The notes below the pieces were generated by a model that made no database searches, was not told where the DNA came from, and saw only the letters and a list, made by a program, of their open reading frames with translations. Shown here in pieces: positions 1-64,000 of a stretch of DNA of 64,000 bases. The stretch is from Chthoniobacterales bacterium (GTDB lineage: Bacteria; Verrucomicrobiota; Verrucomicrobiia; Chthoniobacterales; JAATET01). The DNA is taken from positions 62,001 to 126,000 of the forward strand of contig DATCRI010000007.1 of NCBI GenBank assembly GCA_036569045.1, written 5' to 3'. Made by a program: the position numbers and the translations under genes. Numbering within the stretch: position 1 is the first letter of the stretch; each line of letters begins with the position of its first letter.

Positions 1-54
1 CCCGACGTTCTCCGCATCCGCCCGTCGTGGCTGGATGCCCTCGCCGAATCTCGT

Positions 55-90
55 GGAGGTCGCCCGTCCATCACCGGCGACCTCCTTTTT
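55..90 (+). terminator. Rho-independent terminator of an upstream gene
   Basis: A perfect 10-bp inverted repeat (55-64 and 76-85) with an 11-nt loop is followed by five T residues (86-90). This is the classic intrinsic terminator shape for a plus-strand transcript entering from the left edge. The first 54 bases are open in more than one frame and are too short to identify a gene. Confidence 0.8.
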
Positions 91-195
91 GACGATTTAC
101 AGAGAAACGGTGCCGGAGAGCCGTCCTCGACGGCCTCCAAACCATCCCTGTCCAAAAAAAACTTCCCTCTGGCGCGCGGCTGGCCCGACCCCTGC

Positions 196-222
196 TTGAC
201 AAAGTATTACCGATTTTATTTT
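196..222 (+). promoter_or_regulatory. Candidate sigma-70 promoter of the nikR-like operon
   Basis: A consensus -35 box TTGACA lies at 196-201. A TATTTT at 217-222 can serve as -10 with a short 15-bp spacer. Transcription would start around 229, giving a leader of only about 12 nt before the ATG at 241. No Shine-Dalgarno sequence is visible there. The promoter is embedded in the inverted repeat at 202-233, so a bound repressor would block it. Confidence 0.5.
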
Positions 223-233
223 TCGTAATACTT
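202..233. promoter_or_regulatory. NikR-type operator (inverted repeat)
   Basis: AAGTATTAC (202-210) and GTAATACTT (225-233) form a perfect 9-bp inverted repeat. Read as GTATTA-N16-TAATAC (204-209, 226-231), it has the 6-16-6 geometry of the E. coli NikR operator GTATGA-N16-TCATAC. It ends 7 bp before the start of a NikR-family gene and overlaps the -35/-10 region, which suggests autorepression of the whole downstream operon. Confidence 0.75.
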
Positions 234-240
234 CCACGCC

Positions 241-717
241 ATGACGAGCCAACCCGCCCCTACCGAGCCCCCGGCACGCCCCGTTCAGCGGATCAGCATC
301 TCGCTGCCGGATTCCGTCTATCGCGAACTCGACGAAATGATCGAGGAGCGCGGCATCGAGAGCCGCTCGAAGCTTATCACCGAGCTCATCAACCAGGCCG
401 TCATCGAGCACCAGGAGGACAAAGGCGACCAGATCATGGCCGGCACCATCACCCTCCTCTACGACGAGGCCAAGGGCCCGCTCCTCCAGAAGCTCGCCGA
501 GATCGAGCGCGAGCACATCGATGAGGTCATCAGCTCGCTCCATGTCCAGCTCGAGCACAGCCACCGCATGGAGGTCATCCTCGTGCAGGGGCCGGCGGAC
601 AAGCTCCGCCGCATCACCGACCGTCTCCTCGGCTGCAAGGGCGTCCGCACCGGCAAGCTCACGCTCTCGAGCATCATCATTCCCCCGCTCCACCCGCTGC
701 CCCAAAAGCCCGAATGA
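241..717 (+). CDS. NikR-family ribbon-helix-helix transcriptional regulator, nickel site altered
   Basis: The 158-aa protein has the NikR layout. An N-terminal ribbon-helix-helix arm ([20 protein letters not shown], about residues 17-36, followed by [10 protein letters not shown]) binds DNA. A C-terminal ACT-like regulatory domain begins at GTITLLYD and contains [15 protein letters not shown]. Aligned to E. coli NikR, His87 is kept, but His76 is Arg, His89 is Gln and Cys95 is Arg, so three of the four nickel ligands are gone. Other histidines nearby might bind a different metal or ligand. The N-terminal arm before the ribbon is about 15 residues longer than in E. coli. Its stop overlaps the next gene (ATGA), so it leads the urea/guanidine operon. 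The NikR fold is clear; what it senses is unknown. Confidence 0.88.
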
Positions 718-1418
718 GCCTCTTCGAAGAAACCCTGCCCGGCGGCGCGCCGTGGTCGATGATCATCCCGCGCCACCGCCTCGTCCGCCTCACCGCGCTC
801 GACGCCAGTGCGAACCTCACCGCGCTCCTGTTCAACGCCCGCCAGCCGCTCGACCGCCTCAACGTGCCCGACACGCTCAAGGCCCTCCACACGGCAAAGC
901 TCACCCGCGGCCACATTCTCATGAGCGACATGGGCCACGCGCTCGCATCGATCGTCGACGACACCCTGGGCTGGCACGATCCCCTCGGCGGCCACATCAC
1001 CGCCGCCCACGTCCGCGCGAAATACGGCGAGCACAGCTACCAGGATTTCCGGAACGACTGGTATCGCAACGCCCACGACAACTTCCTCGTCGAGCTGCAG
1101 AAGCACGGCCTCGGCCTGCGCGACCTCATCGCCAGTGTGAACTTCTTCAGCAAAGTCACGGCGGACGACGATGGCGTGCTCGCCTTCGTCGAAGACCACG
1201 CTCCCGCCGGCGCCGCCATCACGCTGCGCACCGAAATGGACGTCCTCTTCGTCCTCTCGAACACGCCCCACCCGCTCGCGCCCGTCGGCGAATACCCCCG
1301 CGCCCGCGTCCAGCTCACGATCGACGCCGCCGCGCCACCGGCCGACGACGACTTCTGCCGCAACTTTCGCCCCGAGTGCGCCCGCACCCTCGCCCTCACC
1401 GACCGCCTCTACCTATGA
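714..1418 (+). CDS. DUF1989 urea carboxylase-associated protein 1 (carboxyguanidine deiminase subunit-like)
   Basis: The 234-aa protein belongs to the urea-amidolyase-associated DUF1989 family. The family hallmark [11 protein letters not shown] is near residue 83, and [16 protein letters not shown] is towards the C-terminus. Proteins of this pair, together with the biotin carboxylase next door, have been shown in other bacteria to deiminate carboxyguanidine to allophanate. The start ATG overlaps the regulator's stop, and the stop overlaps the next ATG (ATGA twice), so the three genes are translationally coupled. It lacks the Cys/His cluster of its partner, which suggests it is the non-catalytic or co-catalytic subunit. 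The role as carboxyguanidine deiminase rather than an unspecified accessory factor is inferred from gene context. Confidence 0.85.
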
Positions 1419-2071
1419 GCACGCTGAACTACGTCGAAAGTCCGCTGAAGCCCGAGGACGCCGTCTATCGAGAGGTCATCCCCGCCGGCGACGGCTGGAT
1501 GCACCGCATCGCGAAGGGCCAGACGCTCCGCATCCTCGACCTCGAGGGCAACCAGGCCGCCGACACGCTTTTCTACAACGCCGCCGACCTCAGCGAGCGC
1601 TACAGCGCGCAGGATACGATTCGCGAGCAGGGCGCCATCTACCTCACCACCGGCACCGTGCTCCGGTCGAACCTCGGCCGCCCCATGCTCACGATCACGG
1701 CCGACACCTGCGGCCGGCACGACACGCTCGGCGGCGCCTGCGCGACCGAGAGCAACATGGTGCGCTACAGCCTCGACAAGCGCTTCATGCACGCCTGCCG
1801 CGACACCTTCCTGCTCCAGATCGCCCTCAGCGGCCTGCCGCTCACGAAGCGCGACCTCGCCCACAACATCAACTTCTTCATGAACGTGCCCGTCACGCCC
1901 GAGGGCGGCCTGCGCTTCGCCGACGGCGTCTCCGAGCCCGGCAAATACGTCGAAATGCGCGCCGAAATGGACGTCTGGTGCCTCCTCTCGAACTGCCCGC
2001 AGCTCAACAACCCCTGCAACGCCTACAACCCGACGCCCGTCGAGATGCTGATCTGGGAAAAGGGCATTTAG
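1415..2071 (+). CDS. DUF1989 urea carboxylase-associated protein 2 (carboxyguanidine deiminase subunit-like)
   Basis: The 218-aa second DUF1989 protein keeps the family's probable metal-binding cluster [17 protein letters not shown] (about residues 98-114), which supplies two Cys and one His. The motif [15 protein letters not shown] is near residue 45. [20 protein letters not shown] parallels the C-terminal region of the preceding protein, so the two are paralogues. It would form the active half of a heteromeric carboxyguanidine deiminase. The start ATG at 1415 overlaps the previous stop. Its stop codon lies inside a long inverted repeat that separates it from the carboxylase gene. Confidence 0.87.
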
Positions 2072-2162
2072 ACGGAATTTACGGAATTTTGGGAATTGAT
2101 GAAAAAATCGCTCCGTCCCTGTTCCTCAGAAAATTCCGTCAATTCCGTTAATTCTGTCTAAA
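2067..2162. repeat. Imperfect ~31-bp inverted repeat made of ACGGAATT units
   Basis: The left arm 2067-2097 and right arm 2132-2162 are imperfect reverse complements. Both begin (read inward) TTTAGAC, then GAATT, ACGGAATT and GGAATT blocks separated by 1-3 mismatches. The loop is about 34 nt. The AT-rich arms stand out from the GC-rich genes around them. The repeat starts inside the stop region of the DUF1989 gene and ends 3 nt before the carboxylase ATG, so the RNA hairpin would cover the usual ribosome-binding region. It could be a dispersed palindromic element, an attenuator or a translational control hairpin. Confidence 0.8.
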
Positions 2163-2165
2163 AAG

Positions 2166-5100
2166 ATGTTCACCAAAGTCCTCATCGCGAACCGTGGCGA
2201 GATCGCCTGCCGCATCATCCGCACGCTGCGCAAGCTCGGCGTGAAATCCGTCGCCGTCTATTCCGAGGCCGACGCCCACGCGTTGCACGTCCGCATGGCC
2301 GACGAGGCCGTCTGCATCGGGCCCGCACCGGCTGCGCAGAGCTACCTCCTCGCGGACAAGATCCTCGAAGTCGCGAAAGCCACCGGCGCGCAGGGCATCC
2401 ACCCCGGCTACGGCTTCCTCAGCGAGAACGCCGCCTTCGCCGACGCCTGCGAGGCCGCCGGCATCGCCTTCATCGGTCCCACCGCGCAGAACATGCGCGA
2501 CTTCGGCCTCAAGCACACCGCCCGCGCCCTCGCCATTGCGAGCGACGTCCCCGTCTCGCCCGGCACCGACCTGCTCGAGACCGTCGAGGAAGCCGCCACG
2601 GCCGCGCAAAAGATCGGCTACCCGGTGATGATCAAGAGCACCGCCGGCGGCGGCGGCATCGGCATGCAGCTCGTGCAAAACGCCGCGGAGCTCGCCGAAA
2701 AATTCGCGAGCGTGCAGCGCCTCGCCCAAAGCAACTTCAAGGCCGCCGGCCTCTTCCTCGAGAAATACATCGCCGCCGCCCGGCACGTGGAGGTGCAGCT
2801 CTTCGGCGACGGCGCGGGCACGATCGCCGTGATCGGCGAGCGCGATTGCTCCGCCCAGCGCCGCAACCAGAAGGTCCTCGAGGAAACCCCCGCACCGAAT
2901 CTGCCCGACGCCGTCCGCGCCAGCCTCCACGCCGCCGCCCGCCGCCTCGGCGAAAGCGCGCGCTACCGCTCCGCCGGCACCTGCGAGTTCATGTATGACG
3001 CCGCCGAGGAGAAATTCTACTTCCTCGAGGTGAACACCCGCCTCCAGGTCGAGCATTGCGTGACCGAGGAAGTCAGCGGCCTCGACCTCGTCGAATGGAT
3101 GGTCCGTCTCGCCGCCGGCGAAGCGCTTCCCCTCGCCGACTACGCCCACGCCCCGCTCGGCCACGCCATCGAGGCGCGCATCTACGCGGAGGACCCGAAC
3201 AAGGATTTCCAGCCCAGCACCGGCCTGCTCACCGAGGTCAGCTACCCGGACAACGTGCGCATCGACGGCTGGGTCGAGCCCGGCAGCGAAGTCACGCCTT
3301 ACTACGACCCGATGATCGCGAAGGTCATCGCCCACGCGCCCACCCGCGCCGAGGCGATCGACAAGCTCCGCGCCGCGCTCGCCGCCACCCGCCTCGACGG
3401 CATCGAGACGAATCTCGCCTACGTCGCCGCCATCCTCGATACGGACGCCTTCCGCCACGGCGGCGTCACCACGAAATACCTCGCGACCTTCGCCTACCAG
3501 CCGCAGACCATCGACGTGCTCGAGGCCGGCACGCAGACGAGCGTGCAGGATTTCCCCGGTCGCCTCGGCTACTGGGCCGTCGGCGTGCCGCCGTCGGGGC
3601 CGATGGATTCGCGGTCGTTCCGCCTCGCAAACCACATCCTCGGCAACGACTCCGCCGCCGCTGGTCTCGAACTCACGATGTCCGGCCCGACATTACGCTT
3701 CAACACCCCGACCGAGGTCTGCCTCGCCGGTGCGCAGATGCCGGCGAGTCTCGATGGGGTCGCCGTTCCCTACGGCGTCTCCGTTTCCGTCGCTGCCGGG
3801 CAGACGTTGCGCATCGGAAGAGTCGAAGGTCGCGGCGTCCGAACATACCTCGCCATCGCCGGCGGCTTCGACGTGCCCGATTACCTCGGCAGCAAATCCA
3901 CCTTTGCGCTCGGTGGCTTCGGCGGCCACGGCGGGCGCGTGCTCCGGGCCGGCGACGTTCTGCGCTTGAGGAAAGACGATCGCTCGATCGAAATGCAACT
4001 CAGCTCGCGGGCCGTCGACTACGAATTCCCGGATGAGTGGACCCTCGGCGTGCTCTACGGCCCGCACGGCGCGCCCGATTTCTTTACCGACGACGACATC
4101 GCCGTCCTGTTCTCGACGGCCTACGAAGTCCACTACAACTCGAACCGCACCGGCGTCCGCCTCATCGGCCCGAAGCCGAAATGGGCGCGCAAGGACGGCG
4201 GTGAGGCCGGCCTGCATCCCTCGAACCTCCACGACAACGCCTACGCCATCGGCGCGGTCGATTTCACCGGCGACATGCCCATCCTGCTCGGGCCCGACGG
4301 TCCCAGCCTCGGCGGCTTCGTTTGTCCCGCCGTCGTCATCGAGAGCGAGCGCTGGAAGCTCGGCCAGCTCAAGGCCGGCGACAAGGTCCGCTTCAAACGC
4401 CTCACCGTCGAGGAAGCCGCCGCCCTCGACGACGCGCAGGCCGCCATCTTCGAAGAAGCGCCCGCCTCGCGCCCCCCAATCCAAAATCCAAAATCCAAAA
4501 TCCAAAATGATTTGGACGAGGCCATCCTCCATCGCCTCGACGAAACGCCGTCGCGCCCCGCCGTCACCTACCGCGGCGCCGGCGACCGCTACCTCCTCGT
4601 CGAATACGGCCCCATCGTCCTCGACCTGAACCTCCGCTTCCGCGTCCACGCCCTCATGGAGTGGCTGCAGGACCGCAAGCTACCAGGCATCATCGACCTC
4701 ACGCCCGGCATCCGCTCGCTCCAGATCCATTTCGACGCCCGCCTCACCGAGCGCGCGCTGCTCGATGCCCTCCTCGCCGCCGAGGGGGAACTGCCGCCCA
4801 TCGACGACATGGAGGTGCCCACGCGCATCGTCCACCTCCCGCTCTCGTGGGAGGACGAGGCCACGCTCGAGACGATTCGCAAATACATGCAAAGCGTGCG
4901 CGCCGACGCGCCGTGGTGCCCGAGCAACCTCGAGTTCATCCGCCGCATCAACGGCCTCGATTCCATCGACGACGTCCGCCGCATCGTCTTCGACGCCAGC
5001 TACCTCGTGATGGGCCTCGGCGACGTCTACCTCGGCGCGCCCGTCGCCACGCCGCTCGACCCCCGCCACCGCCTCGTCACCACGAAATACAATCCCGCCC

Positions 5101-5770
5101 GCACCTGGACGCCGCCGAACGTCGTCGGCATCGGCGGCGCCTACATGTGCATCTACGGCATGGAAGGCCCCGGCGGCTACCAGCTCGTCGGCCGCACGAT
5201 CCAGATCTGGAACAGCTTCCGCACCACGCCGAATCTCGAGCCCGGCAAACCCTGGCTGCTGCGCTTCTTCGACCAGATCCGCTTCTTCCCCGTCAGCGCC
5301 GCCGAGCTTCGCCAGATGCGCGAGGACTTCCCGCAGGGCAAATACGTCGTCCGCACCGAGGAATCCACCTTCCGCCTGCGCGACTACCGCAAATTCCTCG
5401 CCGACATCGCGCCCGAGGCCGCCGCATTCAAGGCCCGCCAGCAGGCCGCCTTCGACGCCGAGCGTGAGCGTTGGAGCGCCGCCGAATTCGAGGCCGCCGA
5501 TCCCGTCGCCGCGGCGGCGGACACCGGCGAGGTCGAATTGCCCGTGGACGGGTGGTTCGTCGACGCCGCCGTCGCCGGCAACCTCTGGAAGGTGCTCGTC
5601 GCGCCCGGCGACACCGTCGCCGCCGATCAGCCGATCCTCATCGTCGAGTCCATGAAGATGGAAATCCAGGTCACCGCGCCGCGCGCGGGCGTGATCCATT
5701 CCGTCCTCGCCGCGGAGGGCCGCCCGGTCGCCCCCGGGCAGCATCTCGCGATCCTCACGAATGCGAAGGC

Positions 5771-5774
<4 letters not shown>
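2166..5774 (+). CDS. Biotin-dependent urea/guanidine carboxylase
   Basis: This 1202-aa single-chain carboxylase has the urea carboxylase domain order. The biotin carboxylase domain comes first (about 1-450; [17 protein letters not shown] start, [17 protein letters not shown]-grasp [21 protein letters not shown]). A carboxyltransferase KipA-like half follows (about 455-765; [20 protein letters not shown]). After a linker comes the KipI-like half (about 790-1080), then a C-terminal biotinyl domain with VESMKME; the biotinyl Lys is near residue 1163. It carboxylates urea to allophanate, or guanidine to carboxyguanidine. The two adjacent DUF1989 genes favour guanidine. The active-site residue that separates the two substrates was not assigned here. 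The C-terminal stop overlaps the convergent kinase gene by 4 nt. The linker carries a heptanucleotide repeat. Confidence 0.93.
4478..4510 (+). repeat. In-frame heptanucleotide tandem repeat (AATCCAA)
   Basis: Four consecutive AATCCAA heptamers (4478-4505) plus a partial copy lie inside the carboxylase gene. They encode the linker [12 protein letters not shown] at about residues 771-782, between the two carboxyltransferase halves. The base composition (A/T-rich, no G) is unlike the surrounding gene. Since 7 is not a multiple of 3, gain or loss of one copy would shift the frame and cut off the KipI half and the biotin domain. Confidence 0.85.
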
Positions 5775-8830
<3,056 letters not shown>

Positions 8831-9015
8831 CGCGATGGGGCGGGGAGGTTGACGCCGTTCAAAGCCTCAACGGCGCGGAAATGTATCAATATTTACCACC
8901 TCGTGGCAATTTCTTCCCACCGCTGAGCCAAACTCCTTTCCGGCAAGATTCCATCTCCGATTCTCGCACGCTCGCCCTCTGATGGGGCGGAATTTTTTGG
9001 GATTCCGAAATCCGC

Positions 9016-9030
9016 TGGTCCGCTCCTTGC
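9016..9030 (+). promoter_or_regulatory. Candidate sigma-54 promoter upstream of allophanate hydrolase
   Basis: TGGTCCGCTCCTTGC has GG and GC dinucleotides exactly 10 bp apart, as in the -24/-12 consensus TGGCAC-N5-TTGC. The start site would be near 9042, giving a 36-nt leader before the ATG at 9078. Sigma-54 with NtrC commonly drives nitrogen-scavenging genes, which fits. In the rest of 8831-9077 I see only a 6-bp inverted repeat (GCCGTT-N9-AACGGC, about 8859-8879) near the kinase start. Confidence 0.45.
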
Positions 9031-9077
9031 TTAGTGAAAGGACGAACCTCCTTTTTTCGCATCTCCGTCACTTTCGC

Positions 9078-10892
9078 ATGATCGACCTTCGTAAACTCAC
9101 GCTCGAGATTTCCCTCCTCCGTTCCGGTTATCGCTCCGGAGATTTCACCCCCGCCGAAGTCATTCGCGAGATCTATCGCCGCATCCGGGCCCGCGGCGAC
9201 GACCATGTCTGGCTCCACCTTCGCTCCGAAGAAGAGGCCCTCGCGCTCGCGGAAGAGGCCGCGAATCATCTCTGCAAACCCCTCGCCGGCATCCCGTTCG
9301 CCGTGAAGGACAATATCGACGTCGCCGGCATGCCCACCTCGGCGGCCTGTCCCGCGTTTGCCTACCTTCCCAAGGCCTCTGCCACAGCCGTGCGCCTCCT
9401 GGAGGAGGCCGGGGCCCTCGTCATCGGCAAGACGAACATGGACCAGTTTGCCACCGGACTTGTGGGAACCCGCTCACCCCACGGCGCCTGCGCCAGCGTC
9501 TACAATCCCGAGTTCATCTCCGGAGGATCCAGTTCGGGCAGCGCTGTCGCCGTCGCAGCCAGCCTGGTGAGTTTTTCCCTCGGCACGGATACCGCCGGCT
9601 CCGGCCGCGTGCCGGCCGCCTTCAATAACCTCGTTGGCCTGAAGCCCACTCGCGGCATCGTCAGCACCACGGGCGTCGTCCCCGCCTGCCGTTCGCTCGA
9701 CTGCGTGAGCATCTTCGCCGCAAATGTCGAGGATGCCGAGCAGGTGCTCGACCTCGTCGCCGAGGAGGATGCGAGCGATCCGTATTCGCGTCCGTTTGCC
9801 GACCGCTCGGTCTTCTCCCGTCCGTTCCGCTTCGGCGTGCCCGAGGCCGGCCAGCTCGACTACTGCGGCGACGCCGAGGCCGCCGCGCTCTACGAAAAGG
9901 CCGTCGCCCGGCTCGTCGATCTCGGCGGCCTTCCGACCGCCATCGACCTCACGCCCTTCACCGAGACCGCCGCCCTCCTCTACGGCGGCCCCTGGGTCGC
10001 GGAGCGCTACGCCGCCGTTGGCGGATTCATCGAAAAGCAGCCGGATGCCTGTGACACGACCGTGGCCGGCATCATTCTGGGCGGGGCCTCCATGACCGCC
10101 GCCGAGGCCTTTTCCGCGACCTACAAGCTCGAGGCCCTTCGCCAGCGCGTCGCCCCGGTCTGGAACAGCATCGACTTCCTGTTGCTGCCGACCACGCCCA
10201 CGATCTACCGCATCGACGAAGTCCTCGCCGAGCCGGTTCAGCTGAACTCGAATCTCGGCAAATACACGAATTTCGTGAACCTGCTCGACCTCTCGGCGCT
10301 TGCCGTGCCGGCGGGATTCCGCGCCGACGGCCTGCCCCTCGGCGTCACCTTCATGGGGCCGGCCTGCGCCGATTTCGAGCTCTGCCTCATCGCCCGGCAG
10401 TTCCTCGGCCAGATCCAGTCCCCGACCGAGCGCCGTCAGCGCAAGGCCCTCGAGCGCGCGGGTGGCCGCGTCGAGCTCGCCGTCGTCGGCGCGCACCTCA
10501 CCGGTCTCCCGCTCAATCACCAATTGGTCGACCGCGGCGCCATCTACATCGAGACGCTCGAGACCGCGCCCGACTACGCGCTCTTCGACCTCGCCGGCTT
10601 CAATCCCCCTCGCCCCGGCCTCGTTTGCGTCGGCGAAAATCGCGGAGTTTCCATCGAAACCGAGATCTGGAGTCTCAGCGAACGCGCCTTCGGCAGCTTC
10701 GTCGCCGCGGTGCCGCCGCCAATGACGATTGGAACCATCCGCCTGAAGGATGGCCGCCGCGTGAAGGGCTTCCTCTGCGAAGAACACGCCACCCACAAGG
10801 CCACGCCGATCTCCGCCCACGGCGGCTGGCGCAATTTTCTCGATTTCAAGGCTTCGCAGGCGGCACCTTCGCCGCAATCCGTGCCTTCATGA
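9078..10892 (+). CDS. atzF: Allophanate hydrolase
   Basis: The 604-aa enzyme splits allophanate into two ammonia and two CO2, the last step of urea or guanidine carboxylation. The amidase-signature domain (about 1-440) shows the Lys-cisSer-Ser triad: FAVKDNID, SGGSSSGSAV and GTDTAGSGRVPA. The C-terminal domain (about 455-604; VVGAHLTGLPLNHQLVDRG, PRPGLV) is specific to allophanate hydrolases and absent from ordinary amidases. I chose the ATG at 9078 because family members begin with a similar LRSGYRSG helix; an upstream ATG at 8982 would add 32 unlikely residues and overlap the promoter. It completes the pathway begun at 241-5774. The stop overlaps the next start (ATGA). Confidence 0.93.
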   Translation: MIDLRKLTLEISLLRSGYRSGDFTPAEVIREIYRRIRARGDDHVWLHLRSEEEALALAEEAANHLCKPLAGIPFAVKDNIDVAGMPTSAACPAFAYLPKASATAVRLLEEAGALVIGKTNMDQFATGLVGTRSPHGACASVYNPEFISGGSSSGSAVAVAASLVSFSLGTDTAGSGRVPAAFNNLVGLKPTRGIVSTTGVVPACRSLDCVSIFAANVEDAEQVLDLVAEEDASDPYSRPFADRSVFSRPFRFGVPEAGQLDYCGDAEAAALYEKAVARLVDLGGLPTAIDLTPFTETAALLYGGPWVAERYAAVGGFIEKQPDACDTTVAGIILGGASMTAAEAFSATYKLEALRQRVAPVWNSIDFLLLPTTPTIYRIDEVLAEPVQLNSNLGKYTNFVNLLDLSALAVPAGFRADGLPLGVTFMGPACADFELCLIARQFLGQIQSPTERRQRKALERAGGRVELAVVGAHLTGLPLNHQLVDRGAIYIETLETAPDYALFDLAGFNPPRPGLVCVGENRGVSIETEIWSLSERAFGSFVAAVPPPMTIGTIRLKDGRRVKGFLCEEHATHKATPISAHGGWRNFLDFKASQAAPSPQSVPS

Positions 10893-11380
10893 GTTTCCTG
10901 CGTCCCGCGCTCCTCTCCCTGCTCGCCGTCGGCCTCTTCCATACGGCCGCGGCCGCCGGAGAATTTTCGACGATTCCCGATCCTTCGCGCGGCGCCCTGA
11001 TCTACGTGCCAATCTACTCGAGCATCTTTTACAAGGACAGTGCGCGCACCATCGAACTCGCCGCAACCCTCTCGATTCACAACATCGATCCCGACCACTC
11101 GCTCACGCTCACCCGCGTCGACTACCACGATACGGACGGCAAACTCGTCCGCCATCACCTCGAGCAACCGCTCGTGCTCGCCCCCCTGGTCACGAAAAAC
11201 TACGTCATTAGTCAGGCCGACCGCACTGGGGGCACCGGCGCAAACTTCATGGTCGCCTGGAAGTCGGATGTCCCAATCGCCCCGCCAATCGTCGAAGCCC
11301 TGATGGTGAGCGTCTCCAGCCAGACCATCTCGTTCACCGCTTCGGGAAAAATTGTCCGTAGCGCCGACGCCCGAGAATAA
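10889..11380 (+). CDS. DUF3124 family secreted protein
   Basis: The 163-aa protein has a Sec signal peptide (residues 1-23, ending AAAA) followed by a beta-rich domain typical of DUF3124 (YVPIYSSIFYKDSARTIELA, SIHNIDPDHSLTLTRVDYHD). The function of this family is unknown; these proteins are probably periplasmic or outer-membrane associated. The ATG overlaps the allophanate hydrolase stop, so the two are translationally coupled. Linkage to nitrogen metabolism may nevertheless be fortuitous. Confidence 0.75.
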   Translation: MSFLRPALLSLLAVGLFHTAAAAGEFSTIPDPSRGALIYVPIYSSIFYKDSARTIELAATLSIHNIDPDHSLTLTRVDYHDTDGKLVRHHLEQPLVLAPLVTKNYVISQADRTGGTGANFMVAWKSDVPIAPPIVEALMVSVSSQTISFTASGKIVRSADARE

Positions 11381-11488
11381 TCCGCGGCTTCGCGGCGATC
11401 CCGATTGACGAATTTCCCAGCCCCAGACAGGAATGCGCGCCGACCAGGCCTTTTCACTCACAACCAGATCACTTTTCTCACCTACGAA

Positions 11489-12040
11489 ATGTTTTCATTC
11501 ACGATTCGGGCGCTCTTCATCGGCATCGTCGGATGGGCGATCTACCAGTTCCTGAGTCCGACCGTCGAGACCGCCGCGGTGACCAGTCCGGAAGAGCAAT
11601 TCCGGCAGGTTCTTTCCTCCTCCGGCGTTTCCGCCGACACCCTCGCCCGCCTCTGTGACCGGTATCCCGAACTCGCGATGCAATTTCTCCGCAGCCACCC
11701 GATCCAGGTGAGCGGCACCGTGCAGGACTTTTTCGTGACTGGTCTGGACGGGCGCCGGGCCCTCATCACCCTCAGCGACACGAGCCACCGCAAACTCGTC
11801 GCGGTGCTCGATCTGGATCACTATGCCGTCCTCGCCCTCGAGCCACTCGCCAACCGCGGCGTCCATTACCTCGCGGTCGGCAACGAGCTGCTGAAAGTCA
11901 CCCCCCCGGGAGCCAATTGGGGGCACCACTCTTCGGAGGGCCGCGAGGTCGTCGCCACCCGTTCCACACCTTTCGTCGCCACGGTCACGCTCGATCGGAT
12001 CACCTCCGAGTCGATCATTTTCAAGACAGCGGCCCGTTGA
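11489..12040 (+). CDS. Hypothetical membrane-anchored protein
   Basis: The protein has 183 aa from the ATG at 11489. An upstream in-frame start at 11405 would add 28 hydrophilic residues and is less likely. There is one N-terminal membrane segment (FTIRALFIGIVGWAIYQFL). The rest is soluble, with a possible small beta-barrel segment (VSGTVQDFFVTGLDGRRALITL) that resembles an OB-fold. I do not recognise the family. It follows the DUF3124 gene after about 110 nt on the same strand and ends 13 nt before the convergent lexA-like gene. Confidence 0.6.
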   Translation: MFSFTIRALFIGIVGWAIYQFLSPTVETAAVTSPEEQFRQVLSSSGVSADTLARLCDRYPELAMQFLRSHPIQVSGTVQDFFVTGLDGRRALITLSDTSHRKLVAVLDLDHYAVLALEPLANRGVHYLAVGNELLKVTPPGANWGHHSSEGREVVATRSTPFVATVTLDRITSESIIFKTAAR

Positions 12041-12053
12041 GGAACGCCGCGGG

Positions 12054-12629
12054 CTAAGGCCGATCGCAGACGCGGACGACGGCGCGCATCACGCCCTGGA
12101 CGGTGAGGTCACCCACGGGAATCAGGTCCGGATAACGCGGATTTTCCGCGCGCAAAAAGAGTCGTCCCGCCTCGGAGACGAGCCGCTTGAGCGTCGTTTC
12201 CCCGTCGATCAGGGCCGCGACAATGTCGCCGGCCTTCGGCTCGCGGGCTTCGACGATCACGAGGTCGCCATCGGCAATCTGCGCATTGACCATCGAATCG
12301 CCTCTTACGCGCAGGGCAAAGGTCCGCGCGGACGCCGGAATCCTCAGCGCACCGAGATCGACCGGGATTTCGCCGAGCTCGACGGGATCCAGCGGATCGC
12401 CGAAACCGGCCGTGATGTCGCCCGCGATCGGCACCGGCGAGAAGAAGCCATTGGGAACTGGCTGAGAGCGCCGGGAGGCGCGAGATTTTCGAGAATCGCC
12501 GGTCTCCCGGGCGTGTTCCCGCATCGCTTTTGCAAGTTCGGCCGGGGAAAGAAACACACCCGTCCCCACCGAGGCTGTTTGCAGAAAGGATAGGACTGCC
12601 TTTTTCCGATCCTCTTTTTGACCCGCCAT
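12054..12629 (-). CDS. LexA-like S24 family repressor with atypical N-terminus
   Basis: The 191-aa protein ends in a complete LexA/S24 self-cleavage domain: nucleophile Ser in RVRGDSMVNAQIADGDLVIV, general-base Lys in DGETTLKRLV, and an Ala-Gly candidate cleavage bond in DITAGFG. The N-terminal half (about 1-70) has only KKAVLSFLQ and SPAELAKAMREHA, reminiscent of the first two LexA helices. It lacks a clear recognition helix and wing, and is followed by a basic Arg/Ser-rich linker. It is the likely SOS regulator or a paralogue. It is divergent from the CCA-adding enzyme, with a short palindrome between them that could be its operator. Confidence 0.8.
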   Translation of the reverse strand: MAGQKEDRKKAVLSFLQTASVGTGVFLSPAELAKAMREHARETGDSRKSRASRRSQPVPNGFFSPVPIAGDITAGFGDPLDPVELGEIPVDLGALRIPASARTFALRVRGDSMVNAQIADGDLVIVEAREPKAGDIVAALIDGETTLKRLVSEAGRLFLRAENPRYPDLIPVGDLTVQGVMRAVVRVCDRP

Positions 12630-12648
12630 GTGTTTCGGGCATAGGTCG

Positions 12649-12660
12649 TTCCACCAGGAA
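12649..12660. promoter_or_regulatory. Possible operator palindrome between lexA-like and cca genes
   Basis: TTCC-N4-GGAA lies 20 bp upstream of the lexA-like start, in the 86-bp divergent region. The dyad with a 4-bp centre resembles LexA boxes of the GTTC-N4-GAAC type in shape only. Such a short palindrome can occur by chance. Confidence 0.25.
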
Positions 12661-12715
12661 TGGCAAGCCTTCTCTGTCTCTTGCCCGCGCGGCTGCAGCC
12701 GGGCATGGTGTGCGG

Positions 12716-14029
12716 ATGGAGCAATGCGCCCGTCAGATTGTCGCCACCCTGCGCGCCGCGGGCCACGAGGCCTATTTCGCTGGCGGCTGCGTGCGTGACC
12801 GGTTGCTCGGGACCGAACCGAAGGACTACGACATCGCCACCGACGCCCGGCCCGAGGAGGTCGAAGCCCTTTTTCACCGCACCGTGGCGGTCGGCGCGCA
12901 GTTCGGAGTGATCGTCGTGCTCGAAGGCGGCCACGAATACGAGGTCGCGACGTTTCGCGCAGACGGCGAGTATCTCGACGGTCGCCGCCCCGCCTCGATC
13001 ACCTTTGCCAACGCCGAGGGCGACGCCCTCCGCCGCGACTTCACCGTAAACGGGCTCTTCTACGATCCCGTCGAGGAGCGGGTGCTCGATTTCGTCGGCG
13101 GCCAGGCCGACCTCGCCGCCCGCGTCATCCGGGCCATTGGCGATCCCGCCCAGCGCTTCACCGAGGACAAGCTCCGCCTCCTGCGCGGCATCCGGTTCGC
13201 CGCGAGCCTCGGTTTCGAGATCGAGACCGCCACGTGGCAGGCCATTCAAAACGGTGTCCCCGCGATTCACGATGTCAGCGCCGAGCGCATCCGCGAGGAA
13301 TTGTCCCGCATCTTCCTGCACCCGAATCGCGTGCGCGGCCTCGACCTGCTCGACGCGAGCGGCCTGCTCGAGGCGCTGCTCCCCGAGGTCGCCGCGCTCA
13401 AGGGCTGCGAGCAGCCGCCGGAGTTCCATCCCGAGGGCGACGTCTACGTGCATACCCGCATCATGCTCGAGATGCTGCCGGCCCACGCCTCGCTGCCCCT
13501 CGTGCTTGGCGTGATCTTTCACGACATCGGGAAGCCGCCGACCTTCCAGCGGGACGAAACCGGTCGCATCCGCTTCAACGGTCACGAAACCGTCAGCGCG
13601 GAAATGACACAGAAGATCATGACCCGCCTGCGTTTCTCGAATGCCGAGATCGACGCCACCGACGCCCTCGTTCGCAATCACATGGCCTTCAAGGACGTCC
13701 AGCACATGCGAGTCGCGAAGCTCAAGCGCTTCCTCGCCCGTGAGACGATGGACGACGAGCTCGAACTGCACCGCGTCGACTGCGGCTCCAGCCACGGCAT
13801 GCTGGACAACTACGACTTCCTGCTCGCGAAGCGCGAGGAGTTCGCCAACGAGCCGCTCATCCCGCCGCCGCTCGTCACCGGCCACGATCTCATCGCACTC
13901 GGCTGGCGGCCCGGTCCCCGTTTCAAGGAAATCCTCGAGGCCGTGCAGACCCAACAGCTCGAAGGCGCCCTTCGCACCCGCGAAGACGCCCTCGCCTGGA
14001 TCGCCGCGACTACGCGACCGTCAGCCTGA
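12716..14029 (+). CDS. cca: CCA tRNA nucleotidyltransferase (polyA polymerase family, with HD domain)
   Basis: The 437-aa class II nucleotidyltransferase adds or repairs the 3' CCA of tRNAs. The head domain shows AYFAGGCVRDRLLG, the catalytic DYDIATDA and the RRDFTVNGLFYDP motif. RIRGIRFAA-type residues (LLRGIRFAASLGFEIE) and the neck follow. A C-terminal HD domain has GVIFHDIGKPPTF. The start ATG at 12716 is placed directly before the head domain; upstream codons in the same frame read into the lexA promoter region. The one tRNA gene in this window does not encode CCA, so the cell needs the full CCA-adding activity. Confidence 0.92.
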   Translation: MEQCARQIVATLRAAGHEAYFAGGCVRDRLLGTEPKDYDIATDARPEEVEALFHRTVAVGAQFGVIVVLEGGHEYEVATFRADGEYLDGRRPASITFANAEGDALRRDFTVNGLFYDPVEERVLDFVGGQADLAARVIRAIGDPAQRFTEDKLRLLRGIRFAASLGFEIETATWQAIQNGVPAIHDVSAERIREELSRIFLHPNRVRGLDLLDASGLLEALLPEVAALKGCEQPPEFHPEGDVYVHTRIMLEMLPAHASLPLVLGVIFHDIGKPPTFQRDETGRIRFNGHETVSAEMTQKIMTRLRFSNAEIDATDALVRNHMAFKDVQHMRVAKLKRFLARETMDDELELHRVDCGSSHGMLDNYDFLLAKREEFANEPLIPPPLVTGHDLIALGWRPGPRFKEILEAVQTQQLEGALRTREDALAWIAATTRPSA

Positions 14030-14146
14030 CCCCTTCCGGACAATCCTGGCCTCCCGCAAACCCGGGCGGTTGCAAACAGAAAGCGAGGCATCCCGGGCAC
14101 ACGCGGGCTGGCATCAGCTGACAAACCTGTTAACACCATCTCCAGC

Positions 14147-15577
14147 ATGAAGATCCTGCTTGCCGCCTCGGAACTCGAACCCTTCACCGGCGAGGGCGAA
14201 TTCGCCATCGCCATGCGCGCGCTCTCCAGCGGACTTCTCGCCCGCGGCCACGAGGTCAGCGTCGTCCTGCCCTACTATCGCGCCGCCCGGGAAAACGGCG
14301 CCGGAAAGGCCAGGCGCACCGCCGTGAAATTCTCCGTGCCAGTCGGGGGCGCCCGCTATTCCTGCACGATCCGGGAAATGAAGGCCCCCGGCGGCGTTCA
14401 GGTCTTCTTCGTGGAACGCGATGAATTCTTCGACCGCTCGGGCCTCTACGGCACGTCCGAAGGCGACTACCAGGATAACTCCGCGCGCTTCATCTATTTC
14501 TCGAAATGCGTCGTCGAGCTCGCGAAACGCATGGACCCCGCACCCGAGATCCTGCACGCACACAACTGGCAGGCCGCGCTCGTGCCCGTCTTCGCCTCCG
14601 AGCAGCGGCTCCCGGCGCGCACCGTGCTCACCGCCCACACCCTCGAATATCAGGGCAATTTCTGGAGCTACGACTTCGGCCTCACGAATCTGCCCGGCGA
14701 GTATTTTTCGCCACGCGGCCTGGAGTATTACGGCAGCATGAACCTGCTGAAATCCGGCATTCTTTTCGCGAACAGCGTCGTCCTGCCCGGAGCGCGTCTC
14801 GTCGAGGAAGCGAAGCGCCCGGCTCACGGCTGCGGGCTCGATCCCGTCCTGCGCGAGCAGGCGGCCAAGCTCGAGGGAATTCCCAACGGCCTCGATGTCG
14901 AGAGCTGGAACCCCGCGACCGACAAGGCGCTGCCGAAGCGCTACAAGACCGCCGATGCCAAGGTCGCGAACCAGAAGCCATGGCTCGCCCAGGCGGGAAT
15001 CGACGCCGGCGGCCTGCAGCTTCTCGCCGTGACCGATGCAATGACCGGTGACGGCATGTCCACGCTGCTTCCCGGGCTGGATCGCATCTTCGAATCCGGC
15101 GCGCGACTCGTCGTGCTCGGTCGCGTTGCGCCAGCCAATCTCGCCGCGATGGAATTTGCCCGCCGCAAACATGCGGGCCGTCTCACGTGGCTGCCCGACT
15201 ACGACGAGGCCACGCTCCGACTCGCACTCGCCGGTTCCAACGCGCTCCTTTGCGCCGCGCCCGTCGCTGCCGACGCGGGCGTCCTGTTACGCGCCCTGCG
15301 CTATGGCGTGATTCCGGTCGCCCTCGCCTGCGGAGGACTGCAGGCGCTCGCGCCCAGCCTGCCGGACGGCTACGCGATTCCCTTCTACGCGCCCACTCCG
15401 GATGGCCTCGTCGATGCCGTGCGGCGCACCTCGGCCCTGCGTCGGGATTCCGAAGCCTGGAAGAGCGTCGTCGAACGCGCCATGGCTGCGGATTTTTCGT
15501 GGGCCGCCACCGCGGCGGCGACCGAGTCGCTCTACGCCTCGGTGCTGACCCGTTTCGGGCTCGCCCGAGCCGCCTGA
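14147..15577 (+). CDS. Glycogen/starch synthase homologue (GT5), probably catalytically degenerate
   Basis: The 476-aa protein has the two-domain GT-B fold of GlgA. The N-terminal domain starts MKILLAASELEPF and includes YQDNSARFIYFSK, HAHNWQAALVPVF and the NGLDVESWNP motif. The ADP-glucose-binding KTGGL loop near residue 15 is FTGEG, with the Lys missing. The C-terminal EPCGL catalytic segment is replaced by APVAADAGVLLRALRYG, so the conserved Glu is gone. It is therefore either a non-catalytic homologue or an enzyme with changed chemistry. Its stop overlaps the next gene's start (TGATG). Confidence 0.8.
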   Translation: MKILLAASELEPFTGEGEFAIAMRALSSGLLARGHEVSVVLPYYRAARENGAGKARRTAVKFSVPVGGARYSCTIREMKAPGGVQVFFVERDEFFDRSGLYGTSEGDYQDNSARFIYFSKCVVELAKRMDPAPEILHAHNWQAALVPVFASEQRLPARTVLTAHTLEYQGNFWSYDFGLTNLPGEYFSPRGLEYYGSMNLLKSGILFANSVVLPGARLVEEAKRPAHGCGLDPVLREQAAKLEGIPNGLDVESWNPATDKALPKRYKTADAKVANQKPWLAQAGIDAGGLQLLAVTDAMTGDGMSTLLPGLDRIFESGARLVVLGRVAPANLAAMEFARRKHAGRLTWLPDYDEATLRLALAGSNALLCAAPVAADAGVLLRALRYGVIPVALACGGLQALAPSLPDGYAIPFYAPTPDGLVDAVRRTSALRRDSEAWKSVVERAMAADFSWAATAAATESLYASVLTRFGLARAA

Positions 15578-16896
15578 TGCTGCCGGAGATTCGCACCGCC
15601 GTTCCCGGCCCCGAGTCGCGGCGACTCGCCGCCGAGTTACGCCGTTACGAGTCGCGGAATGTCACTTTCACCAGCGCGGACTTTCCGATTTTCTGGGAAC
15701 GCGCGGCCGGCGCCAATGTTTGGGACGTCGATGGCAATCGCTTCCTCGACCTCACGTCGGCTTTCGCGGTGGCAAGCCTCGGCCACAGCCCGCAACCGGT
15801 CGTCGAAGCGCTGCGGCATCAGTCCGAGCGGCTCATCCACGCGATGGGCGACGTCCATCCCACGCGCGAAAAGGCGGAACTCTGCCGACTGCTGAGCGAG
15901 ATCACCTACGAGCGATGGGGCGCCGGCGAAGCCCGCACAATCCTCGCGAACTCCGGCTCCGAAGCCGTCGAGGCCGCGTTGAAGACTGCCCTGCTGCACA
16001 CCGGCAAAGCGGGCGTCCTGTCCTTCACCGGCGGCTATCACGGCCTCGGCCACGGCGCCCTCGAAACCAACGGCATCCCCTATTTCCGCGAGCCTTTCGT
16101 TCCCCAGCTCGGTCGCTTTGGCGTGCGGATCCCCTTCCCCTCCGGGCAGGCGAACCTCGCGGATGTGCGTCCCCAGATCGAAGAGGCGCTGCGCTCGCAG
16201 CTAATCGGCGCCATTCTCGTCGAGCCCGTCCAGGGTCGCGGCGGAGAGGTCGTGCCGCCGACCGGCTTTCTTCCGCTGCTTCGCGAGATTTGCGACGCCC
16301 ACGGGGTCGTCCTGATTTTCGATGAGATCTACACCGGCTTCCACCGCACGAATCGCCTCTTCGCGTGCGAGCATTCCGGGGTCGCGCCCGATCTCATCTG
16401 CCTCGGCAAGGCTCTGACCTCAGGGTTTCCGCTTTCCGCGTGCGTGGGGCGGGCCGCCATCATGGACACCTGGCCGGAGAGCACCGGAGAAGCGCTCCAT
16501 ACGAGCACCTATCTCGGGAATCCGCTCGGTTGCGCCATGGCGCTGGCCTCGATTCGCGAACATCTCCGTCCGGAAACCGACGCCCTCGCCGCCACCGCCA
16601 CCGAGATGTGGAACGAAATGCTGGCCACCCTGGACGCCCCGGTCATCGGGGAGCGGCGCGGGATCGGACTGATGCGCGGGATTGCGCTGGTTCGGGCCGA
16701 CGGCTCGCCAAACACGGAACTCGCGCAGGCCATCGTCGTGCAGTCCCTCAAGGACGGGCTCATCCTTCTTGCAGGTTCGCCCACCGGCAACGTGCTTTCA
16801 CTCACGCCGCCTTTCATCGCCACCCGCGACGAAATCGCCTTCACCGTCGCGAAAATTCAGGAATACCTGACGTCCTTGCCGGGATCCATCTCGTAG
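15577..16896 (+). CDS. Class III (omega) PLP-dependent aminotransferase
   Basis: The 439-aa enzyme is related to acetylornithine/4-aminobutyrate aminotransferases. Visible landmarks are VDGNRFLDLTSAFAVASLGH, the cofactor-phosphate segment NSGSEAVEAALKTAL, the FDEIYTGFHRTN Asp that contacts the pyridine nitrogen, the Schiff-base Lys in LICLGKALTSGFPLS, and HTSTYLGNPLGCA. The amino donor cannot be told from sequence. It overlaps the GlgA-like gene by 1 nt and runs 40 nt into the convergent Dabb gene at its 3' end. Confidence 0.88.
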   Translation: MLPEIRTAVPGPESRRLAAELRRYESRNVTFTSADFPIFWERAAGANVWDVDGNRFLDLTSAFAVASLGHSPQPVVEALRHQSERLIHAMGDVHPTREKAELCRLLSEITYERWGAGEARTILANSGSEAVEAALKTALLHTGKAGVLSFTGGYHGLGHGALETNGIPYFREPFVPQLGRFGVRIPFPSGQANLADVRPQIEEALRSQLIGAILVEPVQGRGGEVVPPTGFLPLLREICDAHGVVLIFDEIYTGFHRTNRLFACEHSGVAPDLICLGKALTSGFPLSACVGRAAIMDTWPESTGEALHTSTYLGNPLGCAMALASIREHLRPETDALAATATEMWNEMLATLDAPVIGERRGIGLMRGIALVRADGSPNTELAQAIVVQSLKDGLILLAGSPTGNVLSLTPPFIATRDEIAFTVAKIQEYLTSLPGSIS

Positions 16897-17174
16897 TCGA
16901 TGGCGACCCGCGCCGTCGTGTTCGGTCGAATGACCTCCTCGACGTATTTCACGTGGTTGGGATCATCGCGATAGATCGCGAGCTTTTCCATGCTCTCGAC
17001 ATCCACCGAAAGGAAGAATGGCCATTCGGCATTCGGCGTCACCGGCTTGCCGCACTTCACGTTCCGCACCTCGGGAATCTTGAGCAGCTGGATGCGGGTC
17101 TGCCGCATCATCCACTCGATCTTCTCATCGTCCACCTCAGGCTTGAGTTTGAACAAGACAAGGTGGTGGATCAT
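16857..17174 (-). CDS. Dabb (stress-responsive alpha/beta barrel) family protein
   Basis: The 105-aa protein starts MIHHLVLFKLKPEVDDEKIE, the standard first strand and helix of the Dabb ferredoxin-like dimeric barrel. DVESMEKLAIYRDDPNHVKYVEEV is the usual second half. Most family members have no known enzyme activity. The C-terminal 40 nt overlap the aminotransferase gene on the opposite strand. It lies 34 nt downstream of nuoA on the same strand and may be co-transcribed. Confidence 0.85.
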   Translation of the reverse strand: MIHHLVLFKLKPEVDDEKIEWMMRQTRIQLLKIPEVRNVKCGKPVTPNAEWPFFLSVDVESMEKLAIYRDDPNHVKYVEEVIRPNTTARVAIDYEMDPGKDVRYS

Positions 17175-17208
17175 TGAACGCGATGAAAAGGACGAAGGAA
17201 CCGAACGA

Positions 17209-17583
17209 TCAGCGCGACCAGTTCAGCGCGCCTTTCTTGATGGCGTAGATGTAGCCGAAGAGCAACACCGTCACGAATACAAACATGCTTCCCAGAATGA
17301 GCTGCCCATTCTGCTTCACCGTGTCCGTGAAGGCGACCGCCCACGGATACATGAAGACGATCTCGATATCGAAAAGGATGAAGAGCATCGCCACGAGGTA
17401 GAACTTCACGCTGAAGCGCGGCTGAGTGCCAGCCTCGGGGAGGACGCCGCACTCGTAGGAGGAGTCCTTGTTGGCGGTGCGAACGCCCTTTCGTCCGACG
17501 AGGATGTTCAGGAAAAGCGTGACCGTGGCGAAGCCGATGGCGACGAGCACATGCAGCAAGACGGGAACGTAGTCCTGAATCAT
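17209..17583 (-). CDS. nuoA: NADH-quinone oxidoreductase subunit A
   Basis: The 124-aa protein has three membrane segments. The conserved loop (SSYECGVLPEAGTQPRFSVKFYLVAML) follows the first segment and FILFDIEIVFMYPWAV forms the second; both are diagnostic of NuoA in the membrane arm of complex I. The start ATG at 17583 gives the normal length; an in-frame start 12 codons upstream is poorer. No nuoB-N genes follow; a Dabb gene does. It is therefore separated from the rest of its operon, which must lie outside this window. Confidence 0.92.
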   Translation of the reverse strand: MIQDYVPVLLHVLVAIGFATVTLFLNILVGRKGVRTANKDSSYECGVLPEAGTQPRFSVKFYLVAMLFILFDIEIVFMYPWAVAFTDTVKQNGQLILGSMFVFVTVLLFGYIYAIKKGALNWSR

Positions 17584-17633
17584 CAATCGGGGTATATCGA
17601 ATCGCGCCACGCTCCGCAATCGCGGAGCGAGGA

Positions 17634-17939
17634 TTACTTGGCGGTCGCGGCCGGAATGGGGGCCGGGGGCACCAGAGCCTTCGACAGGGAAGCGAGACCC
17701 TTGTATTTCTTGCCGGTCTTCTTGACCATGCCGCGGGAGACGAGATTCTGGAGTTTCTCGTAAGCCCGCAGGCGGAGCATCTCTTCTCCCCCGCTGGCAG
17801 CGTTTCTGGCCTTCAGGCGCTCATGCACCACATCGAAAAGTTGTTTGAATTCGAAGGAGGATTTGCTGGTGAGAACCGCTACAAGCTCCTCCGTCACGAG
17901 ATCAGGAAGCCGACGAGAAAACGCACTTTTTCTTTGCAT
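17634..17939 (-). CDS. Hypothetical small basic protein, possible winged helix
   Basis: The 101-aa product starts MQRKSAFSRRLPDLVTEELV. The middle (FKQLFDVVHERLKAR, LRAYEKLQNLVSRGMVKKTGKKYKGL) has the helix-helix-strand-basic-hairpin pattern of a small winged-helix domain. The tail is Pro/Ala-rich. I do not recognise the family. It is preceded on its strand by the pheA terminator and followed by nuoA after 50 nt. Confidence 0.6.
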   Translation of the reverse strand: MQRKSAFSRRLPDLVTEELVAVLTSKSSFEFKQLFDVVHERLKARNAASGGEEMLRLRAYEKLQNLVSRGMVKKTGKKYKGLASLSKALVPPAPIPAATAK

Positions 17940-17971
17940 AACCGGGAAAAACCAGACTAGCACACCCTGTC

Positions 17972-18017
17972 GAAAAAGCGCAGCCTTTTTCTACTCGACA
18001 AGAGTTTTCCGGTCGAG
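17972..18017 (-). terminator. Tandem hairpins downstream of pheA
   Basis: On the minus strand, directly after the pheA stop, an inner hairpin CTCGAC...GTCGAG (18017-17994) is followed by a second, GAAAAAG-CTTTTTC with a 6-nt loop (17972-17991). The second stem ends in a run of T residues. Together they can act as an intrinsic terminator for pheA. Confidence 0.55.
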
Positions 18018-18018
18018 C

Positions 18019-18858
18019 TCAGGATCGGAAACGGCGGCGCCAGGGGTAGGAACCGAACTCGGCGAACTCCAGGCTGCGCTTCCGGGCCTTGCCGATCACC
18101 GCATCGTAGGCCGGCGCGCCGGGAGCGCCATCGACCTCCATGAAGAAGACCGCGCGGTCCGTGTGACCCGGATAAGGGCGCGAAATGATCCGATTGATAT
18201 TCACCTTCGCCTTCGCGAACGGCTCGAGAAACCGGTAGAGACTGCCGCATTCGTTCCCGAAGGAAACCGCCAGCGCGGTGCGGGCGTCCTCTGCGGAAGC
18301 AGGCGGGCGCTCCCTCCGGGCGAGCACGAGAAAGTGCGTGACATTGACCTTGCCGCCGAGCGCGGGCCGGGCAAGCACGTCCAGCCCGTAGAGCTCCGCC
18401 GCGCCGGGGGCCGACAGGGCCGCGCCTCCGGGCGTCGCTCCCGCGCGTTCGGCGGCGGTGGCGGTGCTGCTCACGGCCTCGACCTCGGCGTCGGGATAAT
18501 GCTCCCGCAGCCAGTCGCGATGGTGCTGGAGCTGCACGAAATGCGAGAACACGCGACGGACCGGCTTCCCCGACCGGCCGATCAGCGCGATGCGCACGTC
18601 GAGCGCCATCTCCTCGATCACGAAGAGCGTTCCCGCATTTTCGATGAGCAGGTCGACCGTATCGTAGATCGTGCCGCCGGACGAATTCTCCACCGGCACC
18701 ACGGCCAGCGCCGCCGGATCGCCGAGCAGGAACTCGAAGATCGCGCCGATGCTCGGACATGCCACCAACCGCTCGTCCGAACGAAAGCGCTTGCGAGCAA
18801 CCAGGTGCGAGAATGTGCCGATGGGGCCGAGATAGGCGACGGGAGCGGCGTTGGCCAT
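18019..18858 (-). CDS. pheA: Prephenate dehydratase with ACT domain, active-site motif altered
   Basis: The 279-aa monofunctional prephenate dehydratase converts prephenate to phenylpyruvate in phenylalanine synthesis. The catalytic domain (about 1-180) begins VAYLGPIGTFSH and has VVPVENSSGGTIYDTVDLL. The ACT regulatory domain (about 195-275) carries GSLYRFLEPFA and ISRP in place of the usual GALY and ESRP. The catalytic Thr-Arg-Phe motif is Thr-His-Phe (VNVTHFLVL, near residue 174). Arg is nearly invariant there, so activity or specificity may differ. The ATG at 18858 is chosen because the enzyme's first strand begins 7 residues later. Confidence 0.85.
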   Translation of the reverse strand: MANAAPVAYLGPIGTFSHLVARKRFRSDERLVACPSIGAIFEFLLGDPAALAVVPVENSSGGTIYDTVDLLIENAGTLFVIEEMALDVRIALIGRSGKPVRRVFSHFVQLQHHRDWLREHYPDAEVEAVSSTATAAERAGATPGGAALSAPGAAELYGLDVLARPALGGKVNVTHFLVLARRERPPASAEDARTALAVSFGNECGSLYRFLEPFAKAKVNINRIISRPYPGHTDRAVFFMEVDGAPGAPAYDAVIGKARKRSLEFAEFGSYPWRRRFRS

Positions 18859-18953
18859 GCCCCATTCAAAGCGGATTCCCGATCGCATCCGCAATCACCA
18901 ATGCGCCGAGCTTCGTCCTCGATTTCACCCCATCGTTCCGCCAACGTCCCACG

Positions 18954-19361
18954 ATGATGCTCACCTGGTTGACCAAATACCGCGACTTCGGCCTGCTTCT
19001 CCTTCGCCTCGGCATCGGGGCCATGTTCATCGTCGTCCACGGCTGGCCGAAACTCACCGCCGGAGCTGGCGCCTGGAAAAAAGTCGGCGGAGCGATGGGC
19101 AATCTCGGCATTCACTTCGCCCCGGAGATGTGGGGCCTGCTCGCCGCACTCGCGGAATTCGGCGGCGGCATTCTCCTCGTTCTTGGCCTGCTCTTCCGAC
19201 CGGCCTGCGGGGCGCTCGCCTTCACGATGGCCGTGGCCGCCACGATGCATCTCAAGACCGAAGGCACGCTCGCCGCGGCATCCCACCCCATCGAGCTCGG
19301 CATCGTCTTCCTCGCCCTGCTGCTCATCGGGCCCGGTCGCTACAGCCTCGACAAGAACTGA
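18954..19361 (+). CDS. DoxX family membrane protein
   Basis: The 135-aa protein has four predicted membrane segments and the DoxX signature (LLLLRLGIGAMFIVVHGWPKL, GLLAALAEFGGGILLVLGLL). DoxX-type proteins are inner-membrane proteins linked to thiosulfate-quinone chemistry or oxidative stress in some species, but most members have no proven role. Two adjacent ATG codons (18954, 18957) could start it. It is divergent from pheA across 95 bp. Confidence 0.85.
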   Translation: MMLTWLTKYRDFGLLLLRLGIGAMFIVVHGWPKLTAGAGAWKKVGGAMGNLGIHFAPEMWGLLAALAEFGGGILLVLGLLFRPACGALAFTMAVAATMHLKTEGTLAAASHPIELGIVFLALLLIGPGRYSLDKN

Positions 19362-19396
19362 CGCCATTCCGGCTCGAAGTTCCCAGGAGCCTCCGA

Positions 19397-19867
19397 ATGG
19401 AAAGCCTCTTCTACATTCCGATTCTCCTGCTGGCGGTCGCCATCCCGTTTCTCGGAATCGTCTTTCACAACCACCTCACCGCGGCCCGGAATCGCACCCG
19501 CGAGGCCTGGGCCGCGCTCGACGCCGCCCTCCGCGCCCGCCACGACTTCGTGGCGGACCTCGCCGAGGTCGCGGGTCCACGCGAACGTTGCCGGGCGAAC
19601 CGCGGCCCCATCAGCACAAGGGCTCGCGACGAGCGGGAGTTCGTCGCCGCGATGCGCACCGCCATCGCCACCCGCCCGGAGCTCCTTGCTCCGCTCGGCC
19701 CGATCGAGGACGCCATCCGGTCCGCGAGCCAGGACTACGATGCCGCGGCAAAAAACTATCGCCGCCGCTGCGAAACGTTTCCGCATTCGATCCTCGCCGC
19801 GCTGTCCGGGTTCCAGTCTCCCGCATTGTTCGAGGTCGAACTCGTTTCCGACTCCCCGGCCTTGTGA
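19397..19867 (+). CDS. LemA family protein
   Basis: The 156-aa protein has one N-terminal membrane anchor (LFYIPILLLAVAIPFLGIVF) and the LemA helical bundle, visible in NHLTAARNRTREAWAALDAALRARHDFVADL and YDAAAKNYRRRCETFPHSILA. LemA proteins are membrane-anchored with a cytoplasmic helical domain and mostly unknown function. It lies 35 nt downstream of doxX, so co-transcription is likely. Confidence 0.8.
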   Translation: MESLFYIPILLLAVAIPFLGIVFHNHLTAARNRTREAWAALDAALRARHDFVADLAEVAGPRERCRANRGPISTRARDEREFVAAMRTAIATRPELLAPLGPIEDAIRSASQDYDAAAKNYRRRCETFPHSILAALSGFQSPALFEVELVSDSPAL

Positions 19868-19945
19868 TCGCCGGCTCCATGCCGCGCTTCCTCCGGCCCT
19901 GACCGGCTGCCGCTCGATCGATATTGCCGCAAAATTTATCGATGA

Positions 19946-19977
19946 GGCGAATTCGCCAACCTCCGTTAAAGCGGAGG
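19946..19977 (+). promoter_or_regulatory. Palindrome and RBS-sequestering hairpin before the DUF2339 gene
   Basis: GGCGAATTCGCC (19946-19957) is a perfect 12-bp palindrome, possibly an operator. Right after it, CCTCCG-TTAAAG-CGGAGG (19960-19977) is a 6-bp hairpin whose 3' arm contains the Shine-Dalgarno-like GGAGG one base before the ATG at 19979. Folding would hide the ribosome binding site. Confidence 0.45.
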
Positions 19978-19978
19978 C

Positions 19979-22717
19979 ATGGACATACCGGGAGAGATCA
20001 TCGCCCTGCGCGGAGAACACAATCGCCTGCGCAATCAATTGGACAGCCTCGATGGCCGCATCCGCGCCTTGGAACATCCGCCCGCCCCCGAGCCGGCGCC
20101 ACGGCCCATTTTCGTCACCAGGGAATCCCCCAAGCCACGCCCGCCGGCCGCGCAGATCGCCAGGCCGGAGCCCATTTTCAAAGCCGAGCCGCCGCCGCTG
20201 CCAGAGCCGCTTCCCACTCCGAAGGCGCGCCAGCTCGGAACGCCATCCGAGCCGGAATCCCTCGAGCTTCACCTCGGCCGCGTCTGGCTCGTGCGCATCG
20301 GCATCGTCATCCTGCTCACCGGTCTCGTTTTCCTCGGCAACTACGCCTACCAGGAGTTCATCGGCCGCCTCGGTGCCGGCGGAAAACTCGCGCTCATCTA
20401 CCTCGCCGGTGCCGCGCTCGGCGCGTTCGGCGGCTGGCTCGCCCGTCGCCAGGCCGCGATGCGCAATTACGGCCGCGTGCTCCTCGCGGGTGGTTGCGCG
20501 ACGATTTACTACGCGACCTACGCTGCGCATTTCGTCCCCACGCTCCGGGTCATCAGTTCGCCGCTAATCGGCGGCGCTCTCCTGCTCGCGCTCGGAGGAA
20601 TCTTCGCCGTGCTGGCGGATCGCCGCCGCTCGCAACTCCTCGCCGGCGCCACGATCGCCCTCTCGTTCTACACCGCCGCCATCAACCCCAGTGGCAACTT
20701 CTCGCTTTTCGGCAACCTCATCATCAGCGCGGTCGCCGTCGCGCTGCTGGCCCGCCGACGCTGGATCTCGGTCACCTTCCTCAGCCTCGCCGGCAGTTAC
20801 GGATCGTTCGCGTTCTGGCGCTTCCACGCCACCGGCACGCTGCTTCCTTTTCCCGCGCCGGACGCCGCGACGTTCTGGACCGCGCTGCTCTTCCCGCTTT
20901 CCTACTGGGCCGTCCACACGGTCGCCGTGCTGCTGCGCCGCATGAACGGCCTCGCCCCGCAGGCCCGCCCCGCCTTCCTGACCATCAACAACGCCGCGCT
21001 CTTCGCCCTGGCCGGTCCAATGATCGCCGGGACGTATCCCGACGCCTTCTGGCTCGCCACGGTCGGCTTCGGCGCCACGCTTCTTGCCCTCGCCGCGGTC
21101 GCCGCCCGCCTCGCTCCGGCCGAGCTTCGCTTCGACCGCGCCTACCTCGCGCAAGGCCTCACCATGGTCATGCTCGGCGCGTTCCTCAAATTCAGCGGCT
21201 GGCAACTCGCCCTCGGCTTTGCCATGGCCAGCGCCACGCTCATCGGGCTCGGTCGCCTGCGCCACGGCGGCGTCTACCGCTTCTTCGCCGGCGCGAGCGC
21301 GCTGGCCGCGAGCTACCTTGCTCTGGCGGATCTCGTCCGCGGTCACGACCACTCCCGCCTCGTCGCGGCCGGTGTCGCCGCAATTCTCACCATCGACGGC
21401 TGGTTGCTGAAACGCGCCACCGGCTTTGGCCCTCGGCTCGACTGGCGCACATTCGGCTTCGTCACCCTCGCCGCCGGACTCGCCGCCGCGGCCTGTCTCG
21501 ACACCGCCGTCTTCTCCAGCGCCCTCCGCCTGCTCGCGGTTGCCGCCGTCGCACTCGTCCTTGTGCGCTGGCATCGTCTGCCGGAGGCCGCCTATCTCGC
21601 CCAGCCGCTCGCCTTTTTCGGGCAGACGCTGCTCGCGATTCGATTCATCACGGACCCGAATCCCGCCACACTCACCTCAGCTCTTGCGGGTCTCGGCTTC
21701 CTGTTCCTCTGGGATTGGCAATCCCGCGCCGGATTCGCCGGCCGGCGCATCTGGCAATCCCTGCACCTGCTCGGCCCCATCGGTCTCGGCCTCGCGTGGA
21801 ACCTGACGCAACTCTCCACCGGCCCGCGCTCGCCGATCCTCGCCGCCATGGCTCTCGGTGTGCTCGCGCTCGGCCTGGTCAGCCGCCAGGGCGTGCTCGC
21901 CGCCGCCGCGATTCCGTTCTCGCTGGTCGCCATGGCCACCACCGCGGTCGCCATCGCGAATCACCTTCCGTGGGCGGATCCCGCCCTGGCCATCGCCCTC
22001 ATCGGAGCGCCCTCGCTTTTCATCAGCCGTTTCGGAAACCGCGTCGGCCTCGACGAAACCACCTCGGGCACCCTTCGTAGCGGCCTGCACTTTGCCACCC
22101 TCGCCCTCGGCGTCGGCATGGTCTTCGCCTACCTGCCGGAGGCCTCGTGGTTCCTCGCGCTCGCCGGTCTTGGTTTCGCATTCTTCGTCGCGGCGAGCTT
22201 CACGCTTTCGGCGGAGGCCCTTTTCTACGCAGCCGCCCTCGGCACATTCGCCCTCGTCATCTGGACGGCCCGCATTCCCGTCGCCCCCGCCAGCTGGACG
22301 GACGCCTTCGGGTTCCTCGCCTTCGCGGTCGCCCAACGCCTCGGTCGCCGTCGCCTCACCCCGGCGGGCCGCTTCGGCGCCGGCGTGCAGGCCAGCCTTT
22401 GCCTCATTGCGGGCCTGGGCGCCTGGATCCTGCTCCACCGCCTTGCCGCAGACGTCGCCGGCGGGTTTCTCGTCACGATCGCCTGGTCGCTGCTCGCGCT
22501 TGTCCTGCTCGGCGTCGGCTTCGCGCTCAAGGAACGCTCCTACCGCCAGCTTGGCCTCGTCCTGCTTGGTGCCGCCGTCACGCGGATCTTCATCGTGGAC
22601 GTCTGGCAGCTCGCCACCCTCTACCGCATCCTCAGCTTCCTCGTCCTCGGCGGCGTCCTGCTCGCCCTTGGCTTCCTCTACAACCGCTTCGCCGAGACCC
22701 TCCGCAAATGGCTGTGA
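19979..22717 (+). CDS. DUF2339 polytopic membrane protein
   Basis: The 912-aa protein opens with a short coiled coil (residues 5-35), then a Pro-rich linker (about 35-90). More than twenty hydrophobic segments fill the rest, starting VWLVRIGIVILLTGLVFLGNYA. The layout and the ending (FIVDVWQLATLYRILSFLVLGGVLLALGFLYNRF) match DUF2339. Its role is unknown; a transport or cell-envelope role is often supposed. A more downstream start cannot be excluded because the GGAGG lies only one base from this ATG. It converges on the HAD gene with a 4-nt gap. Confidence 0.82.
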   Translation: MDIPGEIIALRGEHNRLRNQLDSLDGRIRALEHPPAPEPAPRPIFVTRESPKPRPPAAQIARPEPIFKAEPPPLPEPLPTPKARQLGTPSEPESLELHLGRVWLVRIGIVILLTGLVFLGNYAYQEFIGRLGAGGKLALIYLAGAALGAFGGWLARRQAAMRNYGRVLLAGGCATIYYATYAAHFVPTLRVISSPLIGGALLLALGGIFAVLADRRRSQLLAGATIALSFYTAAINPSGNFSLFGNLIISAVAVALLARRRWISVTFLSLAGSYGSFAFWRFHATGTLLPFPAPDAATFWTALLFPLSYWAVHTVAVLLRRMNGLAPQARPAFLTINNAALFALAGPMIAGTYPDAFWLATVGFGATLLALAAVAARLAPAELRFDRAYLAQGLTMVMLGAFLKFSGWQLALGFAMASATLIGLGRLRHGGVYRFFAGASALAASYLALADLVRGHDHSRLVAAGVAAILTIDGWLLKRATGFGPRLDWRTFGFVTLAAGLAAAACLDTAVFSSALRLLAVAAVALVLVRWHRLPEAAYLAQPLAFFGQTLLAIRFITDPNPATLTSALAGLGFLFLWDWQSRAGFAGRRIWQSLHLLGPIGLGLAWNLTQLSTGPRSPILAAMALGVLALGLVSRQGVLAAAAIPFSLVAMATTAVAIANHLPWADPALAIALIGAPSLFISRFGNRVGLDETTSGTLRSGLHFATLALGVGMVFAYLPEASWFLALAGLGFAFFVAASFTLSAEALFYAAALGTFALVIWTARIPVAPASWTDAFGFLAFAVAQRLGRRRLTPAGRFGAGVQASLCLIAGLGAWILLHRLAADVAGGFLVTIAWSLLALVLLGVGFALKERSYRQLGLVLLGAAVTRIFIVDVWQLATLYRILSFLVLGGVLLALGFLYNRFAETLRKWL

Positions 22718-22721
22718 CGTC

Positions 22722-23381
22722 CTACCTTCCGACCAGCTCCGCCAGCCGCTCGACCGTGACTTCCTCGAGGCTCGCGACCGCCAGCTCCGCACGAGGGGTC
22801 AGCGCCTCGAGCGGATTCGTCGTCGCCACGGCCACGCACTTCATCCCAGCCGCATGCGCCGCGTCCATGCCGACGAAAGCGTCCTCGAAAACCACGCAGC
22901 GCCCCGGCGGCAGCCCGATCCGTTCCGCGCCTGCGAGGAACACATCCGGCGCCGGCTTGCCGTGCTTCACGTCCTCGCCCGTCACCACCGCCGCGAAAAA
23001 GGGCCGCAACCCGGTCGCATCGAAGATCGTCTCGATATTCTGCCGGTGGGTGGACGAGCCCACCGCGCACGGCACGCCCGCCTCGCGTAGCGCCGCGAGC
23101 AATTCCCGCGCGCCCGGCAGCGGCGTCACGCCGTCACGAAGCACCAGCTCACGATACAGCGCCTCCTTGCGCAAGCCGAGTTCCCGCACCGCCTCGGGAT
23201 CCGTCGCCCAGCCCAGATCGGGAATGATCACCTCGTTCTTCTTGCCGAATCCCCGCTTGAAATGCCCCTCCGGCAGCGGAAGCTCCCTCTCGGCCGCAAG
23301 CAACTCCCACGATCGCTCGTGCTGCGCCGAGGAATCGATGATCACGCCGTCCCAGTCAAAAATCGCGCCGAAGTTCGCCAT
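22722..23381 (-). CDS. HAD family sugar-phosphatase / beta-phosphoglucomutase-like hydrolase
   Basis: The 219-aa HAD subfamily IA protein has motif I FDWDGVIIDSS (nucleophile Asp and acid Asp), motif II VGSSTHRQN, motif III Lys in HGKPAPDVFL and motif IV FEDAFVGMDAAHAAGM, with a helical cap (about 15-85). Such enzymes dephosphorylate small phospho-metabolites or isomerise sugar phosphates; the substrate cannot be told. The start lies 15 nt from the divergent esterase gene, leaving almost no room for separate promoters. Confidence 0.87.
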   Translation of the reverse strand: MANFGAIFDWDGVIIDSSAQHERSWELLAAERELPLPEGHFKRGFGKKNEVIIPDLGWATDPEAVRELGLRKEALYRELVLRDGVTPLPGARELLAALREAGVPCAVGSSTHRQNIETIFDATGLRPFFAAVVTGEDVKHGKPAPDVFLAGAERIGLPPGRCVVFEDAFVGMDAAHAAGMKCVAVATTNPLEALTPRAELAVASLEEVTVERLAELVGR

Positions 23382-23396
23382 GCCGTCGTGTAGCCA

Positions 23397-24005
23397 ATGA
23401 GCGAATCGTCACCCAGCACAAAGCACGTCATCCTCGTGCCCGGCATCTGGGATACCGTCGGCACCCTCCGCAGGATGGCCGACGCCCTTCGCAAGGCCGG
23501 TCTCGAGCCCGCCATCGTCCCGCTCTCGCCAAACAACGGCCGCGCCAGCCTCGACACCCTCGCTGCGGGGGTTCACGAGGTCGTCACCACCCACGTTCCC
23601 GCATCCGCCCGCTTCTCGATCGTCGGCTTCAGCATGGGCGGCCTCGTCTCCCGCTCCTACCTTCGCCAGTTCGGCGATCCGGCCCGCATCGACACCTTCG
23701 TCAGCATCGCCTCGCCCCACCGCGGCACCTGGCTCGCGTGGTTCTCCGCCGCTCCGGGCGTGCGCGACATGCGCCCGGGCAGCCCCTTCCTCGCCGCCGT
23801 CGATGCGGATGCCGTCCGCTTCACCGCGACACGATGGATCACCCTCCGCACCCCGCTCGATTTGATGATCCTCCCGGCCTCCAGCTCCGCCCTGAGTTGG
23901 GCCCGGAACGAATCCCTCCCCGTCCCCCTGCACGCGCTCATGGTCCTCGATGCCCGCGTCATCCGCCAGATCGTCACCGCGCTCACGACGCCCGCGGCGA
24001 CCTGA
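23397..24005 (+). CDS. Alpha/beta-hydrolase (triacylglycerol lipase/PGAP1-like esterase)
   Basis: The 202-aa hydrolase begins with the strand HVILVPGIWD that forms the oxyanion hole, followed by the nucleophile elbow GFSMGG (Ser near residue 83) and SIASPHRGTW. The catalytic His is probably in VPLHALMVLD near the C-terminus. No signal peptide is evident, so it is likely cytoplasmic. It precedes the mla genes by 59 nt on the same strand and may act on lipids, but that link is inference. Confidence 0.8.
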   Translation: MSESSPSTKHVILVPGIWDTVGTLRRMADALRKAGLEPAIVPLSPNNGRASLDTLAAGVHEVVTTHVPASARFSIVGFSMGGLVSRSYLRQFGDPARIDTFVSIASPHRGTWLAWFSAAPGVRDMRPGSPFLAAVDADAVRFTATRWITLRTPLDLMILPASSSALSWARNESLPVPLHALMVLDARVIRQIVTALTTPAAT

Positions 24006-24064
24006 GCCACGTTCCGACCACATTCCGCTTCCCACCATCGCGGTCGCCCGCTAATCCAAACTCC

Positions 24065-24406
24065 GTGGAAATCCGTAAGTCCGAGGAACAAGGCACCCCG
24101 ATTCTCCAGATCGAGGGAGAAATCGATCTTCACGCCTCCCCGACCCTGCGCGCCGGACTTCACGAATTCGTCGAGGCCAGGACGCCCGTCCTCCTCATCG
24201 ACTTCACTGCCGTCGCCTACATCGACTCCTCCGGCCTCGCGACGCTCATCGAATACGTCCGCGACAGCAAGGCATTCGGCGGCAAATTCGCCCTCTTCGG
24301 CCTCCAGCCCAAGGTCAAAATGGTCTTCGAACTCGTGCGCCTGAACGAGCTGTTCACGATCGCCGAGTCCAAGGAAGCCGCTCTCGCCGCCGTCGCCGCG
24401 GCCTGA
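24065..24406 (+). CDS. mlaB: STAS-domain protein (MlaB-like)
   Basis: The 113-aa protein starts at a GTG (24065) and is a single STAS domain. ILQIEGEIDLHASPTL forms the first strands and VAYIDSSGLATLIEYVRD the signature loop, whose Ser can be phosphorylated in anti-anti-sigma homologues. It is immediately followed by an MlaE permease and MlaF ATPase. In such operons the STAS protein is the MlaB subunit that stabilises the transporter, so this role is preferred over sigma-factor control. Confidence 0.8.
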   Translation: MEIRKSEEQGTPILQIEGEIDLHASPTLRAGLHEFVEARTPVLLIDFTAVAYIDSSGLATLIEYVRDSKAFGGKFALFGLQPKVKMVFELVRLNELFTIAESKEAALAAVAAA

Positions 24407-24419
24407 TAGTTCCTGCCGC

Positions 24420-25163
24420 GTGCGAGACTACCTCAGCCTCAACGCTCAGATTCTCTACTGGCTGCTCATCGCCCCCTTTCGTGGGCGTCCGGTTCGCCCG
24501 TCCCATGTTTTCGAGCAGATGGTCCGCATCGGTGTGCAGGCCTTTCCCATGGCGGCCCTCACCTCGCTCAGCATCGGCATCACCCTCGCCATGCAGGGCG
24601 CGCAAGAACTGGCCCGCATGGGTGCCACGAGCTACGTGCCCGACCTCGTCGCCATCTCGCTTCTCCGCGAGCTCGGCCCGTTGCTCGTCGGCGTCGTCGT
24701 CATCGGCCGCAGCGGTTCCGCCATCACCGCCGAGCTCGGCACCATGAAAGTCTCGGAGGAAATCGAGGCCCTCGAAGTGATGTCCATCAACCCCGTGCGC
24801 TTCCTCGTCGTCCCGCGCTTCCTCGCGATGATGATCATGCTGCCCGCCCTCACGGTCTTCGGCAGTTGCATCGGCATGGTCGGCGGCTGGGCCATCTGCC
24901 ACTTCACCCTCGACATGCAGACGCTCGCCTACATCCGCCGCCTCATCGAGAGTTCTCATCCGATGGATCTCTACAGCGGCACGGTCAAAAGCTTCTTCTT
25001 CGCCTGGCTCATCGCCACCATCGCCGCCTTCTATGGCCTCGGCGTCAAAGGCGGCGCCGAGGGCGTCGGCCGCTCCACGACGAACTCCGTCGTCGTCTGC
25101 ATCCTCGCGATGCTCATTGCCAACGCGATCCTCACCGCCGCGTTTTTCTTCGCCGAGACATGA
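24420..25163 (+). CDS. mlaE: MlaE family ABC transporter permease
   Basis: The 247-aa inner-membrane permease of the phospholipid/retrograde transport system starts at GTG 24420. It contains FPMAALTSLSIGITLAMQGA, the conserved ELGPLLVGVVVIGRSGSAITAELGTM segment and EIEALEVMSINPVRFLVVPR, all family hallmarks. About five membrane segments are visible. It works with the STAS, ATPase and MCE proteins around it. The stop overlaps the mlaF start (ATGA). Confidence 0.92.
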   Translation: MRDYLSLNAQILYWLLIAPFRGRPVRPSHVFEQMVRIGVQAFPMAALTSLSIGITLAMQGAQELARMGATSYVPDLVAISLLRELGPLLVGVVVIGRSGSAITAELGTMKVSEEIEALEVMSINPVRFLVVPRFLAMMIMLPALTVFGSCIGMVGGWAICHFTLDMQTLAYIRRLIESSHPMDLYSGTVKSFFFAWLIATIAAFYGLGVKGGAEGVGRSTTNSVVVCILAMLIANAILTAAFFFAET

Positions 25164-25993
25164 GCGAGCCCGTCATCGAAGTCCGCGACCTCGTTCGCAA
25201 ATTCGGCAACCGCACGGTGCTGAACGGCATCTCCTTCACGGTCGAAAAGGGCGAGACTCTGATCATCATGGGCGGCAGCGGCTGCGGTAAAAGCACGCTC
25301 CTGCGCCACATCATCGGCTCCATGCAGCCCAGCAGCGGCTCCGTGAAAATCTTCGGCGAGGAAGTCACCACGATGAAGACCGCCGAGTTGGAAAAACTCC
25401 GCCTGCGCTTCGGCATGAACTTCCAGTTCGGCGCGCTCCTCCAATCCCTCACCGTCGGCCAGAATGTCGCGCTGCCCCTCATCGAGAACAGCCGCGTCGC
25501 CCCCGACATCGTCGATCTCGTCGTCAAGCTGAAGCTCGAGCTCGTCGGCCTCACCGGTTTCGAGCACCTGAAGCCCTCCGAAATCAGCGGCGGCATGCGC
25601 AAACGCGTCGGCCTCGCCCGCGCCGTCGCGCTCGACCCCGAGCTCCTCTTCAGCGACGAACCCACCAGCGGCCTCGATCCCATCATGACCGCCGTCATCG
25701 ATCAGCTCACCCTCGACCTCACCCGCAAGCTGCACATGACCGCCGTCGTCGTCACCCACGACATGGTCAGCGCCTTCCGCATCGGCACGAAGATGATCAT
25801 GCTCGGCACCGGCAAGAAACAGGGCAAAATCATCGCCATGGGCACTCCCGACGAGATTCGCAACAGCCCCGACGGCGAGGTCCAGCAATTCATCAACGGC
25901 CATCCCGACGGCCCCATCCCACTCAAGCTCGCCAAGGAGGACTACCTCGAACGCCTCCTCGGAAACCCCCACCCCGGCGAAAAAGAAATATGA
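25160..25993 (+). CDS. mlaF: MlaF family ABC transporter ATP-binding protein
   Basis: The 277-aa ATPase has Walker A GGSGCGKST (about residues 38-46), the Q-loop in NFQFGALLQSLTV, the signature ISGGMRKRVGLARA, Walker B ELLFSDEPTSGLDP and the switch His in VVTHDM. The variant ISGGMRKR signature is typical of MCE-associated importers. Translational coupling with mlaE and the following MCE gene supports a lipid-transport complex at the inner membrane. Confidence 0.93.
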   Translation: MSEPVIEVRDLVRKFGNRTVLNGISFTVEKGETLIIMGGSGCGKSTLLRHIIGSMQPSSGSVKIFGEEVTTMKTAELEKLRLRFGMNFQFGALLQSLTVGQNVALPLIENSRVAPDIVDLVVKLKLELVGLTGFEHLKPSEISGGMRKRVGLARAVALDPELLFSDEPTSGLDPIMTAVIDQLTLDLTRKLHMTAVVVTHDMVSAFRIGTKMIMLGTGKKQGKIIAMGTPDEIRNSPDGEVQQFINGHPDGPIPLKLAKEDYLERLLGNPHPGEKEI

Positions 25994-26060
25994 TTCCTCG
26001 TCGAAACCCCATCCAGCCGTTGTGTCTTGGAGGCCGGGAGGCTAAAGATTCGCCCCTGAA

Positions 26061-27029
26061 ATGAAGAAACTCGGAGATTGGGCCATCGCCCTGACGGTCG
26101 TCGCCTGCAGCGTGGTGCTTTTTGTCGCCCTCGCCTTTGCGCTCCAGGGCAACCCGTTCAATCGCCCCAGCCGCACGCTGCGCGCCCAATTTCCCGACGT
26201 CACCGGCGTCCAGGTCAGCTCGCTCGTGAAATACGCCGGAGCCACCGCCGGCACCGTCCACGCCGTCCGCATGCTCACCCCCAAGGAGCGCCTCTCCTCC
26301 GGCCATCCAGAAAACGCCATCGAGATCACCCTCTCCCTCAACCGAAACGTCCCCGCCCTCAGCACCGGCCTCCTCGCCAGCGTCGCTTCCGACACGCTCC
26401 TCAGCGACAAGTTCGTCCTCCTCACCGGCGGCGACCCCAAGGCCCCCGATCTTGCCAACGACGCCCTCATCGCCAGCGTCGCCCCCGTCACCTTCGACGC
26501 CATCCTCCGCGATCTCTCGAACGCCCTCGCCTCCATCCGCCAGCTCATCGGCAGTGCGGATGGCAACGCCCTCGACGGCATCATTCCAAAGGTCGACGCG
26601 CTCCTCACCCAGCTCACGACCACCGTCAATCTCGCCGAGGCCCTTGTCGCGAACGGAAACGGCCTCATCGGCAATGCCAACGGCCTCGTGAAGAACGGCG
26701 AGGGGCTTGTCACGAACGCCGACCACCTCGTCGCCAGCGGCCAGAACCTCATCGACTCGAACCGCGCCGCGATCGATCGCATGATCGCGCAACTCTCCAC
26801 TGCCGCCAATTCTCTCGATCAACTCGCCCGGCGCACCGACACCCTCATCAAATCCAACGCCGGCAACGTCACGACGACGATCAGCGAGACGAAGGAAACC
26901 ATCAGCGAACTCCGGGCCACCGTCCAATCCGCCCGCGCCTTCATGGAAAGCCTCCGCGCTCGCCCGCAGCAGCTTCTGTGGGGTCCGGGCCGCCGGCCTC
27001 GTGCCGAAGGCACCCCGGCAATGAACTGA
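26061..27029 (+). CDS. mlaD: MlaD/MCE family substrate-binding protein with heptad-repeat tail
   Basis: The 322-aa protein has an N-terminal membrane anchor (IALTVVACSVVLFVALAFAL), one MCE domain (about 38-135; FPDVTGVQVSSLVKYAGATAGTV, DKFVLLTGG) and a long helical tail. Residues 198-238 consist of about six degenerate 7-residue units of the NxxGL(I/V)x type. They are followed by a Thr/Ser/Glu-rich coiled coil. MCE hexamers with long tails form tunnels or needles that carry lipids across the periplasm. A 67-nt gap separates it from mlaF. Confidence 0.9.
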   Translation: MKKLGDWAIALTVVACSVVLFVALAFALQGNPFNRPSRTLRAQFPDVTGVQVSSLVKYAGATAGTVHAVRMLTPKERLSSGHPENAIEITLSLNRNVPALSTGLLASVASDTLLSDKFVLLTGGDPKAPDLANDALIASVAPVTFDAILRDLSNALASIRQLIGSADGNALDGIIPKVDALLTQLTTTVNLAEALVANGNGLIGNANGLVKNGEGLVTNADHLVASGQNLIDSNRAAIDRMIAQLSTAANSLDQLARRTDTLIKSNAGNVTTTISETKETISELRATVQSARAFMESLRARPQQLLWGPGRRPRAEGTPAMN

Positions 27030-27074
27030 TTTCCTGTCCGACCAGCTCGCTTCCCTCGGGTCGCAACCCGCTGC

Positions 27075-27257
27075 TCAGTCGATCTCCGCGATCAGGGTGC
27101 CGAGATACTCGCCACGGCTCAATCCCCGTTCCGCGCACTGCGCGTCGATGAATCGCAACGTCGAGATCGGTAGCGTCAGCGCCATCCGGCGCGGCATCAG
27201 GTCGACCAATTCCGCCGCCAGCACGTCGGCGAGCTCGGAAACCATCGCGGGAGTCAT
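27075..27257 (-). CDS. Small ribbon-helix-helix-like protein
   Basis: A 60-aa product from the ATG at 27257 (a GTG at 27266 is also possible). The segment MALTLPISTLRFIDAQCAERGLSRGEYLGTLIAEID has the beta-strand/helix/helix pattern of CopG-type RHH DNA-binding proteins, at the C-terminus rather than the N-terminus. Unusually for an RHH protein it ends right after the second helix. It is head-to-head with another small gene across about 95 bp. Confidence 0.5.
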   Translation of the reverse strand: MTPAMVSELADVLAAELVDLMPRRMALTLPISTLRFIDAQCAERGLSRGEYLGTLIAEID

Positions 27258-27353
27258 CGTTGCCACATCAAGGATACGCGCGGCCCCCTTAACTTTTGCA
27301 GACTTTTCCGAAATTTGCGTTAACCTTCCGGAAAGGAACCAGCTCCCCTCGAG

Positions 27354-27563
27354 ATGAAAAAGTTCCCGCCAAATTCCACGGTTTCACGACCCCACGGCAT
27401 CCTCGCCCGCGTCGAGGTGGAACTCACCGCCGTCCAGCTCGATGCGATTCGTGGCCGGACCAGCACCCGCCACTGTTCCGAGGAGGAATATCTCCGCCGA
27501 CTCGTGGGAGACGCCATGCTCCAGAGTGTTCTGATGATGCATCTGAACTTCTCGAACGATTGA
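27354..27563 (+). CDS. Small protein, possibly RHH-like
   Basis: A 69-aa product, MKKFPPNSTVSRPHGILARV at the start, then VEVELTAVQLDAIRGRTSTR and SEEEYLRRLVGDAMLQSVL. The strand-helix-helix pattern resembles a ribbon-helix-helix domain and parallels the divergent gene on the left. A GGAAAGGAAC purine tract lies about 12 nt upstream as a weak ribosome binding site. The family is not recognised. Confidence 0.45.
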   Translation: MKKFPPNSTVSRPHGILARVEVELTAVQLDAIRGRTSTRHCSEEEYLRRLVGDAMLQSVLMMHLNFSND

Positions 27564-27580
27564 CCCGCCCGGCCCGGAAA

Positions 27581-27612
27581 AGAGACGCCCCGCCAGTGCA
27601 CCTGACGGGGCA
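27581..27612 (-). terminator. Terminator of the ParA-like gene
   Basis: GCCCCGCCAG and CTGACGGGGC (27588-27597, 27603-27612) form a stable stem with one mismatch and a 5-nt loop. On the minus strand it is followed by GTCTCTTTT, a moderate U-tract. It lies 17 nt past the stop of the ParA-like gene. Confidence 0.6.
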
Positions 27613-27629
27613 TCCAAAGTGACTGGAAC

Positions 27630-28322
27630 CTAGATTCCGATGCTGTCGATCTGCGCGTAGGCATTGTGGAGCCAGACCTTGACGCGCTGGCGGTCGAGCA
27701 TGCCGAGCACATTGCCGCCCGCGCTCTTGTTCGAAGCCGCCCAGAAGCTGGAACTCGTGGCGTCGATCTTCGCCAGGGACGCCTGGTGCAGGCGGGGGAG
27801 CGTCACCACCCGGGCATTCATTCCGCGCGCGCGCTCCAATTCGCCGGACTTCTCGAGGAGGTCGAAATCGTCGCCGCGCAGCTGATTGAGCACGATGACG
27901 TAATTCACCCGCGCCCCGAACCGATCGAGGAGCTTCGCCAGCAAGTCCACGGAGTCCTTTCCGGAATCCATGACGTGCCAATACGTGAGCGAAAGTCCGA
28001 GTTCGCCCGTCAGATCGAACACTCCGGACTCATCGAACCATTTTACCAGCGGGTCGTGCGTCTGCGCGGCGAGATCGACGAGGATTCGCTGCTCGGGATT
28101 GGCCGCAGCCGCCTCCAGGATCAGGTCGAGACTTTCGAAGCGATCGATCACTACCGGCGAGGCGTAGCCCGCGTAGAACCGGAGCAGGGAGCCGTGCGAG
28201 CGGTCGGTATCGAAGCCGAGAAAGGGCGTGCCCTTGTCGATGAAGTATTGGGCGACAACGCGCGCCACGAGGGATTTTCCGACGCCGCCTTTTTCGCCGC
28301 CGATGAAATGAATGTTAGCCAT
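27630..28322 (-). CDS. ParA/MinD-like P-loop ATPase (TraL/MobD-like)
   Basis: The 230-aa protein starts MANIHFIGGEKGGVGKSLVA, a deviant Walker A (KGGVGKS) in the first residues as in ParA/MinD. It continues with GFDTDRSHGSLLRFYAGY and ILVDLAAQTHDPLVKWF, close in style to nucleotide-binding proteins found in plasmid mobilisation regions. No ParB partner or parS-like cluster is seen. It sits directly outside the left boundary of the integrated element, so after excision it would be the gene downstream of tRNA-Lys. Its partner and cargo are unknown. Confidence 0.7.
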   Translation of the reverse strand: MANIHFIGGEKGGVGKSLVARVVAQYFIDKGTPFLGFDTDRSHGSLLRFYAGYASPVVIDRFESLDLILEAAAANPEQRILVDLAAQTHDPLVKWFDESGVFDLTGELGLSLTYWHVMDSGKDSVDLLAKLLDRFGARVNYVIVLNQLRGDDFDLLEKSGELERARGMNARVVTLPRLHQASLAKIDATSSSFWAASNKSAGGNVLGMLDRQRVKVWLHNAYAQIDSIGI

Positions 28323-28506
28323 GAGAATGTGAATTGGGTTTTGAGGTGATCGTCCTCGCCGGATTGAAAATTGGGGGCACCCCGGGGAATCGAGGGATCG
28401 GCGGGAGGACTAGAAACTGACGCCGGTAAAAGCAATGGCGAAGAAGGAAAAAAATCCCCGAATTGCCCCGGAGCTTGCATTCAAGCCGCTTTTCCGGAAA
28501 CCGGGA
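28323..28506. other. Intergenic region left of the element
   Basis: No gene is seen. The region holds the promoter area of the ParA-like gene. Near 28489-28508 a weak dyad (CCGG-AAA-CCGG) follows a T-run and could have been the tRNA-Lys terminator before the element inserted. The base directly to the right (28507) is the first of the 47-bp att repeat. Confidence 0.4.
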
Positions 28507-28553
28507 AGATGGGTTGGCTGGGACTCGAACCCAGAACCAATGCCTTAAAAGGG
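28507..28553 (-). repeat. Left attachment site (orphan 3' half of tRNA-Lys)
   Basis: This is identical over 47 bp to 43950-43996. It carries the T-arm, variable region, anticodon loop and part of the anticodon stem of tRNA-Lys on the minus strand, then diverges at 28554, so no tRNA can form here. It marks one end of the integrated element. Confidence 0.9.
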
Positions 28554-28581
28554 AGTTGAATATCAGAGTAGTCTTTACCTC

Positions 28582-28607
28582 GCTGCCATTTTGCTGCCAT
28601 GCTGCCA
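28582..28607. repeat. Integrase arm-type repeats, left end
   Basis: Three direct copies of GCTGCCA (28582, 28593, 28601) lie between the left att core and the integrase start. Two matching copies with the same 11-bp spacing lie at the right end (43815, 43826). Short direct repeats flanking the core on both sides of the excised circle are the usual arm sites of tyrosine integrases. Their overlap with the integrase promoter suggests self-regulation. Confidence 0.6.
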
Positions 28608-28623
28608 AAAATTAACCCCATCT

Positions 28624-29817
28624 ATGGCATCAAAGCAATCTTGGCCGAAAATCCGAAAAGTCATCAATCATGGTCGCGTCATGTTTCTGGTGGATACCCG
28701 AAAGAACGGGGCAGGTGAACGACGGTTTTTTCCCACCAAAGGTGAGGCGGAAACGTGGGCGCAAGTCCAGCGCGTCCGACGAGACAATGAAGGGCATGCT
28801 GCATTCGACGATGCCGAGCTTGCGAGATTCGGCCTGACCATCGCCGACGCCATTCGATTCACTCTCGATCATTACCGCAAGCAGGCTGCCAGCGTTTCGA
28901 TTGCCGACGCCATTGCAGGGCTCGTCGCCTCAAAACGCGGGAACGGCCGAGATGAAACCTACTGCCGAACCCTAGCCGCCCGATGCGGAAAACTTCTCCC
29001 TACGTTCGAAGGCCGGAACCTCGCCACGATTACAACAGCGGAACTCGACGCTCTTCTTGTGACGATTACGAACCCAGGAACCCGCAACACACATCGTCGG
29101 GACCTCTGCACCCTTTGGAGCTTTGCCGAAAAGCACGGATGGGCAGTCGCATCCATCGCCAAGAAAACAACCATCGCCAAGACGGTGGATGAAACTCCCG
29201 GCATCCTGACGCCCGCCGAAATCTCGAACTTACTTGCCCTTGCTACCAAGCACGAGGCCAGCACTGTTCCAGCTTTGGCCCTCGCCGCATTCTGCCCCCT
29301 GCGACAGTCCGAACTCGAGAAGCTGGACTGGCAAGCCATTGACCTCGCCGAGCGAATCGTGAGCGTGGACGCCCGGATTGCGAAAACCTCATCCAGGCGC
29401 ACCGTCACCATCCCGGAGAATGCCGTCGAATGGCTACTCCCTCACTCGAAGGAAGCCGGGAAACTCATGCCACCTGGCCACCGCAACGCTTTCGATCGCG
29501 TGCGCGTCCGTGCTGGATTCAAGCCATCGTTTTTCGGGCGCACCGACTCCGAGCTGCAGAGGTTGATTGCCGCCGCGAAGAAGCACAAGACGAAGCTCAC
29601 GGACTGGCCTGACAACGCACTGCGTCATTCGGCTATCAGCTACCGCCTGGCACAGTCCCGCGACATTGCCGCCGTGGCTCTAGAAGCCGGGAACTCGCCA
29701 GCCATCATCCGCCAACACTATCTCGAACTCGTGAAGCCATCCGCCGCCAAGGCTTACTTCGCAATCGTGCCGGCCACACCAGCGAACGTCGTTGCCCTGC
29801 CCTGCAAGGCTGCGTAG
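28624..29817 (+). CDS. int: Tyrosine-type site-specific integrase
   Basis: The 397-aa recombinase has a basic N-terminal arm-binding region (MASKQSWPKIRKVINHGRV), a SAM-like core-binding domain (about 85-180) and a catalytic domain (about 195-385). Catalytic Arg lies in CPLRQSELEKLDW (about 226), the second box is DNALRHSAISYRLA with Arg, the third is GNSPAI, and the nucleophilic Tyr is in RQHYLELV (about 365). Asn replaces His in boxes II and III, as is common in integrases of this phylum. An ATG at 28591 is in frame, but the one at 28624 leaves the arm sites free. It mediates integration at tRNA-Lys. Confidence 0.92.
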   Translation: MASKQSWPKIRKVINHGRVMFLVDTRKNGAGERRFFPTKGEAETWAQVQRVRRDNEGHAAFDDAELARFGLTIADAIRFTLDHYRKQAASVSIADAIAGLVASKRGNGRDETYCRTLAARCGKLLPTFEGRNLATITTAELDALLVTITNPGTRNTHRRDLCTLWSFAEKHGWAVASIAKKTTIAKTVDETPGILTPAEISNLLALATKHEASTVPALALAAFCPLRQSELEKLDWQAIDLAERIVSVDARIAKTSSRRTVTIPENAVEWLLPHSKEAGKLMPPGHRNAFDRVRVRAGFKPSFFGRTDSELQRLIAAAKKHKTKLTDWPDNALRHSAISYRLAQSRDIAAVALEAGNSPAIIRQHYLELVKPSAAKAYFAIVPATPANVVALPCKAA

Positions 29818-29835
29818 CCTTCTAATTCCACGCCG

Positions 29836-32800
29836 CTAAAATGGCGATGTCGGCCCGGTGGAAGGCGGCGTGTCCCACTTCGGCACCTGCAGGGATGGAT
29901 CCCGCACGTCGCCTCGATTTGCCTGATTGAGCGCGTCGAGGATCTTCTGCAGGAGGTTCGTCACCCCCTCGCCACCGCCGGAATTGCCGCCGATCCCCGT
30001 CATGGAATCCACGCGGATCGAGTCGATCGCATTCCGGGCCTCTGCCTCGTTGGCACGCTTCACCTGGCCGCCGTTCCAGTCATCCGCAGTGACTGCCCTA
30101 CCGCCGGAGGAAGCCTGGCTACGATTACGCAGCCGTTCTCTCCGCGTTTCGCGACCTTCCGCTCGCGCCAGCTTCACCGCCTCTTCATTGGTGAGCCCTT
30201 GCCGCTTGAGCTCGAGAATACGCTGCTCGATCTGGAGTTGCTCCCGTAGCCGCGCGGCGCCTTCTTTGTTGCCTCGATTCTCCATTCCTGCTGCCCGCAA
30301 CTCGCCTTCCGCCTGGTGCTTTGTTCGCAACCCATCACGTCGCTGATTCGCGAGATCCGCATCGATGCCCGTGATCTCCGCACGGCGACCGCCAATCTCC
30401 GCGTCTATCCCGGCGACAGTTTTGCCCTCCGCGCCCGCAGCTTTGATCTTGTTCCGGTCACCGCTCTCGAGCGCCTTTCGCTGGTTTTGAAGGTCGGAAA
30501 CCTCGGTATTGATGGATTCCTTTCGCAGCGCCGCCTCCTTTACCGCGCGGTCGTAACCTTCCTCCTTCAATCCGGCAATCTGCCTTTCAATGTCGTAACG
30601 TCTCAACGTCAGCGCCGCCTCGCGCTCGGCGCTGGCGGATTCCGAGACGAGACTCGAAGCATTCGCCTTCTCGGTGACAATCTCATTACGCTTCGCTGAC
30701 ACCTTGTTCGCAAGTCCCTCCACCGTCTCGCCCTCCGCCCCCGTTGCAGCTTGCGCGGCTAGTGCCGTTTTTAAGGCCTCCCGCTTCTTGGCGTCGCCGG
30801 GATTCGCTGCCGCCTCCACCTGCGCCCGCCGCGTCTCCTCGACCGCACTCTTCTGCCTCTCAAGCGCCTCCAGCTCGCTGGAAAGCTGCGTTGCTCGAAT
30901 CTGGCTTTCCTCCCTCGCCCGCGCAATACCCTCCGATCGCAGCGCCGCGGTCTTTTGTTCCGCGTCGAGCCGTTTTGCCGCCGCGGCCTCATCGGCTTTC
31001 CGCGTGCTCTCCCGGTTCTCCGCCGTATCGAGCCCATCGAGCACATCCGTTCTCGCCACCGCGTTTTCCCTCATTTCCTGCGTCACCTGCGCCGGCGTCT
31101 TACCCAGAGCGCCTTCACGCGCCACATCGCGCTGCTTGATTACGAGATCGCGAGTGTCCGCAGGATTGTCCACGGCCGCCAATGCCTTCGCCTGCCGCCG
31201 CAGCCGCTCCTGCTCCTGGTCGAGTAATTCGAGTCGGATCTTCGCCTCTTCTCTCGCTCGCTCCACACCCTGCCCGCGCAAACCAGCGATCTTCTGCGCA
31301 GCCGCGACTTCCTGATCTGCGGCCCCCGACTCGGCCTTACCCTGGAGGTTTTCCAGCACGCCCGCGTCCCGTGCCCGCACGGCAGCCGCACTCTCCGTCG
31401 CCGCTCGCGACGGATCGTTCTCCACGCGCACTTGCTCGAGCCGCATCTGCGCCGCATTCTTCTCCTCCTCCGTAGCGCCGGAACCCGGCGCGGTCACTGC
31501 ACTCAACGCCGCCTGCGCCTGGTATTCCTCGCTCTTCCCCTGGTAGCCGGCAATGGCCGCATGGGCAGCGTCTCGTTGCGCGGCCGCGTTATCCACCACC
31601 GACTGCGCTGCCGCCACATCCGCCTGCTTTTGCCGCATAATGGCGGGATCCGGGTCCGCCCATTTCTGATACGCTGCAAGGTCCTTTTTCTTTGCTTCGA
31701 GATCGGGCGTTGCCGTCGCCAGCGTGTCGTTCGCCTGCGTCAACGCAGCCTCGCGCGGCTGCACTGCCAGTCGATCTTCCGCGAGCAACTGCGTCTGGGA
31801 ATCCGCCTTCGCCGAGGCAGCTTGCTTTTCCGCCGCCCGCTCCTCAAGAGCCTTCTGCTTCGCATCGCCCTTGAGATTGCCGATCACGGATTCCTGAACC
31901 TCGTTGCGAATCTGCCGCTCGAGTTCCAACCGCTCCTTCGCGAGGGACAGCCGTTTCTCGTCGAGAGCGACCGCCGCGCCCGCGCCAGATTCGACAGCCG
32001 CCTCGAGATTGGCGTTCGCGGTTTGAAGCTCGCCTTCCCGATCTTTCACCGCCTTGCCGGTATCCTTGAAGGGATTCTGGTTTTCCCGATCCTCCTTTTT
32101 GGCGGCATCCAGATTCGCCTGCGCATCCGCAACCCCTTTGTAGGCCGCGGCAAGCACTGCCGCGCGATCGGCCAACGTCCTCACATGCTCAATCTGGTCC
32201 TGGAGCTTTGCGTTTGACTGCTCCGTCGACCGCCGCATCTCGGACTGGCCTTTCGAATAATCCTGAGCCGACATCCACGCATCTCCACACGCCGCCGCCA
32301 CCGCCGTAAGTAACCCGATCGCCCATCCCACCGGCCCCATCGCCAGTTTTGTCGCGTTACCTAGCCAAAGAACGGAGCGCGCCAGAATCCCCATCGCCCC
32401 TGCCGCTGCCGAACTCGCCGTCGCCCAGCCCGTAATGGCCACAGCGAACTGGATCACGCCCTGGACAGCCATAAGCGCACTAAACACCGCCAGGGCGGTA
32501 ATAGCCACGCCGAGCGCACTCGTCACGGCGACCACGCCGGATCGCAGGCCGGGAATGGTCGACGCAAAAACGGAAACCGCCCCGGTCACCCGCTCCCACG
32601 CAGCATAAAAAAGCCCCACAACCTGGCTGGCCGACTTGAGAACCGGAGCAAGAGCCTCAGCCGACTTGATCTGTGATTCCAACCCGATCTTCGCCCCACC
32701 CTCAAATGCCTCTCCAACTTCTTGGTTGCTGCGTTCTTGCGTGCTCGACAGCTTCGCCTGGAGGCCCGCGATTTCATTCGCTGCCGTTTTCATCGCGCCA

Positions 32801-33474
32801 CTACTCCGCGCAAGATCGCCCTCGACCAATCGCCACATCGTCGAAAAATCGGCTCCACTCGCAGAAAGGATCGCGATCTGGCCGGCAGTGCTTTGCGACA
32901 CCGCCCCCATGTTCGCAAGCGCCTGGGCGGCATTGTCTGCCGGCCGACCATTTTGAAGGTTATCGTAGAGCGTGCCGACCGCCGCCGCCATGTCGCTAAA
33001 TGGCGCGCCGTTTCTCGCCGCTGCATCTCCCACCAGGTCCATACCCCGGCGCGTCGCCAACAGCCCTCCCGTGAGCACCTGCAAATTCCGCGCCCCCACG
33101 GCCGCATCGTCGAACGAAAACGGCGAGCGCTTTGCCCACTCTGCCGTCTCGCGCAGACGGCGGTTAGCGGCATCCAGCCCACCAAGCAACCCTTTGAGCT
33201 GATCCCGATAGAGCTGCATCTTCGCCAGGGATTCGAGCGACTTTCTCACCAACTCGCTCTGCCGAACAACATTGCCAAGGTTCAAGGCAAACCCCAACGC
33301 CGCTCCGCTCGCGAGAGCCAGCGGCCCCGCAAAGTCGTTCAGAATCTTGAGAAGAGTGCCACCCTTTGCCCTCGCCGCATCAAGCGCGTCACCCATTCGC
33401 GACAAACCCTCTGCCCCCTCCTTCACACTTTGCACTCCCGGACCATACTCCGGAAAGTCACCTCGATCGCTCAT
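29836..33474 (-). CDS. Phage tail tape-measure protein
   Basis: The 1212-aa protein has the tape-measure plan. The N-terminal domain (about 75-230) has AKRSPFSFDDAAVGARNLQVL and GTLYDNLQNGRPADNAAQAL. A strongly hydrophobic region with several membrane-like helices follows (about 285-400). After that come some 700 residues of Ala/Glu/Lys/Gln/Arg-rich coiled coil (about 420-1150; repeated AREE, AALR, GLRGQG-like units), and a short disordered tail. In phages this protein sets tail length and enters the cell envelope during DNA delivery. At roughly 0.15 nm per residue (a general rule) it would fit a tail near 180 nm. It is the last gene of the operon. No tail tube, assembly chaperone or tip gene is adjacent, which is very unusual. 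Confidence 0.82.
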   Translation of the reverse strand: MSDRGDFPEYGPGVQSVKEGAEGLSRMGDALDAARAKGGTLLKILNDFAGPLALASGAALGFALNLGNVVRQSELVRKSLESLAKMQLYRDQLKGLLGGLDAANRRLRETAEWAKRSPFSFDDAAVGARNLQVLTGGLLATRRGMDLVGDAAARNGAPFSDMAAAVGTLYDNLQNGRPADNAAQALANMGAVSQSTAGQIAILSASGADFSTMWRLVEGDLARSSGAMKTAANEIAGLQAKLSSTQERSNQEVGEAFEGGAKIGLESQIKSAEALAPVLKSASQVVGLFYAAWERVTGAVSVFASTIPGLRSGVVAVTSALGVAITALAVFSALMAVQGVIQFAVAITGWATASSAAAGAMGILARSVLWLGNATKLAMGPVGWAIGLLTAVAAACGDAWMSAQDYSKGQSEMRRSTEQSNAKLQDQIEHVRTLADRAAVLAAAYKGVADAQANLDAAKKEDRENQNPFKDTGKAVKDREGELQTANANLEAAVESGAGAAVALDEKRLSLAKERLELERQIRNEVQESVIGNLKGDAKQKALEERAAEKQAASAKADSQTQLLAEDRLAVQPREAALTQANDTLATATPDLEAKKKDLAAYQKWADPDPAIMRQKQADVAAAQSVVDNAAAQRDAAHAAIAGYQGKSEEYQAQAALSAVTAPGSGATEEEKNAAQMRLEQVRVENDPSRAATESAAAVRARDAGVLENLQGKAESGAADQEVAAAQKIAGLRGQGVERAREEAKIRLELLDQEQERLRRQAKALAAVDNPADTRDLVIKQRDVAREGALGKTPAQVTQEMRENAVARTDVLDGLDTAENRESTRKADEAAAAKRLDAEQKTAALRSEGIARAREESQIRATQLSSELEALERQKSAVEETRRAQVEAAANPGDAKKREALKTALAAQAATGAEGETVEGLANKVSAKRNEIVTEKANASSLVSESASAEREAALTLRRYDIERQIAGLKEEGYDRAVKEAALRKESINTEVSDLQNQRKALESGDRNKIKAAGAEGKTVAGIDAEIGGRRAEITGIDADLANQRRDGLRTKHQAEGELRAAGMENRGNKEGAARLREQLQIEQRILELKRQGLTNEEAVKLARAEGRETRRERLRNRSQASSGGRAVTADDWNGGQVKRANEAEARNAIDSIRVDSMTGIGGNSGGGEGVTNLLQKILDALNQANRGDVRDPSLQVPKWDTPPSTGPTSPF

Positions 33475-33477
33475 GGC

Positions 33478-34824
33478 TCAGGGTCTTCCCGTCGCGATCC
33501 TGCGGAGCCACCCCTTCCCACCAGGCGACATTCCACGAAGCGCGCCAACTCCGGCTCCAATCCCCGCGCCAACGGCAGCTCCGCGCGCGCCACCTCCAAG
33601 CAACCCGGTTTCCGGATCGCCATCGACGACAGCGCTCCCCGCTCCAATGGCGGCTCCCACGCCGACACCTTTCAGCGCGCCCCGAGCGGCACCATTCAGC
33701 GTCGTGCCAGGCGTCCGCAGATTGATCGCTCCGCTCCGAATCATCTTCAGAACATGATCGAAGACACTTCCGGCCACTCCGAAGAACACGTAGTGCGAGC
33801 TTTGAGCCCTCTTCTCATCGAAGGAAAATCCAGCCGCCCGCGCATCGGCGAGAAATAGTTTCCGCTCGTGATGACCCTCTCTCGCCAGCGCATTCAGAAA
33901 GACTGAGCGAGCGGTCTCGGAGAATTTCGATGTCGCTGTTCGCCGCATGATTTGTCTGACGACCTCGCTCAAGCGTGCAGCGGCAATTCCAGTCGCGGCC
34001 GCCCCGGCTACAAACGGCACCGCTCCCTCCACCTGCTTCGCCTCACGACTGCGATCGCCATACATATCTTTTGTGCCTTCGGTAGCCCTACGCACCGCAA
34101 GCACGCTGCCCGCCCCCAGGATTCCCCCGAGGATAGCTCGACGACCAGGCGCAAGACCGCGCGCGGGCGCCAGCACACCCGCTGCCGCACCCAGCGCACC
34201 CGACCGGAGGAGATTTGCATCCCGTCGAGATTCGTCGTCGTCGCGAATCTTTTTGCGATAGCGATCCGCCGCGAGCTTTCCGGTGAGAGGTTGCCCGTCG
34301 AATTCGATCCCGACCAGGCGCGCACCGAGAACGTGAATCACGGATTTTTCCGTCGGACCCGCCGAGGAAAATTCGCGCGCACTCCCGCTTCGCGCCGCCC
34401 TGCGAAGCTCGATGTTTGCTTCCCCTCGGCGTCGCTTCGTTTCTTCGTCGTTCGCGCGATTACCTCGCTTGCGCATGTCGTCGCGGTTCTGACAAAGCAA
34501 GAAATCGGCCGCCTGGACAAAACGGCGCTCCATGTCGGGGCTATCATCGAGATCCATTTCCTCCGCGAGCGAAACGAGAGCAGCCGACAGCAGCGCCCGC
34601 TTGAGTTCGTTGAGGGAGCTGGTCTTGAAAGGAAATTCCGCAGCGTCGCCAGAGCCCCTCGGACCTCCGAAAGGGCATAGAATGCCCGCCTGGATCAAGG
34701 CCATAAGCGCCTCGTGGTCGATTCCAAGCCGCATCATCAAGCGGTCGACGGTTTGTTTTTCGATGCCGTCATACACACGATTCATCGGCGCGTGACGGTC
34801 CAGCAATTCAGCGATCGTTTTCAT
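33478..34824 (-). CDS. Unknown phage-like protein with glycine-zipper C-terminus
   Basis: The 448-aa protein has a soluble charged N-terminal half (about 1-205). A hydrophobic Gly/Ala segment follows (about 210-240; SGALGAAAGVLAPARGL), then a mixed middle, and a long C-terminal glycine zipper (about 385-435; GALKGVGVGAAIGAGSAV, GGARGAAVGAGIGAGVGAL). GxxxG runs of this sort pack membrane helices and occur in phage DNA-injection and pore proteins. Stop and start codons are 3 nt from the tape-measure gene and 6 nt from the upstream gene, so it belongs to the operon. The family is not recognised. Confidence 0.6.
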   Translation of the reverse strand: MKTIAELLDRHAPMNRVYDGIEKQTVDRLMMRLGIDHEALMALIQAGILCPFGGPRGSGDAAEFPFKTSSLNELKRALLSAALVSLAEEMDLDDSPDMERRFVQAADFLLCQNRDDMRKRGNRANDEETKRRRGEANIELRRAARSGSAREFSSAGPTEKSVIHVLGARLVGIEFDGQPLTGKLAADRYRKKIRDDDESRRDANLLRSGALGAAAGVLAPARGLAPGRRAILGGILGAGSVLAVRRATEGTKDMYGDRSREAKQVEGAVPFVAGAAATGIAAARLSEVVRQIMRRTATSKFSETARSVFLNALAREGHHERKLFLADARAAGFSFDEKRAQSSHYVFFGVAGSVFDHVLKMIRSGAINLRTPGTTLNGAARGALKGVGVGAAIGAGSAVVDGDPETGLLGGGARGAAVGAGIGAGVGALRGMSPGGKGWLRRIATGRP

Positions 34825-34830
34825 GAGTCG

Positions 34831-35760
34831 TTAAAAATTGAGTTCGTGGATGGCGCGCCGCGCGAAGCTCAAGCGCGCGGCACTCTTCGCTGGCACCGAC
34901 AACAGCCGCGCGCTCTGTGCCGCGATTTTCGCGGGCGCGAACGTCGGGGGCCGGAGACCGCCAGCCCCCGACGCCGCCAGGCCCGCAGCGTCCCGACCGA
35001 CGCCACGAAGGAGACCCAACCGTGCGAGCAAATTCCTCCGTCTCGCGACTTTCTCGGCCTGGACGTTGCCGTAGGCAGCCGCCATCGTCCCGGGCGTAAG
35101 CGCCGCCTGCGCCGCCGGAGTAAACTGCCCCATGCCGTCACGCGGCCGCGCGTCGGCGAATTCCCGCCGCTGAGACTGACGATTTTTCCGGTCGCGTTTG
35201 ATCGCATTGATCGTGTCCACTTGCTGGCCCTCGTCCGCTGCATGCGCACCGCCAACAACCGCGCCGATTCCTGCTCCTGTCGCGATGGCAGTCGGCGTGG
35301 ACGCCGTTTTCAAAAAAGCCGCGGGTCGCCACTTGCGTGCGGCAGAATCGAGACTGCCCAGCCCCGGAAGCTTCGCCCCCTGCCGCAATGCAATGGCGGC
35401 CGCACCGCCTAGTCCCGCCCCCACGACGGCACCTCCCACCGCCGCGCGCTTTGTAGTCGCCCCACCTTCGTCCTCTCCAGGCCGACCGAGAATCTGCCCA
35501 CCAACGAAAGTCCCGCCCCCACCGATCGCCGCACCAGCCCCCGCAGCCGCGCCGACCGACTTCAGAACGCTTCTGACATTGGATCCGCGTCGGAATCCTG
35601 GGATCAACCCAAGCGCAGCGCCACTCAGGCCGGCGGAGATGCCAGCCTGCAACCAAGCCGGAGTTTTGCGTTGTGGCTCATCGGACTCCGAAAATGCAAA
35701 AAGAGGCAACCGAGATAGCAGCACCCGGTGGCGCGGGATTCGAGAAGCAGAGGCAGGCAT
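34831..35760 (-). CDS. Unknown phage-like glycine-zipper membrane protein
   Basis: The 309-aa protein has at least four Gly/Ala-rich, GxxxG-containing hydrophobic stretches (about 40-60, 68-90, 108-128, 155-175; for example GISAGLSGAALGLIPGF and KRAAVGGAVVGAGLGGAAAI). These alternate with basic segments, and the C-terminal region is Arg/Ala-rich. Such composition suggests an envelope-inserting protein, perhaps carried in a virion with the tape measure. Similar zippers in the neighbouring 448-aa protein hint that the two work together. No family is recognised. Confidence 0.6.
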   Translation of the reverse strand: MPASASRIPRHRVLLSRLPLFAFSESDEPQRKTPAWLQAGISAGLSGAALGLIPGFRRGSNVRSVLKSVGAAAGAGAAIGGGGTFVGGQILGRPGEDEGGATTKRAAVGGAVVGAGLGGAAAIALRQGAKLPGLGSLDSAARKWRPAAFLKTASTPTAIATGAGIGAVVGGAHAADEGQQVDTINAIKRDRKNRQSQRREFADARPRDGMGQFTPAAQAALTPGTMAAAYGNVQAEKVARRRNLLARLGLLRGVGRDAAGLAASGAGGLRPPTFAPAKIAAQSARLLSVPAKSAARLSFARRAIHELNF

Positions 35761-35775
35761 TCTCGCCGCGCGGTG

Positions 35776-36594
35776 TCAACTCAACCGCGCCCCGTCGCGC
35801 CCCTCGTTAATTCCGCGCAGCCGCCATCCGTTTTTCAATTGAGCTTGCCGAAACCCCTCTATCGCCGAATCGGACTTCGTTCGAAAATATCCCGCACACT
35901 CCCCCAGACGCTCGCGCCATCCACGCACAGCCTTGGAGAGTGCCTGCCGTGAAACTCCTAACCGCCGCGCCGCTATGGAAACAATCTCCCCATTCCCGCG
36001 AAGCCAACCTCCAGTCGCGATGTCGAGCGCCACAATTTTTGTTTGTGAACACCCGCCCGGAATGAGCTCGTCGAGGAGACGATGAAGCACCGCGACCTTT
36101 CGCCGGTCGGCAAAATCAAGATGCTCCCGCCAAAATTTCTCGAGTCGATCAAACCGTTCTGGAGGCACCCTGACCGCGGATTCTGCCCACTTTCGGTCGA
36201 AACCGTCAGCGACGCCCCACTTGCTCGCAACTGCCAGAGCGAGGAGTTTAGCATACCCTTCTCCCGGCTCGCTCTCAGCCAATTCGACAATAGCGAATCG
36301 AAGCCCGTCCGCCCGCTCGTCTTCAGCGTCGCGACTCCCTTCACCAAGTGTTTCAAAAAACTTCTCTTGAAAATCGTAGCCTTCGGCTCGCGCGATCAAG
36401 GAACTCACGACCTCATCGACATCCCTGTCATCGCCTTCCCTTACGCAGTCGAAGCCAACTTTCAGCCCATCGAAATCTTTGATTCCTTTCGCTCGGAGTC
36501 GCTCCCGCTCCGTGGCCGGCAGCGATTGCAACCACCCGTCAAATTCCGCACGGGCACGATCCCGCCAGCCCGAATCATCTTCGCGGGTAATCAC
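35776..36594 (-). CDS. Unknown protein with C-terminal helix-turn-helix
   Basis: The 272-aa product begins at a GTG (36594). The N-terminal 180 residues are charged and helical with no motif I recognise. Near the C-terminus, VSIAARRLGVSRQALSKAVRGWRERLG (split here as a helix, turn and recognition helix, about residues 212-238) is a clear helix-turn-helix. It could be a small-terminase-like DNA-recognition protein or a regulator; no ATPase partner is present. It lies 3 nt after the upstream gene. Confidence 0.6.
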   Translation of the reverse strand: MITREDDSGWRDRARAEFDGWLQSLPATERERLRAKGIKDFDGLKVGFDCVREGDDRDVDEVVSSLIARAEGYDFQEKFFETLGEGSRDAEDERADGLRFAIVELAESEPGEGYAKLLALAVASKWGVADGFDRKWAESAVRVPPERFDRLEKFWREHLDFADRRKVAVLHRLLDELIPGGCSQTKIVALDIATGGWLRGNGEIVSIAARRLGVSRQALSKAVRGWRERLGECAGYFRTKSDSAIEGFRQAQLKNGWRLRGINEGRDGARLS

Positions 36595-36597
36595 GCT

Positions 36598-37359
36598 CTA
36601 CAGGCTTTCCATGCGCTCACGGATGAGAGCGGCAAATTCCAGCATCGGCCGCATCTCACAAAGCGCAGCTTCGCAACGCTCGCGGGTCCAGCTTCGAAGC
36701 TTCTGTTGACCACGCCAGGTATCGAAATCCGCGACGACGCGCCCGAGCAAAACGGTTCTCCTTCCGACTCCTACAGGGTGCCACCCTCCTTTTCTTTCGC
36801 CGACAGACTTTTTCACCTCACCAGCCTCAATGGACGCGGCTAGTTCCCCGACTGACAGGCCATGCTGCACCACCGCTCGCGCCCATTTAGCCGCATCATC
36901 CGCCGTCTTCGCACGCTCCACGGCCCGCAAATGGGCCGCAGGCAAAGGAACTTCCAACCGCGCGGCAACCATGATCGAAAGTCTGCCGCAGCTTTGAACC
37001 TTGTTGAGTTCAACGACATCGCGCCAGGACAAGGCCCGCCATTGCTCGTTTGTCATACGCCCCTCGAGAAACAACGCCGCAATGCCCGAGGTCGCGACAC
37101 CTGTAGAGATAGTGCCTTTCGGGATTCCGAGTTCGCGAAGCGCGGGAAACGGCTGAAAAGCGTCTCCATCCCGCCGCCGCAGCTCAACGAGGAGCAGCCC
37201 GAGCTTTTTGAACCCGGTGCTCATCGCGCGATCCGCGTCCGCGACACCCGCCGCTACGCCAACGATCTCACCCAGCAAATTCTCGCGCGACAAGCTTTGC
37301 AGCCCCACACGAACCCTTTCCGCCGGCGCGGATTCCTCCCAATTGAGCAGCGCGCGCAT
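36598..37359 (-). CDS. Unknown phage-like protein
   Basis: A 253-aa product from the ATG at 37359; a GTG one codon upstream is also possible. It is mainly helical. The segments PALRELGIPKGTISTGVATSGIA and RALSWRDVVELNKVQSCGRLSI could form a helix-turn-helix-like unit, as could RAKTADDAAKWARAVVQHGLSVGELA further on. I do not recognise the family. Short gaps (8 and 3 nt) tie it to the operon. Confidence 0.55.
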   Translation of the reverse strand: MRALLNWEESAPAERVRVGLQSLSRENLLGEIVGVAAGVADADRAMSTGFKKLGLLLVELRRRDGDAFQPFPALRELGIPKGTISTGVATSGIAALFLEGRMTNEQWRALSWRDVVELNKVQSCGRLSIMVAARLEVPLPAAHLRAVERAKTADDAAKWARAVVQHGLSVGELAASIEAGEVKKSVGERKGGWHPVGVGRRTVLLGRVVADFDTWRGQQKLRSWTRERCEAALCEMRPMLEFAALIRERMESL

Positions 37360-37367
37360 CACTGGAA

Positions 37368-37994
37368 CTATTTGCGTTGCTCAACCTGATTTGCCACTTC
37401 CGCCAGTTCGACGCACAGCGCTTCGAACCGGTCATCACTTGGCAAGTTTTTCGCGGCCTCCAAGCACCGCGCACGACAGGAGTTCACATGCAGCGTTAGC
37501 TTGCGGGCATCGCGCAAGGAGCGCAGGCAAGGCTCAAGAGCCCGCCAAGCCGCCTCCTCTCCACTTCCCGAGGGATAGAAATCTCCGCTACCAAGAAAGT
37601 CCACCCCCGCTTTCACGGCAGCCGGAAGAGCCGCCAAAGCAGCATCCTCCGCGCGAGAAAGATTCGTCTTCGCCGCCGGCTGAATGAGCGCAAAATCGTC
37701 GGCCAATGCCTGCCAAGCCGCAGGGTTTCCACCCAGGCATCGTCGCTGTTCCCCGGCCTTAAAGTCATCACTCGTTTTTCCTCCCACCGCAGCCCGCATC
37801 GCACTGGCTCGCGCGTCCGCCGCCGCGACCGCCTCAAGTCGCTCGATGGTCGATTCTCTCTCAAACAAAGCGCGGGCCTCGACCGCCGCGGCATCCGCTT
37901 GGTCGACAGCCGCAAACATGGAATCGATCTCTAAAAAACGAGCATCGAGGGCGGAATAAAAGGAGTCAATTTTTCGGCGAGTTGTGCTGCTCAT
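37368..37994 (-). CDS. Unknown helical phage-like protein
   Basis: A 208-aa product from the ATG at 37994; upstream in-frame codons overlap the preceding gene. It is Ala/Glu-rich and mostly alpha-helical (FYSALDARFLEIDSMFAAVD, AAAVEARALFERESTIERL), with a likely coiled coil between about residues 10 and 75. There is no recognised domain. It sits 16 nt downstream of the previous gene in the operon. Confidence 0.55.
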   Translation of the reverse strand: MSSTTRRKIDSFYSALDARFLEIDSMFAAVDQADAAAVEARALFERESTIERLEAVAAADARASAMRAAVGGKTSDDFKAGEQRRCLGGNPAAWQALADDFALIQPAAKTNLSRAEDAALAALPAAVKAGVDFLGSGDFYPSGSGEEAAWRALEPCLRSLRDARKLTLHVNSCRARCLEAAKNLPSDDRFEALCVELAEVANQVEQRK

Positions 37995-38010
37995 GCACAC
38001 CGCTTCGGCG

Positions 38011-38526
38011 TCAACTCTGCCGCAAAATTCGATCCATGTAAGAGCGGACCTCCGTGTAAATTCCACAGACCTCCTCAAGAGATGCTCCGTCTCCAAAATC
38101 GATCCGATCAATCACACGATCGAGCTTTCGCACCAACGAGATCCCTTCTCCCTGGAGTCGCCCGCTCGCCTTCAACAAGATTCCTCGGCAGCACGCGTCG
38201 ACGTAATCCCGAAGCGCTTCAACGAGGCTATCGATCTCCTCATCGGACATACACTCCTCACTGGCAGCGCTGCTGCGAAGAGCATCGAGTTCCAAAAATA
38301 GCTTCTCAAGCTTGGAAGTGTCTCCTGCCGCCCCATCCAAGATCTCATTCGCGACCTCGTGAGCGACCCCCCTCAGTTCGCGACAAAGGCATTCCTCCGT
38401 GCTCTCACGCCCCCTCGGCCTCTCGCGACGCGAACAACTCAAGAAGGCCGCCCTCACAAGCAGAAGGCATTCTTGCTCATCCTCTGAAAATCCACGCCCT
38501 TTCTGCGGAAGCACGCTCTCGGCCAT
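38011..38526 (-). CDS. Unknown helical phage-like protein
   Basis: A 171-aa acidic helical product with several Cys residues (CLCRELRGVAHEVANEIL, DYVDACCRGILLKASGRL). The family is not recognised. Its ATG lies one base after the stop of the small gene upstream, so translation is probably coupled. Confidence 0.55.
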   Translation of the reverse strand: MAESVLPQKGRGFSEDEQECLLLVRAAFLSCSRRERPRGRESTEECLCRELRGVAHEVANEILDGAAGDTSKLEKLFLELDALRSSAASEECMSDEEIDSLVEALRDYVDACCRGILLKASGRLQGEGISLVRKLDRVIDRIDFGDGASLEEVCGIYTEVRSYMDRILRQS

Positions 38527-38527
38527 T

Positions 38528-38737
38528 TCAATCGGAGGCTGTCAATTCCGAAAAAAAATTCTGGCCCAATTTTTGGCACACATCCGCTACACGCACATCC
38601 CCATCAAGCACCCGTGCGCCCCATCGATCTACGACCTCTTTGTCCGGACAAAGGGATCGCAGTTCAGATCGAAATTTGAAATTGAATCCCGCCGCGGCGG
38701 CCCCCATAAGGCGTCTAATGAAGGAACAAGCAGCCAT
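38528..38737 (-). CDS. Small protein, possible first gene of the tape-measure operon
   Basis: A 69-aa product: MAACSFIRRLMGAAAAGFNF, then basic and acidic segments ending VCQKLGQNFFSELTASD. The stop is one base from the next ATG, which favours it being real. However, its first 20 nt overlap the start of a plus-strand gene (38718), so one of the two starts may be wrong. No family is recognised. Confidence 0.4.
   Translation of the reverse strand: MAACSFIRRLMGAAAAGFNFKFRSELRSLCPDKEVVDRWGARVLDGDVRVADVCQKLGQNFFSELTASD
38707..38718. promoter_or_regulatory. Near-palindromic site, copy 1
   Basis: TAAGGCGTCTAA is an 11/12 match, in inverted orientation, to TTAGACGCCTAA at 39029-39040. The two sites flank the small gene 38718-38996. 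This copy also covers the start region of the divergent minus-strand operon, so it could be a binding site for an element-encoded regulator. Confidence 0.4.
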
Positions 38738-38996
38738 TAGAATCGGATCATTCCTCGCGGTCGACCTGGACGACAACGAAGTTTCCGGCCCTTTCAAATC
38801 CGCCCGCGCGGCCCGCGCGTGGATTGCTCGAAGCGGGAAGAAAGCTTGGGAGGTCGAGACAGATTTCGAAACTCGAGAGAGCATCGAACGGCGCGGCAAC
38901 TTTGGGCGCTACATGATCCTCCAAGGAATCACGGAAATTCACCAAACTCCCTGGGGCACCGATAGCCACGCAATTCGAGAGATCACTTCCAATTAA
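38718..38996 (+). CDS. Small unknown protein
   Basis: A 92-aa product with a plausible alpha/beta fold (IRIGSFLAVDLDDNEVSGPF, ARAARAWIARSGKKAWEVET). No recognised family. It has its own strand, opposite to the operon, and is bracketed by two inverted copies of a 12-bp near-palindrome. The start overlaps the possible small gene on the other strand by 20 nt. Confidence 0.45.
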   Translation: MKEQAAIRIGSFLAVDLDDNEVSGPFKSARAARAWIARSGKKAWEVETDFETRESIERRGNFGRYMILQGITEIHQTPWGTDSHAIREITSN

Positions 38997-39028
38997 ACTC
39001 GACCGTTCCACATAGAACGAACGGGACT

Positions 39029-39040
39029 TTAGACGCCTAA
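39029..39040. promoter_or_regulatory. Near-palindromic site, copy 2
   Basis: TTAGACGCCTAA, itself a near-perfect palindrome, lies 33 nt after one small gene and 52 nt before the next plus-strand gene. It pairs with the inverted copy at 38707-38718. Confidence 0.4.
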
Positions 39041-39091
39041 TAGGCTCCCACGCGCCTCTTGCGCATTTCATTCGGCTGGCGAGATTCTTGC

Positions 39092-39544
39092 ATGCTGGCA
39101 AAGATTCTTCCCGACCTCGATTTTCTTCGACTCTACAGGGCAGAGGGCCTCTGGTGCTTTGATCGCCACGATCTGGGGTTGGAGCGGGAGCTGTTCGTAG
39201 GAGGAATGACAGAGCTGATCGACGCCGTGATCGCCGAGAAGCCCTTCCCTGTGCCAAACCCCGTGCTTCTCTTCGGGGGAGAATTCAATCCTTCCACCCG
39301 CCTGACTTTGATCTGGAAGGAATCCCGCGCCCAGGAGGACGGTGAATGGAACCGTTACCACTGCCGGGAAATGGACAAGGATGGCTGGCTCGGCCCATGC
39401 CTGCTCCGCTTTTTCCCAGAGGCGCCACAATACCTCCATTTCGAGATCTACGACGCCGAGGATCCTTTTTCCGTGCGTCTCGTCCAGTGGCTTTCGAACA
39501 AAGAAATCGGATCGCTCGCCGCCGCCGCTCTGAATCAAAAATAG
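39092..39544 (+). CDS. Unknown cargo protein (small alpha/beta)
   Basis: A 150-aa product from the ATG at 39092. It has LRLYRAEGLWCFDRHDLGLE, MTELIDAVIAE, LLFGGEFNPSTRLTLIWKES and YLHFEIYDAEDPFSVRLVQW. It looks like a compact alpha/beta protein of the small hypothetical families often carried by mobile elements. I cannot name it with confidence. It stands alone on the plus strand between small minus-strand genes, so it may be accessory (moron-like) cargo. Confidence 0.55.
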   Translation: MLAKILPDLDFLRLYRAEGLWCFDRHDLGLERELFVGGMTELIDAVIAEKPFPVPNPVLLFGGEFNPSTRLTLIWKESRAQEDGEWNRYHCREMDKDGWLGPCLLRFFPEAPQYLHFEIYDAEDPFSVRLVQWLSNKEIGSLAAAALNQK

Positions 39545-39556
39545 ACAGTCAGTCAG

Positions 39557-39811
39557 TTAGCTGGCGCGATCCTGCCCAGGCTGCCCACACGAAAAAACAG
39601 CCAGGCGAGTTCCAATTTCTCGAAGAGCTGCACCACTCAGAGGAACTAAGCTATCGGCCGACGCCGGCATGAGCCAGGCGACCGATCGCTTGTGACTTCG
39701 CAAAAGATAAACGGTGCCCTGCGACAGCCGCTTTTCAATCCGCGGCCAATCACGACGAAGCTCATCAAGACCAATCGTCACGATATCCGAATCGTCAGGA
39801 TTTTCCGCCAT
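39557..39811 (-). CDS. Phd/YefM-like orphan antitoxin
   Basis: An 84-aa product from the ATG at 39811. The core VTIGLDELRRDWPRIEKRLSQG followed by TVYLLRSHKRSVAWLMPA matches the pattern of Phd/YefM antitoxins (N-terminal strand-helix with a 'repressing' hairpin). No toxin gene is adjacent: downstream lies only the convergent gene at 39092-39544. A good promoter precedes it (TTGACA at 39848-39843, 17-bp spacer, TGTGAT), giving a nearly leaderless transcript. Confidence 0.55.
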   Translation of the reverse strand: MAENPDDSDIVTIGLDELRRDWPRIEKRLSQGTVYLLRSHKRSVAWLMPASADSLVPLSGAALREIGTRLAVFSCGQPGQDRAS

Positions 39812-39943
39812 AACCAAACATCACAATCTTTGGTAAGAATCCTGTCAAATCAACTGAACTTAACTCAAAAAATACCCCTCATGGGTAAACACGGCACCTG
39901 CCTACGGCACACCTGTTAACAAGACGACTTAATAGATTCCTTT

Positions 39944-39957
39944 ACCACCGCGGTGGT
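39944..39957. promoter_or_regulatory. 14-bp perfect palindrome
   Basis: ACCACCGCGGTGGT is fully self-complementary. It lies between the stop of a small minus-strand gene (39962) and the promoter area of the antitoxin-like gene. There is no U-tract on the minus strand, so an operator is more likely than a terminator. Nearby (about 39876-39890) a smaller dyad TACCC-N5-GGGTA is also present. Confidence 0.4.
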
Positions 39958-39961
39958 TAAC

Positions 39962-40159
39962 TTATTCGCGCGCGATCAGGATGATTCCAGGGTCGAAATC
40001 CGGCGAGTGGATTTCAATTGCCTCGAAGAGAGTCGCGCACACAACTTCGCCATTAGCACGGCGAATCTCGATCTGAAAATCGGCATTTGTGAATCGCCGC
40101 CGCAGCTGCTTCAGCACTTTGGCAACTCCTCTGATTCGCATCGGTCTGTTTCGCTTCAT
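39962..40159 (-). CDS. Small basic unknown protein
   Basis: A 65-aa product from the ATG at 40159 (MKRNRPMRIRGVAKVLKQLR at the start). The N-terminal half is basic and helical; the C-terminal half is a probable beta-hairpin (DFQIEIRRANGEVVCATLFE). No recognised family. It lies between the replication region and the accessory genes. Confidence 0.4.
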   Translation of the reverse strand: MKRNRPMRIRGVAKVLKQLRRRFTNADFQIEIRRANGEVVCATLFEAIEIHSPDFDPGIILIARE

Positions 40160-40417
40160 GGAAAAGAATAGGCCAGCGCCCACCGCACCTGCGGTCCCGA
40201 ACTCAAAACGGACGGGCGCTGACCCGCCCAGCGCAAAATGTCAACCGTGACGTTCACCCAGCTCGATCCTGCACGCACATCGGATGCTGCACATCCGAAA
40301 TACAGAGTAGAATGGCGAGCGTGAAAGGTGTTTAGGATGAATGGCGAGTCTACTTCTCCTGTTTTACAGCACAGTAATTCCAAACTTTCCTTTTTTATGA
40401 GCCCATATCTTTCTCAC

Positions 40418-40514
40418 CCTTCACAAAAACTCATAAAATTGTCGTGCAAAACAACTTACAACTGTGAATGACAACTCTTACCAATGACATACTGTGAATG
40501 ATGATCCTTCACAA
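40418..40514. other. Putative iteron replication origin of the element
   Basis: In an AT-rich stretch next to the primase-helicase gene, ACTGTGAATGA occurs twice as a direct repeat 30 bp apart (40461-40471, 40491-40501). CCTTCACAA occurs twice flanking them (40418-40426, 40506-40514). All four share TGTGAA/TTCACA. Satellites and plasmids often place such repeats beside their replication initiator. The rest of 40160-40417 contains no gene I can support. Confidence 0.55.
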
Positions 40515-40523
40515 CGGTGCTCC

Positions 40524-40562
40524 TCAAAAAGAAAATGGGCGCTAGGCCAATGGCCCGCGCCC
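40524..40562 (-). terminator. Intrinsic terminator of the primase-helicase gene
   Basis: GGGCGC-TA-GGCC-AAT-GGCC-C-GCGCCC (40537-40562) is a strong hairpin. On the minus strand it is followed by ATTTTCTTTTTG (40536-40525). It is 27 nt beyond the stop of the primase-helicase gene and isolates that transcript from the origin-like repeats. Confidence 0.8.
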
Positions 40563-40589
40563 TAATCCGATCATCTAAGTCAGAAATTC

Positions 40590-43031
40590 TTACTCACTCG
40601 CTCCTTGCGGCCGCCAATTTCGGAAATGGAATCCAAAATAACTCATCGGTTGTTTCCTGCATCCTTCGAACCAAATACTTGCCTTTTTCTTAAACTCTTT
40701 CAGGTGAGGCATTTTATTTATAAACTCACGTGACAGAGAATCGCTGTCCTGGAAGTGAGGCTTCACACCCTCCCACTCACACCACTCTTTATATTCCGCA
40801 AAGAGCTGCTCCACCGTGAGGTAAACCTTTGCAGAATCAGCACTATCAACCAACTCCACACACGCCTCCCAGAAGGCCTTCGCGCTCGAGCGGTGCATCT
40901 GGATCTCTTTCGCGGCTCGCGCGCTGTCGGCCGTCTGCTCAAAGTGCCCTCGCTCCATGAGCCGGTGCAGACCCTCGAGCGCCCAGCGGAGAATGCCGCT
41001 CATCTCCGCCTCGAACTTCGCGACCAGGCTGTAGTCCTTTTGATCCTCCGGGATCTTGTTCTCGAAGGTCACCTGACACAGTCGACGAAAGAACCCGTCA
41101 CTCGTGTCTGACGTCGATGCCCGCACGTTCGAGGCCATAATAAAGCGCCCTTGCGGCCGGTAACTGTAGCCGGCCTTGTGCTTCACATCCACGCCGATTT
41201 GCTCGCCCGAGGTGATCGCCTTGATGAGATCGATGTGCTTGAACGAGTCGCGATTGAGCTCCGTCGCGAGGTAGAGCCGCTTGCCGACGAGCTGCGCTCG
41301 CTGGAAGGGATTGTCGAGCTCCTGCAGGCGCAGGGCCATCGAGTTATCCTCACCGATCAATTTCGTGAGCACCTCGATCAGCGTCGACTTGCCCGTGCCG
41401 CCATCGCCGTAGAAGAAGAAAAATTTGTGATAATTCAGCTGCGGCGCCAGGCAGTAGCCAAAGATCTCCTGCACCTGCCGCTGAACATCGGCCGCCGGCA
41501 GCATCTGCTCGAGCCAGGCCTTGAACCGCGGGCACTCCGCCTCGCCCTCGTAGGCGTGCGGGATCTGAACGGTCGAGAGGTATTTCGGATTGTGCGGCGT
41601 GAGCGTGAGGTCCCGCATGTGGAGCATCCCGTTCGCGCAGTTGATGAGGTCCGCATCGTGCGAATTGAAACGGTCGACGTGCATCGCCACGCGGTTCGCC
41701 ATGAGGTCCTCGATCGAGTTCACAAGGTAGCTCGTCATTTCCTTCCGCGCGTCGAGGTGCGATCGCAACGCGGCCATGATCCATCGGCGCGGCTCGCGCT
41801 GAACGTCCAATCGGCGCCAGCGCGTTCGCTCCCACTGCCACCACTCCTCGCCGGCGTAGCGCGCGACGAATTCCTCACTCAGCACGCCCGCGAGCTCGTC
41901 CTGGTGGACCTTCAGTCCCCCACGATCACCATACGAGAAGCAATGTGAATACCGGATCTCCTCCGGCGGCCTCGCCGTCTCCGCCCAAGCCTTGAGCGCC
42001 AGATACGCCGCATCGCGCACCTCCTCCGCCTCACAGGAATCCCCGAGGCCGACGACGTCCGGCCGCTCGTCGAGAAAGCCCAGCCAGTCAGTGATGTCGG
42101 CTTTATCCGGGCATTCTGGCCACTTCTCCGCGAGATAAACGGCGCCGAGGCGGCCGCAGGCCTCTCGGAGGGCCTTGCAGACCTTGTTTACGTGGTTCCG
42201 GCCCGCGTCATCGTTATCCCCGAGCACGACCACCCACTTGCCCTTGAGCGTGCGCAGGTAGCTGTCGCGCCACTTGCCGGCGCCCATCGGCACCGTGGTT
42301 GAGAGGAGGCCCAGCTCCTTCAGCGTGTCCGCATCCTTCTCTCCCTCGACGAGGAAGATCGGCTCGCCCTCTCCGGCCGCCTCGATCTCCGGCAGCCGGT
42401 AGAGCACCGGCTCGATGCCATCGAGGAAATACACCCAGCCATCCACCGCCGGCCGCTCGCCTGGCTTCGGCTTTCGACGCTGGCGGAACGTCTTGTCCCG
42501 CTTCTCTCCATCCTCACTCTCCCATTGGAAGCGCACCGTCTGGTGCAACACCTCGCCGTCACTGTCTAGATAGTCGTAGATCGTCGAAATGACGTAGCAC
42601 CGGCCGCCCTGCTCGAAGCGTAGCGTCCTGGCCCACTCCGGCTGAATGCTCGTGTCGCGAGGCTTCTCCGGTTTTTTTTCTTCGGCCACGGTGGCACGAT
42701 TTTTGCGCCTGACTGGCTTACTGCCTGCCTCAGCAGGCGAGCCGCCGCCGCGGGACGACGCCACCCCGGCGAGGGAGTGATAGAGTGTGATCGCTTCGCG
42801 ATTGGAGATGGATCGAGCAAGCTCGATGAGGGTGACTTCGTCACCATGGTGCTCGTCGACTGCGTGGTCCTTGAAAAACCAGCGCCCATCCCGTTCAAAG
42901 ACGCTGAAGGACTCGTTCCGATCCTCACGGAACGGGCTGCGCATCACCTTCTTCGGCACGCCGGGCAACCCCAGCACGCGCCAAAGATCCGGCATTGGCA
43001 GCTTTTGTTTACAACGCTCGAGACTGTCCAT
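40590..43031 (-). CDS. Primase-helicase (TOPRIM plus D5/SF3-type helicase)
   Basis: The 813-aa replication protein starts at ATG 43031, preceded by an in-frame GTG. The N-terminal region resembles the CHC2 primase domain (SPFREDRNESFSVFERDGRW, WFFKDHA) but lacks the zinc Cys residues. A TOPRIM-like domain (about 220-330) has IFLVEGEKDADTL and WVVVLGDNDDAGRNH. A D5-type helicase (about 480-700) has Walker A FYGDGGTGKST (about residue 545) and sensor-like FIMASNVRAS. It resembles the primase-helicases of P4-like satellites and prophages. It would start replication at the repeats lying just downstream. Confidence 0.88.
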   Translation of the reverse strand: MDSLERCKQKLPMPDLWRVLGLPGVPKKVMRSPFREDRNESFSVFERDGRWFFKDHAVDEHHGDEVTLIELARSISNREAITLYHSLAGVASSRGGGSPAEAGSKPVRRKNRATVAEEKKPEKPRDTSIQPEWARTLRFEQGGRCYVISTIYDYLDSDGEVLHQTVRFQWESEDGEKRDKTFRQRRKPKPGERPAVDGWVYFLDGIEPVLYRLPEIEAAGEGEPIFLVEGEKDADTLKELGLLSTTVPMGAGKWRDSYLRTLKGKWVVVLGDNDDAGRNHVNKVCKALREACGRLGAVYLAEKWPECPDKADITDWLGFLDERPDVVGLGDSCEAEEVRDAAYLALKAWAETARPPEEIRYSHCFSYGDRGGLKVHQDELAGVLSEEFVARYAGEEWWQWERTRWRRLDVQREPRRWIMAALRSHLDARKEMTSYLVNSIEDLMANRVAMHVDRFNSHDADLINCANGMLHMRDLTLTPHNPKYLSTVQIPHAYEGEAECPRFKAWLEQMLPAADVQRQVQEIFGYCLAPQLNYHKFFFFYGDGGTGKSTLIEVLTKLIGEDNSMALRLQELDNPFQRAQLVGKRLYLATELNRDSFKHIDLIKAITSGEQIGVDVKHKAGYSYRPQGRFIMASNVRASTSDTSDGFFRRLCQVTFENKIPEDQKDYSLVAKFEAEMSGILRWALEGLHRLMERGHFEQTADSARAAKEIQMHRSSAKAFWEACVELVDSADSAKVYLTVEQLFAEYKEWCEWEGVKPHFQDSDSLSREFINKMPHLKEFKKKASIWFEGCRKQPMSYFGFHFRNWRPQGASE

Positions 43032-43113
43032 CACGCGAGGAGAGGCACGCTGTCAGCTTGGTCAGATCGACGCCGGCGGCCGCCGGCCCGAGAGAAAAGA
43101 AAATGCACGTCCC

Positions 43114-43335
43114 TCAGTGAATTTCTTTCACCTCGTAGATCTCAAGAGCCCGCCGAACGGCATTGGCATCAAAGAAGACCGATCGATATCCGAGTCTGAC
43201 CACAGGAATTTTCCTCTGGCACGCCAGCCGCCGGATACTTCGCGCCGTGATTCGACGCCCCGTCGGATCCAGCTCCATTGCCATTTCAACTGCGCTCAAT
43301 AACCGCCCATCGACAGAATTCGCTTTTGTTTTCAT
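43114..43335 (-). CDS. Excisionase/AlpA-like helix-turn-helix protein
   Basis: A 73-aa product from the ATG at 43335. LDPTGRRITARSIRRLACQRKIPVVRLGYRSVFFDANAVRRAL has the MerR-like winged helix pattern of excisionases and AlpA regulators (long stretch described, recognition part SIRRLACQRKI). It lies 80 nt upstream of the primase-helicase on the same strand and is divergent from the plus-strand HTH gene. It probably promotes excision or activates the replication operon. Confidence 0.65.
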   Translation of the reverse strand: MKTKANSVDGRLLSAVEMAMELDPTGRRITARSIRRLACQRKIPVVRLGYRSVFFDANAVRRALEIYEVKEIH

Positions 43336-43374
43336 CGATTCGACGCGCACTGTCAATTTTGCACATTGCACATC

Positions 43375-43806
43375 ATGGTCGATGCAATCCCCGTTGAAAC
43401 CCTTGCTCACCTCGTCGGCCTAAAAAGGCGGAGGATCGCGCAACTCGCGAGTGAAGGAAAAATTCCAGGCGCAGTTCGCACGAACGGATACCATTTCCGA
43501 TACCCAGACACCGAAGAGCTGCGAACTTGGATCAAGGAGCAGAATTCATCCCGAACGCTAGGCGATGGAAGTCGCTGGGGACCTCAAACGCGCCGAAAAA
43601 AGACCAGCGGCGCCGGCAGCGGCGGTCTCACGTTCCTGCATCAACCCCGCGCCAACTTCGAGCACTGGCTGAAACGAATCGGCGGGAGAAATGCGATCTT
43701 GGCTCTTGAGCAGGAGAAAAAAATCGAACTCCTAGAGGGACTCTCGGAATTTGAAGATCTGTTGCACGCAATTCGAAAGTCGCTGCAGAACCACTCAACA
43801 GACTGA
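43375..43806 (+). CDS. MerR-like HTH DNA-binding protein
   Basis: A 143-aa product from the ATG at 43375. The N-terminal 55 residues (VETLAHLVGLKRRRIAQLAS, KIPGAVRTNGYHFRY, ELRTWIKEQN) form a helix-turn-helix of the excisionase/phage regulator type. The remainder is a basic linker and a helical C-terminus (ALEQEKKIELLEGLSEFEDLL). It is divergent from the excisionase-like gene with 39 bp between them, and two TGCACAT repeats (43360-43373) lie just before its start. This divergent pair is a likely lysogeny-type switch. Confidence 0.65.
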   Translation: MVDAIPVETLAHLVGLKRRRIAQLASEGKIPGAVRTNGYHFRYPDTEELRTWIKEQNSSRTLGDGSRWGPQTRRKKTSGAGSGGLTFLHQPRANFEHWLKRIGGRNAILALEQEKKIELLEGLSEFEDLLHAIRKSLQNHSTD

Positions 43807-43814
43807 CCTTATTC

Positions 43815-43832
43815 GCTGCCAATTCGCTGCCA
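43815..43832. repeat. Integrase arm-type repeats, right end
   Basis: Two direct copies of GCTGCCA (43815, 43826) sit in the repeated unit ATTCGCTGCCA with an 11-bp period. They match the copies beside the integrase at the left end and would flank the att core on the circular form. Confidence 0.6.
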
Positions 43833-43949
43833 ATTTTTTGTGTATTTCGGCGCAAAATAGCATTTTTCCGAGGCGAACAACGTCAAACAGAAACACCCAA
43901 TGAACCGTCTCTACAGCCTGCATTTAAGCTGATCCCAGAGTAATTGGGG

Positions 43950-43996
43950 AGATGGGTTGGCTGGGACTCGAACCCAGAACCAATGCCTTAAAAGGG
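43950..43996 (-). repeat. Right attachment site within tRNA-Lys
   Basis: The 47-bp sequence identical to 28507-28553 extends from 3 bp beyond the tRNA 3' end to the 5' side of the anticodon loop. The tRNA is kept intact at this end, as usual for tRNA-targeting integrases. Confidence 0.9.
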
Positions 43997-44024
43997 CACT
44001 GCTCTACCATTGAGCTACCAACCC
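43953..44024 (-). tRNA. tRNA-Lys (anticodon UUU)
   Basis: This is a 72-nt cloverleaf on the minus strand: acceptor stem GGGTTGG/CCAACCC, D stem GCTC/GAGC, anticodon loop CTTTTAA with anticodon TTT between GTGCC and GGCAT, T-arm CTGGG-TTCGAGT-CCCAG, and discriminator A. The 3' CCA is not encoded, in line with the cca gene at 12716. It is the integration target of the element to its left. Confidence 0.95.
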
Positions 44025-44096
44025 ACTGGAAAAATCTGACGAGCCGCGGAAAGTAACCATCGCGCTCCCTCAGGGCAAGCAGGGAATTCGCTCTCG

Positions 44097-44612
44097 TTAC
44101 TTCAGGGCCGCCACGGCGGCCTCGACTTCCTGCGCGTGGGTCTTCGTCTGGGCCTTCGGAAAATACTGCACGACCTTGCCGTCGCGGATGAGAAACGACT
44201 GCCGCTGCGCCATGCCAAGAGGAAGCGTCGGCACGCCGAAAGCGGCGATGACCTTCCCGTCGGCGTCCGCGATGAGCGTGAAAGGCAGATCGTATTTCGC
44301 CTTGAACGCCTTCTGTGCCTCGGGCTTGTCGTGACTCACGCCGATCACTTTCACGCCGACTTTCTTCAGGTCAACGATCCCGTCGCGCAGCGAGCAGGCC
44401 TGGGCGGTGCAACCCGGAGTCCCCGCCTTCGGATAAAAATAAACCAGCGTCAATCCCTTTGCCGTCGCCTCCGTCAGATTCACCGGCTGGCCGTTCTCAT
44501 CCGGCGCGGTCACGTCCGGCACGGCAGCCCCGACGGCAAGGGGCATGGCCCGGAGATTCATTCCAAAGAGGCTGGCAAAGATCATGGCAGGAAGGAGGAG
44601 GCGGCTTTTCAT
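44097..44612 (-). CDS. Exported peroxiredoxin (Bcp/PrxQ type)
   Basis: The 171-aa thiol peroxidase has an N-terminal signal peptide (MKSRLLLPAMIFASLFGMNL, likely cleaved near residue 22), so it acts in the periplasm, unlike cytoplasmic Bcp. The thioredoxin-fold core has FYPKAGTPGCTAQACSLRDG, with peroxidatic Cys near residue 70 and a resolving Cys five residues later (PrxQ type). VIGVSHDKPEAQKAFKAKYD follows. The gene is 72 nt from the tRNA-Lys 5' end and divergent from the lipoprotein gene. Confidence 0.9.
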   Translation of the reverse strand: MKSRLLLPAMIFASLFGMNLRAMPLAVGAAVPDVTAPDENGQPVNLTEATAKGLTLVYFYPKAGTPGCTAQACSLRDGIVDLKKVGVKVIGVSHDKPEAQKAFKAKYDLPFTLIADADGKVIAAFGVPTLPLGMAQRQSFLIRDGKVVQYFPKAQTKTHAQEVEAAVAALK

Positions 44613-44705
44613 GGTTATTCTGATACGGATGAAGTCATTCGGCGGAGCTTTATTCCCGGAGGAGCTTTGATATTTCTCGCATGCGACCTTACCGTGCGCA
44701 TCCCC

Positions 44706-45761
44706 ATGCGTCTGGTTCGCTCCTTTTTTCTGCCCATCGCGTTCGCCGCCGGCCTCGTCGGCTGCCGGCCGTCGCCGCCCGTGGATGCCCGTCTTGCCTC
44801 GCCGATCGAACTCGCGAAGGAAGCCGCGCCGCAGAAGCTCGAGCGCATCTTTGCCAACGCTCGCGCAAAGGCCCTGCTCGCCGGCCAGTCCCTCGCCTTC
44901 GCGCCGGAGCGTCCCGACGATGCCGCCGCGCTCCAGTCGCCTTCGACCTGGCGCCGCCTCGATCGCGCCGATCGCTTCGACGCCGTGCTGCTCGCTGGCC
45001 CCGCGGGAGAGTTCCAGCCGCTTCTCAGCCACCTCGTGACGTCGCCGGACTTCCGCCTCGTGCGCGTGGACAACTGGGGCGCGCTTTTCGTGCGAGGAAC
45101 GCCGGCGGCCTACACCCCGCCGCCGCCCGGATCGGTGGCGCGTGATCTTTCCGACGCCGATCGCGGCGCGTATCTCGCGCGAATGGCGCTCATGCTGCAG
45201 GCCGTCGATGAAGTCGCCGCTGCGAAGGCCTATTCTGCCGCCGCGCTGGATACCGCGCCGAAGGAGCCCATCGTGCATGTTGCGGCCGCCGCCCTCGCCC
45301 TGACGCGGAAGGATTACCAGCCGGCCCTCAAACAGGTCCAGCAGGCCCTCGCATTGAATCCCCACGACCTCGGCGCGCTCGAGATCGCCGCCCGCACGTT
45401 CACCGCCGCGGGTGCCGCGGATCAGGCCTGGGCTGTTGCCACGGAGTTGAAATCCCGCGCTCCGGCCGACGACATGAACGTCCTCTTCCTCCACGCCCGT
45501 CTCGCGAGCGCGGCCCACGCCTACAGCGCCGAGCAGGATTCCCTCGAGCGGCTCATCGCCCTCGCCGAGAAACAGAATCTCCCGACCGGCGACTACCGCG
45601 TTTATCTTGGCCAATGCTTTGCGCACCAGGGCCTGCCCCGTCCCGCCCTGGAGCAGCTCGAGCTCGCCGCGAAGGCCCCCAATCTCAGCGACCAGCAGCG
45701 CGCCGATCTCGACACCGCGATTTCCACCGTTCGCGAGCGGGCCGGGCAGCTCAGCCAATAA
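44706..45761 (+). CDS. TPR-containing lipoprotein
   Basis: The 351-aa protein starts at ATG 44706. The signal peptide ends in the lipobox GLVGC (Cys about 20), so it is lipid-anchored, probably in the outer membrane. A folded N-terminal domain (about 25-150) is followed by tetratricopeptide-like helices (DYQPALKQVQQALALNPHDLGALEIAARTF and after; about 160-340). TPR lipoproteins usually scaffold protein complexes. Nothing in the neighbourhood fixes its partner. Confidence 0.75.
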   Translation: MRLVRSFFLPIAFAAGLVGCRPSPPVDARLASPIELAKEAAPQKLERIFANARAKALLAGQSLAFAPERPDDAAALQSPSTWRRLDRADRFDAVLLAGPAGEFQPLLSHLVTSPDFRLVRVDNWGALFVRGTPAAYTPPPPGSVARDLSDADRGAYLARMALMLQAVDEVAAAKAYSAAALDTAPKEPIVHVAAAALALTRKDYQPALKQVQQALALNPHDLGALEIAARTFTAAGAADQAWAVATELKSRAPADDMNVLFLHARLASAAHAYSAEQDSLERLIALAEKQNLPTGDYRVYLGQCFAHQGLPRPALEQLELAAKAPNLSDQQRADLDTAISTVRERAGQLSQ

Positions 45762-45831
45762 TTTCGTTCGGCAATCCAGCGCTTCCCCTCCCCTCAAGGA
45801 GGCGCTAATTTCGCAACCCCTACACCTTTCT

Positions 45832-47532
45832 ATGAAGTCGAAAGCACCCGCCGCCAACATGCGCCCGCACTCCTCGATCGTCCTCGACGGGCCGCACCGC
45901 GCGCCCAGTCGCGCCATGCTCTACCCCGTCGGATTTACCGACAAGGACTTCGACAAGCCGCAGATCGCCGTCGCCTCCACCTGGAGCATGGTCACGCCTT
46001 GCAACATGCACATCGATCTCCTGGCCCGCGAGGCCGCCATGGGCATCGACGCCGCGAAGGGCAAGGCCACGATCTTCAACACCATCACGATCTCCGACGG
46101 CATCTCGATGGGCACCGAGGGCATGAAATACTCGCTCGTGTCTCGCGAAGTCATCGCCGACTCGATCGAGACCGTCGTCGGCTGCCAGGGCTACGACGGC
46201 TTCGTCGCCATCGGCGGCTGCGACAAGAACATGCCCGGCTGCATGATCGGCATCGCCCGCCTGAACCGCCCCGCAGTGTTCGTCTACGGCGGCACGATTC
46301 TTCCCGGCTGTCTCAACGGCCGCAACCTCGACGTCGTCTCGGTCTTCGAAGCCGTCGGCCAGCAGGCCGCGGGCAAGATCACCGACGGCGAGGCGCATGC
46401 GGTCGAGAGCTGCGCGATCCCCGGCCCGGGCTCCTGCGGCGGCATGTATACGGCAAACACGATGGCCTCCGCGATCGAGGCCATGGGCTTCAGCCTGCCG
46501 AACAGCTCCGCGCAGGCCGCCGTCTCGCAGCACAAGAAGGACGACTGCCGCAACGCCGGCGCCGCCGTCATCGAAATGCTCCGCCGCGGCATCAAGCCCT
46601 CCGACATTTTCTGCAAGGAGGCCTTCGAGAACGCCATCACGACCGTCATCGCCCTCGGCGGATCGACGAACGCCGTCCTCCACCTACTCGCCATCGCGCA
46701 CTCCGCGAACGTGAAGCTCTCGCTCGACGATTTCACGCGCATCGGCAAACGCGTCCCCGTGCTCGCAGACCTCAAGCCGAGCGGCAAATACCTGATGAGC
46801 CAGCTCGTCGAGATCGGCGGCATCGTTCCGCTCATGAAGGAACTCCTCGGCGCCGGCCTGCTCCACGGCGACTGCCTCACCGTCACCGGCAAGACGCTCA
46901 AGCAGAACCTCGCTCCCTTCAAACGCTACCCGAAAGGCCAGGACATCATCCTGCCGCTCAGCAAGCCGATCAAAAAGGAAAGCCACCTCGTCGTCCTGCG
47001 CGGCAACCTCGCTCCCGAGGGCGCCGTGGCCAAGATCAGCGGCAAGGAAGGCGAGAAATTCAGCGGCACCGCCCGCGTTTTCGAGTCCGAGGAAAAGGCG
47101 CTCGCCGCCGTGCTCGAAGGCAAGATCAAGGCCGGCAACGTCATCGTCATCCGCTACGAAGGGCCGCGCGGCGGTCCCGGCATGCGCGAGATGCTTTCGC
47201 CCACCAGCGCCGTCATGGGCGCGGGCCTCGGCAAATCCGTCGCCCTCATCACCGACGGCCGCTTCTCGGGCGGCACGCACGGCTTCGTCGTCGGCCACAT
47301 CACGCCCGAGGCCTTCGAAGGCGGCCCGCTCGCCATCGTGAAGAATGGCGACCCGATCACCATCGACGCCATCTCCCACGAGCTCACGCTCGACATCCCG
47401 GCCGCGGAGATCAAAGCCCGCCTTGCCGCGTGGAAAAAACCCAAGCCGCGCTACCGTCGCGGCGTGCTCGCCAAATATGCCTCGCACGTCACCACCGCCT
47501 CGCAGGGCGCGGTCACGGACGCCGGCTTCTAG
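45832..47532 (+). CDS. ilvD: Dihydroxy-acid dehydratase
   Basis: The 566-aa iron-sulfur dehydratase of valine/leucine/isoleucine synthesis converts 2,3-dihydroxy-acids to 2-keto acids. Conserved cluster Cys lie in TPCNMHIDLL, GGCDKNMPGCMIG and GPGSCGGMYTANTM. GRFSGGTHGFVVGHITPEA is the C-terminal signature. The ATG at 45832 lies 30 nt after an AAGGAGG tract, too far for a normal ribosome binding site. The NRPS-like gene starts 12 nt after its stop, so the two are likely co-transcribed. Confidence 0.95.
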   Translation: MKSKAPAANMRPHSSIVLDGPHRAPSRAMLYPVGFTDKDFDKPQIAVASTWSMVTPCNMHIDLLAREAAMGIDAAKGKATIFNTITISDGISMGTEGMKYSLVSREVIADSIETVVGCQGYDGFVAIGGCDKNMPGCMIGIARLNRPAVFVYGGTILPGCLNGRNLDVVSVFEAVGQQAAGKITDGEAHAVESCAIPGPGSCGGMYTANTMASAIEAMGFSLPNSSAQAAVSQHKKDDCRNAGAAVIEMLRRGIKPSDIFCKEAFENAITTVIALGGSTNAVLHLLAIAHSANVKLSLDDFTRIGKRVPVLADLKPSGKYLMSQLVEIGGIVPLMKELLGAGLLHGDCLTVTGKTLKQNLAPFKRYPKGQDIILPLSKPIKKESHLVVLRGNLAPEGAVAKISGKEGEKFSGTARVFESEEKALAAVLEGKIKAGNVIVIRYEGPRGGPGMREMLSPTSAVMGAGLGKSVALITDGRFSGGTHGFVVGHITPEAFEGGPLAIVKNGDPITIDAISHELTLDIPAAEIKARLAAWKKPKPRYRRGVLAKYASHVTTASQGAVTDAGF

Positions 47533-47544
47533 AACTCTTCCATC

Positions 47545-50500
47545 ATGCGCGATTCCCTCGTGCCGGTGCGTCGCCATCTCGAGATTTCGAGACAGCCCGC
47601 CGGCTCTCCATTCCACACCTCCCAGGTCTCGATCAGTTTCGGAGAGACCATCGAGGCCGGCGCGCTCCGTGCCGCCTGGGAGCTGATCGCCCAGGCCCAT
47701 CCGGCCCTCCGGCGGAAGTTCGACGCCGCCGGCGGAGTCACCGATACCGCGAATCCCGCCTTTGTCTGGAACGAACGCAACTGGCAGACCGGCGCCCCCG
47801 CCGACCTCGGCGCCGAGTGGCAGACGCTTGTCCAGACCGATGCCGCCACGCCCATCGCCGTCGGCGAGGAGCCCACCTGCCGCATCACCTTCATCGTCCT
47901 GCCGAACGGCCACGGCCACGCGCTGTGGTCCTTCCACGCCGCACTGCTCGACAACGACTCCATCTCCGCCGCTCTGCACCGCTGGCTGCACGCCTACGAT
48001 TGCCTGCGCACCGGCGCGGACGCTCCGGAATTCGAATCGTCTGCCGAATCCGCGGAGGCCGAAGCCGAACTCGCCACGCCCGAGGACTTCGTTCCGCCGC
48101 GCCCGCTCATCGTCCTTCCCCTGCCAGATCCGGCGATCACCGCCGGCACCCGCCGCTCCGTTTCGCAAACCTTCGAGCGCCCCGAGCGTCGGGAATTCGT
48201 CGCCGCCGCGAAGAAGCTCGGCGGCAGTCTCTCCGCGCTCTTCGGCTCCGCCTGGGCCTTCGTTCTCGCCCGCGCCACGTCTTCCGACGAAGCTCTCCTG
48301 CTCGAAACCTCGCGCCCGCCCGAGGGCCTCGGCCGCTTCGAGACTTTCACGCTCCGCCGCCGCCCGGTCGAATCCCACGCCACCGCCCGCGACCTCGTTC
48401 ACGCCTTCGCCGAGATTTCCGAGCTTCCGCTCCCGCCCGCCGACACCCTCGTCTCCGCCTACATCTTCCGCGAGCACACGCTCAACGACCGCCTCCAGCT
48501 CGAGGTGCCGCGCTGGATGGCCGCCGATACCCAGCTTTTCCAGAAAACCGCGCCACCGCTGGCGCTCCGCGTCGTCGCCTCCGATCGCCCCGAGGTCGCG
48601 CTGGATTACGATTCCGCCCTGCTCTCCGACGCCGCCGCCCGCACGCTTTTCGACGCCTTCCTCGGCACCCTCGCAGCCTTCGTCGCCGATCCCAGACTCG
48701 AGCTTGCCACCCTCGCCCTCCCCGGCACGCCCGCCGAGGTCGAGACGCCCGACGTCCCCGGCGCGTTCCGCTCTCTCGTCATTGTCCAGGGCATCCACGA
48801 AACTTTTGCCGACGCCGCCGCCGAGAGCCCCGACGCGATCGCCGTCGAGATGGACGAAGAGACCCTCACCTTCGCGCAGCTCAACAACTCCGCGAACCAG
48901 GTCGCCCGGCTTCTTCGCAAGCGGGGCGTGCAGGCCGGCGCTCGCATCGGCGTGGCCATGCCCCGCTCCCCGCGCTGGGTCGTCGCCCTGCTCGGCGCGC
49001 TCAAGGCCGGCGGTGTGATCGTGCCGCTGAGCCCCGAGACCGGCGAGGCCGACGTCGATGCATGGATCGTCGATGCATTGCCCGAAGGCGAGGCGCGTCC
49101 GAAGCCCGTCGTGCAGATGATCGCCGACGCCGGCGCGCTCTCGAACGAAAAGGCCCGCGGCGTCCAGACCGACGCGAAGGCCGATCCGCAGGCGCTCGTC
49201 GCCCTCGTCGACGGCAAGCCCCACACCTTCACGCACGAAGTTCTCGCCCGCGCCCTCCAAAGCCTCGCCGGGTTGCTCGCCCTCGAGCCCGCCGACCGCG
49301 TGCTGCAGTTCGCTCCCACCGGCACCTTCCCCGCCGTCGAGGAAACGCTCGCCTCGCTCCTGAGCGGCGCGACGCTCGTCCTGCGCTCCGGCGACCGCTG
49401 GCCCACCCGCACCGCATTCCAGGAATTCGTGCAGGAGAAGAACATCACCGCGCTCACGATCCCCGTCGCTTTCTGGACGCAGTGGACGCATTACCTCACC
49501 GAGCTGTCCCTCACGGTGCCCGCGTCGCTCCGACTCGCCGCCACCACCGGCAGCCTTGCCGCACCGAATGCCGTGCTCGCCTGGCGCGCCGTCGCGGGCT
49601 CCACGCACTGGCTGCACCGGGTCACGTCATCGGTCACCGGCGGCCTCGGTCTCGGCTCCGACTGGTCCGCGGAGGATTCTCTCGCCGCCTGCAGCCTTGG
49701 CCGGCCCACGCCGGCCGCCGTCGCCCGCATCGTGGATCGCCACGGTCTCGCCCTTCCGCTCGGCCTCGCCGGCACGGTCGAGGTCGCACCCGCCAGATCG
49801 CCGGACAAGCCCGCCACGCTCGGCATCGAGGCCTTTGTTTCACCCGAGGGCATTTTCTACGACCGCACCGCGTTGCAGGAACTCGTCGTCGGCCCCATCG
49901 GCCAGGGCGCGGCGGAGACCATCCGCCACGTCGCGATCACGCACCCCGGCGTGCTCGATGCCCATGTCGAGCAACGCCTCATCGCCGCCCGCCAGGAATG
50001 GTGCCTGTGGATTGTTCCCCGCGATTCCGAGCGCGGCGAACCGCACGACCTGCGCGAATGGCTTACGGCACGCCTGCCCGCCGCTCCGCGCCGCATCCGC
50101 GCGCTGCCTCGATTCCCGCTCGACGACGCCGGCAATCTCGACGTCGCCGCCCTCGTCGAGCAACTGCCCGACGACGTCGCTACCCCCGCCGCGCGCAAGG
50201 GCACCGAGGCCGAGGAACGCGTGCGTCAGGCCATCTCCCGCGCCCTCGGCGGCCGCCGCATCGAACTCGACGAAATCCTCACCGACGGCCGCACGAAACC
50301 CCAGGTCGCGAAACTTCTCTTCGAAGCCGTCTTGCGCGACGAACCCCGTGTCGAACTGGCCGATTTCACGACGGGCTTCTCCGTCCGCTCGCTCCTGCGT
50401 AACGTCCGTGGCCGTGGCCGCGCCGCCGGCACTCCCGCTGCCGCCGCTCCGGTCAGCGCCTGGACGCCGATCCAGCCGCTCCGCGCCTCGGGCAAACTCC

Positions 50501-51195
50501 CGCCCCTCGTTTTCATTCACGATTTCGACGGCACCTCGAAGGGCTACGCGCCGCTCGTCGCCCAGCTCGGGGAAGACCAGCCCTGCTACGCGATCACGGC
50601 CCGCGGCCTCGCCGATCCCGATGCCAGCCATGCCACCGTCGAGGAAATGGCCCGCGCCTACGTCGAGGCGCTCCGCGTTTTCGATGCCACCGGCCCTTAT
50701 CGCCTGCTCGGTTACGGCTTCGGCGGCCTTGTCGCCTTCGAGATGGCCCGCCAGCTCAGCGCCGCCGGCGCGAGCGTCCCGTTGCTCGTCGGTCTCGCCA
50801 CCGAGCCCCCCGCCACGAACTCCGCCGCCGCATTCCTCGCCGGCGGCTGGAAGCGCTCGCTCGCCTCGCTCCTCGGCCGCAAGACCGAGGAAACCCCGCG
50901 CCGCCGCCGCACGTCGGAGAGCCCGATCTCTCGCGTCAACGAAGAGGCCGCGCGCAAATACTCCCCGCCGGCGTCCGCCCTTGCCGCCCACATCTTCGTG
51001 CCCGAGCAGAATTTCCCGCCCTTCCGCGTTGTCGAGATCGGCTGGACGGCCACCTGCCGCGACGCGCAGTTCTATCAGGTGCCATGCAGTGGCCCGGAAA
51101 TGATGGACGAGCCCGCGGTCGAGGCCATTGCGAATGCGATCACGAAGCTTGCCCGCGCCGAGGAACTCGACACCGAGCTCGAGAACGAGGACTGA
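47545..51195 (+). CDS. NRPS-like C-A-PCP-TE pseudoenzyme
   Basis: The 1216-aa protein has the order of a complete nonribosomal peptide module, with every recognisable catalytic motif changed. The condensation domain (about 1-400) has HAALLDN where HHxxxDG is expected, so the catalytic His is Ala. The adenylation-like domain (about 415-870; starts IHETFADAAAESPDAIAVEM) lacks the TSGSTGxPK loop and the Lys near PRFPLDDAGNLD. The carrier-like region (about 890-960) has no phosphopantetheine Ser. The thioesterase domain (about 970-1216; PLVFIHDFDGTSKGYAPLV) has GYGFGG for GYSFGG, losing the nucleophile. The frame is intact, so the protein is likely maintained. A structural, regulatory or ligand-binding role is inferred; none is known. 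Confidence 0.82.
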   Translation: MRDSLVPVRRHLEISRQPAGSPFHTSQVSISFGETIEAGALRAAWELIAQAHPALRRKFDAAGGVTDTANPAFVWNERNWQTGAPADLGAEWQTLVQTDAATPIAVGEEPTCRITFIVLPNGHGHALWSFHAALLDNDSISAALHRWLHAYDCLRTGADAPEFESSAESAEAEAELATPEDFVPPRPLIVLPLPDPAITAGTRRSVSQTFERPERREFVAAAKKLGGSLSALFGSAWAFVLARATSSDEALLLETSRPPEGLGRFETFTLRRRPVESHATARDLVHAFAEISELPLPPADTLVSAYIFREHTLNDRLQLEVPRWMAADTQLFQKTAPPLALRVVASDRPEVALDYDSALLSDAAARTLFDAFLGTLAAFVADPRLELATLALPGTPAEVETPDVPGAFRSLVIVQGIHETFADAAAESPDAIAVEMDEETLTFAQLNNSANQVARLLRKRGVQAGARIGVAMPRSPRWVVALLGALKAGGVIVPLSPETGEADVDAWIVDALPEGEARPKPVVQMIADAGALSNEKARGVQTDAKADPQALVALVDGKPHTFTHEVLARALQSLAGLLALEPADRVLQFAPTGTFPAVEETLASLLSGATLVLRSGDRWPTRTAFQEFVQEKNITALTIPVAFWTQWTHYLTELSLTVPASLRLAATTGSLAAPNAVLAWRAVAGSTHWLHRVTSSVTGGLGLGSDWSAEDSLAACSLGRPTPAAVARIVDRHGLALPLGLAGTVEVAPARSPDKPATLGIEAFVSPEGIFYDRTALQELVVGPIGQGAAETIRHVAITHPGVLDAHVEQRLIAARQEWCLWIVPRDSERGEPHDLREWLTARLPAAPRRIRALPRFPLDDAGNLDVAALVEQLPDDVATPAARKGTEAEERVRQAISRALGGRRIELDEILTDGRTKPQVAKLLFEAVLRDEPRVELADFTTGFSVRSLLRNVRGRGRAAGTPAAAAPVSAWTPIQPLRASGKLPPLVFIHDFDGTSKGYAPLVAQLGEDQPCYAITARGLADPDASHATVEEMARAYVEALRVFDATGPYRLLGYGFGGLVAFEMARQLSAAGASVPLLVGLATEPPATNSAAAFLAGGWKRSLASLLGRKTEETPRRRRTSESPISRVNEEAARKYSPPASALAAHIFVPEQNFPPFRVVEIGWTATCRDAQFYQVPCSGPEMMDEPAVEAIANAITKLARAEELDTELENED

Positions 51196-51196
51196 T

Positions 51197-52027
51197 CTAC
51201 CGCCGCCACAGCGCGGGCAAAGCGAGCAGGAGCACCCGGCGCACGTCTCCGCGCGAAACCTTCACCGGCCCCGAGTCGATCTCGATGCGCGACAGCGTCT
51301 CGAGACCGATCCGCGCCGGCGGCAGACTCGCGAAGCGCACCCGCCCGTTCTCCACGGCTGCGGCCCATTGCAGGCCGCTCTCGAGGCCCACGCGGGCCCG
51401 TCGCTTCACGTCGATGAAGTCCGCGTCCGGCACGTAAACGCGCCCAATCGCCGCATCCGCCAGCCGGTCGCGCAGGATGTTCACGAGCTGCAGGCCCTTG
51501 CCGTAGGCCACCCCGAGCGCCACCAGCTCCTCGATCGGTCGATGCGTGAAATCCGGCAGCAGGTCCGCGCACAGCCGCGTCCAGAATTCACCGACGCTCC
51601 CGGCCACCAGGAACGTGTATTCCTCGAGCTCGTCCCCGTTCAAAGGCTCCGCCGATTCCGGAAAGCGCACGAGGTCGAAAAGCTGCCCGTGCAGGATATG
51701 GTTCCACACGCCCCACAGCCGCTCCTGCGCCCGCGATTCCTCCAGCGCATCGAGCAGCTCCGGCAGCCGACGCAACAACTCCGCCTCCGCCGGTTTCTCC
51801 TGATGCTTCACCAGCGCGCTCAGCGCATGGTGGGCGATGTCGCCATGGCGCAGCTGCTGAAGCGCTTCCACCCGCCGCTCCACCTCGGCCCCGGACGTAT
51901 CCGCAATGCTATCCGAGGCTCGCGCCAGCAGATAACCGAGGGCAATCGGCTCGCGCACCGCCGGCGGCAGCACGCGAATCGTGATGTAAAACGACCGCGA
52001 AACATCCCGCAGAAGCTTCCAGTTCAT
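51197..52027 (-). CDS. Squalene/phytoene synthase family protein
   Basis: The 276-aa head-to-head prenyl synthase starts SRSFYITIRVLPPAVREPIALGYLLAR. It has the first Asp-rich motif DSIAD (about residue 38) and the second in GLQLVNILRDRLADAAIGRVYVP. It would join two farnesyl or geranylgeranyl diphosphates to squalene or phytoene; the sequence alone does not decide which. Its ATG overlaps the stop of the DUF362 gene (TGATG), which places both in one operon. It converges on the NRPS-like gene with a 1-nt gap. Confidence 0.88.
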   Translation of the reverse strand: MNWKLLRDVSRSFYITIRVLPPAVREPIALGYLLARASDSIADTSGAEVERRVEALQQLRHGDIAHHALSALVKHQEKPAEAELLRRLPELLDALEESRAQERLWGVWNHILHGQLFDLVRFPESAEPLNGDELEEYTFLVAGSVGEFWTRLCADLLPDFTHRPIEELVALGVAYGKGLQLVNILRDRLADAAIGRVYVPDADFIDVKRRARVGLESGLQWAAAVENGRVRFASLPPARIGLETLSRIEIDSGPVKVSRGDVRRVLLLALPALWRR

Positions 52028-53115
52028 CAGCGCATCCCGGGCGTGTCCGCCCCCACCCGGATCAGATCGATCTCCGGCTCGAGAAAATTTCCCAGCCCCA
52101 TCGCGGACGCCGTCTCGACATGGGCGGCGACCGGCGCCGCCGGCGGCAGCTTGTTCGGCCCGCGATACTCGTCGATCAGCCGCAGGGCCGTCGCATCGAT
52201 CGCCACCGGATCGATGCTCGCATAGATCGTGAAATTCTGCCGCGTGAAATTGGGATTCGGAAACGGCCCGCCGGCGAACTGCAGCGCCAGCCCGTCCATG
52301 ATCGTCAGCACCACCTTGTCCCGCACCATCGCGTCCTTGTAGATCTCGCCGACGTAGGGATTCCCGTGATCCGGCTCGCGAATGAATCGTCGCCAGTTGT
52401 CCACATTCCACAGCGTCATGTTTGCCAGCGCGCCGTTCAACCCGCACATGAAGCTGTCGCACAGCGACGGCAGATTGATGACCTTCGTCACCCGCTGGCT
52501 CAGCACCGTCGCAAAAAAGCTCGTGCTGCTCAGCTGATCGCCCCTCGAAAGAATATCCTCCATGCGCGTGCCCTTTTTCTCACCGAACTTGCTGTCACCC
52601 CAGATCAATCTTCCCAGCACCGGCGCCGTCAGCATCGCCTGCCGGTCGTAGCCCGTCGAAGGATCGATCCCCTCCACGCGAAAATCCGGATCGCGTTCCG
52701 AAAACCCCGCCGCGCGCAGGTCCTCGATGTTCCGGTCCCACACGATGATGCGATCCGGTCGCACCCCCGCCGCCTGCAATCCGCGCGCCACCGCCCGCAC
52801 GACCGCCGGATGCGTCCCGCTCATCGCGCCCGGCGCCGCCGCGACCTTGATGCCCACGACGTCCGTCGGCTTCACCAGCGCCAGCCACGCCGCCGCGACC
52901 GAGGATCGCTTCGTCACCGCCATCACCACATCGTCCACCATCTTCTGCACGACCGCCGGCGTGGGGGTGAAGCCGTTCGTGAGCGCCCGCGGATCCGCCG
53001 CGTAATATACCTGCGACCGGGCGGCAATCGCCCGCGCTACGGGCGTCTCCTCCGCCAGCTGCGCCCCCACAACCAGCGGCCAGAGCGCGAACAGAAAGAC
53101 GAAACGACGGATCAC
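52027..53115 (-). CDS. DUF362 domain protein, exported
   Basis: A 362-aa product from a GTG at 53115, giving a signal peptide (VIRRFVFLFALWPLVVGAQ). The body matches the DUF362 family (VGIKVAAAPGAMSGTHPAVVRAVARGL, KVINLPSLCDSFMCGLNGAL, PVAIDATALRLIDEYR). Members are often encoded beside iron-sulfur or quinone proteins; their activity is not established. Here it is coupled to a prenyl synthase gene and divergent from hemW across about 70 bp. Confidence 0.82.
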   Translation of the reverse strand: MIRRFVFLFALWPLVVGAQLAEETPVARAIAARSQVYYAADPRALTNGFTPTPAVVQKMVDDVVMAVTKRSSVAAAWLALVKPTDVVGIKVAAAPGAMSGTHPAVVRAVARGLQAAGVRPDRIIVWDRNIEDLRAAGFSERDPDFRVEGIDPSTGYDRQAMLTAPVLGRLIWGDSKFGEKKGTRMEDILSRGDQLSSTSFFATVLSQRVTKVINLPSLCDSFMCGLNGALANMTLWNVDNWRRFIREPDHGNPYVGEIYKDAMVRDKVVLTIMDGLALQFAGGPFPNPNFTRQNFTIYASIDPVAIDATALRLIDEYRGPNKLPPAAPVAAHVETASAMGLGNFLEPEIDLIRVGADTPGMR

Positions 53116-53184
53116 GGCGCAGAGTGTCGACGGAGCCACGGGAGCTGTCAAACCGGCGCGAATGCCATTGCGCGGCGTTTCCGG

Positions 53185-54279
53185 ATGGACGACCCTGCCG
53201 CCGTGATCGAGCACCTCTACGCGCATATTCCCTTCTGCCCGAAGGTGTGCCCGTATTGCAGCTTCTACAAGGAGGCGAGTGACCGGAACAAGACGCGCGC
53301 CTTCCTCGACGCAATGCTCCTCGAGGCGGAGAGCCACGCCGCCACCCTCCAGCCCCGCACGATTTTCTTCGGCGGCGGCACGCCCAGCGCGCTCAGCACC
53401 TCCCAGCTCGAATACCTGCTCGCCGGCCTCCGCGAGCGCCTCGATTTCTCCGCGGTCACCGAATGGACCCTCGAGATGAACCCGGCCACTGTCTCGCACG
53501 AAAAGGCCCGCGCGCTGCTCGACCTTGGCGTCAATCGCATCAGCATGGGCGTGCAATCCTGGCACGACGGCGAGTTGAAGATTCTCGGCCGGGTGCACAC
53601 CGCCGCGCAGGCCGAGCGTTCGTATCGCATCCTCCGCGAGGCCGGCGTGCCTAACGTCAACCTCGACCTCATCTTCGGCGTGCCCGGCCAGTCCCGCGAA
53701 AGCTGGCGCGCCTCACTCGAGCGCACCCTCGCCCTCGAGCCCGACCATATCTCCGCCTACTGCCTCACCTACGAGGAGGACACCGATTTTTTCCTCCGCC
53801 TCCAGCGCGGCGAAATGCGTCCCGACGAGGGCCTCGACGCCGATCTCTTCGAGCTCACGATGGACCTCCTCGGCGCCGCCGGTTACGCCCAATACGAGAT
53901 CTCGAATCACGCGAAACCCGGTCGCGAATGCCGGCACAACCTCGCCTACTGGACCGCCGCGGACTACGTCGGTCTCGGCCCGAGCGCCTTCTCGACCGTC
54001 GGTGAGAGCCGCTGGAAGAACGTGAGCGACACCTCCGATTACGTGGCCCGGATCGACGCCGGCACGGATGCCGCCGACTACCGCGAGCGCGTCGATGCCC
54101 GCACGCGTCGCGCCGAGCAGCTCGCCTTCGCCCTGCGCACGAACGTCGGCATCGACGAGAACTCCGCCGAAGTTCTCCGGCTCCGCGACGCGGGCTATCT
54201 CGAGGCCCACGGCGACCGCTGGGTGCTCACGCGCTCCGGAAAAATGGTGGCCGACGCCATTGCCGAGACCTTCGTGTGA
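53185..54279 (+). CDS. hemW: HemW-like radical SAM protein
   Basis: The 364-aa protein has the radical-SAM Cys motif CPKVCPYCSF (residues 18-26) following HLYAHIPF, and the HemW-specific FFGGGTPSALS, RISMGVQSWHDGELKILGR and YAQYEISNHAKPGRECRHNLAYW. HemW proteins are heme chaperones. They lack the extra Cys of true coproporphyrinogen dehydrogenase HemN, which has CxxxCxxCxC; here the fourth position is Phe. The stop overlaps the next GTG start by 4 nt. Confidence 0.9.
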   Translation: MDDPAAVIEHLYAHIPFCPKVCPYCSFYKEASDRNKTRAFLDAMLLEAESHAATLQPRTIFFGGGTPSALSTSQLEYLLAGLRERLDFSAVTEWTLEMNPATVSHEKARALLDLGVNRISMGVQSWHDGELKILGRVHTAAQAERSYRILREAGVPNVNLDLIFGVPGQSRESWRASLERTLALEPDHISAYCLTYEEDTDFFLRLQRGEMRPDEGLDADLFELTMDLLGAAGYAQYEISNHAKPGRECRHNLAYWTAADYVGLGPSAFSTVGESRWKNVSDTSDYVARIDAGTDAADYRERVDARTRRAEQLAFALRTNVGIDENSAEVLRLRDAGYLEAHGDRWVLTRSGKMVADAIAETFV

Positions 54280-55316
54280 ACAACCGCTACGACGCGATCA
54301 TCGTCGGCGCCGGCCCCGCGGGATCGGTCTGCGCCGCGGCGCTGGCACGCGCCGGAAGCCGCGTTCTCCTGCTCGAGAAATCGCGCTTCCCTCGTGACAA
54401 GGTCTGCGGCGATTGCCTGAACCCCTCGGCGCTGCCGATTCTGGACCGCCTCGAGCTTCGCGAACGTCTGCTCGCGCTGCCGCATGTCGCCGCCCGCGAG
54501 GTCAGCTTCCACGGCATCGGCGTGCGCCCCGTTTCGTTTCCCATCCCGCCCGGCGCGGAAATCGTGGTAAAGCGTCGGGATCTCGACGCTTTGCTCGTGG
54601 CCCGCGCGATCGAGCTCGGCGCGGAATTTCGCGACGACATGGCCGTCACTCGCGTGGCCCCCGGCTGGCGCGTGGAAGCCAACGGTGAGGAATTCGTCGC
54701 GCCATTCCTCTTCGCCGCCGACGGCCGGAATTCCACCGTCGCCCGCCTCACCGACCGGCTGCCCGCAGCCCGGCGCGAGCGCACCGCGATCCAGGGCCAC
54801 ACCGTGCGTCCGGACTGGCACGGCGATGCCGTGCGGATGCTCTTTCATCCCGGGGGCTACGGCGGCACCGCCCGCGTGAGCGCCGACGAGATCAATGTCT
54901 GCCTCGTCGCGCGCCCCAAGAATCTCGCCGCCGTGCGCGCCCGCGCCGAGCGGGAATTCGGGCCGCTCGAATGGCGCACGATTGCTCCGCTCACCCGTCG
55001 CGACGGATTCCCGATCGCCGCGGACGGCCTGTTTCTGCTGGGCGATGCCGCGCGCGTCGTCGAGCCCTTCACCGGCGAAGGCATCTCCTACGCGATGCGC
55101 TCGGGCGAACTCGCGGCCAGCGCGGTCCTGGCCGGCGGCGACGCGGCGGCCCGCTATCGCCGCGACCACGCTGCCATGTATCGCGGCCGGCTTTGGGTGA
55201 ACCGCCTCGCCCGCTTCGCCGGCGAGCATCCGCGCCTCACTTCGCTCGCCCTGCGGGCCTTCCGGCATTGGCCGGCGCCGCTCGGAATGCTCACCGCCAA
55301 AGTCGTTCGGGCCTGA
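54276..55316 (+). CDS. Geranylgeranyl reductase-type FAD-dependent oxidoreductase
   Basis: The 346-aa flavoprotein starts at GTG 54276. The FAD Rossmann motif is DAIIVGAGPAGSVCAAALARAG, then FPRDKVCGDCLNP. The second FAD contact is GLFLLGDAARVVEPFTGEGISYAMRSG. The C-terminal basic/hydrophobic tail suits membrane binding. This family saturates isoprenoid chains of chlorophyll, archaeal lipids or menaquinone. Neighbouring mqnA and mqnE suggest menaquinone side-chain reduction, an inference from position. Confidence 0.85.
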   Translation: MNNRYDAIIVGAGPAGSVCAAALARAGSRVLLLEKSRFPRDKVCGDCLNPSALPILDRLELRERLLALPHVAAREVSFHGIGVRPVSFPIPPGAEIVVKRRDLDALLVARAIELGAEFRDDMAVTRVAPGWRVEANGEEFVAPFLFAADGRNSTVARLTDRLPAARRERTAIQGHTVRPDWHGDAVRMLFHPGGYGGTARVSADEINVCLVARPKNLAAVRARAEREFGPLEWRTIAPLTRRDGFPIAADGLFLLGDAARVVEPFTGEGISYAMRSGELAASAVLAGGDAAARYRRDHAAMYRGRLWVNRLARFAGEHPRLTSLALRAFRHWPAPLGMLTAKVVRA

Positions 55317-55329
55317 CTCGAAGAGCCAG

Positions 55330-56100
55330 TCAGACGTAGCGCAGATCGGCTTCGCCGCTCACGTTCACGAAACCATGCTTGCGCAGGAGCGTCGCGAAGA
55401 GCGCGATCGCCTGCTTCTCCTCGGCGCCCAGATCGAAGCGAATGAACTCGGAAAGATACCGGCGCACGAAGGCCGGGTCGGGATACTCCGCCGCGATGCG
55501 CTCCCGCTCGGCGAGCCCGCGAACCTTCGTATCCCGCAACGCGTCCGCGAGCGCGGCGGCAGCAGGCAGTTCCGGCCGGAAAACCCAGCACGCAAAAACG
55601 AAAGGCAGACCGGTGCAACGCATCCACTCCGCGCCGAGATCGAAGAACTCCCAGCCGTCCGCGGCGTGCGTCTGCCGGAACTTCACCGCGGCGTCCCCGA
55701 TGAGCAAGCGGGCGCCGAGTTCGTCCGCCGGAGCGTCGAGATAAGCGGGCTCGAAGTCATAAAACTCGGCAAGCAGGCATTGCAGCAGGTGATTCGACGT
55801 GTGGGAGGCGGGGTCGAGCGCGATCGTTTCCTGGGCCGTGAGCGGTCCCCGATGAGCGACGTAGACGCTGAAAACCGCACCGCACGCGGCGATGGCGATG
55901 CCGTCGGCAATCGTCGCAGACGGCCGCTCCACCGCCTCGTAGACCGGCACGAGCGCGGCATCCAGCTCACCCGCGGCGAAGCGCTCGGCGAGACGCGACG
56001 GGAGATCGAGCGAGACGCGATCCTCGAGACCGGCAATGAGCGGTCGCGCGTTGAGATAGGGCACCGAGCCGATCCGGCGACCGGCAAAAGCGTCGCTCAC
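55330..56100 (-). CDS. mqnA: Chorismate dehydratase (futalosine pathway)
   Basis: The 256-aa MqnA-type protein starts at GTG 56100. It has the family start RRIGSVPYLNARPLIAGL, the periplasmic-binding-protein fold with ALVPVYEAVERP, and LLIGDAAVKFRQT. It dehydrates chorismate to 3-enolpyruvylbenzoate, the first step of futalosine menaquinone synthesis. GTGA overlap with the mqnE stop shows translational coupling with mqnE. Confidence 0.92.
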   Translation of the reverse strand: MSDAFAGRRIGSVPYLNARPLIAGLEDRVSLDLPSRLAERFAAGELDAALVPVYEAVERPSATIADGIAIAACGAVFSVYVAHRGPLTAQETIALDPASHTSNHLLQCLLAEFYDFEPAYLDAPADELGARLLIGDAAVKFRQTHAADGWEFFDLGAEWMRCTGLPFVFACWVFRPELPAAAALADALRDTKVRGLAERERIAAEYPDPAFVRRYLSEFIRFDLGAEEKQAIALFATLLRKHGFVNVSGEADLRYV

Positions 56101-57218
56101 GCCGCCTGCAACTCCGTCGGCGAAGGCAGGCGCTCGTAGAACGTATTCCGCTGCATCGGCTCGCGCCCGGCCTCGCGAATCGCCTTCTCCATCGCGTAGA
56201 TCGTCTGCAGCTGCGGCGTCGTCGCGCCGGCCATGTGAAAGATCTTCTCCTCGCGGATCGTGCCGTGCAGATCGTCCACGCCGTAGTTCAGCGCGAGCTG
56301 CGCGAGCGGCAGTCCGAGGCTGATCCAATACGCCGTGATGTGCGGAAAATTATCGAGGTAGATGCGGCTCACCGCGAGGTTGCGCAGCTCCTCGAAGCCC
56401 GTCGCGTGCGGGATGTCCTTCAGCGAGGGACGGGCGCCGTCCGGCTCGAACGCAAACGGAACGAACGCCGTGAAGCCGCCGGTCTCGTCCTGCAGTTCGC
56501 GCAGGCGCCGCAGGTGATCGACGCGATGCCGCGTCTGCTCGATGTGGCCGTAGAGCATCGTGCACGTGCTTTTTCCGCCCATCTGATGCCAGGTGCGATG
56601 CACCTCGGCCCATTCGTCGGCGGTTTCCTTGCCGCGGCAGATCTGGTCGCGAATCTCCGGATCGAAGATCTCCGCGCCGCCGCCGGTGATGGCGCCGAGG
56701 CCGTTCTCGCGCAGCAACTCGAGCGTTTCGCGGATCGAAAGCTTGAAGACGCGCTCGGCGAGATGGCGAATTTCCACGGCGGTGAACGCCTTGATGTGCA
56801 GCGCGGGGTCGAGCGCCTTCAGCGCGCGCAGCAACTCGAGATACCACTCGCCGGGCAGCGTGGGATGCAGGCCGCCGACCATGTGAATCTCGGTGATGCC
56901 TTCGGCGAGACCTTCCTTCACGTTGGCCTCGATCTCGGGGATCGCCAGCTCGAAGGCATGCGCCTCGCGCTTCTTCGCGCCGAATGCGCAAAACTGGCAC
57001 GAGAGGATGCAGACGTTCGAGTAGTTGATGTAGCGATTGTGAATGTAGGTCGCGACATTCCCGTTCTTGCGCTCGCGAATGATGTTCGCGATCGCGCCGA
57101 TGCCGTTCACGTCGTGGCTCTCGTAGAGCACGGTCGCATCCGCGTCGGAGATGCGTTCACCCGACGCCACCTTCTCGTGAATGGGCAGCAGCTCGGGAGA
57201 CAACAGGCGGAGATTCAT
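56097..57218 (-). CDS. mqnE: Aminofutalosine synthase, radical SAM
   Basis: The 373-aa radical SAM enzyme has the Fe-S motif CILSCQFCAF (about residues 69-77) after NRYINYSNV, followed by GITEIHMVGGLHPTLPGEWY and LGAITGGGAEIF. This matches aminofutalosine synthase (MqnE), which joins the MqnA product to S-adenosylmethionine. The related MqnC was considered, but the YINYSNVC and GGGAEIF context fits MqnE better. It is the first gene of the mqnE-mqnA pair. Confidence 0.9.
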   Translation of the reverse strand: MNLRLLSPELLPIHEKVASGERISDADATVLYESHDVNGIGAIANIIRERKNGNVATYIHNRYINYSNVCILSCQFCAFGAKKREAHAFELAIPEIEANVKEGLAEGITEIHMVGGLHPTLPGEWYLELLRALKALDPALHIKAFTAVEIRHLAERVFKLSIRETLELLRENGLGAITGGGAEIFDPEIRDQICRGKETADEWAEVHRTWHQMGGKSTCTMLYGHIEQTRHRVDHLRRLRELQDETGGFTAFVPFAFEPDGARPSLKDIPHATGFEELRNLAVSRIYLDNFPHITAYWISLGLPLAQLALNYGVDDLHGTIREEKIFHMAGATTPQLQTIYAMEKAIREAGREPMQRNTFYERLPSPTELQAA

Positions 57219-57246
57219 AAGGTGATGACCGCGAAACTTTTCACGA

Positions 57247-57423
57247 CTTGGCGTCTCATCGCAATGCCGGATTGCAACCGACCCCTCGCGCGCACGCGAT
57301 CTTCAGGCAGGCCGCCGGGTCTCGGATCAGGCGCGAACTCCTCGCGGTCGAAGATGCCCGCCGCAAGCGGCAGCTCCTCGACGAGCTCCAGGCCGAATGC
57401 GCCGCGGCGACGACCAGATAATC
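57247..57423 (+). CDS. Possible small helical protein
   Basis: A 58-codon plus-strand reading frame from a TTG at 57247 ends RRELLAVEDARRKRQLLDEL plus a short tail, an amphipathic charged helix that looks protein-like. There is no ribosome binding site and no recognised family. It fills the 212-nt gap between mqnE and the HPr gene, which otherwise shows nothing. Confidence 0.25.
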
Positions 57424-57430
57424 CGGCGCC

Positions 57431-57760
57431 TCAGGCGCGCTGACCCGGCCCCGCATCGCGATGGCCGTCGTCGGAGACCCGGAAAACCTGCTCCACGGCC
57501 GCGGCGGCAGCCTGTTCATCGTCACCGTTCGTCACGAGATCGAGCGTCGTGCCCATCGTGGCGCAGAGCGCGACCACGCTGAGGATGTTGCGCACGTCGG
57601 CGATCCGCCCGCCGGACCGGAGGGAGATCGTGGATCGAAAACACTGCGCCACTCGCACCAACCGGGCGGCGGGGCGGAGGTGGAGGCCTGCTTCCCAGGG
57701 AATCGTCACCGTTGAATGCTTCACGAAGCGTCCGACAACGCCATTTCCCGCTCCGTTCAT
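57431..57760 (-). CDS. HPr-like phosphocarrier protein
   Basis: A 109-aa product with an N-terminal extension of about 22 residues before the HPr fold. The active His is in WEAGLHLRPAARLVRVA. The regulatory site region is ADVRNILSVVALCATMG. Compared with the usual AKSIMGL-type segment, the phosphorylatable Ser46 is replaced by Asn, so HPr-kinase control is unlikely. It might serve a regulatory or incomplete phosphotransfer system. It is divergent from uvrB. Confidence 0.78.
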   Translation of the reverse strand: MNGAGNGVVGRFVKHSTVTIPWEAGLHLRPAARLVRVAQCFRSTISLRSGGRIADVRNILSVVALCATMGTTLDLVTNGDDEQAAAAAVEQVFRVSDDGHRDAGPGQRA

Positions 57761-57775
57761 ATTTTTTTGGTCTCG

Positions 57776-57810
57776 CCGGTTCCCCGTGTCGCGGCCTTGC
57801 GCGGAACCGG
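57776..57810. promoter_or_regulatory. Inverted repeat in the HPr/uvrB divergent promoter region
   Basis: CCGGTTCC (57776-57783) and GGAACCGG (57803-57810) are perfect inverted 8-mers with a 19-bp spacer. They lie midway between the two start codons and could bind a regulator of one or both genes. The spacing differs from that of the dyad at the lexA-like gene, so a common LexA site is not supported. Confidence 0.4.
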
Positions 57811-57832
57811 TCGCCACGTATGTTGACCGCTT

Positions 57833-60022
57833 ATGCCTTTCGAGCTCGCGTCGAACTACCAGCCCCGGGGCGACCAGGCCCAGGCCATCGACAAACTCAC
57901 CCGCTCGCTGCTCGCGGGGAATCGCCACCAGACGCTGCTCGGCGTCACCGGCTCGGGCAAGACCTTCACCGCCGCGAACATCGTTCGCGAGCTCGACCGG
58001 CCGACGCTCGTCATGTCGCACAACAAGACGCTTGCCGCGCAGCTCTACAGCGAGTTCAAGCAGTTCTTCCCGCGCAACGCCGTCGAGTATTTCGTCAGCT
58101 ACTTCGATTATTACCAGCCCGAGGCCTACATCCCCCGGTCGGACACCTACATCGAGAAGGATTCGTCGATCAACGAGGAGATCGAGCGCCTGCGCCTCTC
58201 CGCGGTGAGTTCGCTGCTTTCGCGGCGTGACGTGCTCATCGTCGCCAGCGTCTCGTGCATCTACGGCCTCGCGTCGCCCGAGGATTTCCTCCAGATGCTC
58301 GTCACGATCCGCGAGGGCCTCCAAATGACGCGCGAGGCCTTCCTCGGCAAGCTCGTCGACATGCTCTACGAGCGGAACGACATCGCGTTCGAGCGCGGCC
58401 GGTTCCGCGTGCGCGGCGACACCGTCGAGGTGCATCCCGCGCAGAACGACGACCGCGCGATCCGGGTGGAATTCTTCGGCGACGAGATCGACCGCATCAG
58501 CGAGTTCGATCCCCTCACCGGCGACGTCACCGCCCGGCTCACGAACCTCACGCTCTTTCCGGCGAAGCAGTTCGTCACCCCGCACGACAAGCTCAACGCC
58601 GCGATGCGCAACATCCGCACCGAGCTCGACCAGCGCGTGATGGAGTTCGAGCGCGACGGCAAGCTCATCGAGGCGCAACGCATCAAGATGCGCACCGAGT
58701 TCGACCTCGAGATGATGCAGGAGATGGGCTTTTGCAACGGCATCGAGAACTACTCGCGCCACCTCACTGGCCGTCCGCCGAACAGCACGCCCTACACGCT
58801 GATGGATTTCCTGCCCGAGGACACCCTGCTCATCATCGACGAGAGCCACGCCACGATCCCGCAGATCGGCGGCATGTATGCCGGCGATCGCTCGCGCAAG
58901 TCGGTGCTCGTCGAGCACGGCTTCCGCCTGCCCAGCGCGATGGACAACCGCCCGCTGCGCTTCGACGAGTTCATGGCGAAGACGCACGACATCGTCTATG
59001 TGAGCGCCACGCCCGGGCCGTTCGAGATCCGCAACAGCGTCGTCGGCAACAAGGGCTACATCGCAAACCCCGACAAGAATTTCCCCGAGCAGGTCGAGGC
59101 CGCGCGCATCGCCGGGCAATACAACCCGATGGAGCTCGTCGCCGCGTTCGACTGCCACACGCCCGGCGCGCCACTCGTCGCCGAGCAGATTATTCGTCCC
59201 ACCGGCCTGCTCGACCCCAGGATCACCGTGCGTCCGCTCAAGGGCCAGATCGACGAGACGATCGAGCGCTGCCGCCAGCGCATCGAGATCGGCGAGCGCG
59301 TCCTCATCACCACGCTCACGAAGCGCACCGCCGAGGATTTGTCGGACTACCTGCGCGACGTCGGCATGAAGGTCCGCTACCTCCACAGCGACATCGACAC
59401 CATCGAGCGCGTCGAAATTCTCCGCAGCCTGCGCGCCGGCGAATGCGACGTCCTCGTCGGCATCAACCTCCTCCGCGAAGGCCTCGACCTGCCCGAGGTC
59501 TCGCTCGTCTGCATCCTCGATGCCGACAAGGAAGGCTACCTCCGCAGCCAGACCAGCCTCATCCAGACCGCCGGCCGCGCCGCGCGTCACCTCAACGGCG
59601 AAGTCGTCCTCTTCGCCGACGTCATCACCGGCAGCATCCGCGCGCTCATCGAGATCACCGACTACCGCCGCGGCCGCCAGATCGCCTACAACAAGGAGCA
59701 CGGCATCGAACCGAAAAGCGTCGTCCGCGCCGTGCAGGAAAGCCTCCACGTCATCCTCAAGAGCAGCCGCGACCTCGAGAAATCCATCGTCGCCGAGACC
59801 GCGCCGGACTTCGATCTCCACGAGCTCATGCAGGAACTCGAGCGCGACATGGCCACCGCCGCCGCAAATCTCGAATACGAACGCGCCGCGCTCATCCGCG
59901 ACCAGATCGCCGAGCTGAAGGCCGGCAACGGCCTCGAAAAGATCACGACCACGCCGAAGCCCGTCAAATACTCGGGAGGGCGAGGCTCCCGCCGAGCCGT
60001 CTCTCCCAAAAGGAGCAGATAA
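57833..60022 (+). CDS. uvrB: Excinuclease ABC subunit B
   Basis: The 729-aa helicase-like subunit of nucleotide excision repair has LGVTGSGKTFTAANI (Walker A), the beta-hairpin YYQPEAYIPRSDTYIEKDSS, DESHATIPQIGGMY (Walker B region), INLLREGLDLPEVSLV, QTAGRAARH, and the C-terminal UVR motif (AAANLEYERAALIRDQIAEL). It is longer than the usual 660-680 residues. The last 17 codons (SGGRGSRRAVSPKRSR) are read from a REP palindrome that starts at 59974, so the native stop was lost. Confidence 0.95.
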   Translation: MPFELASNYQPRGDQAQAIDKLTRSLLAGNRHQTLLGVTGSGKTFTAANIVRELDRPTLVMSHNKTLAAQLYSEFKQFFPRNAVEYFVSYFDYYQPEAYIPRSDTYIEKDSSINEEIERLRLSAVSSLLSRRDVLIVASVSCIYGLASPEDFLQMLVTIREGLQMTREAFLGKLVDMLYERNDIAFERGRFRVRGDTVEVHPAQNDDRAIRVEFFGDEIDRISEFDPLTGDVTARLTNLTLFPAKQFVTPHDKLNAAMRNIRTELDQRVMEFERDGKLIEAQRIKMRTEFDLEMMQEMGFCNGIENYSRHLTGRPPNSTPYTLMDFLPEDTLLIIDESHATIPQIGGMYAGDRSRKSVLVEHGFRLPSAMDNRPLRFDEFMAKTHDIVYVSATPGPFEIRNSVVGNKGYIANPDKNFPEQVEAARIAGQYNPMELVAAFDCHTPGAPLVAEQIIRPTGLLDPRITVRPLKGQIDETIERCRQRIEIGERVLITTLTKRTAEDLSDYLRDVGMKVRYLHSDIDTIERVEILRSLRAGECDVLVGINLLREGLDLPEVSLVCILDADKEGYLRSQTSLIQTAGRAARHLNGEVVLFADVITGSIRALIEITDYRRGRQIAYNKEHGIEPKSVVRAVQESLHVILKSSRDLEKSIVAETAPDFDLHELMQELERDMATAAANLEYERAALIRDQIAELKAGNGLEKITTTPKPVKYSGGRGSRRAVSPKRSR

Positions 60023-60069
60023 AAGAACAGCCCGTAAGAATTTCGGCTCGGCCGGAGCCTCGCCCTCCC
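59974..60069. repeat. REP/BIME palindrome 1, overlapping the uvrB 3' end
   Basis: The 25-bp arms 59974-59998 and 60045-60069 are reverse complements with one mismatch; the loop is 46 nt. The arm consensus GAGGCTCCCGCCGAGCC recurs at 60541-60619. The uvrB stop codon lies inside the loop. Confidence 0.9.
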
Positions 60070-60082
60070 GTAACCAAGACGC

Positions 60083-60538
60083 ATGGACGAGATCGGGCGG
60101 CACCATCCGGCCCATGGTGTGCATATCACGCTGCGCGAACCCACGATCGTCTTTCTCACCGTCTGCACCAGGGGCCGCCAGCCATGGCTGGCCTGCGAGG
60201 AGGCCGACGCATCCCTCAGCCAGATTTGGACCGGCGCGACGGCCTGGCGCGTTGGGCGTTACCTCCTCATGCCCGATCACCTCCATCTGTTCTGCGCGCC
60301 CACCGACAGCGAGATATCCCTCGACGCATGGGTCCGTTACTGGAAAAGCCAGTTCCGCCGCACCTCCGGCCGCCCGGACTGGCGCTGGCAGACAGATCAC
60401 TGGGACACCCGCCTCCGCCGCGGAGAAAGTTACTCCGAGAAATGGACCTACGTTTGCGAAAACCCCGTTCGCGCCAATCTCGCCACCAGCGCCGAAGCTT
60501 GGCCGCACCAGGGCGAGATTCATCATCTCCCCTGGTAA
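60083..60538 (+). CDS. REP-associated tyrosine transposase (RAYT, Y1/HUH family)
   Basis: The 151-aa single-strand transposase has YLLMPDHLHLFCAP with the HUH pair (His-Leu-His) after IVFLTVCTRGRQPWL, and a catalytic Tyr candidate in SEKWTYVCENPVRANL. This spacing is typical of RAYTs. RAYTs mobilise or maintain REP palindromes, and this gene is flanked within 13 and 2 nt by two such palindromes. It is shorter than many RAYTs but all core parts are present. Confidence 0.9.
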   Translation: MDEIGRHHPAHGVHITLREPTIVFLTVCTRGRQPWLACEEADASLSQIWTGATAWRVGRYLLMPDHLHLFCAPTDSEISLDAWVRYWKSQFRRTSGRPDWRWQTDHWDTRLRRGESYSEKWTYVCENPVRANLATSAEAWPHQGEIHHLPW

Positions 60539-60540
60539 CC

Positions 60541-60619
60541 GGGAGAGCGAGGCTCCCGCCGAGCCATCGCTCAAAGATCCTCGCTCAAAAAATTGGCTCG
60601 GCCGGAGCCTCGCCCTCCC
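60541..60619. repeat. REP/BIME palindrome 2, downstream of the RAYT gene
   Basis: The left arm 60541-60565 matches the left arm of the first palindrome except one base. The right arm 60595-60619 is identical to that of the first. Loop lengths differ (29 versus 46 nt). Both copies have the same orientation, forming a REP-RAYT-REP unit. Confidence 0.9.
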
Positions 60620-60668
60620 CCGCCCGCGGGATTGCCCTTCCTGCGTCGACCCGCCAAGATCGCCGTCG

Positions 60669-61217
60669 ATGCTTTCGCCCACCGACCTCATCCTCCCTCC
60701 GCTCCTCGCCTACGTCGTCGCGGCGATGCTCGGCATCGGGCTCGCCCTGCTGCGTGCCCGGCGCAGCGCCAGCGGCTGGGTCATCCTCGACATCGTCGTC
60801 CTCCTTTTCGTCCTTATCCCCGTTCCCGTGCTGGCGAATGCCTTCGCCGCCATCGCGCCGGCCGACACGAATCGCCTCGTCCCCTGGATGCTCGCCGCCG
60901 CGCTCACCGCCGCGCCGCTCGCCTACCTTCCGGCGCGCATCGCGCTCACCCGCACGAGCGAAGACTACCGCGACACCGCCCGCCTGCTCGGGCTTGGTCC
61001 AGTCGGGCGATTCTTCCGCATCGATCTTCCGCTCACCTGGCCGGCCATCGGTCGCGGCAAGCTCCTCGCGCTCACCCGCATCGTCGGCGAATGGCTGCTC
61101 GTCATCGGCGCGCTCGATCGGCTCACCGTCCTCACCGGCGCCGTCGCCATCCTCTCGCTCGTTGCCGCGATCGGCATCGGCTTCAGCCTGCCTCGCCCCG
61201 CCCCGGCCACCCGCTAA
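60669..61217 (+). CDS. ABC transporter permease, ModB-like, short
   Basis: A 182-aa product with five hydrophobic segments. The permease EAA-type loop is EDYRDTARLLGLGPVGRFFRIDLP (about residues 98-121; long motif described). It resembles molybdate/tungstate-type permeases but is 30-60 residues shorter at the N-terminus. No ATPase or binding protein is adjacent. The REP-RAYT unit lies 50 nt upstream, so the 5' end or its operon partners may have been lost by that insertion. It is coupled to holA (TAATG). Confidence 0.7.
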   Translation: MLSPTDLILPPLLAYVVAAMLGIGLALLRARRSASGWVILDIVVLLFVLIPVPVLANAFAAIAPADTNRLVPWMLAAALTAAPLAYLPARIALTRTSEDYRDTARLLGLGPVGRFFRIDLPLTWPAIGRGKLLALTRIVGEWLLVIGALDRLTVLTGAVAILSLVAAIGIGFSLPRPAPATR

Positions 61218-62338
61218 TGCCGCCCGCGAAGAAAGCCGCCAAGGCCGACACCGGCATTCATTTCGTCACCGGCAGTGACGAGGCCGAGGTCAAGAAAGCC
61301 GCCACCGGCCTCGCCGCGAAGCTCGCTCCCGGTGACGATCCCTTCGGCATCGAGGTGATCGACGGCGCCGCGGCCACGGTCGACGAGGCCCAGTCCCGCC
61401 TTCACGCCACCATCGAGGCGCTGCTTACTGTCCCCTTCTTCGGCGGCGCCGGAAAGCTCGTCTGGCTCAAAAGCGCGACGATGTTCAGCGATAGCGTAAT
61501 GGGCCGCAGCGAGACGACGACCACCGCCGTCGAGAAGCTCCTCGCCGTCCTCGAAAAAGGCCTGCCCGAGGGCATCACCTTCCTCATCAGCGCGATCGAT
61601 CCCGACAAGCGCCGCACCGCCTACAAGACGCTCGGCAAGCTCGCCACCGTCCACCTCCACGACAAACCCGACTTCGGCTGGGGCGCCACCGAGGCCGACG
61701 TCGTCGACTGGGTCGCCGATCGCGCCCGCGTCGCCGGCCTTCGCCTCAGCCCCGACGCCGCCGCCGTGCTCGCCGCCCGCGTCGGCGCCGAGACGCGCCA
61801 GCTCGACAACGAGATCGAAAAACTCGCCCTTACTTTTGGCAACGACACCGCGCTCACCGGCGAGCAAATCCGCGAGCTCGTGCCCGCCACCCGCGCCGGC
61901 GGCATCTTCGACCTCAGCAACGCCCTCGCCAAACGCGACCTCCGCCTCTGCCTCACCACGCTCGACCAGCTCTTCCGGCAGGGCGAAAAGGCCGTCGGCA
62001 TCCTCCTCGCCGCCGTCATGCCGACGGTGCGGAACCTCCTCGTCGTGAAGGACCTCATGGTCACGCACCGGATGCAGCCGCCGGCCCAGCCGCAATTCTT
62101 CAAGGGCGCGCTCGATCGCCTGCCCGAGGGCGCCACCGCGCACCTGCCTCGCAAAAAGGACGGCACTCTGAACGCCTACCCGCTCGGCATCGCCGCCGCG
62201 AACAGCGCCCGCTACACCCTTCCCGAGCTGGAGGCCGCGTTTCTGGCCTGCGCCCGTGCGAACAAGACCCTCGTCACCACGCAGCTCGCCGAGAGCATCG
62301 TGATGAGCCGTTTGCTCGTGGAAATCGCCGGGAAATAG
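61217..62338 (+). CDS. holA: DNA polymerase III subunit delta
   Basis: The 373-aa clamp-loader subunit has the divergent delta pattern. Its N-terminal AAA-like fold reads FVTGSDEAEVKKAA and the middle ALLTVPFFGGAGKLVWLKSA. DNEIEKLALTFG and FDLSNALAKRD precede the helical collar (VGILLAAVMPTVRNLLVVKDLM). It opens the sliding clamp with delta-prime and tau/gamma. The start overlaps the permease stop. The assignment rests on overall pattern because HolA proteins are poorly conserved. Confidence 0.8.
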   Translation: MPPAKKAAKADTGIHFVTGSDEAEVKKAATGLAAKLAPGDDPFGIEVIDGAAATVDEAQSRLHATIEALLTVPFFGGAGKLVWLKSATMFSDSVMGRSETTTTAVEKLLAVLEKGLPEGITFLISAIDPDKRRTAYKTLGKLATVHLHDKPDFGWGATEADVVDWVADRARVAGLRLSPDAAAVLAARVGAETRQLDNEIEKLALTFGNDTALTGEQIRELVPATRAGGIFDLSNALAKRDLRLCLTTLDQLFRQGEKAVGILLAAVMPTVRNLLVVKDLMVTHRMQPPAQPQFFKGALDRLPEGATAHLPRKKDGTLNAYPLGIAAANSARYTLPELEAAFLACARANKTLVTTQLAESIVMSRLLVEIAGK

Positions 62339-62354
62339 GCCCGGGGCCGGGCCG

Positions 62355-62720
62355 TCACTCCCCGTAGGCCAGCTCCCAGTGCGCGTCCCACAGGTGCGCC
62401 TGCTGCGGCCACATGACGACGAGCAGGAACTCCAGCAACTGGCTCGTCGGCAGCTTCGGTAGCGGTTCCATCCCGATGTGCGCCGCATTGGCCGCCGAGA
62501 TCGCCGCGCAATACACCCGGGCAAACGCCGCCGCCTGCACCTCGCCGCCCGGCCGGGGCCGGTCCGTGTCGGCCAGCCACTCGATCAGCCACGCCTGTCC
62601 CCGTTCCGCCACCTCCTCCGAGATCGGCGGCGGCAGTTTCGGGATCACCGCGCCGTCCGAGTCCGTGCGCAACCGCATCGCCATCCGCATCAGCAGCGCT
62701 TCGAGCTCCTTCCACGTCAT
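62355..62720 (-). CDS. Hypothetical helical protein
   Basis: A 121-aa product starting MTWKELEALLMRMAMRLRTD. It is mostly helical and contains many Trp residues near the end (VVMWPQQAHLWDAHWELAYG). No recognised family. An in-frame upstream start at 62789 would overlap the GFA gene and is less likely. Confidence 0.5.
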   Translation of the reverse strand: MTWKELEALLMRMAMRLRTDSDGAVIPKLPPPISEEVAERGQAWLIEWLADTDRPRPGGEVQAAAFARVYCAAISAANAAHIGMEPLPKLPTSQLLEFLLVVMWPQQAHLWDAHWELAYGE

Positions 62721-62785
62721 GCGCCCCATCCCACCGCCGACAGCCCGCCCTTGCCAAGGGCAAAACCCACGCCCCGCCTCGAACC

Positions 62786-63214
62786 TCAACCGCCACTCAC
62801 CGGATATTTATCGAACTTCGGAAGAGCCGGGTCCATCGCGCCCCATGATTGCGCGTCGCAGGTCCACACATCCATCTGCGCCCGGAAGTTGCTAGGGTCG
62901 TCCAGGCTCGCGGCGTGCAGGGCCACGATGTCCGGCACCGCATCGGGTTTTCCGAAGACCGGCGCCCCGCATTCCGGGCAGAACGCGCGACGCGTCATCC
63001 CACCCGCCTCGCTCGGCGAGGCATGGAACCGCGGCTCGCCCTGTCGCACGGTGAATGCCGCCACCGGCACCACGACGAGCGCGGAATGCGCCCCACCCGT
63101 GGCCCGCTGACAATCGCGGCAATGGCAATGCAGCATCATCACGGGTGCCGCGGAGGATTCGTAACGCAGCGCGCCACAGGCGCAACCACCGGAAAGGACA
63201 GGAATGGAAGTCAT
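62786..63214 (-). CDS. GFA/CENP-V family zinc protein
   Basis: A 142-aa protein with the glutathione-dependent formaldehyde-activating (GFA) zinc fold: GGCACGALRYE, HCHCRDCQRATGG and FCPECGAPVFGK supply seven Cys for two zinc ions. The family rarely has true formaldehyde activity, so the substrate is open. The C-terminal VWTCDAQSWGAMDPALPKFDK is typical of the family. Confidence 0.9.
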   Translation of the reverse strand: MTSIPVLSGGCACGALRYESSAAPVMMLHCHCRDCQRATGGAHSALVVVPVAAFTVRQGEPRFHASPSEAGGMTRRAFCPECGAPVFGKPDAVPDIVALHAASLDDPSNFRAQMDVWTCDAQSWGAMDPALPKFDKYPVSGG

Positions 63215-63310
63215 GAGCAGGATTTTTTGGACTCTCGAGACTACGACGAACCGCCGCGCTCTCGCGGGACATCTCCGACAAATTTCCCGACCACGGAGCG
63301 ACGACGGTGC

Positions 63311-63925
63311 CTATCGCAGAGTCTGGTAGCGATACCTGGGACCCGTCGGAAAAATCTCGGAACTGGAAGCGTCCTCTGAGCGTCGATAAATGCCGCCGCT
63401 GCCCCCTTTACCGAAGACCACGAAGCCCTTTTTCCCATAAGGCATTTCGCTGGTAAGCACGCGATCCTTCCAATTCGTCGTCACCACGAAGGGCTGGTTC
63501 TCGGGAGATTTTCCATCGATCACGAAAAAGCGAAACGGGATCGTCTCCGTCGTGAGAGGGCCGTTGCCCGGAGAACGTCCCGGAGCTCGAAGCAATTTTC
63601 GGAGGTCCGAGTCGCTGAGGTAATTATTCTCGGTGAGCGCTTGGAAATAGGCGGCCAGCGAAACCGGCTCGGATTTCCCGTTCACTGTGATCGTCGTCCA
63701 ATCCAATCCCTTGCCGTCCGCGGCCTTCGTATCCAGCGCCATCATCTGGGTCGCGATTTGGAGCTGACGGGCATTGTTAAGGGTGCCCGTCATTTGTCCC
63801 CCAATGAGATTGGGGGAAGTCTGAGGAATCACCATCCACACGAGCACCCCGACGACCGCAAGGAGCACCAGCACTTCCACCAGCGTCAGGCCGGCGCATC
63901 TTTGCGGGGAACGGGAGGGCTTCAT
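63311..63925 (-). CDS. Type II secretion/type IV pilin-like pseudopilin
   Basis: A 204-aa product from the ATG at 63925. It has a short basic leader and a prepilin cleavage site (RCAGLTLVEVLVLLAVVGVLVW: Gly before Leu, conserved Glu at +5), followed by the hydrophobic assembly helix. The globular part (about 60-200) includes NNARQLQIATQMMALDTKAADG. Verrucomicrobia carry many such proteins as structural or secretion pseudopilins. Upstream (63926-64000) nothing further is recognised. Confidence 0.85.
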   Translation of the reverse strand: MKPSRSPQRCAGLTLVEVLVLLAVVGVLVWMVIPQTSPNLIGGQMTGTLNNARQLQIATQMMALDTKAADGKGLDWTTITVNGKSEPVSLAAYFQALTENNYLSDSDLRKLLRAPGRSPGNGPLTTETIPFRFFVIDGKSPENQPFVVTTNWKDRVLTSEMPYGKKGFVVFGKGGSGGIYRRSEDASSSEIFPTGPRYRYQTLR

Positions 63926-64000
63926 GTTCAAGGGGGAGAATGTTCAGTCCGGGATCGTCCCGTCGTGACGGCGTTCCGTGCCGCAGTTCCAGCAGAGGTC

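What the first reader, a model, noticed from the sequence alone, without database searches (positions are those of the whole stretch)
28507..43996. 15.4-kb tRNA-Lys element that looks like a phage satellite with its own tape-measure gene
Seen: perfect 47-bp repeats, integrase, excisionase-like gene, primase-helicase with origin-like repeats, and a tightly spaced operon of up to eight genes ending in a 1212-aa tape-measure gene. No terminase, portal, capsid, tube, baseplate or lysis gene was recognised. Known: P4-like and PICI satellites are 10-18 kb, integrate at tRNAs and hijack helper capsids. Inference: this element may reset the tail length or envelope-penetration machinery of a helper phage, a strategy I do not know from described satellites. 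A degenerate prophage is the main alternative.
Basis: partly seen in the sequence, partly recalled or inferred. Interest (0 to 1): 0.85.

Follow-up and report, generated by a model that had tools for sequence, protein, structure and literature searches.

The report
Satellite-like element with own tape-measure gene
A 15.4-kb mobile DNA element sitting in a bacterial lysine-tRNA gene carries replication genes and a gene for the ruler protein inside phage tails but none of the genes for the phage shell; it most likely hijacks another phage's particles while supplying its own internal delivery proteins, a strategy first shown in a cholera-bacterium satellite in 2026.

Summary
A 15.4-kb element lies between perfect 47-bp repeats in tRNA-Lys, with an intact tyrosine integrase, a D5-type primase-helicase and a tight seven-gene operon ending in a 1212-aa gene. 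No terminase, portal, capsid, tail-tube or tail-chaperone gene was found. Three congeners lack it.

The 1212-aa protein is a genuine tape-measure (TMP) homologue of siphophage type. Its closest relatives lie in full phage genomes or tail modules, mostly directly behind tail-tube and chaperone genes that are absent here.

Two upstream genes (p254, p272) match a gene pair found in intact verrucomicrobial prophages. A third (p309) carries a specific motif of Gly-zipper proteins encoded between portal and major capsid protein in four related phages. The operon is therefore phage-derived and mosaic.

Best reading: a satellite-like element that supplies its own TMP and probably one or two Gly-zipper virion proteins to helper-built particles. 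A reduced prophage cannot be excluded. TMP length is ordinary for the group, so "resetting tail length" is not supported.

Satellite-encoded TMPs are no longer unknown: V. cholerae PLEs build chimeric tails with their own TMP (PMC12987554, 2026). This would be a new variant in another phylum.

The parts
28507..28553 (.). attL: 47-bp copy of the 3' part of tRNA-Lys
28591..29817 (+). tyrosine integrase, 408 aa
   Evidence: PF00589 E 9e-9, phrog_1 E 1e-21; homologue in the tRNA-Arg element of G104 (E 3e-29)
29836..33474 (-). tape-measure protein, 1212 aa: conserved N-terminal domain (about 47-345), coiled-coil-like middle, C-terminal S-[LM]-x-x-[IV]-G-G-like motif
   Evidence: G425 TMP E 5e-40; annotated TMPs at E 0.02-0.8; homologue L063 hits PHROG TMP families and PF20155; C-terminal motif by eye
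33478..34824 (-). p448: Gly-zipper protein, probable virion/ejection protein (inferred)
   Evidence: 16 GxxxG; 'LGARLVGIEFDGQPL' before the Gly-zipper resembles 'LHSRLSAIEFADGEKP' of a phage head-module protein (suggestive only); no database hit; AF2 pLDDT 38
34831..35760 (-). p309: Gly-zipper protein of the kind encoded between portal and MCP in related siphophages
   Evidence: E 3e-5 to 1e-4 to L079 277-aa protein; motif RPRDGMGQF-x(n)-AY shared with four phage proteins, 1 in 106,810 shuffled ORFs
35776..36594 (-). p272: HTH DNA-binding protein, partner of p254
   Evidence: homologues next to p254 homologues in prophages (E 8e-9 to 4e-5); weak HTH/sigma-r4 hits
36598..37362 (-). p254: ParB-HTH-like protein of verrucomicrobial phages
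   Evidence: E 2e-9 to G425; family in 13 of 384 class genomes; a family member hits HTH_ParB E 3e-4
37368..38111 (-). p247: helical protein of unknown function (alternative start about 37997)
   Evidence: open frame with coding signal; AF2 all-helical, pLDDT 59
38011..38526 (-). p171: first operon gene, unknown function
   Evidence: coding signal; no homologue
38718..38996 (+). small accessory gene, about 92 aa (tentative)
   Evidence: reading of the translated frame; function unknown
39059..39544 (+). 161-aa accessory gene
   Evidence: coding signal; DUF6717 E 0.13 only
40380..40520 (.). AT-rich stretch with two imperfect 24-nt repeats, possible origin
   Evidence: weak
40590..43034 (-). Toprim primase + D5 superfamily-3 helicase, 814 aa
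   Evidence: D5_N E 8e-19, DUF5906 E 4e-18, phrog_6088 E 5e-89
43114..43410 (-). p98: HTH protein, Xis/AlpA-like (inferred)
   Evidence: homologue beside the primase of the tRNA-Thr element in G076 (36% over 64 aa, E 1e-4)
43366..43806 (+). 146-aa Cox/excisionase-like regulator
   Evidence: phrog_66 E 0.0014, HTH_17 below cut-off
43950..43996 (.). attR inside the intact tRNA-Lys (43951-44025, minus strand)

Best explanation
It is a phage-derived, satellite-like integrative element. The integrase, with the small HTH proteins, inserts and excises it at tRNA-Lys, and the primase-helicase replicates it. Its operon encodes two phage-type DNA-binding regulators (p254, p272), one or two Gly-zipper proteins of a siphophage head module (p309, probably p448) and a full-length tape-measure protein. 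Portal, capsid, terminase, tail tube, tail chaperone and lysis would come from a helper siphophage of the BvORR034-prophage type. The element would then make chimeric particles: helper shell and tail tube, with the element's own internal proteins that accompany or guide the DNA. Shown: integration site, gene content, homology, phage origin of the genes, absence of recognisable head, tube and chaperone genes. Inferred: mobility, helper dependence, incorporation of TMP and Gly-zipper proteins, and a role in DNA entry or in escaping factors that act on the helper's TMP.
For: Perfect att repeats, intact integrase and a congener with the empty site. Full-length open frames with coding signal; the seven operon genes follow within 15 nt of each other or overlap. 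TMP homology over the conserved domain and a C-terminal motif. The TMP gene is not preceded by the tube and chaperone genes found directly upstream of most close TMP relatives. p309 motif specific to head-module Gly-zipper proteins. p254/p272 pair from phages. Int and primase homologues sit together in a ~6-kb tRNA-Arg element without phage structural genes (L037). Precedent: PLE satellites encode a TMP that is incorporated into their virions and needed for transduction (PMC12987554).
Against: No second copy of the whole element was found, so conservation of the arrangement is untested. The operon order (regulators, Gly-zipper, TMP) follows the phage order, as two deletions in a prophage would leave it. 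No helper with a G425- or G018-type portal, capsid or terminase, and no PF03237 terminase, was found in the host genome. No capsid-size or packaging-redirection gene was recognised. p171, p247 and p448 are unidentified.
Confidence: 0.57

Rival explanations
1. A reduced or cryptic prophage: a BvORR034-like siphophage lost terminase-portal and protease-to-tail-chaperone blocks, leaving regulators, Gly-zipper genes and the tape measure.
For: All operon homologues identified occur in full phages; relative order regulators, Gly-zipper, TMP matches the phage order; no helper found in the genome; the primase also has a homologue in a prophage (G339, E 6e-29).
Against: All frames are intact and fused into a near-gapless operon; p254 and p272 are in reversed order relative to phages; p171, p247 and p448 have no detected counterpart in those phages; int and primase resemble those of small tRNA elements; no decayed remnants of the missing genes were recognised.
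Confidence: 0.27
2. An anti-phage island: the tape measure and Gly-zipper proteins act as decoys that poison assembly of invading phages rather than serving transmission.
For: Tail assembly and TMP are known defence targets (Tab, PMC10884400; Rta, PMC12987554).
Against: Described inhibitors are not full-length TMPs; here the full-length TMP with its C-terminal motif is kept together with virion-type proteins and a mobility and replication module.
Confidence: 0.1
3. A complete but unrecognised small virus whose capsid and packaging genes are among p171, p247 and p448.
For: Three operon proteins remain unidentified; both structure predictions were of low confidence.
Against: About 2.5 kb of unassigned operon coding cannot easily hold terminase, portal, capsid, tube and tip; p247 is predicted all-helical and p448 is Gly-zipper.
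Confidence: 0.04

Closest known systems
PLE satellites of Vibrio cholerae (PLE1, PLE4, PLE11; PMC12987554)
   Same: Satellite-sized integrative element with its own replication functions and its own TMP; lacks a full structural set
   Different: PLEs also carry a tail assembly chaperone (and some a baseplate hub) and parasitise the contractile phage ICP1; here a siphophage-type TMP, no chaperone, plus Gly-zipper head-module proteins; other phylum; mobilisation not shown
Prophage of Verrucomicrobium sp. BvORR034 (G425; NZ_BATQ01000125.1)
   Same: Homologues of TMP, p254 and p272, and a p309-motif Gly-zipper protein
   Different: Siphophage structural set (portal, protease, major capsid protein, tube, chaperone), tRNA-Ala at its edge, a different (CHC2-like) primase
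P4-like satellites
   Same: tRNA integration, D5-type primase-helicase, excisionase-like regulator, 10-18 kb (from general knowledge)
   Different: P4 remodels the P2 capsid with Sid and has no TMP (from general knowledge); no such gene recognised here
cf-PICIs
   Same: Integrative satellites; a sampling encodes putative tmp genes (PMC12987554, Extended Data Fig. 10)
   Different: They encode capsid, portal and terminase and take tails from the helper; this element has no head shell or packaging gene
Pseudomonas satellite AH14b (PMC4936722)
   Same: 16.8-kb integrated element with primase, no capsid or terminase, one phage tail-assembly gene
   Different: Its tail gene is a lambda-I-like assembly protein, not a TMP

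Membership tests
Phage satellite (general) | Integrated between att repeats with its own integrase | tested here: met
Phage satellite (general) | Own replication gene | tested here: met
   primase-helicase
Phage satellite (general) | Lacks genes to build a complete virion | tested here: met
   no head, terminase or tube hits in Pfam/PHROGs; three operon proteins unidentified
Phage satellite (general) | Mobilised in particles of a helper phage | not testable with these tools
   no helper identified; own genome negative for G425- and G018-type head or terminase genes and PF03237
TMP-carrying satellite (PLE-like strategy) | Encodes its own tape-measure protein | tested here: met
TMP-carrying satellite (PLE-like strategy) | Encodes a tail assembly chaperone beside the TMP | tested here: not met
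   the gene before the TMP is p448; the G425 chaperone matches upstream of TMP in G475, G045, L078-L081 and L084
TMP-carrying satellite (PLE-like strategy) | Own TMP is built into the particle and needed for transduction | not testable with these tools
   needs virion proteomics and deletion
PLE family proper | Sequence relatedness to PLEs | not tested
   PLE sequences were not compared
cf-PICI | Capsid, portal and terminase genes | tested here: not met
P4-like satellites | P4-type primase-helicase with P4 capsid and transcription genes (sid, psu, delta) | tested here: inconclusive
   D5-type primase-helicase found; no sid, psu or delta named by Pfam/PHROGs, but three proteins are unidentified
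Intact siphophage | Terminase, portal, capsid, tail tube | tested here: not met
Reduced prophage | Broken or truncated phage genes at deletion joints | tested here: not met
   all frames open and tightly joined; clean deletions at gene borders cannot be excluded

The most novel reading that the evidence does not exclude
A satellite of Verrucomicrobiota siphophages that leaves the whole shell to its helper and encodes only the virion's internal, DNA-accompanying proteins: the tape measure and Gly-zipper head proteins. It would control DNA delivery rather than capsid size or packaging.
Probability: 0.3. Interest if true: 0.78.

Novelty: new variant of a known kind. Interest (0 to 1): 0.55.

Why it matters
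If functional, it would show that satellites supplying their own tape measure are not limited to Vibrio PLEs and some cf-PICIs. It would extend the strategy to another phylum and to a siphophage-type TMP, and suggest that satellites may take over the internal delivery proteins of a virion rather than its shell. That would make testable why satellites replace the tape measure: entry specificity, escape from TMP-targeting defences, or selective tail assembly.

Tried and rejected
p448 hits in G193, G090 and G173: G193 and G090 proved to be housekeeping regions, so these are treated as spurious. p247 hit in L072: low-complexity, Arg-rich frame, rejected. Single-protein scans of viral contigs with TMP, primase, p448, p254, p272: no relatives. 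tblastn of p254, p448, p309 against phages: none. A nine-sequence TMP alignment was too diverse for a pattern scan. PDB search with the TMP profile: only helical and ubiquitin chance matches. AF2 of p247 (pLDDT 59) and p448 (38): too poor for fold searches. The idea of a changed tail length was rejected because the TMP length is ordinary. p272/p254 as small terminase was considered from one prophage (G339) where p254 abuts the terminase, but dropped because in G659, G532 and G024 the pair lies 6-21 kb away.

Full report
Setting. The window lies at G000:C7:62001-126000 in a 3.43-Mb, 91-contig genome of the same phylum and class as Verrucomicrobium sp. BvORR034 (G425).

Boundaries. The 47-bp direct repeats are identical and unique in the window. 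The right one is the 3' part, from the anticodon region on, of tRNA-Lys 43951-44025. In congener G009 the homologue of window 22.8-27.0 kb, about 0.5 kb of other sequence, one tRNA-Lys and the homologue of the right flank follow one another without the element; G020 and G029 have the tRNA and right flank without it. The TMP and operon proteins have no match in the other three genomes of the genus, so the insertion is probably recent.

Core genes. A tyrosine integrase and a Toprim/D5 primase-helicase are intact. A ~6-kb element at tRNA-Arg in G104 contains homologues of both and no phage structural genes (L037). An element at tRNA-Thr in G076 has a p98 homologue beside its primase (L035). These resemble a small integrative-element backbone. 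However, the primase also has a homologue in an ordinary prophage (G339), so the backbone alone does not decide between satellite and prophage.

Operon. Reading on the minus strand: p171, p247 (overlapping), p254, p272, p309, p448, TMP, with gaps of 3-15 nt after p247 (coordinates; starts). All seven have coding signal. An eighth minus-strand gene at 38528-38899 is doubtful.

Tape measure. The protein has no direct Pfam or PHROG hit. Homology is nevertheless firm. Searches give E 5e-40 to 1e-20 to TMP genes of verrucomicrobial prophages. The G320 homologue, matched over the same domain, hits several PHROG tape-measure families (best E 3e-13) and PF20155 (E 1e-4, below cut-off). The element's TMP itself matches annotated TMPs of Cellulophaga and Bacteroides phages weakly (E 0.02-0.8). 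A C-terminal motif seen in G425, G475, G045, L079, L084 and others is also present (by eye; not significant in phmmer), so the gene does not look truncated. In G425, G475, G045, L078-L081 and L084 the TMP follows a conserved chaperone-like gene and, in most, a tube-like gene; in the element it follows p448.

Phage origin of the other genes. p254 and p272 are homologous to a gene pair in G425, G659, G532, G060, G607, G339 and G024. Most of these loci carry terminase and/or portal genes on the same contig. Family members show weak ParB-HTH and HTH/sigma-region-4 similarity, so they are probably DNA-binding regulators. p309 matches a 277-aa protein of L079 (E 3e-5 to 1e-4) and carries the motif R[DN]xxGQF...AY. 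This motif occurred in five distinct proteins among 10,681 ORFs: p309 and one Gly-zipper or neighbouring protein upstream of the protease and capsid genes in each of four phages (gene order). It appeared once in 106,810 shuffled ORFs and in 5 of 20,000 shuffles of p309. The pattern was derived from these sequences, so the shuffle numbers are descriptive. p448 is also Gly-zipper-rich and has one suggestive local similarity.

What is missing. No terminase, portal, capsid, tube, chaperone or lysis gene was recognised. The host genome gave no match to G425-type portal/MCP/protease, to a G018-type terminase and portal or to PF03237 (the control genomes rang). The assembly is incomplete and these searches cover only some families, so the absence of a helper is not proven.

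Interpretation. The gene set is a small mobile-element backbone plus phage regulators plus proteins that, in phages, sit inside the virion (the TMP by family knowledge; the Gly-zipper proteins by inference from gene position). In the PLE satellites a satellite-encoded TMP is built into chimeric tails, and its deletion cuts transduction by 96-99.9% (PMC12987554). The same logic is the most economical reading here. TMP length (1212 aa) falls within that of related full phages (916-1771 aa in the closest set), so altered tail length is not implied. Entry specificity or escape from TMP-directed defences (Tab, PMC10884400; Rta, PMC12987554) is more plausible; this is inference.

Main doubt. The order regulators, Gly-zipper, TMP also follows the phage order, and the identified operon genes have full-phage homologues, so a prophage that lost two blocks could look like this. 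Clean, open and tightly joined frames, the reversed p254/p272 order and three genes without detected phage counterparts argue against simple decay, but without a second copy of the element selection cannot be tested. Hence about 0.57 versus 0.27.

Novelty. This element differs in phylum, in its siphophage TMP, in lacking a chaperone and in carrying head-module Gly-zipper proteins: a new variant of a known kind, not a new category.

Noticed in passing
window 27030-28480: A ParA-like gene (27630-28322) and small ORFs lie between the conserved left flank and attL; G009 has a different gene there. Possibly a remnant of an earlier element at the same tRNA.
   Followed up: partly
L062 4556-14857 (G417:C137): Tail genes (including a TMP) and small genes that may include a holin, with a recombinase beyond them, between host genes and with no head gene recognised: possible tailocin or prophage remnant.
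   Followed up: no
L037 about 5700-11900 (G104:C62): Roughly 6-kb tRNA-Arg element with integrase and primase and no phage structural genes; candidate minimal relative of the backbone.
   Followed up: partly
L060 12245-20000 (G475:C4): A phage tail module starts within a few hundred bases of tRNA-Val; the contig ends before any head gene is seen, so a tail-carrying element cannot be excluded.
   Followed up: no
L059 16757-19432 (G425): 891-aa Gly-zipper protein in the head module with an LRAT-like domain (PF04970, E 1.6e-5), resembling a multi-domain injected protein.
   Followed up: no
L058 13284-14585 (G425): The frame ends in a stretch that reads like an RNA polymerase sigma factor, next to the p254 homologue (reading of the sequence, not searched).
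   Followed up: no
window 39059-39544: Plus-strand 161-aa gene in the element with only a weak DUF6717 similarity (E 0.13); candidate cargo.
   Followed up: no

Follow-up and report, generated by a model that had tools for sequence, protein, structure and literature searches.

A stand-alone NRPS termination module without catalytic motifs, conserved and usually placed behind ilvD in Chthoniobacterales

Results

The locus and the domains of the encoded protein

The window (the whole stretch of 64,000 nucleotides that was analysed) carries an intact frame for a protein of 1216 amino acids that has the domain order of a single-module termination NRPS, with a degenerate carrier (Table 1). The frame starts 12 nt past the stop codon of ilvD, in agreement with the preliminary description, which had called the two genes co-linear. 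A search of the protein against Pfam returned AMP-binding (1.1e-33) and Thioesterase (2.1e-19), with Condensation below the threshold and no match for the PP-binding (carrier) domain.

Table 1. Features of the pseudoenzyme locus in window coordinates.
Feature	Position	Strand	Remarks
Peroxiredoxin (AhpC/TSA) gene	44097..44615	-	Part of the ancestral locus
TPR-like lipoprotein gene	44685..45761	+	Upstream of ilvD; conserved neighbourhood
ilvD (dihydroxy-acid dehydratase)	about 45832..47532	+	Conserved neighbour in families f1, f2 and f7
NRPS-derived pseudoenzyme, 1216 aa (C-A-degenerate T-TE)	47545..51195	+	Pfam, motif alignment, dN/dS, tree, AF2
Condensation-like domain, residues 1-395	47545..48729	+	Ala132 in place of the catalytic second His; block QVSISFGE (27-34) specific to the family
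Adenylation core, residues 410-780	48772..49884	+	Without A3 P-loop or A5
Reduced A-sub domain, residues 781-875	49885..50169	+	A8 and A10 Lys gone
Degenerate carrier (PCP) remnant, residues 886-962	50200..50430	+	Ser replaced by Thr in LTDGRT
Thioesterase (alpha/beta-hydrolase) domain, residues 975-1205	50467..51159	+	Ser replaced by Gly1058; His gone

The catalytic motifs were judged by aligning the window protein and its homologues with intact NRPSs. The HHxxxDG motif of the condensation domain reads FHAALLDN, in which His131 and Asp136 are retained and the catalytic second His is lost. In the adenylation domain the A3 P-loop is absent, A5, A7 and A8 are either deleted or occupied by other sequence, and PLDDAGNLD stands where the A10 Lys would be expected. 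The carrier motif LGGHS has become LTDGRT, and GxSxG of the thioesterase has become GYGFG. The four losses proposed from the sequence alone (condensation His to Ala, no adenylation P-loop, no carrier Ser, thioesterase Ser to Gly) are all borne out by the alignment. The protein keeps the folds and the domain order of a functional NRPS and lacks the catalytic residues of its condensation, adenylation, carrier and thioesterase domains.

The preliminary description also drew on a 3.65-kb frame free of stops. The frame is indeed uninterrupted; however, this is a weak argument for a gene in DNA of 70% GC, where the pseudoenzyme gene is overlapped by a spurious frame of still greater length (45762-50399, 1546 codons). 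The status of the gene rests instead on its conservation, its codon-position bias and its dN/dS. A further open frame of 1213 codons (window 29839-33477, minus strand) has no Pfam match at 1e-5 and may be spurious antisense or an uncharacterised protein.

Distribution and origin of the family

We label families within the order Chthoniobacterales by f-numbers and genomes by G-numbers. When 213 genomes of the order were searched with a profile, about 33 proved to carry a full-length or fragmented homologue (4/4 in f1, 2/2 in f2, 4/4 in f8 and 23/26 in f7), and none was found in the remaining families; two of the three f7 genomes without a homologue are only 64-71% complete, and a few copies are split between contigs. 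Three other genomes of the window's genus carry the gene without stops at 61-67% identity, and full-length homologues in the other families are about 19-30% identical. The hosts are soil, freshwater and nematode-symbiont bacteria. The gene is retained in two genomes of 0.9 Mb, one of which is Ca. Xiphinematobacter (G010, f8); the Ca. Xiphinematobacter genome CP012665 measures 915,884 bp (PMC4607532).

The motif-less family was not found outside the order in samples of 384 genomes of the class and 387 of the phylum. The best matches there reach at most 490 bits, compared with the 776-1524 bits that most full-length members score with their best piece, and wherever they were read they are NRPSs with intact motifs. 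The division was no different in the named GTDB collection, which was also scanned: the motif-less copies are all from records of Verrucomicrobia, Spartobacteria or Chthoniobacterales, nearly all other candidates have intact motifs, and the window's relatives go under the names of Terrimicrobiaceae, Chthoniobacterales and Verrucomicrobiaceae MAGs.

In the 29 full-length copies that were read, no adenylation, carrier or thioesterase site is intact. The thioesterase Ser is replaced by Gly in 29/29 dead sequences, a residue found there in 0/12 intact NRPSs. Nearly all homologues lack the second His of HHxxxDG (one f2 copy retains the HH pair without the Gly), and the old catalytic position drifts among A, T, S, P, K, G, Q, R and H. 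The window's genus alone has a clearly recognisable remnant of the carrier; in the other families this part is shortened or deleted. The preliminary description had named orthologues with intact motifs at shifted positions as an outcome that would speak against it; in the homologues of the four families, no intact adenylation, carrier or thioesterase motif was found at a shifted position. GHSDG strings in f7 were considered as a candidate thioesterase motif and rejected, as they are located in the adenylation domain.

In the maximum-likelihood tree a branch with 100/100 support separates the 29 dead sequences from 10 intact NRPSs, which suggests a single origin: most likely the module became noncatalytic once, in the ancestor of the four Chthoniobacterales families. 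The best-scoring homologue outside the order, a single-module C-A-T-TE NRPS from another order of the class (G381, L062:5925-9836), shares with the dead family an SFPxLLLDG-like sequence at the condensation site. It differs in having an intact adenylation domain, intact carrier (AGGDS) and thioesterase (GWCYG) sites and no ilvD upstream, and it lies on the opposite side of the supported branch.

Selection and predicted structure

By the simple Nei-Gojobori method, with dS near saturation in several pairs, close f7 pairs gave a dN/dS of 0.07-0.13, a slightly wider pair 0.06 and the pair from the Xiphinematobacter endosymbionts 0.18. Most pairs from the window's genus gave about 0.30, and one gave 0.55 with a poorly estimated dS. 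The values for ilvD in the same pairs are lower than those for the pseudoenzyme. Taken by domain (where there were enough sites), the condensation, adenylation, A-sub and thioesterase domains remain below 0.4 in every group. The most constrained domain in the window's genus is the carrier remnant (dN/dS 0.22), though it can no longer be loaded. The low values in close pairs argue against neutral, pseudogene-like evolution, the other outcome named beforehand as adverse, and together with the loss of the motifs they support the proposal that selection acts on the fold and not on the chemistry. The family shows homology to enzymes, loss of the catalytic residues throughout and purifying selection, as a family of pseudoenzymes does.

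The conserved substitute residues that the preliminary description proposed to look for are present. Besides the thioesterase Gly, two glycines (G700 and G702) occupy the former place of the A5 motif YGPTE and hardly vary, or do not vary at all, among the 29 dead sequences, and the N-terminal QVSISFGE block is conserved. S29, G33, W75, W92, P120, H125, P322, W324 and D328 in the condensation-like domain, as well as D510 and W680, are invariant in the dead sequences and uncommon in intact NRPSs.

The AlphaFold2 model of the window protein (pLDDT 78.7) has confident condensation, adenylation and thioesterase folds; the carrier remnant scored low. The model of an f7 relative without a carrier (pLDDT 83.1) likewise shows confident C, A and TE folds. 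With VIA-align, the adenylation domain of the window model gave a Z of 44.4 and an rmsd of 2.1 over 366 aligned residues, and its C-A portion matched McyB with a Z of 42 and an rmsd of 5.3 over 814 residues. In a Foldseek search the window model aligned to whole termination modules, SrfA-C (2vsq), AB3403 (4zxh) and EntF (5ja1), whose domain order and folds resemble its own. In these three modules HHxxxDG, the P-loop, the carrier Ser and the thioesterase triad are intact; the dead family has none of them in intact form.

Neighbourhood and linkage to ilvD

Three families (f1, f2 and f7) show the linkage to ilvD. In 24/25 copies outside f8 the pseudoenzyme starts 7-93 nt behind the ilvD stop on the same strand; in the 25th, ilvD is broken. 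The f8 genomes keep both genes apart from each other, which indicates that the linkage is not required. The peroxiredoxin gene still adjoins the pseudoenzyme in the f8 genomes G026 and G034, so it was ilvD and the TPR gene that departed from the locus. When the position behind ilvD was inspected in f3-f6 and f10-f13, the gene was absent. Families f12 and f13 have closely related ilvD genes without it, in most cases in the TPR-ilvD context, and the ilvD tree is compatible with either loss or original absence of the pseudoenzyme in these two families.

Downstream in the window, a squalene/phytoene synthase gene (51200-52030) adjoins a gene for a DUF362 protein (52033-53100, minus strand), a pair that is retained downstream in the window's genus and in several f7 genomes. 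Menaquinone genes of the futalosine pathway (VitK2_biosynth and a CofH/MqnC-type radical SAM protein) lie at 55333-57218 on the minus strand.

No other gene with a condensation domain was found in G000, G010, G019 and G026, which include the window's genome and both 0.9-Mb genomes. The pseudoenzyme therefore serves no NRPS pathway in those genomes.

Discussion

A protein of full size whose active sites are gone, which has long been kept and which is usually encoded behind ilvD, is probably a binding or scaffolding protein. We favour, with a probability of about 0.7, a noncatalytic pseudoenzyme derived from a single-module termination NRPS (C-A-T-TE) and kept for its shape. An ancestral termination module would have lost its chemistry, most likely once, in the ancestor of the four families, and the dead module would then have been retained. 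The protein may work by binding, as a scaffold, a docking protein or a regulator, by analogy with isolated dead condensation domains. Two such domains are cited in passages of PMC8795117: C1 of VibF, a noncatalytic condensation domain that dimerises, and the X-domain of glycopeptide NRPSs, a noncatalytic condensation fold that recruits oxygenases. Both resemble the family in having a dead condensation fold, theirs being used for protein-protein contact. However, each is one dead domain in a working assembly line, whereas the dead family consists of whole stand-alone modules, and G000, G010, G019 and G026 have no active NRPS assembly line. Our search of the literature on NRPS pseudoenzymes, inactive adenylation scaffolds and NRPSs of Chthoniobacterales returned nothing on the dead family and no report of a whole NRPS module turned pseudoenzyme and conserved across bacterial families; the main text of two Xiphinematobacter genome papers does not mention NRPSs (PMC7857533, PMC4607532).

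What such a protein binds can be suggested only tentatively. In view of the linkage to ilvD and the retention in endosymbionts with a proposed role in essential amino-acid supply, a partner or target would be sought first in branched-chain amino-acid synthesis, with IlvD as the leading candidate. Dihydroxy-acid dehydratase is an oxygen-sensitive Fe-S enzyme, and a dedicated partner might hold, stabilise or regulate it, or group the branched-chain enzymes into a complex. The position directly behind ilvD in three families favours such a partner, as does the retention of the gene in Xiphinematobacter endosymbionts, whose proposed role is the supply of essential amino acids (PMC7857533). Every pseudoenzyme-bearing genome that was read also has ilvD, but ilvD is widespread, so this co-occurrence is weak evidence. 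The separation of the two genes in f8 and the closely related ilvD genes of f12 and f13 that lack the pseudoenzyme speak against a dedicated partner, and the linkage could reflect shared promoter use alone. On balance we regard a dedicated IlvD partner as possible but doubtful.

Alternatively, the emptied adenylation and condensation pockets may bind an amino acid, a keto acid or a nucleotide and signal its level. The pocket-bearing folds are retained and constrained, and family-specific residues lie in the N-lobe of the condensation domain and at the old A5 site. However, the loss of the ATP loop and of the A10 Lys makes canonical binding of amino acids or AMP unlikely, and few of the conserved residues are polar; we consider a ligand sensor unlikely. 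Still less probable is that the protein remains an enzyme with remodelled active sites. Four residues that the family conserves (H125, D510, R1020 and D805) are seldom seen at the corresponding columns of intact NRPSs, but most of the conserved positions specific to the family hold Gly, Trp, Pro or Leu, a pattern that suits binding or structure more than a new catalytic activity, and the old catalytic position of the condensation domain drifts freely. A decaying pseudogene or a spurious frame, which the loss of all motifs and the other long open frames of this GC-rich region might suggest, is already refuted by intact frames in four families at about 23-30% identity, by dN/dS well below 1 and by retention in 0.9-Mb genomes.

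Dead single NRPS domains have been described before; our literature search gave no earlier report of a whole dead module that is conserved across families and retained where no nonribosomal peptides are made. Such genes will probably be labelled as NRPSs by annotation pipelines and be counted towards the biosynthetic capacity of their hosts. The family offers a clean natural test of what the NRPS fold can do without its chemistry, and it suggests that the core metabolism of soil and freshwater Verrucomicrobiota and of their endosymbionts has a component not yet described. It is conceivable, though we consider it rather unlikely, that branched-chain amino-acid synthesis has acquired, from a whole NRPS module, a noncatalytic regulator or scaffold dedicated to it. 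If this were the case, the converted module would be important enough to survive genome reduction to 0.9 Mb in a nematode endosymbiont.
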